39,511 nucleotides of DNA, taken from positions 1 to 39,511 of the forward strand of contig JAEUUU010000106.1 of NCBI GenBank assembly GCA_016787345.1, read 5' to 3'. The position numbers were made by a program, and so were the translations under genes. Shown piece after piece: positions 1 to 39,511 of this stretch. This DNA comes from Saprospiraceae bacterium (GTDB lineage: Bacteria > Bacteroidota > Bacteroidia > Chitinophagales > Saprospiraceae). The first letter of the stretch is position 1; each line of letters begins with the position of its first letter. Below the pieces are notes generated by a model. That model worked only from the letters and a program-made list of their open reading frames with translations, was not told the origin of the DNA and ran no database searches.

Positions 1-224
1 CCCAACTGATCGGGCATCACCGCCTTGCCGCCGTTGGCGTTGACGTATTTGTACAACTGGAGCATGTGGGTGCGCTCGTCGTCGGAAGCGAGGTAGAAAT
101 ACTCGCCGATGTTCGGCAAACCGAGATTTTCGGCCCAGGTGGCCATGGCGAGGTAGGCGTTGGAAGCAAATGCTTCTTTGGCGATTTGTGCGTTGAGTTT
201 ATCCTGAACGGCGTTGGAGAGCAT
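1..224 (-). CDS. ftnA: Non-haem ferritin, N-terminal part (cut by window edge)
   Basis: Ferritins store iron in 24-subunit shells and oxidise Fe(II) at a di-iron site inside a four-helix bundle. Reading leftward from the ATG at 222-224, the first 74 codons show the ferritin helix A and B pattern. Glu17 lies in the KEAFAS segment, and Glu50 and His53 in the DDERTH segment; these fall at the same positions as the ferroxidase ligands of E. coli FtnA. There is no signal peptide, so the protein is cytoplasmic. The gene runs off the left edge, so the second ligand half and the C-terminus are not visible. It is divergent from the ABC exporter, with 116 bp between the two starts. Bacterioferritin is less likely because the haem-ligand Met region does not match, but this cannot be fully excluded from the fragment. 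Confidence 0.85.
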   Translation of the reverse strand, partial: MLSNAVQDKLNAQIAKEAFASNAYLAMATWAENLGLPNIGEYFYLASDDERTHMLQLYKYVNANGGKAVMPDQL

Positions 225-340
225 GGTTGTAAAGTTTATCCGTGAGGTAAAATGCAATTACCGCGCAAAGGTTTTTTTTCCTGTTCAAATACTCAACCTT
301 CGCCCCGACAAAATCCGCGATTTAGACCGATTCCAACAGC

Positions 341-2179
341 ATGTCATATTTTATCCGCATCCGCAACTTTTTCAATTTCTCCCAACAATTCCAGTCGCTC
401 CGCAACGTACCGCGTTTCTTCCGCATGATCTGGGCGGTTTCGCCCCGCCTGACCCTTTGGAACGCCGTTTTACGACTGATTCAGGCCGCCATCCCGGTCT
501 CCATGCTGTACATCGGCAAAGAAATCATCGACGAGGTAATCCGGCTGGCCGGCAGCCATGAAGCGCATCAATGGCGCGACGCCGACGAACTGTGGGTCTG
601 GGTCGGGCTTGAATTTGTCCTGGGCGTGTTCAACAGCCTGCTCGGCAGAGGCATCACCGTTACCGACAATCTGCTGGGCGACCTGGTGTCGAACGACAGT
701 AGTGTACGCATTATGCGCCACGCCGCCACGCTCGACCTGTTTCAGTTTGAAAATCCGACTTTTTACGACAAACTGGAGCGCGCCCGCACCCAGACCTTTG
801 GTCGTACCGTACTGATGAGTATGGTCTTTTCGCAGGTGCAGGACCTTATTTCGATGCTGTTTCTCATCGGAGGGCTCGGCGCCTTCAATCCCTGGCTGTT
901 GTTGCTCCTGTTTGTCGCCGTCATTCCTTCTTTTTTGGGTGAAACCCATTTTAACCAAAAAACCTACTCGCTTACCCGCTCCTGGACGCCTGAACGGCGC
1001 GAGCTGGACTACCTGCGCTACATCGGCGCCAGCGATACGACGGTGAAAGAGACCAAAATCTTTGGGCTGGAGCATTTCATCACCGAGCGCTTTAAAAACA
1101 TTTCCGACCGCTACTACCACGCCAACCGCAAACTGACCCTGCAACGTGCCGCCTGGGGAAGTCTGTTCTCGCTGCTGGCGAACGCTTCGTACTACTTCGC
1201 CTATGTTTTGATCGTCTGGCAAGCCGTCACGAGTGTGATTACGATCGGTACGCTTACGTTTCTGGCCGGTTCGTTCCAGCGGATGCAGGGTATGCTGCAA
1301 GGGGTCGTGTCCCGGTTTACCCGCATTGCGGAAACGGCGATGTACCTCCAGGATTTTTTCGATTTTCTGGCTTTAAAGCCCTTGAACGACCTCGAAAAGG
1401 CTACCCGAAAAATTCCGCGTCCCATCCGCGAAGGTTTTGTTTTTGAAAATGTCAGTTTCAAATATCCCGGCAGCGACCAATGGGCCATCCGCAACCTCAG
1501 CTTCACGCTCCATCCCGGTGAAAAACTCGCGCTCGTGGGCGAAAACGGCGCCGGAAAAACCACGGTGGTCAAATTACTCGCCCACCTTTATCAGCCCACC
1601 GAGGGTCGCATCCTGCTCGACGGTGTCGATCTGAATGAATTCGACCCCGAAGACCTGCGGCGCGAGATCGGCATCATTTTCCAGGACTTTTACCGCTTCA
1701 TGTTTACCGCTTCCGAAAACATCGCCGTGGGCAACATCCCCGAACGCGACAACCGCCCCCGCATCAGCGATGCCGCGGAGAAAAGCCTGGCCGATTCGGT
1801 CATCGAATCGCTGCCCAAGGGCCTCGACCAAATGCTGGGCAAACGTTTCGCCGAAGGCGTGGAACTCTCCGGCGGCCAATGGCAAAAAATCGCCCTCGCC
1901 CGCGCCTACATGCGCGACGCCCAACTGGTGATCCTCGACGAACCTACCGCCGCCCTCGACGCCCGCGCCGAACACGAAGTGTTTGTCCGGTTCGCCGAAC
2001 TGATGCAGGGAAAGGCAGCCGTGCTCATCTCCCACCGCTTTTCCACGGTGCGTATGGCCGACCGCATCCTGTTCCTCGAACACGGACAATTGCTGGAAAT
2101 CGGCAGCCACGAAGCATTGTTGAAACAAGGCGGGAAGTACGCCGAACTGTTTCGTTTGCAGGCGAAAGGGTATTTATAA
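341..2179 (+). CDS. ABC exporter, fused membrane and ATPase domains
   Basis: A half-transporter of the ABCB/MsbA type (612 aa) that would work as a dimer to export a lipid, peptide or drug across the inner membrane. The N-terminal ~330 residues hold the six-helix exporter domain. The ATPase domain follows: Walker A at residues 400-408 (GENGAGKTT), signature LSGGQ at 509-513, Walker B ending ILDE at 531-534, then the H-loop in LISHRFST. All catalytic residues are present, so it should be active. The start at 341 gives the first full-length reading; the substrate cannot be told from sequence. Its stop overlaps the stop of the convergent downstream gene in the palindrome TTATAA (2174-2179), leaving no room for a separate terminator between them. 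Confidence 0.9.
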   Translation: MSYFIRIRNFFNFSQQFQSLRNVPRFFRMIWAVSPRLTLWNAVLRLIQAAIPVSMLYIGKEIIDEVIRLAGSHEAHQWRDADELWVWVGLEFVLGVFNSLLGRGITVTDNLLGDLVSNDSSVRIMRHAATLDLFQFENPTFYDKLERARTQTFGRTVLMSMVFSQVQDLISMLFLIGGLGAFNPWLLLLLFVAVIPSFLGETHFNQKTYSLTRSWTPERRELDYLRYIGASDTTVKETKIFGLEHFITERFKNISDRYYHANRKLTLQRAAWGSLFSLLANASYYFAYVLIVWQAVTSVITIGTLTFLAGSFQRMQGMLQGVVSRFTRIAETAMYLQDFFDFLALKPLNDLEKATRKIPRPIREGFVFENVSFKYPGSDQWAIRNLSFTLHPGEKLALVGENGAGKTTVVKLLAHLYQPTEGRILLDGVDLNEFDPEDLRREIGIIFQDFYRFMFTASENIAVGNIPERDNRPRISDAAEKSLADSVIESLPKGLDQMLGKRFAEGVELSGGQWQKIALARAYMRDAQLVILDEPTAALDARAEHEVFVRFAELMQGKAAVLISHRFSTVRMADRILFLEHGQLLEIGSHEALLKQGGKYAELFRLQAKGYL

Positions 2180-3328
2180 TGGCTCCTTAAAACACCAGTT
2201 CACCAAAGGCATTCCCCGCTTCCCGTTCCTGTTCCAAAGCCCGATCTGGACGCCCCGCAGGTCGTGGCACCGGTTTAAAACGCCGATCTGCACGCCGCGC
2301 CCCCGGGTGCTTCGGTTGCGCACCCCGGCGATACTGACGCCTTTGAATTCGTAAATGGTATTGAAGCCCCCGGTGATTGTCAGGCCGTTCAGGCGGGTGA
2401 TGAAACATGCCGCGCCGCCCACTTGTACACCATTGACCACCCCGTCGTTGAGGGTGCCGCCCAGACTGGCGCTCAGGCCGTTGATCCGCGTGGATTCATG
2501 GTTCCGGACGCGATTTTCATAAAATTCCACACTGTCCATGTAAGGAAAATCGGGGCCGCCGAACAGCAGGCTGAAAAAACTGGCCGGAAAAATCTCGGCA
2601 TTCACCCCGTTGATCGTCACGCGGGCGCTGTCGGCAATCGGCCAGGCGATAAACCCCAGCCCAAGGCCGTTGATCGTCGTCTGGCCGGAGTAGAACGGCG
2701 TGGGCCAGATGGCGTAGCGCACGTGTTTGCGCCGATCGATCTCACGGTTGGGGCGCGGGTTGGGCGAGATACCGGAGAAATAATAGGTCTGGCCGCCGTC
2801 CTCGTACAACACGTCGAGGCCCTGGGCGCTGTGGTAAGCAACCAGTTCGTGCAAAACGGTATCCCCGGCGTACAAAGCAACCCATTGGCTGGGGACATAA
2901 TGATGTGTCGTATCCGGCCTGACCAAGAGCTCGTACTCGTCCATTCTGATCTTTTTGTAAATACCCAGACTGCGGTCGCCGATGAATTTCATTTTCGACA
3001 TGCTGCCGTAAGGGATGGCAATGGTGTCGTAGCTGATTTGCAAACTGGCCGCAACATTGGCGTTAAAAGCCGTGGTAAAGAAGAAGGTATCGGCCCGGTA
3101 ATCGACCAGGCGGCCAGCGTAGATTAGTTCGCCGGCGGTTTCAAAATCATACACACAGTTGCGGTAGAGGTAAAACCCGTTGTCGTCGGGCAGGTCCATC
3201 TTGTCGTCAAATTTCAGCGTATGTCCTTTTTTGAGCAGCACAAGCGCGGTTGGCGGGGCGAGCTGCTGGGCGCAAACCGGATTGAAAGCAAGGAGAATGG
3301 CGGCAAAAAGTATAAAAGGCAGTCTCAT
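2174..3328 (-). CDS. Secreted protein with GV-repeat surface motif
   Basis: Unknown function. The preferred start at 3328 gives a clean signal peptide (MRLPFILFAAILLAFNPVCAQ) of about 20 residues; a longer reading from 3349 adds seven residues that spoil it. The mature protein is roughly 360 residues, mostly short beta-type stretches. Its C-terminal ~150 residues carry recurring GV-x-I-x-G-x-x-N units (GVSIAGVRN, GVQIGVLN, GVQIGLWN), which resemble the LA_2272-type surface repeat seen in leptospiral and Bacteroidota proteins. It is probably exported to the periplasm or cell surface. It converges on the ABC exporter with a 6-bp overlap of stop codons. The assignment to the repeat family is by eye. 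Confidence 0.75.
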   Translation of the reverse strand: MRLPFILFAAILLAFNPVCAQQLAPPTALVLLKKGHTLKFDDKMDLPDDNGFYLYRNCVYDFETAGELIYAGRLVDYRADTFFFTTAFNANVAASLQISYDTIAIPYGSMSKMKFIGDRSLGIYKKIRMDEYELLVRPDTTHHYVPSQWVALYAGDTVLHELVAYHSAQGLDVLYEDGGQTYYFSGISPNPRPNREIDRRKHVRYAIWPTPFYSGQTTINGLGLGFIAWPIADSARVTINGVNAEIFPASFFSLLFGGPDFPYMDSVEFYENRVRNHESTRINGLSASLGGTLNDGVVNGVQVGGAACFITRLNGLTITGGFNTIYEFKGVSIAGVRNRSTRGRGVQIGVLNRCHDLRGVQIGLWNRNGKRGMPLVNWCFKEPL

Positions 3329-3451
3329 GGTCGAACAATTTTGAGGCAAAGTTCCGTCCGGCCCCAGGCGCTTCCGTACTGACTTTTGCCAATGAAATAA
3401 TTTTTTTTATTGCATATCAGGAAGCGTTTCCTTAAGCCGCTGCCGGCGTGC

Positions 3452-3459
3452 TACCTTTG
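3452..3459 (+). promoter_or_regulatory. Bacteroidota -7 promoter element upstream of tatD-like gene
   Basis: TACCTTTG matches the Bacteroidota -7 consensus TAnnTTTG exactly and lies 5 bp before the ATG at 3465, so transcription would start at or very near the start codon (leaderless). No convincing -33 TTG at normal spacing was found, which lowers confidence. Confidence 0.4.
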
Positions 3460-3464
3460 GCACG

Positions 3465-4154
3465 ATGGGACTGCTCAACCTCCATACCCACCTGGCGACG
3501 CGGGCGCCCGGCTTTGTCGAAATCGAAAGCGTATACTACGGTCAGATTCAAAAACCGGCTGCCGACTGGTACTCCGTCGGGCTGCACCCCTGGTATTTGC
3601 CCGCCGCCGACTGGCCCGGCGCCGAACAGTGGCTGCGCGCAGAAGCGGCCCGCCCGGAAGTGCTCGCCATCGGCGAAGCCGGGCTCGACAAGGTGACGAC
3701 CACGCCCTGGACCGATCAACTGGCCGCTTTTCGCCTGTGTATCGCCGTATCGGAAGAAGCGGGCAAACCCCTGATTATTCACTCCGTACGGGCTTTTAAT
3801 GAAATCTTGGCGGAAAAAAAACGTGCACAGCCTCGCCAACCCTGGATTTTCCACGGCTTTGCCAAGCCGGAAAACGTCGCCCTCCCGCTCCTGAAAGCCG
3901 ATTGCTACCTGTCGTTCGGAGCAGCTTTGTTAAAAAAAGACCACCCCGCCCAAACTGCCCTGAAACACTGTCCGCCCGAACGTTTTTTCCTCGAAACCGA
4001 CGACGAGGCGTTGAGTATCCGGGAGGTCTACCACCAGGCCGCCGTCTTGCTGAATCTTCCCGAACAAGCGGTACGGCAACAGGTTTGGTCAAATTTTCAA
4101 CGTGTTTTCGCCCCCGATCCCGCTATTTTTGCGCCCAAAATCGCGCAATCCTGA
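3465..4154 (+). CDS. TatD-family metal-dependent hydrolase
   Basis: TatD enzymes are cytoplasmic TIM-barrel metallohydrolases, several with DNase activity and roles in DNA repair or quality control. The protein is 229 aa, slightly shorter than typical TatD (~260). Metal-binding signatures are visible in order: H7-x-H9 (NLHTHL), E71 in GEAGLD, H106 in LIIHS, H130 in FHG, and D179 in ETDD. The set is complete, so activity is likely. The start at 3465 places the first HxH pair at residue 7 as expected. The TcdA gene begins 8 bp after this stop, so the two are probably co-transcribed. Substrate specificity cannot be inferred. Confidence 0.88.
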   Translation: MGLLNLHTHLATRAPGFVEIESVYYGQIQKPAADWYSVGLHPWYLPAADWPGAEQWLRAEAARPEVLAIGEAGLDKVTTTPWTDQLAAFRLCIAVSEEAGKPLIIHSVRAFNEILAEKKRAQPRQPWIFHGFAKPENVALPLLKADCYLSFGAALLKKDHPAQTALKHCPPERFFLETDDEALSIREVYHQAAVLLNLPEQAVRQQVWSNFQRVFAPDPAIFAPKIAQS

Positions 4155-4162
4155 TCCTACCC

Positions 4163-4897
4163 GTGTCTGAAACTCCCTCTGCCCCGCACTGGCTGCAGCG
4201 CACCGAATTGCTGCTGGGCGCCGAAGCCCTCGACAAACTCAAAAACACCCACGTGCTCGTCATCGGTCTGGGCGGCGTGGGAAGTTTTGCCGCCGAATTC
4301 CTCGCCCGCTCCGGCGTGGGCCGAATGACCATCATCGACGGCGACACCGTCGATCTGACCAATACCAACCGGCAATTGCCGGCCCTGCATTCCACCGTCG
4401 GGCAATCCAAGGCCGGCATCATGGCTACCCGAATGAAAGACATCAATCCGGAGCTCGACCTGAGGGTCCGGGAAGAGTTTCTGACGCCCGAAACGGTCAA
4501 AACGCTCATCACCGACGAATACGACTATGTTTTCGACTGCATCGATTCCGTACAGCCCAAACAATACGTGATTGTTGCCTGCAAACAAAAAGGCGTGCGC
4601 GTGGTGAGCAGTATGGGCGCCGGCGGGCGCGTCGATCCGTCGAAAGTGCAGGTGGCCGACCTGTCCGAGACCTTCAATTGCCCCTTTGCCCAGCAGGTGC
4701 GCAAAGGCCTGAAACGCAAAGGTGTGCGGCGGGGCGTCACCGTCGTGTTTTCCTCCGAGATCGTCAGCAAGGAACACATGATGATGACCGACGGGAGCCG
4801 GTTTAAAAAGTCGTTTTACGGAACTATTTCGTACATCCCGGCGCTTTTCGGTTTGCACATGGCCAGCGTCGTCGTGCGCGACGTGGCCGGGCGCTAA
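4163..4897 (+). CDS. tcdA: tRNA threonylcarbamoyladenosine dehydratase (ThiF/E1-like)
   Basis: TcdA activates t6A at tRNA position 37 with ATP and cyclises it to ct6A. The 244-residue protein has the E1-like features: QRTELLLG near the N-terminus, the nucleotide loop GLGGVGS at residues 35-41, TNTNRQ, an IDSV-x-PK segment, and the GAGG-x-x-DPS-x-x-QV-x-DL block matching E. coli TcdA closely. The start is read as GTG at 4163, 8 bp after the tatD-like stop. The open frame continues upstream through the tatD gene, but that part is a shadow. E. coli TcdA has ~268 residues; this one is shorter at the C-terminus. Other ThiF/MoeB-family enzymes are less likely because the TcdA-specific blocks are present. 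Confidence 0.87.
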   Translation: MSETPSAPHWLQRTELLLGAEALDKLKNTHVLVIGLGGVGSFAAEFLARSGVGRMTIIDGDTVDLTNTNRQLPALHSTVGQSKAGIMATRMKDINPELDLRVREEFLTPETVKTLITDEYDYVFDCIDSVQPKQYVIVACKQKGVRVVSSMGAGGRVDPSKVQVADLSETFNCPFAQQVRKGLKRKGVRRGVTVVFSSEIVSKEHMMMTDGSRFKKSFYGTISYIPALFGLHMASVVVRDVAGR

Positions 4898-4901
4898 AAG
4901 C

Positions 4902-5435
4902 ATGACCATATTTGCCGAAACACCCCGCCTGATCCTTCGCGAGCTGGTCCCGGAAGACGCCCCGGGCATGTTTGCCCTCGACAGCAACCCGGCCGTCCTT
5001 CGTTATATCGGTGTGCCGCCGCAAACGGATATCGAACAAAGCCGGACGATCATCGAGTTCGTGCGGGCACAATACCGCGACAACGGGATTGGCCGCTGGG
5101 CCGTCATTCTGAAAGAAAGCGGCGAATTTATCGGCTGGTCGGGGCTCAAACTGATCCGCGAAACCGTCAACGGACACAGCAATTACTACGATTTGGGCTA
5201 CCGTTTCCGCGAAGAATTCTGGGGCAAAGGCTACGGCTTTGAAGCAGCCCGGGCCTGTCTCCGTTACGGCTTTGACACCCTGCAACTACCTGTTATTTAT
5301 GCTATTGTAAAACAGGGCAACACGGCCTCACACCGGATCATTCAAAAACTCGGATTCAGGTTTGATGGTACGTATAAAGAAAACGGAGAAGAGATTGCCT
5401 GGTATGAAAAATGGCGGGAAGAAACCTCGATTTAA
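4902..5435 (+). CDS. GNAT-family N-acetyltransferase (RimJ/RimL-like)
   Basis: A 177-residue acetyl-CoA-dependent acetyltransferase. It opens with ETPRLILRELVPEDA, typical of the RimJ/RimL/Acetyltransf_3 group. It has the central YRFREEFWGKGYGFEAA segment, which includes the acetyl-CoA pyrophosphate loop (WGKGYGFEA), and ends with the NTASHRIIQKLGF motif. Such enzymes acetylate protein N-termini, antibiotics or small metabolites; the target here is unknown. It begins 4 bp after the tcdA stop, so it probably belongs to the same transcript as tatD-like and tcdA. Confidence 0.85.
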   Translation: MTIFAETPRLILRELVPEDAPGMFALDSNPAVLRYIGVPPQTDIEQSRTIIEFVRAQYRDNGIGRWAVILKESGEFIGWSGLKLIRETVNGHSNYYDLGYRFREEFWGKGYGFEAARACLRYGFDTLQLPVIYAIVKQGNTASHRIIQKLGFRFDGTYKENGEEIAWYEKWREETSI

Positions 5436-6827
<1,392 letters not shown>

Positions 6828-6834
6828 AACGTTT

Positions 6835-6967
6835 AATTGCACGCAGAGGCGCAGAGACACAGAGGGAAGAGTGGTTCACGCGAAGAACGCAAAGGAGCAA
6901 AGGGCGCAAAGAAAGAAACCATGACTTCCCATCTAAAAACTCTGCGCCTCTGCTTCTCTGCGTGACA
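6835..6967. repeat. ~132-bp inverted-end element, copy 1
   Basis: Begins with ATTGCACGCAGAGGCGCAG and ends with the near reverse complement (CTCTGCGCCTCTGC...CTGCGTG). Between the ends are purine-rich words such as GCAAAGGAGCAAAGGGCGCAAAG. It is about 95% identical by eye to copy 2 (7002-7133) and clearly related to the inverted copy at 35673-35804. Open reading frames across it (LCVSVPLRA-type peptides) are products of the repeat, not genes. It starts 8 bp after the enolase stop and may act as its terminator. Confidence 0.85.
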
Positions 6968-7001
6968 TAAAAAACACTCCCCTCTTTGCGTGAAATAAAT
7001 A

Positions 7002-7133
7002 TTGCACGCAGAGGCACAGAGACACAGAGGGAAGAGTGGTTCACGCGAAGAACGCAAAGGAGCAAAGGGCGCAAAGAAAGTAACCATGACTTCCCATCTA
7101 AAAACTCTGCGCCTCTGCGTCTCTGCGTGCAAT
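7002..7133. repeat. ~132-bp inverted-end element, copy 2 (direct repeat of copy 1)
   Basis: Near-identical direct copy of the preceding element, separated from it by about 34 bp. Its right end, CTCTGCGTCTCTGCGTGCAAT, pairs with its left end. The pair of tandem copies fills most of the 400-bp gene-free stretch after eno. Confidence 0.85.
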
Positions 7134-7216
7134 CCCCCCCTTTGCGCGCTTTGCTCCTTTGCGCCCTCCGCGTGAAACTCTCCCTGCCCCCTTCTTTGCG
7201 CCCTCCGCGTGAAACC
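7134..7216. repeat. Degenerate fragments of the same repeat family
   Basis: Two units of the form CTTTGCGCCCTCCGCGTGAAAC occur here in succession, along with GCGCGCTTTGCTCCTTTGCG. They resemble the reverse complement of the middle of the ~132-bp element. No gene is seen in 6828-7227; this and the two full copies account for nearly all of it. Confidence 0.65.
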
Positions 7217-7227
7217 TCAAACCAGCC

Positions 7228-8853
7228 CTATTTTTTATACTTTTCCAACAAGTTCCGAAAGCGTCGATTTTGTGCAAAACGCCCGTAGGGCTCCTCCTGG
7301 CTGCTGATCGCTGATGCTTTCATCCCCTTTTGAAAGGCTTTTTCCAGGTAAAAGAAGAACAGTTCGTTCTGACCTTTCATCGCATAAACTTCTGCCAGCG
7401 TGGCATAGGGAAAACCCACCGTTGAATCGGCCAAAATGGCTCTTTGCGCATATACGATAGCCGAATCCTGCTGTCCCGACAGATTGAAACCCATAGACGT
7501 CAGGTTGAGAATCATCTGTTTCTGCTCTGCATTTTCCGAGTTGAACCGGATAGAAGTGCCTAATTGAATCGCGCGCTGATAATCGCCCTGTCGCAAACAA
7601 GCCTGTTGAGCCGAACGCACGGCAAAGCCGTTGTTGGGATCGAGCGCGGCGGCCTCGAACACGGCTTTGGTCGCCCCCTCATAGTCTTCATCGACAAAGC
7701 AGATAAACGCCCTTGCCAGGGTGCGCGTCAGTTCGACATCGCTTTTTTCAATCACTTCCCGGAGCAGTTGTTTGCCACCTTCCATGTCGCCCCTGTTCAG
7801 TTTGGCCTCTGCCCAATTGATTTGCCAGCCGTCTGTCCAGCCCACCAGTTCGGTCACTTTGGAATACGCGCGGTCCGCTTCGTCGTAGCGTTTTTCCTGA
7901 TTGAACATATTGGCGCAGGCATTCCAGTACATCGCTTCATTGGGCGCCAGTTCAAGCGCTTTCTGCGCTTTATTTATGGCTTCGGCATTATTACCCTGTT
8001 TTTGAAAACACCAGGCTTGCCGCATCCAGGGCAGTGCGAAATCGGGTTTGATTCGCGCGGAGTGCTCAAATTTTTGCATCGCCTCCTCGTATTTGCCCTG
8101 ATCTTCGAGCAATGCGCCCCATGCCAGGTAAGCCCAATGTGCTTCCTGCGGACGCCGCACCAGCATGTCGCCCACCACTTTGATGCCTTCCTCGATCCGC
8201 ATTTGCCGGTTGTAATAGATCGCCAGGCGGTAGGGATCGTAGTTGCCCAGGGCCTGTTCGCCAGCCCTGCGCAGCAAACGGTTCAGGGCAGGCCGCAGGC
8301 CGTCATTTATTTTTTCATAAAAAACAACCGGCTGGAAACCGGTCATGCGCAACGTGAGCGACAGGGTGCTGTCGGCGAGGGTCACCTCTCCACGTATGAC
8401 GTTGTTGGGGCGGCCGAACAATTCGCGCAATTGAAAAGCCACACTCCGCAGCGAAACGCCAAAGCCCATAACGGCGACGTTGAGTTCGGGCATCTCGTCG
8501 CCCTGCATGTTTACTGAATCAGCCTTTACCGAGGCCGCGATTTCCTTGACCTTCAAAAACTCGTCCTGTGCCATACGCGCCAACACCTGCCCCTGAAAAC
8601 CCGCTTCTTCGAGTGTTTTGGGCACGGTAAATGCCTCGATCACATAGCCGTCGCTGCGCAACAGCCGCCAAATGAGTATCGCCGCAAACACGATCAGCGA
8701 AAGGGTACCGATCCGAAGCAGCAATGACACCAGCGTTCCCAGCCAGCTTTCCGGCCGGCGGATATCGGTCAGCACCAGGATTTGACGGCCGAATTGAAGC
8801 ATACGACGTGCCGGTTCGCGCAAGGAGAGGCGGCGTTTGGGTGTGGCGTTCAT
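7228..8853 (-). CDS. Membrane-anchored TPR protein
   Basis: A 541-residue protein with a cytoplasmic basic N-terminus, one membrane segment around residues 47-67 (rich in L, I, A) and a large C-terminal region of tetratricopeptide repeats. The TPRs are clearest between about residues 225 and 330 (KYEEAMQKFEHSARIKPDF, NNAEAINKAQKALELAPNE, RYDEADRAYSKV) and again near 400-530. A ~140-residue domain of unknown type lies between the membrane segment and the TPRs. It is the last gene of a leftward operon behind the LytTR regulator (43 bp gap) and the sensor kinase, so it may be an accessory or output protein of that system; this is inference from position only. Confidence 0.85.
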   Translation of the reverse strand: MNATPKRRLSLREPARRMLQFGRQILVLTDIRRPESWLGTLVSLLLRIGTLSLIVFAAILIWRLLRSDGYVIEAFTVPKTLEEAGFQGQVLARMAQDEFLKVKEIAASVKADSVNMQGDEMPELNVAVMGFGVSLRSVAFQLRELFGRPNNVIRGEVTLADSTLSLTLRMTGFQPVVFYEKINDGLRPALNRLLRRAGEQALGNYDPYRLAIYYNRQMRIEEGIKVVGDMLVRRPQEAHWAYLAWGALLEDQGKYEEAMQKFEHSARIKPDFALPWMRQAWCFQKQGNNAEAINKAQKALELAPNEAMYWNACANMFNQEKRYDEADRAYSKVTELVGWTDGWQINWAEAKLNRGDMEGGKQLLREVIEKSDVELTRTLARAFICFVDEDYEGATKAVFEAAALDPNNGFAVRSAQQACLRQGDYQRAIQLGTSIRFNSENAEQKQMILNLTSMGFNLSGQQDSAIVYAQRAILADSTVGFPYATLAEVYAMKGQNELFFFYLEKAFQKGMKASAISSQEEPYGRFAQNRRFRNLLEKYKK

Positions 8854-8896
8854 TGAAGCGGTAATTTTGTTTTACGGGGTAAAAATAGAAAACCCG

Positions 8897-9637
8897 CTAT
8901 CGAAGTTGCTGCACAACTTCCTCTTTGCGCCGCCGCGACACTTCCACACGGCTGCTGTCGCGCATCACCACAAACCCTTCATGATCGAGATAGGAAACAT
9001 GCACCCGATTGACGAGGTGCGATTTGTGCGTGCGTACAAAGCCCTGATCTGCAAGTAATGCTTCGTATTCACCCAGACTTTTGGAAGCCAGATGTGAGCG
9101 TTTGTCGCTCAGGTAAATTTTGGTATAACTGCCCAGCGCCTCCAGTCGGACGATTTCTCCGGGAAGAAAAAAATACACTCCGTCTTTGGAAGGAATCGCC
9201 AGCCGGAACTGGTTGGGGTCGGTTGCAGAGAGGTTGTTGTACACATTGCGCAATTGTTCGGTCTGAAAAGCCAGTTCCTCCTGGTGTTCCTGAAAGCGCT
9301 GCACGGCGTTGAGTAATTCCTGCAAATCGACCGGCTTGAGCAGGTAGTCGAAAGCGCTGAAACGCAAAGCCTGCAGGGTGTACTCCTGATAAGCCGTGGT
9401 GAAAATGATTTTGAATCGTTTGTGCCGTATTTGTTTCAACACCTCGAAACCGTCGAGATACGGCATACGGATATCGAGAAAGAGCAAATCAGGTTGAAAC
9501 TCGTGGATCATCTGCGCGGCCTGCCGGGCGTCGTTGCAGCACCGGACGCGCTCGATGGCCGGCACGAAACGTTCGATCATCAGTTGCAGGATGTCGGAAG
9601 CGCGTTGTTCGTCGTCGATGATGAGGGCGGAGAGCAT
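8897..9637 (-). CDS. LytTR-type response regulator
   Basis: A cytoplasmic transcription regulator (246 aa). Receiver domain at residues 1-120: acidic pocket D8-D9, phospho-acceptor D55 in LLFLDIRMP, T80-T81, and the conserved lysine K101 in YLLKPV. The C-terminal LytTR DNA-binding domain (about 145-246) shows the family's LEALGSYTKIYL and FVRTHKSHLVN segments. The start at 9637 puts the first Asp pair at residues 8-9; an open frame further upstream is a shadow of the kinase. It lies 20 bp after the kinase stop, and the two form a cognate pair of the LytS/LytR kind common in Bacteroidota. Confidence 0.93.
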   Translation of the reverse strand: MLSALIIDDEQRASDILQLMIERFVPAIERVRCCNDARQAAQMIHEFQPDLLFLDIRMPYLDGFEVLKQIRHKRFKIIFTTAYQEYTLQALRFSAFDYLLKPVDLQELLNAVQRFQEHQEELAFQTEQLRNVYNNLSATDPNQFRLAIPSKDGVYFFLPGEIVRLEALGSYTKIYLSDKRSHLASKSLGEYEALLADQGFVRTHKSHLVNRVHVSYLDHEGFVVMRDSSRVEVSRRRKEEVVQQLR

Positions 9638-9657
9638 AGGCAGGGCGGTTGGGCAAC

Positions 9658-12600
9658 TTAATGTAAAACGATTTGAACCCGGGTTCCGGCTGGCCGGCCG
9701 TCGGTATCGTACAGGTCGATGATGTCGAGCGTGTTGTTCTGCCGGTGGCGCTGGTTCAGCGTTTTGAGCCGTTCGAGGCTGACGCTCAACCCTTTGCCGG
9801 TATGCGGCGCCGTCTGTTCGAATGTGCGGGCGGCTTCGCGGCCGATGCCATTGTCTTCGATTGTGCAAACCAGGGCTTCATCGGAGTTGGTTTTGAAACT
9901 GACGTGCAGTACCCGGCGCCCCTCGCGGTGCAGAAGCCCGTGCCAGATGGCATTTTCCACAAAAGGCTGGATGAGCAGGGTTGGCACCCGGTAATCGTCC
10001 TGATCCAGCCCCGGCTCGCACACGACGGCGTACTCGAACGTGTCGTCGAAGCGCAGCGATTCGAGGTCGAGATACAGGCGCAGCACATCCAGCTCTTCGC
10101 GCAGCGATACCCAGTCGCGGTCGCTGTAGGTGAGTACCAGCCGGAGCAGTTTGGAGAATTTGGACAAATAAAGCGCCGCCCCGTCGCCGTTGCCGCTGAG
10201 GGTCATTTGCTGGATGGAATTGAGGGCATTGAACAAAAAATGCGGGTTCATTTGCAGCCGCATGCTTTGCAAACGGGCTTCTGCCGCCTTTCGCTGATTG
10301 TCGACGGCCACCAGGAGCGCCTGCCGGCGGTCTTCTTCCGTGCGGGCTAGGGCGATTTTGTTGCTGCACAAAGCCGCAATGGCTGTCAGCAGTTGCAGGT
10401 GCCAGGGCGTGTAAAAATTGGGGCGGGAATGTTCGGTATCGATCACGCCGATCACCCTGCCTTCTTCCAGAATGGGTACTGCCAGCTCGGAGCGCCGCGC
10501 GGCATCGTCGACGATGTAACGCGCATCAAGCCGGGTGTCGACAATCAGTTCGGGTTCGCCGCTTTGGGCCACTGCCCCGACGATTCCCTGGCCCAGCAGT
10601 ATTTCGATGGGATTGACGATCTGTTGATTGCCCGTCGATTTTTGCCCCCAGGCGGCTTTCTGCACCAGGGTTCTCCGGGTTTCGTCGAGCAGGTAAATCA
10701 CACAATCTTCAAAACCCAGTCGGGAGATGCACTGCTGCGCCACGTCCCACAAGGCCTCATCGACCGTCACTTTGGCGCTGATGGAGCGGCTGAAAAAGTT
10801 GACCACCTGTTCGGTTTCCAGTTGGTATTGCAGGGCCGTGTTTTTCAGCGCGGCCATTTCCAGTTCTTCCTGCTGGCGTTTTTTGAGGCGGTTTTCGCGG
10901 TAGCGCACCCAGGCCCAGAGCAGGAGTGCGAGGGTGGCCAGTATGGTAAGTTGAAAAGGCCAGCTTTGCCAAAAAGGCGGCAACACGGTAAACGCCAGCG
11001 GGTGGGCGGCTTTGTACCAGGTTTGCCCGGTGAGCGAGGCTTCCACTTCCAGGCGGTAATCGCCGGGTGGCAGTTTGTTTAGCCGGAGGTCGTTGTTCAG
11101 CCCCAGCGGCACCCAGTTGGCCGATTGTCCCCAGAGCCGGTAGCGGTATTGCACTTTTGCCGCATTGTTAAAATAAGGCACAGCGAGCTCGACCGTAAGC
11201 GTATTGTACCGAAACCCGAGCTCGAAAGGCTGGCCGGGGGCGTACAACACACTGTCGCCGTCGTTGATCCGCACCGCGGCAATACTGACCGAGAGCGGGC
11301 GGTCTTCCAGGGGTATTTTTTCGGGAAAAAAATAATTGAGCCCGTTGATGCCGCCCATTACCACCATTCCACTACTCAGCCTCAAATAACTGCAGCCATG
11401 GAAAACCGGACTTTGCAGGTTGTCGGCAAAATCAAATCTGCGGAAAACCTTTATAGCAGGGTCGGCCAGAAACAACCCGTCCAACGTACCGAGCCAAGCC
11501 CTGCCGAGGCTGTCGCGAAACACCACGGTAACGCCCACACCTTCCGCCGGCGAATCGATCACTTCGGCAGGGTTTTGCGGCTGATCGGCCCGGATACGCC
11601 GCAACCCTTCGCTGGTACCGATCAGAAAAGTGTTCGGGGCATCTTGCCAGATGCTGATAACGGTGGGCATTTTTTGTTGATAAAATGGTTGTCCGGACGG
11701 GTCGATACCATACAGCCCGGCATGCGTGCCCACCCAAAGCCGGCCCTGCGCATCTTCGTATGCCACGTTCGAGTTGGTGCGTTCGCCGGGAAAATCGAGA
11801 AAATCGAGTCGATAATCGGGCGCTTTGATGCGATATACATGAAACCGCCCGCAGACAATGATGTCTTTGTTGCGCAGCACAAGCAGTTGATCGATAAAAT
11901 CGCGTTCGACGGCAATTCGGGCGCTGTCGCCGGCATAAACCGGCCGGCGATAACGTTCCGTACGCGGATCGAACAACCACACGCCTTTGTCGGTTGGACC
12001 GAGCACGACGTTGCGGCCGTCCCAGCCGATGCCTCTTACACTACCGTGTGCCAGGCGGTCGGTGGCGCCTTCGAGCGGTTTGTGGGAACGGATATCGCCC
12101 GTTGTCAGGTCGAGGCAGTTAAAGCCGTCGCCGCCGCCAAACCAGAGCCGCAGGCGGTCGTCTTCGGCAAAACCGACCACCCTGTTGTTCCACTGGCGCG
12201 GGGCTTCGTAATGGTAGTTGCGCAGCAGTCCGATACTTTTCTGAACAGCCGTAAAAGCCACCACCTGATTGACGCTGTGTGCCCAGGCTGTGCCGTCGGG
12301 TTCGAGAAACAGCCGGAACAGGGCATCCTCATATTCCAGCGGTTTGCCGCCCGCCAGAATGCGCTCCCGCCGAAACGTATTTGTCCGCAAATCGTAAATC
12401 ATGATCCCCAAGCGGGTCGTCATCAGGAAACGATCCCCGCCCAGCGACTCGACGCCCATAATGCCCAGGTAACGGCGGGTTGCATGCAGGCCGTACGCCC
12501 GTGCATCGATAGGCGTCACCTTGCCCAGGGCAAAGTTGTACCAATACGTTGTGGAACCATAGTCGGACAAAGCCACCAAATCAGGAGTAAGTGCTTGAAA

Positions 12601-13200
12601 ATAAGGGATTTCATGGGCGACCGGCAAGGTGCGCACCTCGCCGGTCAGCACGTTGACGGCGTGAAGGGTTTTGGGGCCCGGATAAAAAATGACGGTTCCG
12701 CAAGTATCGAAACGGGCGTAATTGGTGCTGTAAGGCACGGGGATATTGTTCAATAATGTTTCAAAACGACCGGTTTCGGGGCGCAAGGCTGAAATACCGG
12801 TCGTCGTCAGTATGCACAAGGGCTGCCCTTTTAATTGAAACACGGCCCTGGGCCGACTGCCGCCGCTTGTATCGAGCCCTACCTCCACGAATCGGTCGAA
12901 ATCCGTATCCAGCCGCCACAACTTTTGCCCCGATAAAACCCAAATTCGGTTTTCAGCGTCACAAATGGCTTGCGCCAGAGGTTTTTCAAATCGGTACTTG
13001 CGCAACTCGCGCCCATCGAAGCGCTGCAGGGAGTTGGCTGCCATGACCCAAAGAAACTGTTGCCGGTCTTTGAAAATATCACTGATGCCGCCCCCGCCGA
13101 TGCCTTGCTCCGGACCAAATACCTGCGCATTGTAGCGGGGCAATTGCCCGTACATACAAAGGGAAGACAGCAAAAGGAGCAATACGGCGTAATTTTTCAC
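9658..13200 (-). CDS. Hybrid-architecture sensor histidine kinase: propeller, Y_Y_Y, GAF, LytS-type kinase
   Basis: A 1180-residue sensor. It starts with a signal peptide (MKNYAVLLLLLSSLCMYGQ). A periplasmic seven-bladed-type propeller built of two-component-regulator repeats follows (e.g. DAQGRLWVGTHAGLYGI, DSLGRAWLGTLDGLF). Next is a Y_Y_Y domain near 640-735 (VQYRYRLWGQSANWVPLG), then one membrane helix near 745-762, a basic coiled segment, and a cytoplasmic GAF domain near 815-960. The kinase core is of the His_kinase/LytS type: phospho-acceptor His in MNPHFLFNALNSIQQM near residue 980, N-box in QPFVENAIWHG near 1077, and G-box ENDNGIGR-like segment after it. It is the first gene of the operon with the LytTR regulator and TPR protein. 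The ligand is unknown; similar propeller sensors often respond to glycans, but no polysaccharide genes are nearby. Confidence 0.93.
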   Translation of the reverse strand: MKNYAVLLLLLSSLCMYGQLPRYNAQVFGPEQGIGGGGISDIFKDRQQFLWVMAANSLQRFDGRELRKYRFEKPLAQAICDAENRIWVLSGQKLWRLDTDFDRFVEVGLDTSGGSRPRAVFQLKGQPLCILTTTGISALRPETGRFETLLNNIPVPYSTNYARFDTCGTVIFYPGPKTLHAVNVLTGEVRTLPVAHEIPYFQALTPDLVALSDYGSTTYWYNFALGKVTPIDARAYGLHATRRYLGIMGVESLGGDRFLMTTRLGIMIYDLRTNTFRRERILAGGKPLEYEDALFRLFLEPDGTAWAHSVNQVVAFTAVQKSIGLLRNYHYEAPRQWNNRVVGFAEDDRLRLWFGGGDGFNCLDLTTGDIRSHKPLEGATDRLAHGSVRGIGWDGRNVVLGPTDKGVWLFDPRTERYRRPVYAGDSARIAVERDFIDQLLVLRNKDIIVCGRFHVYRIKAPDYRLDFLDFPGERTNSNVAYEDAQGRLWVGTHAGLYGIDPSGQPFYQQKMPTVISIWQDAPNTFLIGTSEGLRRIRADQPQNPAEVIDSPAEGVGVTVVFRDSLGRAWLGTLDGLFLADPAIKVFRRFDFADNLQSPVFHGCSYLRLSSGMVVMGGINGLNYFFPEKIPLEDRPLSVSIAAVRINDGDSVLYAPGQPFELGFRYNTLTVELAVPYFNNAAKVQYRYRLWGQSANWVPLGLNNDLRLNKLPPGDYRLEVEASLTGQTWYKAAHPLAFTVLPPFWQSWPFQLTILATLALLLWAWVRYRENRLKKRQQEELEMAALKNTALQYQLETEQVVNFFSRSISAKVTVDEALWDVAQQCISRLGFEDCVIYLLDETRRTLVQKAAWGQKSTGNQQIVNPIEILLGQGIVGAVAQSGEPELIVDTRLDARYIVDDAARRSELAVPILEEGRVIGVIDTEHSRPNFYTPWHLQLLTAIAALCSNKIALARTEEDRRQALLVAVDNQRKAAEARLQSMRLQMNPHFLFNALNSIQQMTLSGNGDGAALYLSKFSKLLRLVLTYSDRDWVSLREELDVLRLYLDLESLRFDDTFEYAVVCEPGLDQDDYRVPTLLIQPFVENAIWHGLLHREGRRVLHVSFKTNSDEALVCTIEDNGIGREAARTFEQTAPHTGKGLSVSLERLKTLNQRHRQNNTLDIIDLYDTDGRPAGTRVQIVLH

Positions 13201-13340
13201 ATCAAGTCAAAATATGGCCCAGCGGCGAAAATTAACGGTATTCTTCGGGAAAAACCGGGGCGATGTATGATCCGCCCCGGCCAACCCGCAGCACAACAGG
13301 CTTTCGGCATTACAGCGATGTAACCCGACACAAAGTTGTC

Positions 13341-13985
13341 TTAACGGCCGCTGTTGACCGTATACAAATAACCAAAACTCAGTCCAAGGGTACGCATCCG
13401 GGTGGTGGTGCCGTCCCGGAAAATATCGAGGTCTCTTAGTCCCTGCGTCCAGCGCAGCTCGGCAAAGGCCCGGCCGGGGCCCGCCTTTACAGTAGCCCCG
13501 GCGCCCAGTTGCAACCCCAAATCGCTGCGCGTAAAGTCGTCGTAATCATACCCTTCTCCGTTTTTATAATAGCGGTTGGACAAATGCGCGGCAAAAAACG
13601 GCCCGCCGATGAGGTATGCTTTGGCTGCACCTTGAGTAAGGGTGTAACGCGCCATCAGAGGGATTTCCAGGGTCTGAAATTTGTCTTTCAGCACAAAATC
13701 GGCCTCGCCCGGCGTACGGAAATACCAGGTATCGCCTTTTGGCACGTAATTGATTTCGAGGCGAATACCCAGGCGTTCGCTCCATCCGGCCTCCACGATC
13801 AGGCCGGCCTGCATCCCATTGAGCGGGCGGTTGCCCATGCCGGGGGCATCAGCCGTCCAGTACGAAGAAGAAGCCAGACCCGTGCGCAAGCCGATCGTGA
13901 GCGGAGTAGTGTAAGAAGTTTCGGTGTTTTGGGCTGCCAGCGGGCTGAAAACGGCGGCGAGCAGCAAGACAAAGATTTGTTTCAT
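13341..13985 (-). CDS. Outer-membrane beta-barrel protein (porin-family, PorT-like)
   Basis: A 214-residue protein with a signal peptide (MKQIFVLLLAAVFSPLAAQ) followed by alternating amphipathic strands that start LTIGLRTGLASSSYW and include MQAGLIVEAGWSERLGIRLEINYV and LEIPLMARYTL. It ends in an aromatic-containing strand (LGLSFGYLYTV). This is the pattern of the small eight-stranded OMP_b-brl_2 barrels that are abundant in Bacteroidota. Function unknown. It is monocistronic, divergent from the lipoprotein gene to its right. Confidence 0.85.
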   Translation of the reverse strand: MKQIFVLLLAAVFSPLAAQNTETSYTTPLTIGLRTGLASSSYWTADAPGMGNRPLNGMQAGLIVEAGWSERLGIRLEINYVPKGDTWYFRTPGEADFVLKDKFQTLEIPLMARYTLTQGAAKAYLIGGPFFAAHLSNRYYKNGEGYDYDDFTRSDLGLQLGAGATVKAGPGRAFAELRWTQGLRDLDIFRDGTTTRMRTLGLSFGYLYTVNSGR

Positions 13986-14193
13986 AGCTTAAAAATCAGA
14001 TTGGGGGAAAAATCGCAGATGCAGCCGGGCAGGGCCCCATTTCTTCCTCCCGGCACAACAAAGGTGCCGAACGGCGTTTTCCGCAACGGCTGCAAGTTGT
14101 TCAGCGGCTGCCGGCAATTGACAAACGGTAGCGTGCTGCCTGATTCGGCTTTTCAACATGGTGATTTGGCAGGAATGAAGGATGTTTGCGTGC

Positions 14194-15153
14194 ATGAACG
14201 CCTTTCGTTTTACAACCCTGTTTTTCAGCCTTGTCGCCCTGTTTGCCTGTGGTAAAAAAAACAAAGGGCGGTTTGTCGAAACAGCCTTTTACCATTGGCA
14301 AACCGTACTGCAACTGTCGCCGGCGCAAATACAACGCCTCGACAGTCTCGGTTGCCGGCGCCTGTACGTCAAGGCCCTCGACCTGGGCGTACTGCCGGAA
14401 ACCGGTGAGATCGCGCCGTTTTCGCAACTGGAAATAGCCGACTCGACTGGTCTGGAAGGCCGGGTCCTGATTCCTTGCGTGTTTATCACCAACCAGGTTT
14501 TTCAACGGGTTTCAAGCACACAAATACCCGATCTGGCCCGTAAAGTGCTGGAAGTGACCGGTATGCAAGCCCCCGAAATTCAGATCGATTGCGACTGGAC
14601 GGCTACGACACAGCAGCCTTATTTTGAATTTTTACGGGAAATAAAAAAGCGCCTGCCGCCCGCTTGCCGGCTCAGCGCAACGATCCGCCTGCACCAATAC
14701 AAGTTCCCGAAACGAACCGGCGTACCGCCTGTCGACCGAGGCATGCTCATGCTCTACAATACCGGCAACATCGACGATCCGGCCACCCAAAACTCCATTT
14801 TCGCCCCCTCCGACGCCCGTAAGTACATCGCCGGAGCACCGCGCGACTATCCCCTGCCCCTTGATGTGGCCCTGCCGCTTTTCTCCTGGGCGCTGGTGTA
14901 TCGCCACGACGAACTCTGGAAAATCTGGCCCGACCCCGACACGACCGAACTGAACGATACTGCTTTCTTCAAGGTCACCGGCCCCGACCGCCGTACGGTA
15001 CTCCAGGAAACTTTTCGCAACGGATTATTCCTTCGCCCCGGCGACCAACTGCGGATCGAAAAAATCCGGCAGGATGACATGAACGAAGCCCGTGCGCTGG
15101 CAGACCGGATCGATATGGCGGAGGATGCGGTGCTGGCGTATTTTCACCTGTAG
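14194..15153 (+). CDS. Putative lipoprotein, DUF3142-like / TIM-barrel
   Basis: About 319 residues. The start at 14194 gives MNAFRFTTLFFSLVALFAC-GKK, with a lipobox-like LFAC at residues 16-19, so it is likely a lipid-anchored protein; an ATG at 14182 would add four residues. The segment IQIDCDWTATTQQPYFEFL, followed by LSATIRLHQ and MLMLYNTGNID, resembles the pattern of DUF3142-like proteins, which look like glycosidase-type TIM barrels. This is judged by eye and is uncertain. Its TAG stop (15151-15153) lies inside the inverted end of the repeat element that follows. Confidence 0.75.
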   Translation: MNAFRFTTLFFSLVALFACGKKNKGRFVETAFYHWQTVLQLSPAQIQRLDSLGCRRLYVKALDLGVLPETGEIAPFSQLEIADSTGLEGRVLIPCVFITNQVFQRVSSTQIPDLARKVLEVTGMQAPEIQIDCDWTATTQQPYFEFLREIKKRLPPACRLSATIRLHQYKFPKRTGVPPVDRGMLMLYNTGNIDDPATQNSIFAPSDARKYIAGAPRDYPLPLDVALPLFSWALVYRHDELWKIWPDPDTTELNDTAFFKVTGPDRRTVLQETFRNGLFLRPGDQLRIEKIRQDDMNEARALADRIDMAEDAVLAYFHL

Positions 15154-15314
15154 CGCCGACCTCCAGGTCGGCGATGTTGAGAGAAGAAAAGACCCGCGAT
15201 TAACAACCACTGCTCCAATCGATAATACCCTGATATATTTCCGCTTTTATCTTTCACCATAAATCGCGGATATTTCCAGATCGTTGGGGCGCCGACCTGG
15301 AGGTCGGCGCTACA
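15150..15314. repeat. ~165-bp MITE-like element, copy 1
   Basis: Bounded by perfect 25-bp inverted ends: TGTAGCGCCGACCTCCAGG at the left (15150 on) and its reverse complement ending at 15314. Each end is itself palindromic (CGCCGACCT-CC-AGGTCGGCG). The interior is AT-rich and has no reading frame. The stop codon of the preceding gene is formed by bases 2-4 of the left end. Confidence 0.85.
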
Positions 15315-15317
15315 GGT

Positions 15318-15483
15318 CTGTACCGCCGACCTCCAAGTCGGCGATGTTGAGAGAAGAAAAGACCCGCGATTAACAACTACTGCTCCAATCGATAATACCC
15401 TGATATATTTCCGCTTTTATCTTTCACCATAAATCGCGGATATTTCCAGATCGTTGGGGCGCCGACCTGGAGGTCGGCGCTAC
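15318..15483. repeat. ~165-bp MITE-like element, copy 2 (tandem)
   Basis: Direct copy of the preceding element, separated by only a few bases, with a handful of substitutions (e.g. CTCCAAGTCGG for CTCCAGGTCGG in the left end and AACTACTGC for AACCACTGC inside). It ends GGTCGGCGCTACG. Confidence 0.85.
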
Positions 15484-15543
15484 GACGAATAATCGCGGAT
15501 CATTCCTTCTCTCAACATCACCGACCTGGAGGTCGGCGCTACA
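15484..15543. repeat. Truncated, inverted third copy of the MITE-like element
   Basis: The last ~60 bp before the next start codon are the reverse complement of the left end of the element: TTCTCTCAACATC is followed by the palindromic end CCGACCTGGAGGTCGG and CGCTACA. Together with copies 1 and 2 it accounts for the whole 390-bp gap between 15153 and 15544; nothing else is seen there. Confidence 0.8.
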
Positions 15544-17886
15544 ATGCGACCATACCCTCTTCTTTTGCCTTTTTTCTTCGCAGGCCTCACCCTCTTCCCC
15601 GCGCGAACAGCCGATGTGGCGCCCCGCCCGGCGGCCTGCGATCCCAATGCCGCTGCGTTCAGGGGTTACACTTTTTTGGTACCCGAAATTATTCACAAAA
15701 ACGCGGCCTATGCGCCCTTTTTCGTGCATTGGGACGACTATTACCAGCGCTATTATTTCAACCGCGACATTCAAAAAGAGGAAAACGTGCTGGAATGGAA
15801 AGAACGCTTTTGCGACCAGGCCACTCCGAAAGATATCGAGTACCTCGTGTACGAATCAAGATTCGACGAACTGGCCGACCTGCGCGCCGCCGCTGCCGAC
15901 CCCGAAGGCAAACGCGCCCTGCCCTACGGCTTGCGCAACAACACTTTTGCCGCCGTTATCGTCGTCAACCGCTGCACGGAGGTGATTGATTACCTCATGT
16001 TTGCCAAAAAATGCGAGCCGCATGTAATTAGTTACGGCGGCTGGAAAGTGCCCGAACGCAACCCGGCCGACATGCAACTGCTCATCGAAGAGGGCAAAGG
16101 CCGTTTTGCCCAGGCCGAGTCGTATTTCCTGAAACTGCGCTACACCTACCAGATCGTCCGCCTGGCGCACTACGCCCGGCAATGGCAACAAACCGTCGAT
16201 CTCTACAACGAACTGATGCCCAAAGTGGACCGGCGCAAATCCAGTATCGTCTATTTTTGGGCGCTCGGACACCTCGCCGGCGCCCTCCAGCGACTGGGCC
16301 ATTATGCTGACGCCGCTTACCGCTACTCTATTGTTTTTCGCCATTGCCCGTCCAAACGCAACCAGGCCTACCGCAGTTTTTACATTCGCAACGATCAGGA
16401 CTGGCAGCAAGCCCTGCGGCTGTGTCGCAACGATTCGGAAAAATCAACCCTTTTTCTCCTCCGCTCCGGCGGCGACGCCGTGTATGCCGTGGAGGATATG
16501 CAGCAAATCTATGCCCTCGACCCCGCCAATCCGCAACTGGACCTGTTGCTGATCAGCGCTTTGCAGCAATTTGAAAAAAACCTGCTTCGCACGCTGGTCA
16601 CCGATCTCAAATACGGCAAAACCCTGGGCGCGGCCAAACGCGAAGAAACCGCCGCCTCACTGCTCAAACTGCAGTTTTTTGTACAGGAAGCCCTGCGTGC
16701 CGGTCAATTGGCCAACCCCAAACTCTGGCGCTGTGCCGAGGGGTACATACAACTGCTGGCGGGCGACCGTTATGCAGCGGGCAAGCAGTTCGACCGTGCC
16801 GAAAAAGCCCTCGACCTGGACGAACAGTACGACCGGGAACTGAAACGCCAGATCGACGTCTGGCGCATCCTCGCCGAGATACTGCGTCTCGACCCCAGGG
16901 ATACCTATGTCGACCAGGCAATCTTTCGCATCAGGAGTTACAAGTTGTTCAATGAATTTCCGTCGTTTGAACCGTTTTTACAAGACTATGCCTCCGAGGT
17001 GTATGCCCAGAACGAGCATCCGGGCAAAGCCATTCTCGCCGCCTACCCGCCCGAAGCGCTGGGCTACAACCCCGAGCTCGCGGTGCTCGACGATCTGTTA
17101 AAAGCTTCGGAAGAAGACAACCCGATCCTGCTGGAAAAAACGATGGGCGGCGATTCCAACCTCAACAACGTGCGCGCCCGGTTGCTGGAGATCAAAGGCG
17201 CGTACCTGCTGGGCCAGGGACAACCCGAGGCCGCCGTGGCCACGATGCGCAAAATTACCCCGACCGAACAGGTCAAAATGAAACGATTCAGCGCCTTTAA
17301 CGAGGTGATGATCGAACGAGTGCATTTTCCCGGACAGATTGTGGCCGATTCACTGGCTATGACGCGCCTGCAAATTGCTGAACGGATTATCGAGAATGAT
17401 TTCCAGGCCAAAGCCGCTCTTGCCGTCGACGATCCGTCGGCGGCCCGGTATTATTACCAGAACGGTCTGGCTTATTACAACATGTCCTATTTCGGCTATG
17501 CCTGGAACGTGACCGATTTTTACCGCAGCGGATACAACTGGCTGCGTTTGCCACTGGGGCCCGTTTTCCCGCTGAAAGGCTCGCCCTCCGGCAACCGGGA
17601 AAACACCGATCTCAGCGTGGCGCTGGACTATTTTGAAAAAACGATGGCCGTATCGAACGATCCCGAACTATCGGCCAGGGCTGCCTTTATGGCCGCGCGT
17701 TGCCAGCAAAAAATGTGGTTCCTGCAAGCCGGCAACGGTTACAAATTCGGCAGTCCGCTCATCCCCGTCCCGCCGCCGGCATATCGCGGCTACTACGACA
17801 TTTTGCAGACGAAATACGGTAAAACCGACTTTTACAATCAAATGGTAAAAGAGTGCAAATGGCTGGGGGAGTATTCGAAGGGATGA
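15544..17886 (+). CDS. Large secreted helical-repeat (TPR-like) protein, unknown function
   Basis: A 780-residue protein, not recognised as a named family. The N-terminus (MRPYPLLLPFFFAGLTLFPA) is a plausible signal peptide. The rest is rich in Ala, Leu, Tyr and Arg and reads as consecutive helices, with TPR-like stretches such as GHLAGALQRLGHYADAAYRY and AAGKQFDRAEKALDLDEQYD. It is likely a periplasmic or cell-surface scaffold. Related large proteins with 'MWFLQ' and 'YF-x-x-M' segments occur singly in Saprospiria-like genomes, but I cannot cite one. The ATG directly abuts the inverted repeat at 15484-15543, so any promoter must lie in the repeat cluster or further upstream. Its TGA stop (17884-17886) is the first three bases of the next large palindrome. 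Confidence 0.75.
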   Translation: MRPYPLLLPFFFAGLTLFPARTADVAPRPAACDPNAAAFRGYTFLVPEIIHKNAAYAPFFVHWDDYYQRYYFNRDIQKEENVLEWKERFCDQATPKDIEYLVYESRFDELADLRAAAADPEGKRALPYGLRNNTFAAVIVVNRCTEVIDYLMFAKKCEPHVISYGGWKVPERNPADMQLLIEEGKGRFAQAESYFLKLRYTYQIVRLAHYARQWQQTVDLYNELMPKVDRRKSSIVYFWALGHLAGALQRLGHYADAAYRYSIVFRHCPSKRNQAYRSFYIRNDQDWQQALRLCRNDSEKSTLFLLRSGGDAVYAVEDMQQIYALDPANPQLDLLLISALQQFEKNLLRTLVTDLKYGKTLGAAKREETAASLLKLQFFVQEALRAGQLANPKLWRCAEGYIQLLAGDRYAAGKQFDRAEKALDLDEQYDRELKRQIDVWRILAEILRLDPRDTYVDQAIFRIRSYKLFNEFPSFEPFLQDYASEVYAQNEHPGKAILAAYPPEALGYNPELAVLDDLLKASEEDNPILLEKTMGGDSNLNNVRARLLEIKGAYLLGQGQPEAAVATMRKITPTEQVKMKRFSAFNEVMIERVHFPGQIVADSLAMTRLQIAERIIENDFQAKAALAVDDPSAARYYYQNGLAYYNMSYFGYAWNVTDFYRSGYNWLRLPLGPVFPLKGSPSGNRENTDLSVALDYFEKTMAVSNDPELSARAAFMAARCQQKMWFLQAGNGYKFGSPLIPVPPPAYRGYYDILQTKYGKTDFYNQMVKECKWLGEYSKG

Positions 17887-18032
17887 GGATGCGAGGATTT
17901 GAGGATGCGAGGATTTGAAAAAAGGGTTACTACTGCTCTCGAATACGTTTGTTATTTTGTGGATTTAACGTATTCGAGAGCAGTAGTAACCCTTTTTTCA
18001 AATCCTCGCATCCTCGCATCCTCGCATCCTCA
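17884..18032. repeat. Palindromic element A1 with octamer arms, 66-bp arms
   Basis: Left arm 17884-17949 and right arm 17967-18032 are near-perfect reverse complements around a 17-nt loop. The outer part of each arm is built of 8-bp units GAGGATGC and GAGGATTT; the arms differ only in one unit's version. The inner part is the core AAAAGGGTTACTACTGCTC. It fills the gap between convergent genes, so it probably works as a two-way terminator. Confidence 0.92.
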
Positions 18033-18045
18033 CATCCTCAACCGA

Positions 18046-18465
18046 TCAAAACATCTCCACGCCGCCGAAGTGGAAAGCGCCTTCGATCGCGGCGTTTTCG
18101 TCGCTGTCGGAGCCGTGAACGGCGTTTTCACCTACGCTGGTGGCGTATTTGGCGCGGATGGTGCCGGGAGCGGCGTTGGCCGGGTTGGTGGCGCCGATGA
18201 GGGTGCGGAAATCTTCCACGGCATTGTCTTTTTCGAGGATAGCCGCCACGATCGGGCCGCTGCTCATAAACTCGACGAGTTCGCCGTAGAACGGACGCTC
18301 GCGGTGTACGGCGTAGAATTCGCCGGCTTTTTCTGCACTGAGTTTGGTCAGCTTCATCGCAACGATGCGGAAGCCGGCGGCATTGATCATCTGGAGGATG
18401 TTGCCGATGTTGCCGGCGCGTACTGCGTCGGGCTTGATCATGGTAAATGTTCTGTTGCCAGCCAT
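18046..18465 (-). CDS. ndk: Nucleoside diphosphate kinase
   Basis: Transfers the gamma phosphate of ATP to NDPs through a phospho-histidine, keeping NTP and dNTP pools balanced. The start at 18465 gives [15 protein letters not shown] and 139 residues, the family's usual length; a longer reading from 18507 includes leader sequence. The catalytic His117 lies in the signature NAVHGSDS, at the same number as in E. coli Ndk, and K11 and R104 fit the nucleotide site. It is divergent from nrnA and convergent with the 780-residue protein gene across a large palindrome. Confidence 0.97.
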
Positions 18466-18504
18466 CTGTATGGTGTGTTTGAATGAATGTTGAATTTGGG
18501 CGCG

Positions 18505-18512
18505 CAAAATTA
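18505..18512 (-). promoter_or_regulatory. Candidate ndk promoter (-7 element)
   Basis: On the minus strand the sequence reads TAATTTTG, a match to TAnnTTTG, 40 bp upstream of the ndk start; this gives a leader of roughly 30 nt. Confidence 0.45.
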
Positions 18513-18599
18513 CAGCGAGATTTTATTTCAAAAGGCCGTCGAAAAAAGCTTTTATAAAAAATAAAATGCGGCGACCCCACAAAAGCAAGGCGAAGACCG

Positions 18600-18607
18600 T
18601 ACTTTTG
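18600..18607 (+). promoter_or_regulatory. Candidate promoter for the nrnA-FKBP operon (-7 element)
   Basis: TACTTTTG matches TAnnTTTG and lies 38 bp before the nrnA ATG at 18646. It is arranged back to back with the ndk element about 90 bp away. Confidence 0.45.
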
Positions 18608-18645
18608 TGGCCGTTTTCCCCCAAATACCCTGTGCTTCCCGATAC

Positions 18646-19650
18646 ATGGAAATTTCGTCCGAGCTCCGCCAATTGCTGATCATTCCGCAAAACGTGGCCA
18701 TTTTCTCCCACCGCAATCCCGACGGCGATGCCATCGGCAGCTCGCTGGCACTGCGGCACTACCTCGAACAATACGGCCATACCGTTCACGTCCTTTTTCC
18801 TTCCGAATACCCGGAAGAACTGGAATTCCTGCCCGGCGCCGAGGAAATCCTGATCTGGGACATTCACACCGAAGAGTGCAAACACGTTTTGCAACAAAAA
18901 AACGTGTTCTTTTTCCTCGATTTCAACTCGCTGAGCCGGATCGATAAAATGGGCGACTTTGTCAAAAACCTGCCCGGCAAACGAATCCTGATTGACCACC
19001 ACCTGTACCCCGAACCCATTGCCGAGCATACCTTCTCCGAACCCGAAGCCAGCAGCACCTGCGAACTGGTCTACCGCTTCATCGATGCCATGGGCGACTC
19101 CGTGCGGGTCAATCCCAAAGTCGGCGAATGTATTTACACCGGTATTGTGACCGACACCGGCTCGTTCCGCCACGCCACCAACCCCAGGGTTTTTCGCATC
19201 GTGGCCGACCTGATCGATCGCGGCATGGACGATACGGCCGTGCAGGACAGTATTTTTAATTCCCAAAAAGAAAAAAACCTGCGCCTGCTCGGGCACTGCC
19301 TGGCCAACCGCATGGAATACTGGCCGGAATTGCGCACCGCCCTCATCTGGCTGTCGAAAAAAGATTACGAACAGTTCAGCATTCAGCGCGGCGATACCGA
19401 GGGCATCGTCAATTACCTGCTGACCATCAAAGACGTGAAAATGGCGGCTTTTATCCACAACCAGCCAACCATCGTCAAACTCAGCCTGCGCTCCAAAGGC
19501 GATCTCGACGTACAGGAAATTTGCCGCAAACACTTCAACGGCGGCGGCCATAAAAATGCCGCGGGCGCCTTTTCGCACGACAGTCTCAAAGCGACCATTG
19601 AAAAATTCAAAAACCTGCTGCCGGAATACAAGGCAGAATTATTGAAATGA
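18646..19650 (+). CDS. nrnA: DHH-family oligoribonuclease / pAp phosphatase
   Basis: NrnA-type enzymes degrade nano-RNAs from the RNA decay pathway and may dephosphorylate pAp. The start at 18646 (MEISSELRQLL) gives 334 residues, close to the usual ~320. DHH motif residues are visible: H22-x-N24-x-D26-x-D28 (HRNPDGDAIGSS), FLDFNS, D117-H118-H119 (IDHH), and TDTGSFRHA. The DHHA1 domain ends with the GGGH motif at 299-302 (GGGHKNAAGA). All metal ligands appear intact. It overlaps the following FKBP gene by four bases (ATGA), so they are translationally coupled. Confidence 0.92.
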   Translation: MEISSELRQLLIIPQNVAIFSHRNPDGDAIGSSLALRHYLEQYGHTVHVLFPSEYPEELEFLPGAEEILIWDIHTEECKHVLQQKNVFFFLDFNSLSRIDKMGDFVKNLPGKRILIDHHLYPEPIAEHTFSEPEASSTCELVYRFIDAMGDSVRVNPKVGECIYTGIVTDTGSFRHATNPRVFRIVADLIDRGMDDTAVQDSIFNSQKEKNLRLLGHCLANRMEYWPELRTALIWLSKKDYEQFSIQRGDTEGIVNYLLTIKDVKMAAFIHNQPTIVKLSLRSKGDLDVQEICRKHFNGGGHKNAAGAFSHDSLKATIEKFKNLLPEYKAELLK

Positions 19651-20522
19651 ACCATTTTCGCGGCCTTTTGCTGGTTTTTATGGCTGTTCTGACGCTAAGT
19701 AGCCCTGCCGATGCACAACAGGACACCCTGCGCACAGAGCACGGATTTTTGTTCGTCAACCACACCCAACGGCAAGGCGATTATCCCAAAGCCGAAGACT
19801 ATGTGATAGTACGGGTGGAAACCTGGCTGGGCGACACCTTGCTGTCGAGCACCAGTGCCATGGGCGGTTCGCGCGAGATTCAAATACCCACCCCCGAGCG
19901 GATGCCAAAACGAGTGCCGCCGTTTTTCGACGCCATCGTCCTGATGACGCGCGGCGACAGCGCCACGGTGCTGCAACCCGTCGACAGTCTGATCCGGAAA
20001 CTGACCCCGCAACGCTTCCATGATGAAAAATACCTGCGTTTTGATATCGTTCTGCTCGATTTTATGAGTGCAGCAGAACGGGACCGGAAAAAACAGGAGG
20101 AAACTGCTGTTATGGAAAAACGCCTGACCGAGGTGGAAGCGCAAACCCAACAACTGGCCAAAGATTTTAAAAAAGGTAAATTGAAGGATCAATTGGAAAA
20201 AACCCGATCCGGACTTCAGTATATCGTACACGAACCCGGCACGGGCCCTTTAATTGCAAAGGGCGACAATGTCAGCGTGCATTATTATGGCTGCCTGATG
20301 AATGGAGAAAAATTCGACGAGTCTTTCTCCCCCAATATGCCGCTGCCCTTTGTCGCAGGTGAAGGCCAGATGATCGCCGGCTTCGACGAAGGCGTTCTGC
20401 TGCTTCGCCACGGCGCCCGGGCAACCCTGTTTCTGCCCGCCAGGTTGGCCTATGGCCAGGAAGGAGCGGGAGATGTTATTCCGCCCAATTCAGACCTGAT
20501 CTTTTACATAGAAATTCAATAA
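19647..20522 (+). CDS. Secreted two-domain FKBP-type peptidyl-prolyl isomerase
   Basis: A 291-residue envelope protein that should catalyse cis-trans isomerisation of X-Pro bonds in exported proteins. It has a signal peptide (MNHFRGLLLVFMAVLTLSSPADAQ), an N-terminal domain of about 115 residues shared with its two neighbours (GFLFVNHT, VETWLGDTLLSS, LMTRGDSATV), a charged linker helix (about 140-185), and a C-terminal FKBP domain. The FKBP domain shows VSVHYYG, GEKFDES, MIAGFDEG and LAYGQEG, so the proline-binding pocket looks complete. It overlaps nrnA by 4 bp. Flavobacterial GldI is a related lipoprotein, but this protein has no lipobox. Confidence 0.9.
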   Translation: MNHFRGLLLVFMAVLTLSSPADAQQDTLRTEHGFLFVNHTQRQGDYPKAEDYVIVRVETWLGDTLLSSTSAMGGSREIQIPTPERMPKRVPPFFDAIVLMTRGDSATVLQPVDSLIRKLTPQRFHDEKYLRFDIVLLDFMSAAERDRKKQEETAVMEKRLTEVEAQTQQLAKDFKKGKLKDQLEKTRSGLQYIVHEPGTGPLIAKGDNVSVHYYGCLMNGEKFDESFSPNMPLPFVAGEGQMIAGFDEGVLLLRHGARATLFLPARLAYGQEGAGDVIPPNSDLIFYIEIQ

Positions 20523-20527
20523 CTGCT

Positions 20528-21124
20528 GTGATGATGAAACACCTTTTGGTTCTCCTCCTCTCCGGTCTTGCCCTGAGCCAGATGGCCTGCGGCGGCCAGT
20601 CGCCCAAAAACCAGACTGCCCCCGAAACCACGGCGGAAACACCGGCGGTCAAAGCGCCGCTTGCCGCCAGCGGCGAACCCACGGAAATGAATATCGGCGA
20701 CGTCCGTATCGTCAATTACACCAACGGCGGCGGTCGCAAGCCCAAGGAAACGGAAGTGGCAGTCGCCTATGTCGAAAACTGGGTGGCCGACACCCTGCTT
20801 GCCAGCAGCCGGATCAAATTCGGCGGCCCGCTCAACGTACCCATGAAACCGATCAAAGACCCCTCCGAAGGCGCCCTTCATTTTGCGCTGATGACGATGG
20901 GTATCGGCGACAGCGTCGTGGTGTATCGCCCGATCGACAAAGGTATTCGCAGGGTACTTTCACCTAAATATGCCAAAGAAACCATGATGCACGCCCATAT
21001 CGTGCTGGTCGACCTCAAAGATCCCAAAGATATTCCTGACCTTCAGGAGCAAATGAAAGCAGCGCCCGGAGGCCAGGCGCCTGCTTATATCCCTCCCAGC
21101 ACGCCGACACAGAAAAAACAATAG
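20528..21124 (+). CDS. Lipoprotein paralogue lacking the FKBP catalytic domain
   Basis: A 198-residue lipoprotein (lipobox LSQMAC, Cys at about residue 21) aligned by eye with the N-terminal domain of both neighbouring FKBPs: IVNYTNGGG, VENWVADTLLASS, LMTMGIGDSVVVYRPIDKGIRR, HIVLVDLKD. It then ends in a short Pro/Gly/Gln-rich tail where the others have a linker and PPIase domain. It thus appears to be a paralogue that lost, or never had, the catalytic part. The start could be 20528, 20531 or 20534 (three ATGs in a row). It begins 5 bp after the previous stop. Confidence 0.87.
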   Translation: MMMKHLLVLLLSGLALSQMACGGQSPKNQTAPETTAETPAVKAPLAASGEPTEMNIGDVRIVNYTNGGGRKPKETEVAVAYVENWVADTLLASSRIKFGGPLNVPMKPIKDPSEGALHFALMTMGIGDSVVVYRPIDKGIRRVLSPKYAKETMMHAHIVLVDLKDPKDIPDLQEQMKAAPGGQAPAYIPPSTPTQKKQ

Positions 21125-21173
21125 GCCGGCGCCGCATCGTTCCAACTTTCCATTCGATAATTCTATAACTCAC

Positions 21174-22058
21174 ATGCGTAATTTACTTTTTTTCATTCTC
21201 TTCGGAGGAATCCTGATGAGCCAGATCGCCTGCAACCAGGGCGGCAACGGCATTAAGACCCGCCATGGCCACATGTTCACCAACCATACCAACGGCAGCG
21301 GCCCCAAAGCCCAGTCCGGTGAACTGGTCACCGTCAACGTCTACACCTGGCTGAACGACTCGCTGATCAGCAGCACCGTCCGCGATATGGGCGGCGCGCG
21401 CGAAGTCATGCTCCCCGATACCGCGCAACTCAACGAACGCGCCCCGGCCGTTTTCGACGCTCTTTTTATGATGACAAAAGGCGATAGCGCCACGCTCATC
21501 CAGAAAGTCGACTCCGTCATGGCCCGCGCCATCCCGAAAGAACTCGGCGATGTAAAAGAAATCCGCTACGAAATCGTCATGGTCGACCTGGTCGACAAAA
21601 CTGGCGTTCAGAAAAAAATGGAGGAAGAGCAGAAAAAAGCCGAAGAAGCCCGCGTGCTCGGCGTGGAAGTGGAGAAAAATCTTCGCGCCAGCCTCGCCGA
21701 CTACAAAGCGAAAAAACTCGGCGCCAAACTGCAAAAAACAGCTTCCGGCCTCGAATACATCATTCATGAAAAAGGCAACGGCGCTCCCCTCCAAAAAGGC
21801 GAAACCGTACCCACCAACTACCTGGGCATGTTCCAGAAAGATGGCGAGATTTTCGACGGCTCTTACGACCGCGGCGGCGCCGTACCCTTCCAGGTTGGCG
21901 GCATGATTCCTGGTTTCGACGAAGGTCTGTTGCTGCTCAACCACGGTGCAAAAGCCACCTTCTTCATCCCCTGGAACCTGGCCTACGGCGAGCAAGGCAT
22001 GCCGGGCAGCCCGATCGGCCCGAAAGCCGATCTCGCTTTCTACGTTGAAGTAGAATAA
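21174..22058 (+). CDS. FKBP-type peptidyl-prolyl isomerase lipoprotein
   Basis: A 294-residue lipoprotein (lipobox MSQIAC, Cys about residue 20). It has the same architecture as the first FKBP of the operon: N-terminal domain (MFTNHTNGSG, VYTWLNDSLISST, MMTKGDSATL), a Lys/Glu-rich linker predicted to be a coiled coil (about 140-180), and a C-terminal FKBP domain with EIFDGSYD, MIPGFDEG and LAYGEQG. The pocket motifs are intact. It lies 49 bp after the truncated paralogue and is last in the nrnA operon; a 32-bp-arm palindrome follows it. Confidence 0.9.
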   Translation: MRNLLFFILFGGILMSQIACNQGGNGIKTRHGHMFTNHTNGSGPKAQSGELVTVNVYTWLNDSLISSTVRDMGGAREVMLPDTAQLNERAPAVFDALFMMTKGDSATLIQKVDSVMARAIPKELGDVKEIRYEIVMVDLVDKTGVQKKMEEEQKKAEEARVLGVEVEKNLRASLADYKAKKLGAKLQKTASGLEYIIHEKGNGAPLQKGETVPTNYLGMFQKDGEIFDGSYDRGGAVPFQVGGMIPGFDEGLLLLNHGAKATFFIPWNLAYGEQGMPGSPIGPKADLAFYVEVE

Positions 22059-22070
22059 GCGAGCAGCGGG

Positions 22071-22146
22071 TTATTTCACGCCAAGACGCAAAGCGCGCAA
22101 AGCACCAATTCAAACTTTGCGCGCTTTGCGTCTTGGCGTGAAATAA
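22071..22146. terminator. Perfect 32-bp-arm palindrome after the FKBP operon
   Basis: Left arm 22071-22102 and right arm 22115-22146 are exact reverse complements around a 12-nt loop. Arm words (ACGCAAAGCGCGCAAAG) resemble the repeat family seen after enolase. Placed 12 bp after the FKBP stop, it probably ends the operon's transcript; there is no long U-tract. Confidence 0.7.
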
Positions 22147-22297
22147 ACAGGCATTATAGCCACACAAAGGGCGCAAAGGAAATTGACACTCCAGCGACCG
22201 CTAAATGAACTTTTTTGCCCGCCCCTTTATTTACCAGCCATATTATCACACTATCTTAAACTGCCTGCAAAACGGCAGATCCCATCCGTTTCCAACC

Positions 22298-23408
22298 ATG
22301 ACGATCGAACAGTTAAAAGATCTGAAAGACAAGTTGGCGGTCCTCAGGAGGTATCTTTGACGTGGACAACCGAGTCCGCGAAATTGAAGACCTGAGCACC
22401 GAAACCCTTTCTCCCAGTTTCTGGAACGACCCCAAACGCGCCGAAGGCATTCAGCGCAAAATTGGCCTCAACAAAAAATGGGTCGACGAATACAATGTGC
22501 TCGCCCGCGAAGTCGACGACCTCGAAGGCCTCTTCGAGTTCCAGAAAGAAGGCCTCAGCACCGAAGAAGAAGTTGAAGCCCAATACCGCAAAACTTCCGA
22601 GCTGCTGGCCGACGCCGAATTCCGCAGTACCCTCAACAAAAAAGAAGACGCCATGAACGCCGTGCTCCAGATTAACGCAGGAGCAGGCGGCACCGAAGCT
22701 TGCGACTGGGCATCCATGCTCCTGCGCATGTATCGAATGTGGGCCGACAAAAACGGCTTCAAAGTCAACGACATCTTCGAACAGGACGGCGACGCGGCCG
22801 GCATCAAATCAGCGAGTATCGAAATCGTGGGCGATTACGCCTACGGCTGGCTCAAAGGCGAAAATGGTGTGCACCGCCTCGTGCGGGTCAGCCCATTCAA
22901 TGCCCAGGGCAAACGCCAGACCTCTTTCTCCTCCGTGTTTGTGTACCCGCTCGTGGAAGACGACGATATCGAGATCGTCGTCAGCCCCGACGACGTGCGG
23001 TGGGACGTATTCCGCGCCTCCGGCGCGGGTGGCCAGCACGTCAACCGGACGGAGTCGGCCGTGCGCGTCACACACATCCCGACGGGTATCGTCGCCGAAT
23101 GTCAGCAGGATCGCAGCCAGCACCGCAACCGCGAAATTGCCATGACCCTGCTCAAAAGCCGCCTCCACCAACTCGAAATGCGCAAACGCGAGGAGGAAAA
23201 AGCCAAGGTGGAAGCCGGCAAAAACAAGATCGAATGGGGCAGCCAAATCCGATCTTACGTACTCGACGACCGCTGGGTCAAAGACCTCCGCACCGGCCAT
23301 AAAGTGCACAACCCCGACGCCGTACTCGATGGCGACCTCCAGAATTTCCTCAAAGCCTATCTGATGTGGGAAAGCAACCCGACGGAGGTGGAAGCGGAGG
23401 AGGATTAG
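22298..23408 (+). CDS. prfB: Peptide chain release factor 2, with programmed +1 frameshift
   Basis: RF2 reads UAA and UGA stops and triggers peptide release. Translation starts at ATG 22298 and meets an in-frame TGA (22358-22360) after 20 codons. The ribosome must shift +1 at CTT-TGA-C, preceded by the internal Shine-Dalgarno AGGAGG (22346-22351), so the coding sequence is 22298-22357 joined to 22359-23408, 369 residues. This is the classic RF2 autoregulation: low RF2 favours the shift. Downstream features are the SPF anticodon-like motif (VSPFNAQ), the GGQ catalytic motif in SGAGGQHVNRTESAV, and the RSYVLDD-x-x-VKDLRTG end. It is not a pseudogene. Confidence 0.97.
22346..22361 (+). promoter_or_regulatory. 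RF2 programmed frameshift site
   Basis: AGGAGGTATCTTTGAC: an internal Shine-Dalgarno, then the slippery CUU codon and a UGA followed by C, with the three-base spacing seen in E. coli prfB. It makes RF2 synthesis respond to RF2 level. Confidence 0.95.
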
Positions 23409-23419
23409 TTCATTCCATA

Positions 23420-23453
23420 AAGAAGAGGCTGCGCGGATGCGCAGCCTCTTCTT
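23420..23453 (+). terminator. prfB terminator hairpin
   Basis: A perfect 15-bp stem (AAGAAGAGGCTGCGC and its complement) with a GGAT loop, 12 bp after the prfB stop, followed by a weak T-rich stretch. The stem is A/T-rich at its base, so it may also serve as a terminator in the other direction. The 150 bp between it and the next gene hold nothing recognisable. Confidence 0.75.
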
Positions 23454-23597
23454 ATTTGACAGATGAAGACAACACCAACCTGACCATATTTCGTCATCGC
23501 AGCCGTAATGCAGGCCATAGGACCCGTGGCCGTCCAGATAACCGCTTTGTCATCGGGAGGTGAACCCAGTGTTCATAACGATCTGCTGCCTGACGAC

Positions 23598-25667
23598 TCA
23601 ACGCGGACAAGGTTTCGGATCATTATCATCGCAATCCTCAAAACTCAGCAGCCCGTCTCCGTCGCGGTCTTTATAAAAATAGGTTTTTGCCAGGTTAAAT
23701 GCGCCTGCACCAACTTCGTCGCCGATCAAACGACCGGGAATATCGTCGAAAGGTGCGTTGAGTCCCGCCCACACCCGCGACAAACTGGCCTGATCGGCAG
23801 CATCGCGGTAAGTAGCCCATTGCAGGGTGATGTCCACGGTCGGGCCTTGTTCGAGGCGAAGGAAGCCATTATTGGCGTACACTTTGTACTCGCCCAGGCC
23901 GCCCGGGAAATATTCGTCGCCCGTCAGTAATGCCAGCACTTCCGCCGCCGCATGGGAAAAAGCGGCGTGCGCGGAAACAAAGCCGCCGTATGGCGGACTT
24001 ACGTAGGTTTTCGGCTGGTAAGGCAACCAGTTTTCGGCCAAAATCCAACCTCGTTTTGCCGTTTCGACAGGCGTGGGGGCATCCGCCAGAGAGAACGGAC
24101 CTGCCCAGGCCTTGATTTTGATTTTCCCGACATGCTCGTCGGAAGAGCCCGCCAGCAGATCGCCTTTTTTCACCAGTTCCACCCGGCCGGGCAGCAGCGG
24201 AATACCCGCCGGGTGGTACGACGGCAAGCGCGAGTCGGTACTTTGACCGAGTTGTGCCAGGTAGCGCAGTGCCGTGACGGGCCGCGCGCTTTCGTACCAG
24301 CTTTTCAGCCCCCAGGCGGCAATCGCCGCGTCGTGCAGGGCGGCGCCCAGTACGAAGTAAGCTTTCACATCCCACTCCAGGGCATTCATGGGGTCACCTT
24401 TGCCATTGAACTTTTTGACCAAACCCGGCTGGTCGACGACATAGTTGAGCAGCGACAACCAATGCCCCGACGGCGTTTCGGCATCGGGGCCTTCGGCCCA
24501 GTACTGGATTGCAGTACGGATAAAATCGCCGCGCGGTACGAATTGTGGTGCATAAGTTTGTCCGGTTCGCGGATTAAGGTCGTAGCCGGCGCCCGGGTCG
24601 CGGCCGGTTTCGAGGTCGTAAAAAGCGGGCAATTCGGCCAGATTAGCAGGATATGCCCGTATTTGGCCCATGCTTTTGGGCGATACGTCCCACATCACGC
24701 CGTCGGCGGGATCGAGCAGGGCCGACCAGGCTGCCACCAGTGCGAAATTCCATTGATAGTCACGCGAGGCCGAGGTATCAAGCCGCGGGAAAAAATTACT
24801 GCCGGGGTCGTGATACAGCCAATAATCGCGTTTATTGCGGCTGTAGACGATCAGACCGCCTCTGGTACCGAGGGCAAACGGCTTGACCTTTCCCCAGGCA
24901 ATTCCCTGAAAAGTTTGAGTATTCGTGATCCGGCGCCCGTTCGGGTCGAGCGAATCGATCATATAGGAAGCTGCTTTCCCACCACACCGGCATTCATACA
25001 TGGGGTAGCCGTCGAGGCCTATGGCGCGTTTCAATTGAAGCGGTTGCCAGCGATTGGGATCATGCAAGGGGCCCGTGCCAGGTTCTGTCACTGCAAGGGG
25101 TGGGTTGGCGGGCACGAAATAGGGCGTTTCGTAATGGCCGGCTTCGTTTGCGCCGTCTTGTTGCGCCATTAACAAGACGCATTGAGCGATATAGTTGCCC
25201 AGGGCTGCCGGAGAGCCGGAAGGATAGTCGATCGAGTTGTTCCGGAAATCGTAGCCGTGTTTTTGCATGATTTCGCGACAGCGGTATGCAACGCCGGCGC
25301 TTTGGGGCGACTGTGCAAAGCGGGCGGTCAGGAGTCGGAATGCGGCGAAACTGATGGCTTCTGCACGTGCTGCTTCCACGTCGTCGGGCGCCGGAATTCC
25401 GCTGTATTTGCAGGAAAACCGCCCCACAGTTTTACCGAGCAAATAAGTATCGGCTTCTTTGTCGTAAGCAGCCCAGGCATCGTAGAGGGCAATGGAAAAA
25501 TGAAAAAGGGTGCGTGCCTGTACATGCGGTTGGGCTAAGTCCTCCTCCATGGATAATACCAGCACTTCGCTCCATTCACGCGCGATGGAGTGCTGGGCGT
25601 GGAGCGGGAGGGCAAAGTGCAGGACAAAAACAAGTGCGATGAGTCGCAGGTCTGGTAGGTAGCGCAT
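23598..25667 (-). CDS. Vanadium-haloperoxidase/PAP2-like secreted protein with altered active site
   Basis: A 689-residue secreted protein (signal peptide to about residue 24, LHAQ). Its C-terminal half has the vanadium-dependent haloperoxidase/PAP2 fold signatures: K455-x6-R462-P463 (KSWYESARP), S565-A-H567 in FVSAHAAFSHA, and R631-x5-x-x3-D641. At the third motif (SRVWAGLNAPFDD) residue 637 is Asn (codon AAC), where the family has the His that bonds vanadate or forms the phospho-intermediate. It ends with a calcium-loop-like DRDGDGLLSFEDCDDND and Cys-Pro-Arg, without the T9SS sorting domain often fused in relatives. Standing alone on the minus strand, it may have lost peroxidase activity or changed chemistry. 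Confidence 0.85.
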   Translation of the reverse strand: MRYLPDLRLIALVFVLHFALPLHAQHSIAREWSEVLVLSMEEDLAQPHVQARTLFHFSIALYDAWAAYDKEADTYLLGKTVGRFSCKYSGIPAPDDVEAARAEAISFAAFRLLTARFAQSPQSAGVAYRCREIMQKHGYDFRNNSIDYPSGSPAALGNYIAQCVLLMAQQDGANEAGHYETPYFVPANPPLAVTEPGTGPLHDPNRWQPLQLKRAIGLDGYPMYECRCGGKAASYMIDSLDPNGRRITNTQTFQGIAWGKVKPFALGTRGGLIVYSRNKRDYWLYHDPGSNFFPRLDTSASRDYQWNFALVAAWSALLDPADGVMWDVSPKSMGQIRAYPANLAELPAFYDLETGRDPGAGYDLNPRTGQTYAPQFVPRGDFIRTAIQYWAEGPDAETPSGHWLSLLNYVVDQPGLVKKFNGKGDPMNALEWDVKAYFVLGAALHDAAIAAWGLKSWYESARPVTALRYLAQLGQSTDSRLPSYHPAGIPLLPGRVELVKKGDLLAGSSDEHVGKIKIKAWAGPFSLADAPTPVETAKRGWILAENWLPYQPKTYVSPPYGGFVSAHAAFSHAAAEVLALLTGDEYFPGGLGEYKVYANNGFLRLEQGPTVDITLQWATYRDAADQASLSRVWAGLNAPFDDIPGRLIGDEVGAGAFNLAKTYFYKDRDGDGLLSFEDCDDNDPKPCPR

Positions 25668-25737
25668 ATTCCGAATTGCGGGTCTTTTTCACAAAAATAA
25701 GGGAGGAAGTTGCCCGCTTCACACTTTCTCCGGACAC

Positions 25738-25773
25738 AAAAAAATCCCGCTCTCCAACAATCGGAAAGCGGGA
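25738..25773 (-). terminator. fusA rho-independent terminator
   Basis: On the minus strand an 11-bp imperfect stem (TCCCGCTTTCC / GGAGAGCGGGA) with a 7-nt loop is followed by A plus seven T, about 60 bp past the fusA stop. Confidence 0.82.
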
Positions 25774-25782
25774 CTTATCAGC

Positions 25783-25813
25783 ACCCTTACAGGGTTTTAA
25801 ACCCTGTAAGGGT
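25783..25813. repeat. 31-bp palindrome (ACCCTTACAGGGTTT)
   Basis: Two 15-bp arms, ACCCTTACAGGGTTT and its exact complement, around a single central T. It lies between the fusA stop and its terminator hairpin. The arm sequence is very regular and could be a dispersed palindromic repeat; a related ACAGGGT word occurs near rpsL. Confidence 0.75.
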
Positions 25814-25831
25814 TAGGAATGGCAGTAAAAC

Positions 25832-27967
25832 TTATGCTTTCACCGTGCCTTTTGCCTTGGCGATCACCTGCTCGGCGACGTTGGTCGGCGCGGCGGCGTA
25901 GTGGCTGAATTCCATGGTGGAAGCAGCGCGGCCCGAGGTGAGGGTACGGAGTTGGGTCACGTAGCCAAACATTTCGGCGAGCGGAACTTCGGCCTGGATA
26001 GCAACAGCGCCACCGATACGGGTTTCCTGGCCTTTCGGCAGGCCGCGGCGGCGGTTCAAGTCGCCGATCACCGGACCGACGTACTCTTCGGGCGTTACGA
26101 TTTCCAGTTTCATGATCGGCTCCATGATCTGCGGTTTGCACTTCGGAGCAGCTTCGCGGAAGCCTTCTTTGGCGCAAAGTTCGAAAGCGATCGGCTTGGA
26201 GTCGACGGCGTGCATGCCACCGTCAACCACGCGCACTTTCATCGAATCGATGTTGTAACCGGCCAGAATACCGTTGCTCATCATTTGGTTGAAACCATCG
26301 ACGATGGGCTTCTGGTAGTTCTTGTCGATCGCGCCGCCCACAATACCCCACTCGAACTGGAGTTTTTTCTTGCCGCTTTTGAAGTCGTCGCTTTGCAGGA
26401 ATTCCTCGTCGGCAGGGCCGAGTTCGAATTCCATTTCAGCGAAGAGACCCGAGCCACCGGTTTGTTTTTTCAAACGCTCGCGGTGCGACACTTTGGTCGT
26501 CAGTGCCTCTTTGTAGTTGACCTGCGGAGCACCCTGGTTGCACTCGACTTTGAACTCGCGACGCAGACGGTCGACGATGATTTCGAGGTGCAACTCACCC
26601 ATACCGGAGATGACGGTCTGGTTGGTTTCTTCGTCGTAGCGTACGCGGAAGGTCGGATCTTCTTCGGCCAGCTTGTTGAGGGCCATGCCGAGTTTGTCGA
26701 GGTCTTTCTGCGTTTTGGGTTCTACGGCCAGACCGATAACCGGCTCGGGGAACACCATACTTTCGAGTACGATCGGGTTGTCGACGTCGCAGAGGGTATC
26801 GCCCGTGCGGATGTCTTTGAAACCTACAGCAGCAGCGATATCACCGGCTTCGACTTTATCGATCGGATTCTGCTTGTTGGCGTGCATCTGGTAGAGACGG
26901 CTGATACGCTCTTTATCGCCCGTACGGGTGTTGAGAACATAAGAACCGGCGTCCAGTTTGCCCGAGTAGCAGCGGATGAAGCACAGACGGCCCACGAAGG
27001 GGTCGGTAGCAATTTTAAAGGCCAGCGCGGCAAAGGGCTCGCTAACGGAGGGTTTGCGGGTGATTTCTGCGTCCGTTTTCGGGTTCGTGCCTTTTACGGC
27101 AGCGATATCGATCGGCGAAGGGAGGTAGTAGCAAACTGCGTCGAGGCAAGCCTGCACGCCTTTGTTTTTGTAGGCCGAGCCGCACATCACCGGCGTCATT
27201 TTCATGTCGCAAACGGCGGCGCGAACAGCGGCGCGCATTTCTTCCACGGTGATGGAATCGGGGTCGTCGAAGAATTTTTCGAGCAGGTTATCGTCGTAAG
27301 AAGCGACTTCTTCGATCAATTTCTGACGGTATTCCAGAACGGTGTCTTTCAGATCGTCGGGGATCGGAATGACGTTGAAGGTCATGCCCTGGTCGGCTTC
27401 GTTCCAGACGATAGCCTGGTTGGTCACGAGGTCGACCACGCCTTTGAATTTATCTTCGGCGCCGATAGGCACCTGGAGCGGTACTGCGTTGGAGCCCAGT
27501 TTGGCTTTCATGTCTTTGACGACCATGAAGAAGTCGGCGCCGGTGCGGTCCATTTTATTGACGAATCCGATACGCGGAACGCGGTAGTTGTCGGCCAGGC
27601 GCCAGTTGGTTTCGGACTGCGGCTCTACGCCGTCGACGGCGGAGAACAGGAACACCAGACCGTCGAGCACACGCAGCGAGCGGTTCACCTCCACCGTAAA
27701 GTCGACGTGGCCGGGGGTATCGATGATGTTGAAGTCGTAGCCTTGGTCTTCGACCGTCCAGACGCATTTGGTGGCAGCGGAAGTAATGGTGATGCCACGC
27801 TCCTGCTCCTGCTCCATCCAGTCCATGGTTGCAGCGCCTTCGTGTACTTCACCGATTTTGTGCGTGACACCCGTGTAATAAAGAATACGCTCCGTAGTGG
27901 TCGTTTTCCCGGCATCAATGTGAGCGGCAATGCCGATGTTGCGGGTAAACCGGAGATCCTTTGACAT
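25832..27967 (-). CDS. fusA: Translation elongation factor G
   Basis: EF-G is the GTPase that translocates tRNAs and mRNA and helps recycle ribosomes. The 711-residue protein has the P-loop [15 protein letters not shown] (residues 16-30), the switch II region [17 protein letters not shown] and the domain IV tip region ([14 protein letters not shown]), all as expected. It is the third gene of the str operon, but lies 291 bp after rpsG rather than close to it, so it may have its own promoter or be controlled separately. A terminator with U-tract follows. Confidence 0.98.
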
Positions 27968-28169
27968 GAGAGTTGAGTGTTGTAGAGTGATGGTAAATTT
28001 TTTACGTCGAGGTTTTCAGGTGTTTCAAAACAATGTATTGCGGCGAAGTTTTAAAATGTCTGCTTGTTGAACATAAATTTCGCGCAATAGCATAACGGTT
28101 TTAAAAAGTTTTGGAAAATCAAAATTGGATTTGAAATTCCCGGAGGCTTTAAAAACCGATACCGCCGGA

Positions 28170-28216
28170 AATTACCCGGCGCGGGTCGTGATAACAGGAC
28201 GCGGCGCCGGGCAATT
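28170..28216 (-). terminator. GC-rich hairpin between rpsG and fusA
   Basis: Arms AATTACCCGGCGC (28170-28182) and GCGCCGGGCAATT (28204-28216) pair with one G-T-type mismatch around a 21-nt loop, about 45 bp after the rpsG stop. A T-run (GGTTTTTAAA on the minus strand) follows some 20 bases later. It could attenuate or end transcription before fusA. The rest of the 291-bp gap is AT-rich without a clear promoter match. Confidence 0.45.
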
Positions 28217-28258
28217 TTCGACGGTAGGTAGGCGATATGGACGCTTCCAGCGTACGCT

Positions 28259-28726
28259 TTACGACCGGAAGTGGGCAAAAGCGCGGTTGGCTTCGGCCAT
28301 TTTATGGGTGTCTTCACGCTTTTTAACAGCGCTGCCTTCGCCTTTGCTGGCGGCAATGATCTCGGCGGCAAGTTTTTCAGCCATTCCTTTGCCGGCGCGG
28401 GCGCGGGCGTAGCGAATCAGCCATTTCATGCCGATGGAAATTTTGCGGTTGGCCGGCAATTCCGTGGGGATCTGGAAAGTGGCGCCACCAATACGGCGGC
28501 TGCGGACTTCCACTTGCGGCATGACGTTGTTCAAGGCTTTTTTCCAGACTTGCAACTCGTCCTCGTTGGTGCGGCTTTTTACGAGATCCAATGCATCGTA
28601 AAAAATGCCATACGCCACGGTCTTCTTGCCTTCCCACATCAGGTTATTGACAAAACGGGTTACCATCGTGTCACTATACCGCGGATCGGGAGCCAATACT
28701 CGAGGTTTCGGTTTGTGCTTACGCAT
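28259..28726 (-). CDS. rpsG: 30S ribosomal protein S7
   Basis: S7 binds the 3' major domain of 16S rRNA and starts head assembly. The 155-residue protein begins [17 protein letters not shown] and contains the conserved [29 protein letters not shown] and RRIGG-x-T segments, and ends [19 protein letters not shown]. Length is normal. Second gene of the leftward str operon; a 181-bp gap with octamer repeats separates it from rpsL upstream. Confidence 0.97.
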
Positions 28727-28740
28727 TTTATAATGTGCTA

Positions 28741-28904
28741 ATTAATGAATGTGCTAATGTGCTAATTAGACAATGTGCTAATGTGCTAATTAGTTAATGT
28801 GCTAATCGGGGAATGTGTCAATGGCGTAATGTGGCTGGAAAAACTTCCTTCAAAAGGCGAAACGCCCAATTAGCACATTAGCACATTGTCTAATTAGCAC
28901 ACTA
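28741..28904. repeat. Inverted octamer arrays in the str operon
   Basis: Left part (28749-28832): consecutive 8-bp units ending in AAT, mainly GTGCTAAT with variants TAGACAAT, TAGTTAAT, CGGGGAAT, GTGTCAAT and GGCGTAAT. Right part (28867-28903): the same units in inverted orientation (ATTAGCAC, ATTGTCTA). The middle contains a GGCG-AAA-CGCC hairpin. It fills the whole rpsL-rpsG gap, where this operon normally has only a few bases. No gene is present. Confidence 0.88.
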
Positions 28905-28907
28905 ATA

Positions 28908-29282
28908 CTATTTCTTCGGCCGTTTCGAACCGTATTTCGAACGGCTTTTCTTGCGGTTGTTGACGCCGGCGGTATCCAGAGCGCCGCGCACAATGGTGTA
29001 ACGAACACCGGGAAGGTCTTTCACACGACCGCCGCGCACAAGTACGATGGAGTGCTCCTGCAGGTTGTGGCCCTCACCCGGAATGTAGCAAATCACCTCG
29101 ATTCCGTTCACCAAACGAACCTTGGCTACCTTGCGCAGGGCAGAGTTCGGCTTCTTCGGGGTGGTCGTGTACACACGGGTGCATACGCCGCGCTTCTGCG
29201 GAGAGGAACTCAACGCACGGCTTTTGCTTTTGTATTCTACCTGCTCGCGGCCCTTGCGGACCATCTGATTAATGGTTGGCAT
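28908..29282 (-). CDS. rpsL: 30S ribosomal protein S12
   Basis: S12 sits near the decoding centre and controls accuracy. The 124-residue protein starts [13 protein letters not shown] and has the CPQ/PQKRGVC-type block, [18 protein letters not shown] with Lys43, and [13 protein letters not shown]. Lys43 and the PGV lysine are wild-type, so no streptomycin-resistance substitution is seen. It is the first gene of the leftward str operon, preceded by a good promoter match and followed by an octamer array before rpsG. Confidence 0.98.
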
Positions 29283-29368
29283 AAACGCTTTTAAGCAAAA
29301 ATGTTATAACTCGTTCAAAATCAATTGGAAATTGACCCAATTCTTACAGGGTCTTCCAAAAGCGAACG

Positions 29369-29400
29369 CAAAGATACTTGCATCAGGCAAAATTTTCCAA
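29369..29400 (-). promoter_or_regulatory. str operon promoter (rpsL)
   Basis: On the minus strand TTG (29398-29400), 21 bp, then TATCTTTG (29369-29376), matching the Bacteroidota TTG / TAnnTTTG pattern. It lies about 87 bp upstream of the rpsL start, leaving a leader of roughly 80 nt. This is the best-formed promoter in the window. Confidence 0.65.
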
Positions 29401-29459
29401 ATCAGACTTAAAAATTTACCGCAAAGACCCTGGAACCGCCGAATTGCGTTCATAAGATC

Positions 29460-30122
29460 ATGCGTCGCTTTTTCCTGTTCCTCCGCTTTTCAGGGGTGTT
29501 GACAGTAATGCTGTTCAGCTGTCCTTTTCTCAATGCTCAGGTTACCAAGGCTCCGGAGCAGCCCTACACGCTGTTGTATGGCATTGACAACACGCTCAAA
29601 TTGACGGCAGCCGACACGCCCGACTCCTGTCTCTTGGTACGGATGGAAGGCGGTGAGGTCAGAAAATACGGAAACGGCCTATACGCACTGACTGTGCTGA
29701 CCGACTCGCCCCGAGTCCATCTCGACCTGTACGATACCTGCCGCAATACGCTGATCGACCGTCGTTTCTGTCAGGTGAAAAGCCTGCCGATCGCCATCGA
29801 ACTGGGCAAGCACCGCGGCGGACCAATTTCAGCGGCAGCATTCAAAGCGCACGGCGGCCTCAGCGCAAGGGTAACCGGTCTCGACATTCAGGCAACCTTG
29901 CCTGTCATCGGTTTCAGGGTCGTTTTTTTCAGCCGTACAAAAGATCAAACCTGGGAGGGCTATAATTCCGGTGGCAGATTTGAAGGCCGGGTACTGGAAC
30001 AATTGCAAACGGTGTCGGCCGGCGATGTGGTAATTTTTCGCCAGATATCCTACCGAAGCCCAGGGCCCCGCGGTGAACAACTGAGATTCAGCGAGCAGGA
30101 ACTGATCTTTGAAATCCGGTAA
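29460..30122 (+). CDS. Free-standing GldM C-terminal-domain-like secreted protein
   Basis: A 220-residue protein with a signal peptide (MRRFFLFLRFSGVLTVMLFS..LNAQ, cleavage near residue 27). The rest resembles the last two domains of GldM: LYGIDNTLKLTA, a GG-x-x-x-x-GNGLY repeat, RRFCQVKSLPIAIELGKHRGGPISAAAFKAHGGLSA, FRVVFFSRT, and GDVVIFRQISYRSPGPRGEQL. GldM normally spans the inner membrane and forms the shaft of the T9SS motor, with gldK, gldL and gldN alongside; here none is present and there is no membrane anchor. It is convergent with porQ, 5 bp apart. A separate periplasmic or secreted adaptor is possible. Confidence 0.78.
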   Translation: MRRFFLFLRFSGVLTVMLFSCPFLNAQVTKAPEQPYTLLYGIDNTLKLTAADTPDSCLLVRMEGGEVRKYGNGLYALTVLTDSPRVHLDLYDTCRNTLIDRRFCQVKSLPIAIELGKHRGGPISAAAFKAHGGLSARVTGLDIQATLPVIGFRVVFFSRTKDQTWEGYNSGGRFEGRVLEQLQTVSAGDVVIFRQISYRSPGPRGEQLRFSEQELIFEIR

Positions 30123-30127
30123 AAGCG

Positions 30128-31180
30128 TTAAAAAAAGTCTTTCAGATTCGTGCCGATACCGACGTGCAGCACTCCGCCGGCCAGGTGATAGGCCGCATAG
30201 CCCACGTCGAGCCGAAAACGGCTGATTTTAAAACCGACGCCACCGGAAAAGCCGGCCAGACTGCGGTAGTTGCGCACCGACAGTTCTTTTTTTCGTAAAT
30301 GATTGTAACCCAATCGTATACGAAACGACTCGTTTCTACCCAGCAGGAATTCACCGGAAAAAATGAAGTGGCGGAAAAAGTTGTCGATACCCGGATTGCC
30401 CTGTGTCTGGCTTTGTTCGCCGCCGAAAAGCAGCACATCGTCGTCCTGGTTGTTGGGGTCGTCGTAACGCAAATCCCACTGATTCAGGCTGTGTGCGATC
30501 ACTGTGAACCGAAAAGGCAGGTGTTTGAGCCGTTTGCTGAATCCTACCTGAAGGTCGTAGGGCAAATCTTCCTTCACACCGTTGTAAGTGGCCAGTTGAG
30601 CGCCTACGTTGCGCAACACGATGGCGGCCGAAAAGCGGTTGGCGGTATCCACATAAATCGCGCCTGCATCGGCAGCCAGTGCAGAGGCCTGATACACGTC
30701 GAGGGTGGAGACGCCAAAGCGCAGATTGAGTCCGAGGGAGATTCGATCGGTTAGTTGCCGCGCGCCGCCCAGGGTAAACGCCGTTTCGGAGGCTTTTACA
30801 TTGCCGGTCACATTGCCGAACTCATCGGCCTGTTTGATGTCGCCATAGCCGATGTATTGCAAACCACCGTGCACAGTAAAGCCAAGTTTGGGCAAATGCG
30901 CGCCGTAAGCGGCATAACCGTGCTGCACATCGGTCAAGAAGAAGTTGTGCTGGAAAGTCAGGCGGCCGTCCATCGAAGGGTTGAGCGCGGCAGGGTTGGC
31001 GGCAGCAAAGGCCAGATCGTCGTCCTGCACCGTGATCTGGGCGCCGCCCAAACCTGTGATTCGTGCCGAGGGCGGCAGAGTCATAAACTTAAAAACGTGC
31101 TGGCCGCCGGTGATCTGGGCCAGCAACTGCAACGGCAGGAGCCATGCAGCCAGAGCAAGAACAGGTAGTTGTTTTTTCAT
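30128..31180 (-). CDS. porQ: Type IX secretion system outer-membrane protein PorQ
   Basis: PorQ is a beta-barrel outer-membrane protein of the FadL/PorV-like group linked to the T9SS and to attachment of its cargo. Start at 31180 (MKKQLPVLALAAWLLPLQLLAQ) gives 350 residues with a signal peptide; an open frame further out is repeat sequence. Early motifs HVFKFMTLPPSARITGLGG and FAAANPAALNPSMDGRL are typical of PorQ/PorV relatives, followed by barrel strands. It ends 5 bp from the stop of the GldM-C-like gene. It lies downstream of the MORN lipoprotein, separated by a palindromic element of about 240 bp that must carry or displace its promoter. Confidence 0.85.
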   Translation of the reverse strand: MKKQLPVLALAAWLLPLQLLAQITGGQHVFKFMTLPPSARITGLGGAQITVQDDDLAFAAANPAALNPSMDGRLTFQHNFFLTDVQHGYAAYGAHLPKLGFTVHGGLQYIGYGDIKQADEFGNVTGNVKASETAFTLGGARQLTDRISLGLNLRFGVSTLDVYQASALAADAGAIYVDTANRFSAAIVLRNVGAQLATYNGVKEDLPYDLQVGFSKRLKHLPFRFTVIAHSLNQWDLRYDDPNNQDDDVLLFGGEQSQTQGNPGIDNFFRHFIFSGEFLLGRNESFRIRLGYNHLRKKELSVRNYRSLAGFSGGVGFKISRFRLDVGYAAYHLAGGVLHVGIGTNLKDFF

Positions 31181-31200
31181 GGCAAAACGTTGTTTTTTAT

Positions 31201-31436
31201 GAGGATGCGAGGATGCGAGGATGCGAGGATTTGACAAAAGGGTTATTTCTGCTCTCGGGTTTTGGTGAATTGGTGAATTGGTTATAAAAGTGGGATTTCT
31301 GCTCACAATTCAGAGATTTTGGGCCAACAGGCAAAAAAACCGAGCCCGGGAGCAGAAATAACCCTTTTGTCAAATCCTCGCATCCTCAAATCCTCGCATC
31401 CTCAAATCCTCGCATCCTCAAATCCTCGCATCCTCA
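31201..31436. repeat. Nested palindromic element A2 with octamer arms
   Basis: Outer arms 31201-31259 and 31344-31436 pair through GAGGATGC/GAGGATTT octamers and the core CAAAAGGGTTATTTCTGCTC (one mismatch). Inside lies part of a second element with GTGAATTG octamers, a variant core (GTGGGATTTCTGCTCAC) and the module CAGAGATTTT...CAGGCAAAAA...CCGAGCCC, also found in element A3. The TGA stop of the MORN lipoprotein is in the last octamer-like unit. Confidence 0.9.
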
Positions 31437-32048
31437 ATCCTTCTTCCACCTCGTCTGGCACATGCCGAGTTTGCAATCGGCGATACGGACCAGGGCGCCG
31501 GTGGTATCGTATTCTTTCAATTCGCCGTCTTCAACGGGGCCGTCTTCGGTCGGGACGTAGTTGCCCTCGGTTTTGAGAACGCCGGTGTCGTAATATTCGG
31601 TAAAGGGGCCATTTTCTTCGCCGTTTTTGAACATGACTTTTTCCGCTACCGTGCCATTGGCATAATAAGCAAGGCTCAGTCCTTCGATTTGGCCTTTGAC
31701 AAATGTCTGTTCTACCATCAGGACGCCTTTATCGGAGAATTTCTGATATTTTCCTGAAAAAGTGCCATTGTCGTAATGCTCCACAATGTCGACCTGACCA
31801 TTGGTGTAAAACAGGCGGCGTTCGCCGTGAAGCGAGTCGTTCTGATAGGTGGCTTCTTCCAGCAGTTTTCCTTCGGGGCTGAAGCGCTGGTAGCGACCGT
31901 GTTTGGCAAAATCTTTTTTTCGCCGTTCGAAACGCTCCATGTTACCCAGGGAATCGCGGTTTTCAATTGTTTCAACGGGGGGCTCGCCTGCACAGGCAGC
32001 GAGAAAAAGGAGTAGAAGCGCAAGCAGGCTCAAGCGGTTTGTTTGCAT
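31434..32048 (-). CDS. MORN-repeat (YwqK-like) lipoprotein
   Basis: A 204-residue lipoprotein: MQTNRLSLLALLLLFLAAC with Cys at residue 19. The mature part consists of MORN-variant repeats of about 23 residues: GRYQRFSPEGKLLEEATYQNDS, GERRLFYTNGQVDIVEHYDNG, GKYQKFSDKGVLMVEQTFVKG, and two more. Such proteins are often labelled as YwqK-family antitoxins, but the repeat is a general beta-hairpin scaffold and no toxin is next to it. It probably sits in the periplasm or outer membrane. porQ lies downstream on the same strand. Confidence 0.82.
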   Translation of the reverse strand: MQTNRLSLLALLLLFLAACAGEPPVETIENRDSLGNMERFERRKKDFAKHGRYQRFSPEGKLLEEATYQNDSLHGERRLFYTNGQVDIVEHYDNGTFSGKYQKFSDKGVLMVEQTFVKGQIEGLSLAYYANGTVAEKVMFKNGEENGPFTEYYDTGVLKTEGNYVPTEDGPVEDGELKEYDTTGALVRIADCKLGMCQTRWKKD

Positions 32049-32201
32049 GGCGTAAGATCAATTTTGAGTGGATAAAATCGTGCAGCGATGCAAACGCAAA
32101 GGTTGACGACGAAATTCTGAATAAGGCTGCCTGAGTGAAAAAATTTCGGCGCAAACTTTTGTGCGGAGTTGGATCTTTCGCCGGCAAATTTTTCCTGTCT
32201 C

Positions 32202-33377
32202 ATGTCGCAAAGAATCACCCTGCAGGCCTGGTGGCATTTTTTTCGCAGTTTTTGGTCGAACCCGCGGGCCCGGGCAGTCGGCCTGGCATTTTCGCTGTGT
32301 TCCTGGAGTTTCGGCAGTTGGGTGGTGCATATCCCGCACGTGAAAGCCGCCCTGCAACTCGACGACGCACAACTTGGCTGGGCGCTTTTCGGTTTGCCGG
32401 CCGGGCAATTGTTCATCAACCCGATCTCCGGTCGCTTAGCCGGGCATTTTGGCCCCTCGCGCATCTGCATTGTTGCAGCGGCGAGCACGGCGTTGTTGCT
32501 GGTGTTGCCCGTTCTGGCGCCTTCCATGGCGTTGCTGGTGGGCGGACTGGTCTTGTTCGGCGCGTCTTTGGCTTTGCTGGGCATGGCCATGAACGCCTGC
32601 GTGCCCGAAGTGGAAATAGAAGGCCGACATTCGATCATGGCCATCTGTCACGGCCTGTGGAGCCTGGGCGGCATGTTGAGTTCCGCTTTGGCCAGCGCCC
32701 TGCTGGGTGCGGGCTGGTTGCCACGTCAGCATATTTTGCTGGCGTCGTCGGTCATGTTATTGGTTTTGTTGGCGATTGCCCCTACCCTTCGCCGTATTCC
32801 CAAGCCAGAACACCCCGATTCGGCACATCATGGCATGGCGCGCCCGACGAAAAATCTGGTTTTGCTGGTCCTGATCGGCTTTTTTGCCTTATTGTCGGAA
32901 GGACTGGCATTCGACTGGAGCGGGGTGTTTCTGCGCGATTTCAGGGGCGCCGGGCCGGCAGCGGCGGCATTGGGTTTTACGGCATTTACCATGGCCATGA
33001 CGATCGGGCGATTTGCCGGTGATTTGCTGATTGCACGCCACGGTGAACGCCGCCTGTTGGTGATATGCGGACTAGTGGCAGCCACGGGACTGAGCATGGC
33101 GATATTTATTCCGACGCTCTGGGGCGGATGGCTGGGGTTCTGTATTATGGGGCTGGGTTGCTCTCTGGCCGCGCCCATGTTGTTCAGCATGTCGATGCGC
33201 CTGCCCAACGTCACACCGGCCGCCGGTCTGGCGACTTTCGTTACTTTTAGTTTTTTAGCTTTTCTGGCTGGTCCTCCCCTGATCGGACTGATCGCAAACG
33301 TGGTGAGCCTGCCGGTGGCTATGATGGGCGTGGCAGGTTTGTTGTTGCTGGGAGTGGTGCTGGCAAGGCAGATCTGA
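32202..33377 (+). CDS. MFS transporter (YbjJ-like)
   Basis: A 391-residue major-facilitator carrier with about 12 predicted membrane helices and no signal peptide. The start at 32202 gives MSQRITLQAWWHFF; an upstream in-frame start at 32169 adds poor sequence. Early segments FGSWVVHIPHVKAALQLDDAQLGWALFGLP and the conserved loop GRLAGHFGPSRI look like the YbjJ/fucose-permease-related group. The substrate is unknown; sugars or drugs are possible. Its stop is followed within 3 bp by octamer repeats. Confidence 0.85.
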   Translation: MSQRITLQAWWHFFRSFWSNPRARAVGLAFSLCSWSFGSWVVHIPHVKAALQLDDAQLGWALFGLPAGQLFINPISGRLAGHFGPSRICIVAAASTALLLVLPVLAPSMALLVGGLVLFGASLALLGMAMNACVPEVEIEGRHSIMAICHGLWSLGGMLSSALASALLGAGWLPRQHILLASSVMLLVLLAIAPTLRRIPKPEHPDSAHHGMARPTKNLVLLVLIGFFALLSEGLAFDWSGVFLRDFRGAGPAAAALGFTAFTMAMTIGRFAGDLLIARHGERRLLVICGLVAATGLSMAIFIPTLWGGWLGFCIMGLGCSLAAPMLFSMSMRLPNVTPAAGLATFVTFSFLAFLAGPPLIGLIANVVSLPVAMMGVAGLLLLGVVLARQI

Positions 33378-33380
33378 ATG

Positions 33381-33565
33381 GTTATTTGGTGAGTTGGTGA
33401 GTTGGTGAGTTGGTGAGTTGGTGAGTTGGTTATTTGGTGAATTGGTGAATTGGTTATAAAAGGGTTACTTCTGCTCACATTTCAGAGATTTTGCCTACAG
33501 GCAAAAACCGAGCCCGAGAGCAGAAGTAACCCTTTTATAACCAAATAACCGATTCACCAATTCAC
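33381..33565. repeat. Palindromic element A3 with octamer arrays
   Basis: Left array: GTTATTTG, five GTGAGTTG, GTTATTTG, two GTGAATTG. Core arms GGTTATAAAAGGGTTACTTC (33451 on) and its complement pair over 25 bp. The inside has a TTTTGCC-TACA-GGCAAAA hairpin. Right array: the same octamers inverted (CAAATAAC, CGATTCAC, CAATTCAC) but in a different order. It lies exactly between the stops of the convergent MFS and PDZ genes. Confidence 0.92.
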
Positions 33566-33567
33566 CA

Positions 33568-35361
33568 TTAATTCACAATGATTTGCTCCGTAAAGATCTT
33601 GTCGCCCTGTTGTACCTGGATGACGACGGTGCCTTTGGCGTATTCGTTCAGATCGAATTGCTGGTTGTAATCGCCATTGAAGGCATTCAGTTCTTCACGG
33701 AACAACTGCCGGCCGGAGAGATCGAACAAGGTGATAATCGTGGGAAGCGGTTCGCTGCGAAACTCGATGGTGACAGGTCCCGCCGTGGGGTTGGGATAGG
33801 CGCGGAACGACTCAAGTTTCAGGCTGCGATCCTGCGCTACCGGGGCGACCGGAGCGGCAGGCTGAGCGGCATCGCCCTCACTGGCAGCCCGGCGGATCGT
33901 GATCACGCGACGGGTGCGCATGCGTTGTTGTTCGTTTTCACCCCAGTTCCAGGCATAAAACTGGCGTTGCACATTGGCACCTTCGTCGTCGTTGGTAATA
34001 ACGGTAACCCGGTTTTGGTCTTTGCAGGCTTTGAGCGATGCCTCGACGGTTTTGGGGGCATTGTCGCGCAGGTATTCAACCGTCACCTTGTCGCCCGGCT
34101 GATATTTGGCAATTTCGTTCCACAGTTCGTCGTGGTTGCGCACCGGCTGACCATTCACGCCGGTAATGACGTCGCCGACTTGCATGGATGCGTCGCGAGC
34201 GGCCGATTCTTCGGTAAATTCCGAAACCTTCGAGCCTTCTTTGCCGTCGGCCGACCACGAGCCGGAGTAGACACCCAGGCAGGCGGGCTTTTGGCGTACG
34301 TCCACGTCAAAATCATTCGACCAGTTGTTGTTAAAGTTGAAATCGCGGTTCCAGTTTTCGCCTGTGGTCCAGGTGTTTTTGGCCTCTTTCAGGGTTGCGG
34401 TGGCCGTACCGGCAGTATTGCCGCGCAGGTAAGCCACCCGCAGTTGATCGCCCGGTTTGGTATCTTGCATGAAGTCCTCTATATCTTCCCAATCGCGCAC
34501 CGGCGTATCGTTGAGGGCGGTAATGACGTCGCCATCTTTCAGACCGGCTGTTTCGGCAGCCGATTCGTCCACGATTTCCACCGCCACGCCGGACTTGTTG
34601 TCGTCGTCGTCGTCGGGCGATACGCCAAGGAAGCCGCGCGATTGTTCTTTTTCGGTCGTCACGACGTTTTGGGCGCCACGTTGGGTAAGCGTAGCCGTGG
34701 TCGTGGCTTCTTTGTCGCCGCGGCGATAAACAATCCGCACCTCGTCGCCGGGTTTGGTGGCCGAAATGAATTTGGTCAGATCGCTCCAGCGGTTGATCCG
34801 GGTGTCGTTGAGCGAGAGGATCAGGTCGTTGGTTTTGAGGCCGGCCTGATCGGCAGCATAGCCGCGCATGACCTCTACGACGAGCCCTTCGGCATCGGAG
34901 TCTTCGTCGGAATCTTCCTGTACACCCAGAAAACCGCTCGGCTCGCAGGATTTGCCGACCCAGACCTGAGCGCCCTGGCCGAGTTCGCGCATGGTGGCGC
35001 CGACTTCGTTCATGGCGTCGTTGAACTCGTCCCAGTCGATGCGGATGAGCGTTTCTTCATCCGGTTGTTCATCGCTTGTGGTGATGCGAACGTAGTTGCC
35101 GCCTTCCGCTTCTTCGCGAATGCGAATCTCGACGTTGTCTGCCTCGTTATCCTTGAGGTAAGCGTCGGCGTCGAAGTTTTCGGCTGCCTTGCCTTTTTTC
35201 ACAATGGTTTCGGTACTCACCGTACCGTCGGGGTCGACGGTGCGCTTGGTGATCACGATTTTTTTGTCGTTGTTTTCAGCGGGTTGCTGGCCCATAACCG
35301 GGCTGAGGCACCAGAGGAGCAGCAGGAATGTAGCCGCGAGGAGCGTTCCAATTGTTTTCAT
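33568..35361 (-). CDS. Secreted triple-PDZ protein with T9SS sorting domain
   Basis: A 597-residue acidic protein. It has a signal peptide (MKTIGTLLAATFLLLLWCLS..MGQ), an N-terminal acidic region, three PDZ domains starting near residues 146 (GFLGVQED), 243 (RGFLGVSPDD) and 360 (ACLGVYSG), and each with the AAD/AGLK-x-x-D-x-I-x-x-x-N pattern. A linker rich in Ala and Pro follows, then a C-terminal T9SS sorting domain (FRAYPNPTAGPVTIEFR, LFDLSGRQLF, GTVVIQVQQGDKIFTEQIIV). It is therefore probably exported to the cell surface by the T9SS. It has no protease domain. A 9-bp tandem repeat lies just upstream of its start. Confidence 0.9.
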   Translation of the reverse strand: MKTIGTLLAATFLLLLWCLSPVMGQQPAENNDKKIVITKRTVDPDGTVSTETIVKKGKAAENFDADAYLKDNEADNVEIRIREEAEGGNYVRITTSDEQPDEETLIRIDWDEFNDAMNEVGATMRELGQGAQVWVGKSCEPSGFLGVQEDSDEDSDAEGLVVEVMRGYAADQAGLKTNDLILSLNDTRINRWSDLTKFISATKPGDEVRIVYRRGDKEATTTATLTQRGAQNVVTTEKEQSRGFLGVSPDDDDDNKSGVAVEIVDESAAETAGLKDGDVITALNDTPVRDWEDIEDFMQDTKPGDQLRVAYLRGNTAGTATATLKEAKNTWTTGENWNRDFNFNNNWSNDFDVDVRQKPACLGVYSGSWSADGKEGSKVSEFTEESAARDASMQVGDVITGVNGQPVRNHDELWNEIAKYQPGDKVTVEYLRDNAPKTVEASLKACKDQNRVTVITNDDEGANVQRQFYAWNWGENEQQRMRTRRVITIRRAASEGDAAQPAAPVAPVAQDRSLKLESFRAYPNPTAGPVTIEFRSEPLPTIITLFDLSGRQLFREELNAFNGDYNQQFDLNEYAKGTVVIQVQQGDKIFTEQIIVN

Positions 35362-35374
35362 ACCTTATATTAAG

Positions 35375-35452
35375 TTGATTCGATTGATTCGATTGATTCG
35401 ATTGATTCGATTGATTCGATTGATTCGATTGATTCGATTGATTCGATTGATT
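35375..35452. repeat. 9-bp tandem repeat upstream of the PDZ gene
   Basis: Eight perfect copies of TTGATTCGA plus six more bases, starting 14 bp before the PDZ gene's ATG (which is on the minus strand). The position is in its leader or promoter-to-start spacing. A LIR-repeat peptide read from it is not a gene. Confidence 0.95.
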
Positions 35453-35513
35453 ATAAGTATTTTAGGAAAAATTTAAAAAGGATTCCGGAAATAAAAATAG
35501 GGTAAAAAACACC

Positions 35514-35569
35514 ACTACGAAAACAATCGTAGACCAATGTGCTATTTTTTGTCACAAAAGACCAATGTG
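35514..35569. promoter_or_regulatory. Small hairpin and 11-bp direct repeats upstream of the PDZ gene
   Basis: A hairpin CTACGA-AAACAA-TCGTAG (35514-35531) is followed by AGACCAATGTG at 35531-35541 and again at 35559-35569, 28 bp apart. The repeats could be operator half-sites for the leftward PDZ gene. No TAnnTTTG match was found near. Of the 569-bp gap 35362-35930, the rest holds the 9-bp array, an ATTGCACGCAGAG-type element and about 120 bp with no recognised feature. Confidence 0.35.
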
Positions 35570-35672
35570 TGTTGTCGAAGTTGCATCGGTGCAGCCTGGC
35601 CATTAAAAAAATATCGACGGGTAAAAGGCGCATTGGGTTGAATGCGGGATTTGCGCGTCTCTGCGTGCAACT

Positions 35673-35804
35673 ATGTCACGCAAAGCCGCAAAGGCGCAAA
35701 GTTTTTGCTGGCAAGTCAGGGCCGTTTTCTTTGCGCACTTTGCTCCTTTGTGTTCTTCGCGTGAAACGCTCTTCCCTCTGTGTCTCCGCGTCTCTGCGTG
35801 CAAT
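35673..35804. repeat. ~132-bp inverted-end element, copy 3 (inverted)
   Basis: Read on the minus strand it matches copies 1 and 2: ATTGCACGCAGAGACGCGGAG, GGGAAGAG, TTCACGCGAAGAAC, GCAAAG-words, CTTTGCG..TGCGTGACAT. Some 75-80% identity by eye. A further fragment (CGCCCCTCGCGTGAAAC) follows to about 35838. Confidence 0.75.
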
Positions 35805-35930
35805 AAAAATCCTCCTTTACGCCCCTCGCGTGAAACACAAATCGCTCTGCGGCTTTATTCGCCAGGGCTTCCGGGCAGCCAGACGAATGAGACCGCCTCT
35901 TTTTTCATAAATGTAACTGCCAACAGGCGT

Positions 35931-38315
35931 TCAATCTGCCAGCACCAGTTTGCGAACGATTGTTTTATCCGCGCTGCTTATCTGAACCATGACAAGGCCG
36001 CGCGGCAAGTGAGCGACGGGTATCGAGGCCTGTTCGCCGCCGCTCAAAACGACCCGGTGGATGGGCCTTCCGGCCAGATCGAAAAACGCAACGTCCTGCA
36101 ATTGCTCGCCCGGCGCTTCGATACGAAGGTTGGTCGCGGCCGGATTGGGCGTGAGACGCCAATGTGCAGCGGGGTCGGCGACTTGCGTACTACTGCTGCC
36201 GCCGGCAAAAACGAACTTTTGCGGATAGGCGCCCAAGGCTACTTCTTCGTTATCAGGACCGACGCCCTTGATGTTTTTCAGTCGAAAATAGGTCGTGTTC
36301 GACTGTGTGGGCGGTATATCCTTGGCTTTGATTTGCACCAGCGCCCAGAAGCCGCCGGAGAACACGGGAGCGGAATCAACCCGGATGCGGGAGATGTCGA
36401 GTTGGGTATCGGTTCGTTTTGACAGATTGACCGAGCCAGCCAAGGCAGAGCCCACAGCAACATTAACCGTCCAGTAAGCCGTATCCCATTCAATTTCAAA
36501 TGCAGCGCCCCGGACGGCTTTCAACGAGTCGAATCGAACAGTGACAAACACCGTTTGATTGGCCTGAATATTATTGGTATCGACGCTGGCCGGCGTAATT
36601 CTCCAGACAAAATCGTTGCCAGGCGTGTAGGCATCCGGCGCCGGCGACCACCAGGGGGTGCGGAAGCCAGAAAAACCTTTGATCACTTCGGTGTCGTTGA
36701 GCCCTATCACGCCGTCGCCGTCGGCATCGGCGTGTTTCTGATCATCGCCCAGATAGGTCGATTGCCCCCAGTTGATGGCGTCTTTGGGCGCCCAGTTGAC
36801 AAATCCGTCGCGTGCGGGCCCGGAATTGTCCCATGCCCCGCCGACCGCCAGCAGGTCGCGGTGGCCCACTATGCCGTCGCGGTCGGTGTCGCCCGGCCAG
36901 ACGCAGTCGTCGACACAGGCGGTGTAGGCGCAAACATTGGTAAATTCGCTGAAATAGGCGGCTTGCAACTCGGCAAGGCGCTGGAACATCAGTTCGACGT
37001 TTTGCAAATGGTCGAGCCCAGAGCCCCGGTGCAGGGAGTAAGCATAGTCGAGAGAGGCCGACTGGCCGGGCTCGAGGCTGCCGATTTTGGCATTGGCGAG
37101 TGTGCGATAATCGAGGTACACCAGGTTTTCATTGATCAATGCCCAGCTGCCCGGATCGTTGGGATCGCCGTCGAAGAAAAACCGTGTCGTCGGTCCGCTG
37201 CTTTGATAGCCATCGCCCCCGGCGGTCATTGGGGTACCGTCGCGCCAGTGGCCGGTGAGATAGTTATAATATTCCGCGGGATTAGAAGGCGGGGCCATGC
37301 CAGGGGACGGATCGCCAAAAAAAGAAGAGTAATACGTGGTGTTGTCGAGTGGTTGGTTGAGCAGGGTCAGGGCAAAAGCGGGCGGGTTTTCGCCGAAATT
37401 GTTCATGGTAGCCGGTCCGTCGAAATTATCGCGGTTGTAGACGAATACGGAATTCAGGGCGGTGCTGGTCCCGATGAAATCGTCTTCGAGGCTGCCCAGT
37501 TCGGGGTCTTGCAGCAGTCCGACGTACAAGGAATCGATTCGTTCGCTACCCGCATTGCGCAGGCTGACCGTCTGGAAGATCGTATTGTTCAGCAGATCGT
37601 TGTCGTCGCAGCCCAGGGCCCAGAAGGTATTCTGGTATTCGAATAGCAGGCTGGTCGGGCTGGAGTTGAACATGACCCAGGCCATTTCGGCGGGAGTGAC
37701 GGATGTATTCAGGGTAGCCGGGTGCGGATAATCGCCGTCGTAGGCATTGTAAATGCCGTCGTTGTTGTTGTCGAAAAAAGGCGCCAGCACCGGCCGGTCG
37801 GGCAGCGGGAAACCGTATAGCGCTTCAAAATTGGGATTGCCCCTGCCCGGCCAGCCGACGATGTTGGGGAGCGGGTTGTCGATCTGGCCGTTGTCGGCAA
37901 AGTCGGCCTGGTGCAAATTGATTTCCAGTCTGGTTACAGTCCAGATGCGGTTCCAGCGGGTACAATCGAGGGGGTCGGCACTGCCGCCCACGTCGAGCGG
38001 GCCGGGCAGATATGTGTCGAAGTTTTCGCCCGTGAAGACGGAGCCGGCCAGCCGAAGGTTGCCACCCGGATCGACACCGCCGACCCACATGGCATGGGCA
38101 TATTGGCCGGCGGGCACCTCATTCAAGGCGGGGAAGCCGCTTTCAAGCGAAGGCAGCAGATAATTTCCGGAACTGCCGATGGCCGCGACGCTGTTCAGCC
38201 GCAAATTATTGGGATGAAAAAGATGGATTGCGGGCGCCGGCGAGCAGCCGGGCGGGGTTTGGGCCAGGAGAAAAAAAGGGAGGAACAGGAAGGAGAGGGT
38301 GGATAATAGTTTCAT
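35931..38315 (-). CDS. T9SS cargo protein with dockerin and cohesin-like domains
   Basis: A 794-residue secreted protein. The start at 38315 gives MKLLSTLSFLFLPFFLLAQT, a clear signal peptide; a frame upstream is not needed. The first ~440 residues hold an unrecognised domain that contains Asp-rich calcium loops (DNNNDGIYNAYDGDY). Near residues 475 and 528 are two EF-hand-like dockerin loops (GDTDRDGIVGHRDLL, ADADGDGVIGLNDTEV). A cohesin-like beta domain (about 585-680; VFVTVRFDSLKAVRGAAFEIEW) follows, and the last ~80 residues are a T9SS sorting domain (WRLTPNPAATNLRIEAPG, FFDLAGRPI). It is probably surface-anchored or released. The paralogue to its right repeats the C-terminal half. Confidence 0.87.
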   Translation of the reverse strand: MKLLSTLSFLFLPFFLLAQTPPGCSPAPAIHLFHPNNLRLNSVAAIGSSGNYLLPSLESGFPALNEVPAGQYAHAMWVGGVDPGGNLRLAGSVFTGENFDTYLPGPLDVGGSADPLDCTRWNRIWTVTRLEINLHQADFADNGQIDNPLPNIVGWPGRGNPNFEALYGFPLPDRPVLAPFFDNNNDGIYNAYDGDYPHPATLNTSVTPAEMAWVMFNSSPTSLLFEYQNTFWALGCDDNDLLNNTIFQTVSLRNAGSERIDSLYVGLLQDPELGSLEDDFIGTSTALNSVFVYNRDNFDGPATMNNFGENPPAFALTLLNQPLDNTTYYSSFFGDPSPGMAPPSNPAEYYNYLTGHWRDGTPMTAGGDGYQSSGPTTRFFFDGDPNDPGSWALINENLVYLDYRTLANAKIGSLEPGQSASLDYAYSLHRGSGLDHLQNVELMFQRLAELQAAYFSEFTNVCAYTACVDDCVWPGDTDRDGIVGHRDLLAVGGAWDNSGPARDGFVNWAPKDAINWGQSTYLGDDQKHADADGDGVIGLNDTEVIKGFSGFRTPWWSPAPDAYTPGNDFVWRITPASVDTNNIQANQTVFVTVRFDSLKAVRGAAFEIEWDTAYWTVNVAVGSALAGSVNLSKRTDTQLDISRIRVDSAPVFSGGFWALVQIKAKDIPPTQSNTTYFRLKNIKGVGPDNEEVALGAYPQKFVFAGGSSSTQVADPAAHWRLTPNPAATNLRIEAPGEQLQDVAFFDLAGRPIHRVVLSGGEQASIPVAHLPRGLVMVQISSADKTIVRKLVLAD

Positions 38316-38436
38316 GTTGGGTTGAATTAAAGGATTGAGAAACGGCAGAAAAATAATCACGCCTGGTTAAAAATGAGAGCACCAGGTATGGATATGATGT
38401 GGAATTATCCTGCTCTGGGGCATTCACAGTGCATTA

Positions 38437-39511
38437 TTATCGAAGTACAATGCGCATTGCCGCCACCCGTTCGGCGCTTCTGATGCGCACCCACACCAGC
38501 CCCCTCGGCAAATGCCCGACCGCCAGATCGACCCGCTCGCCACCGTCCAGCGCTGTCCGCCAAAGCGTCCGGCCCGAGGGGTCGAAAAACACGGCTTCCT
38601 GCAATTGCTCGCCCGGCGCTTCGATGCGCAGCGTGGCGCTCGCGGGGTTGGGCGACAGTCGCCATTCCGGCACGGCCGGCGGCGTTGGCAGGGTGCTGGC
38701 GCCGCCGGCAAAAACGAATTTCAGGGGCTGGGCGCCGAGCACGAGCGGGGAGCCGTCGGGCGCCACGGCTTTGATGTTTTTAGGCCATAAATACGTCGTG
38801 TTCGACTGCGTGGTCGGTATGTCTTTGGCTTTGATTTTCAGTTGCGCCATCGAGCCGAAGGAGAATACCGAGATGGAATCGATCCGGATGCGCGCGACGT
38901 TGAGTTGGGTATCGTTTCGTTGGGATATTAGTACCGAGCCGGCCTGCGGAGCGCCGGCGGCATTTGTAATCGTCCAGTAAGCAGTATCCCATTCTATTTC
39001 AAACGCGGCGCCCCGAACGGCTTTCTGCGAATCAAAATAAAAGGACAGAAACACGGTTTCGTTAGCCTGGATATGATTGGTATCAATACTCGTCGGCACA
39101 ATAGCCCAGGCGAAGTCATTGCCAGACGTGTAGACATCCGGCGTGGGCGACCACCAGGGGGTGCGTTGACCTGAAAAATCTTTGATCACTTGGGTGTCGT
39201 TGAGCCCGATCACGCCGTCGCCGTTGGCATCGGCATGCTTCTGGTCGTCGCCCAGGTAGGTCGGTTGTCCCCAGTCGAGGGCGTCTTTGGGCGACCAGGT
39301 GACTAAGCCGTCGCGCGTGGGCCCTGCGTTCCCCCAGGCGGCTCCGATCGCCAGCAGGTCGCGGTGGCTGACGATGCCGTCGCGGTCGGTATCGCAGGGC
39401 CACACACAATCGTCGTGCGAGCATGTGGTGTAGGCGCATACGTCTTCAAATTGCTGATCGTACGATTGCCGCAACTCCGCCACCCGGTCGAACATATAAC
39501 TGACATTTTGC
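38437..39511 (-). CDS. Paralogue of the dockerin/cohesin-like T9SS cargo protein (5' end beyond window)
   Basis: The visible 357 residues match the C-terminal half of the gene just downstream almost domain by domain: CAYTTCSHDDCVWPCDTDRDGIVSHRDLLAIG, then ADANGDGVIGLNDTQV (dockerin loops), then FLSFYFDSQKAVRGAAFEIEWDTAYWT (cohesin-like), then a T9SS sorting domain (WRLSPNPASATLRIEAPGEQL, VFFDPSGRTLW). The reading frame stays open to the right edge, so the N-terminus is missing. The two genes form a tandem, same-strand pair with about 120 bp between them; they arose by duplication. Function unknown; likely a surface protein. Confidence 0.88.
   Translation of the reverse strand, partial: QNVSYMFDRVAELRQSYDQQFEDVCAYTTCSHDDCVWPCDTDRDGIVSHRDLLAIGAAWGNAGPTRDGLVTWSPKDALDWGQPTYLGDDQKHADANGDGVIGLNDTQVIKDFSGQRTPWWSPTPDVYTSGNDFAWAIVPTSIDTNHIQANETVFLSFYFDSQKAVRGAAFEIEWDTAYWTITNAAGAPQAGSVLISQRNDTQLNVARIRIDSISVFSFGSMAQLKIKAKDIPTTQSNTTYLWPKNIKAVAPDGSPLVLGAQPLKFVFAGGASTLPTPPAVPEWRLSPNPASATLRIEAPGEQLQEAVFFDPSGRTLWRTALDGGERVDLAVGHLPRGLVWVRIRSAERVAAMRIVLR

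Follow-up and report, generated by a model that had tools for sequence, protein, structure and literature searches.

Three long palindromes in the window

The window, the whole 39,511-nucleotide stretch of Saprospiraceae DNA that was analysed (contig JAEUUU010000106.1), contains three intergenic sites, A1, A2 and A3, at each of which a shared core and its inverted partner are accompanied by arrays of octamers, as an earlier note on this DNA had described. Their components are listed below.

17885..17916 (+): A1 left array, four GAGGATGC/GAGGATTT octamers, read in the sequence and from a tandem-repeat scan; the first octamer overlaps the TGA stop (17884–17886) of the left-hand gene
17920..17938 (+): A1 core, AAAAGGGTTACTACTGCTC, exact match
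17939..17977: A1 loop, 39 nt
17978..17996 (-): A1 inverted core, exact match
18000..18039 (-): A1 right array, five inverted octamers, from the core outward TT GC GC GC GT
31201..31232 (+): A2 outer left array, four GAGGAT octamers, from sequence reading and a tandem-repeat scan
31236..31254 (+): A2 outer core, core match
31261..31304 (+): A2 nested half-element, GGTGAATT octamers and a degenerate core (31286–31304)
31305..31349: A2 innermost loop, related to the A3 loop
31350..31368 (-): A2 inverted core, core match
31372..31435 (-): A2 right array, eight inverted octamers, TT and GC alternating
about 33380..33456 (+): A3 left array, GGTTATTT/GGTGAGTT/GGTGAATT octamers, starting right past the stop of the gene that ends at 33377
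33458..33476 (+): A3 core, AAAAGGGTTACTTCTGCTC, core match
33477..33517: A3 loop, 41 nt
33518..33536 (-): A3 inverted core, core match
about 33537..33567 (-): A3 right array, the left-array octamers reordered, ending at the stop of a minus-strand gene (33568)

A1 had previously been ended at 18032, one unit short of the array's actual end at 18039, while the observation that the two A3 arrays share their octamers but arrange them differently was correct. The nested half-element of A2 is a 92% repeat match to A3, and the right array of A2 reaches into the stop codon (31434–31436) of a minus-strand gene. RNA folding was much stronger than that of shuffled sequences (z = -22.75 for A1 and -15.69 for A3) and was strong on both strands; no Rfam family matched in the window. 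The arrays abut stop codons, and the 3' arms appear rich in C and poor in G, with YC dinucleotides at regular intervals, resembling Rho-utilisation sequences, but the 5' arm, G-rich as judged by eye, would pair with them.

A dispersed family behind stop codons

A1, A2 and A3 are copies of one dispersed family of long intergenic palindromes. The core, which the earlier note had proposed searching for in the genome and its relatives, is not confined to the three sites: the exact core matched 56 times in the source genome (G000; reversed-pattern control, 0), and with up to two mismatches it matched 221 times there (control, 1) and 162 times in the sister species Saprospiraceae MAG SJ871 (G025; control, 1). 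Seven other congeners held 0–1 core copies each, and of 60 genomes searched, 2 contained the exact core. The orthologous interval of A2 was recovered at 11 of 13 loci from other species, that of A3 at none of 13, and the A2 site was free of the element in several congeners. The repeat words are similarly restricted. Four copies of GAGGATNN gave 179 matches in the source genome (overlapping matches counted) and occurred in 2 of the 345 genomes of a class sample, the source genome and G065; three copies of TAATNTGC occurred in 1 of the 118 genomes of a phylum sample, again the source genome. These samples do not bear out a wide distribution of the words in the phylum.

Two other candidate explanations of the dispersed core were rejected. 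Phage carriage was considered since the exact core occurs on four viral contigs, but these matches were taken as chance because each is single, with no inverted partner in the ~190 nt inspected. DNA uptake sequences, pairs of which lie in terminators, number about 1000 or more copies per genome in the part of PMC1852404 that treats them, and 221 core copies at up to two mismatches are too few for such a signal.

Each element runs from a word array through the 19-bp core, a loop and the inverted core to an inverted array, and no coding capacity or coding centre was seen in the elements. Across loci the arms draw on four types of word, of which two measure 8 bp, one 7 bp and one 10 bp; arrays of 7-bp and 10-bp words are carried by the same core, and the unit is not fixed at 8 bp. 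The earlier note had regarded the octamer arms as locus-specific and locally made, whereas the same words recur at many loci; nor are the octamers chance repeats. In a set of 41 elements, with loops limited to <300 nt by the search, the word type was identical in both arms in 38, and each array type went with its own loop family (34 of the 41 elements used; 0 of 5000 permutations). As these loop families are common to unrelated loci and go with array type, the elements appear to have spread as units. Tandem cores and nesting also occur, and one element (L065:8505) is chimeric, with heptamer arms within octamer remnants. Within elements of the source genome the two arm cores differed at 1.27 of 19 letters; pairing cores at random within a type raised this to 2.15, and none of 2000 shuffles fell below 1.66. 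Agreement was weaker in the sister species (1.9 versus 2.44; lowest shuffle, 1.8). Unit order was mirrored in 27 of 43 cases, only moderately above chance, with 33 of 2000 shuffles equally good.

The family lives in the 3'-end intergenic space of the two sister species. All 46 element rows lay between called genes or at contig ends, and the elements follow stop codons, for the most part in gaps between convergent genes: home-made gene calls on both sides were available for 41, of which 21 were convergent, 18 co-directional and 2 divergent, with one neighbour missing for the remaining five. Relative to other gene pairs from the same 27 sources, convergent placement was strongly enriched (19/34 elements versus 36/273 pairs, p = 9e-8); the lower share of divergent placement (2/34 versus 54/273, p = 0.058) is weak alone. 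The core hairpin reads as A-run, stem and T-run on both strands, and a hairpin with a T4–T6 run is present at A1, A2 and A3, none of which was listed by an intrinsic-terminator scan confined to loops of 3–8. Because of this two-strand arrangement and the mostly convergent neighbours, the elements may double as bidirectional transcription terminators, a role predicted from sequence that would explain why they are kept.

Changes between sister species and their possible causes

At the same locus, array length and order differ between the sister species, which makes slippage plausible. Centres have changed as well: of 20 orthologous centres, 11 had the same orientation, 7 were inverted (7/18 of those alignable; 95% interval 0.17–0.64) and 2 were unrelated. 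This comparison left out five loci (A3, three in L063, and L046:8048) as well as L188/L083 and L185/L226, because at both the sister contig breaks off within the element. Within the window, the sister species has the innermost loop of A2 in inverted orientation (0.78 as reverse complement against 0.47 forward), and the loop of A1 is unrelated to that at the orthologous site. Array types have also been exchanged, with switches at two loci in opposite directions (L058/L214 and L188/L083). Inner-core letters were swapped in five pairs, all of them inverted pairs. Core changes confined to one arm numbered 24, compared with 4 matched changes in both arms (three of these in A2), an excess that argues against full arm homogenisation and suggests that any copying between arms is slow or partial.

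The family probably consists of non-autonomous hairpins resembling REPs and MITEs, reshaped by slippage and polymerase template switching and possibly also acting as terminators. At a long palindrome the replication polymerase would switch template between the arms, which could invert the loop and partly copy one arm onto the other; slippage would alter the number of words, and exchange between elements, begun at the shared core or by nesting, would swap arms and loops. Template switching between the arms of inverted repeats is described in sections of PMC8604942 as homogenising the arms and inverting the spacer. Arm switching alone does not account for the switch of the whole element type at both spacer ends at L058/L214. 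The earlier suggestion of a non-autonomous element or a slippage process survives in the dispersed shared core, the lack of coding capacity and the array changes, but not in its local origin of the octamers.

An alternative, which we regard as unlikely, is that a dedicated enzyme (a site-specific recombinase or hairpin transposase) uses the 19-bp core as a recombination site, flipping loops and exchanging arm types between gene-end hairpins. In its favour, arms and loops vary around a fixed core, the inverted share of alignable centres is not far from half, and whole array-type switches in both directions would be easier to explain; if true, the elements would form a genome-wide set of reshuffled 3'-end cassettes. 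However, the letter swaps place breakpoints outside the innermost core letters and show no one fixed point, loops of 37–45 nt are short for the classical inversion reaction, and no candidate gene was found among those looked at, the Y1 transposase loci being devoid of the core. We give the same low probability to the flips being artefacts of draft assembly, in which an assembler may enter a palindrome loop either way. The two genomes are draft assemblies of 191 and about 640 contigs, and several contigs stop inside elements, but exact inverted stretches spanned 12–57 nt in six of the seven inverted pairs (L189 left out) and so did not exceed the 19–54 nt of seven same-orientation pairs. These stretches were short at L055:7919 (14/12) and L187 (22/25), and L107 allowed measurement over 22 nt on one side. 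Such artefacts do not produce the changes in array and type.

It is slightly less probable again that the elements are plain REPs moved by a RAYT (Y1) transposase. In copy number, in being palindromic and in lying behind stop codons they match REPs as reported in parts of PMC3733652, and Y1_Tnp matches exist in both genomes (4 in G000, 2 in G025). Nevertheless, the HUH/RAYT enzyme acting in trans that the earlier note had envisaged gained no support: all six Y1_Tnp loci lacked the core, even with up to 4 mismatches, in the 5–10 kb fetched from these two incomplete assemblies, and at two of them (L099 and L101) the Y1 gene is accompanied by repeated palindromes of another kind. Furthermore, Y1_Tnp was present in 34 of 42 congeners, far more widely than the exact core, and no GTAG or CGTC tag was seen at the core foot in the elements inspected by eye. 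Least probable of all is that the elements are purely functional bidirectional terminators, RNA hairpins under selection without mobility, as the convergent enrichment, strong folding on both strands and A- and T-runs flanking the core might suggest, since loop families at unrelated loci, nesting and tandem cores imply copying, and the near absence of the core from seven other congeners and the element-free A2 site in several of them also count against it.

If hairpins reshaped by slippage and template switching are the right reading, the family would provide a natural, many-locus record of how long palindromes change over short evolutionary time, in array length, flips and type switches. With about 20 sites comparable between the two sister genomes, the rates at which spacers invert and arms are converted could be measured in wild bacteria. 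It would also raise the questions of how a species-restricted hairpin family spreads without an evident transposase and why it settles between convergent genes.

Comparison with known repeat families

The family appears to be related, in an unusual way, to repeat families known from bacteria, and no composite element of this build was found described in the portions of the open-licence PMC literature consulted. As characterised in excerpts of PMC3733652, PMC3116915 and PMC2817692, REPs, BIMEs and REPINs are likewise high-copy extragenic palindromes whose inverted pairs form a larger hairpin, and they are species-restricted, occupying convergent or co-directional gaps near stop codons or supplying them. 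The present family differs from those descriptions in that neither a GTAG nor a CGTC tag was seen at the core foot and no RAYT was found beside the core, and in that word arrays (7, 8 or 10 bp per word) extend the arms and can switch type at a given locus. Similarly, bacterial MITEs, in the parts of PMC10969869 that describe them, are short, non-coding and dispersed with inverted termini, and the core could be read as one such terminus; yet the word arrays continue beyond the inverted cores, and no parent insertion sequence or target duplication was identified for the family, whose orthologous intervals were read at A2 only.

Resemblances extend to other systems. Repetitive hairpin-forming elements of sponge mitochondria are diverse hairpins that have invaded intergenic regions many times in a scattered pattern, although they belong to organelle DNA and short-word arms are not mentioned in the sections seen of PMC2800124. 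The TAACTGA heptamer arrays of some Bacteroidetes are intergenic tandem arrays of a short word that vary between relatives, but according to extracts of PMC4679880 they are direct, non-palindromic and coreless repeats, most of which, in the main genome studied there, sit immediately upstream of start codons. Template-switch mutation at inverted repeats shares with the present family both arm homogenisation and spacer inversion; in the yeast genes covered by the same sections of PMC8604942, inverted spacers result in substitutions of 2–5 bp, whereas here whole loops of 37–139 nt are involved.

Element anatomy and spread of the core

The three intergenic hairpins of the window are palindromes laid out as array, core, loop, inverted core and inverted array, the core being a fixed 19-bp sequence and the arrays runs of short words:
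A1, about 17884-18039
A2, about 31201-31436
A3, about 33380-33567

Pairing of the innermost cores in the window and in 36 stretches fetched from the same genome (G000) gave 41 elements, with the core common to all four sorts of array.

Left-arm arrays of the 41 elements
GAGGAT octamers: 16
GGGTTTT heptamers: 13
GGTGA octamers: 8
GGTTGATGAG decamers: 2
Unclassified: 2

Left and right arm types matched in 38 of the 41, the exceptions being A2, where half a GGTGA element is nested within GAGGAT arms, and the elements at L053 and L064. Several elements carry tandem core copies on one side (e.g. L055, L064, L067), and the core-adjacent unit was GAGGATTT in 14 of 14 G000 elements with GAGGAT arrays parsed on both sides. 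Among the 34 elements of the three main array types with loops shorter than 130 nt, loop likeness was 0.294 within and 0.190 between types (0 of 5000 permutations).

The exact core has 56 matches in the G000 draft assembly (5,281,146 bases, 191 contigs; 26 forward and 30 reverse, versus 0 for a reversed-pattern control), and of the 60 genomes searched it is present in two, G000 and the sister species G025 (taken to be Saprospiraceae MAG SJ871; 30 matches). With up to two mismatches, matches rose to 221 and 162, respectively, while seven other congeners had 0-1 each, versus 0-5 for the reversed control. A scan of named genomes for the core followed by TCG returned seven stretches, all from SJ871. 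The two species share a GTDB genus, and long blastn matches of the fetched stretches were mostly 89-97% identical. As far as searched, the core is confined to two sister species. At L054 (contig G000:C58), the flank at 67-1100 is 99.3% identical to G025 (L105), versus only 94.5% for L057, a similar G000 locus; a misbinned contig, a strain mixture and a recent exchange are alternative explanations.

Word arrays reach further. The interval orthologous to A2 was recovered at 11 of 13 loci of other species: it measures 96-99 bp and holds no element in G016, G034 and G028, contains a core-less palindrome of GTTGATGAGG-like words in G022, and carries GTTATCC-like heptamers in G006 and G031. Fourfold GAGGATNN had 179 matches in G000, 48 in G025 and 12 in G016, and was absent from the 39 other congeners searched. 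Core-less word arrays occurred in 12 of 17 stretches of G016, G022, G015, G064 and G010; palindromes of short words therefore either predate the core or extend beyond its range.

The window also holds other repeats:
28731-28904, core-less palindrome of TAATGTGC/TAATTAGA octamers opposite an inverted copy; of 118 genomes sampled from the phylum, one has its word triple, TAATNTGC x3, namely the own genome
6832-7215, 22071-22146 and 35679-35836, palindromes between genes, built of CGCAGAG/CGCAAAG words; among them are an inverted pair matching perfectly over 32 bp and a tandem duplication some 165 bp long
35375-35452, 9-bp TTGATTCGA array, 8.7 copies
36079-36552 and 38582-39055, two stretches offset by 2503 bp and 74-80% alike, inside neighbouring minus-strand genes, probably a shared domain

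Location relative to genes

Home-made gene calls placed 21 of 46 element rows between convergent neighbours, 18 between co-directional and 2 between divergent ones, with one neighbour missing for 5. Background counts were available for 27 sources, themselves picked because they hold elements. There, convergent settings accounted for 19 of 34 elements versus 36 of the 273 remaining pairs of adjacent genes (p = 9e-8), and divergent ones for 2 of 34 versus 54 of 273 (p = 0.058). Arrays often start at a stop codon, which the first octamer of A1 overlaps. The core (up to three mismatches) was present in 18 of 53 convergent spacers shorter than 700 bp; the remaining 35 include ordinary terminator-like hairpins and other word palindromes, and at L064:1047-1120 a palindrome of GATGAAT words spans a convergent spacer from stop to stop. 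A putative terminator function would fit both the location and the folding of the elements.

Orthologous centres in the sister species

Comparison of G000 with G025 at orthologous sites, anchored by flanking DNA, covered 20 centres complete at both ends. Orientation agrees in eleven (L052, L062, L046:11613, L055:1140, L186, L066, L051, L047, L059, L070:5093 and, weakly, L046:1236) and is inverted in seven (A2, L068, L067, L057, L187, L055:7919 and L189), while two centres are unrelated (A1 and L058). The L068 loop, once inverted, is 100% identical between species, and inner-core letters were swapped together with the loop in 5 of 7 inverted pairs versus 0 of 11 others. As both assemblies are drafts, the flips could be read as assembler confusion; however, the longest exact inverted stretch was 12-57 nt in six inverted pairs and 19-54 nt in seven same-orientation pairs, so this source of error does not set the inverted pairs apart.

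Array type can also differ, from GAGGAT in G000 to GGTGA in G025 at L058 (orthologue L214) and in the opposite sense at L188/L083, where the G025 contig ends within the element. Five further orthologous loci were left out of the centre comparison. The A3 orthologue in G025 is split over two contig ends (L108 end, L110 start) and its loop contains insertion-sequence-like inverted ends, GAGGCTGTCTCACAAGT; the loop remnants appear inverted but were left out of the inversion count.

The two arms of an element tend to agree. Core mismatches in G000 averaged 1.27 within elements versus 2.15 between same-type elements (lowest of 2000 shuffles, 1.66), and less clearly 1.9 versus 2.44 in 20 G025 elements (lowest shuffle, 1.8). 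Past the first unit, arms agreed in unit order at 27 of 43 positions in G000, with 33 of 2000 shuffles equally good; for G025 the figures were 12 of 14 positions and 43 of 2000 shuffles. Core changes in 18 orthologous pairs comprised 24 in one arm, 6 swaps and 4 matched in both arms; with one-arm changes outnumbering matched ones, arm homogenisation is at most slow or partial, or the agreement was inherited from a founding copy.

Possible mechanism and relation to known repeats

Template switching between inverted-repeat arms is reported, in excerpts of PMC8604942, to homogenise arms and invert spacers, and palindrome inversions have also been described in plant chloroplasts, in the trnH-psbA spacer (PMC2903610). 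Such switching between arms would explain the loop flips and slippage the changes in array length, while whole-element switches and first arrival at a locus would require some further process. A2 and L065:8505 suggest a route for the switches, in which an element would nest in the centre of another whose outer arms are then lost.

Mobilisation by RAYT-type transposases was tested at Y1_Tnp loci and is not supported. Other palindromes lie beside such matches. At L101, a AGCGCCGACCT palindrome stands on both sides of a Y1_Tnp match and is similar to the CCGACCTCCAGGTCGG palindromes that frame a 170-bp tandem repeat at window 15148-15543, making these a candidate REP-RAYT pair; at L099 (G000:C137), repeated GCCGCGATGCGGC palindromes adjoin a Y1_Tnp match, and the same palindrome fills the convergent spacer L057:2195-2728.

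The hairpin family resembles REPs, as portrayed in excerpts of PMC3733652, in copy number and location, but differs in that the tag and transposase tests were negative, and it is therefore not classed as REP. It is a variant of the dispersed bacterial hairpin repeats, with arms built of short words.
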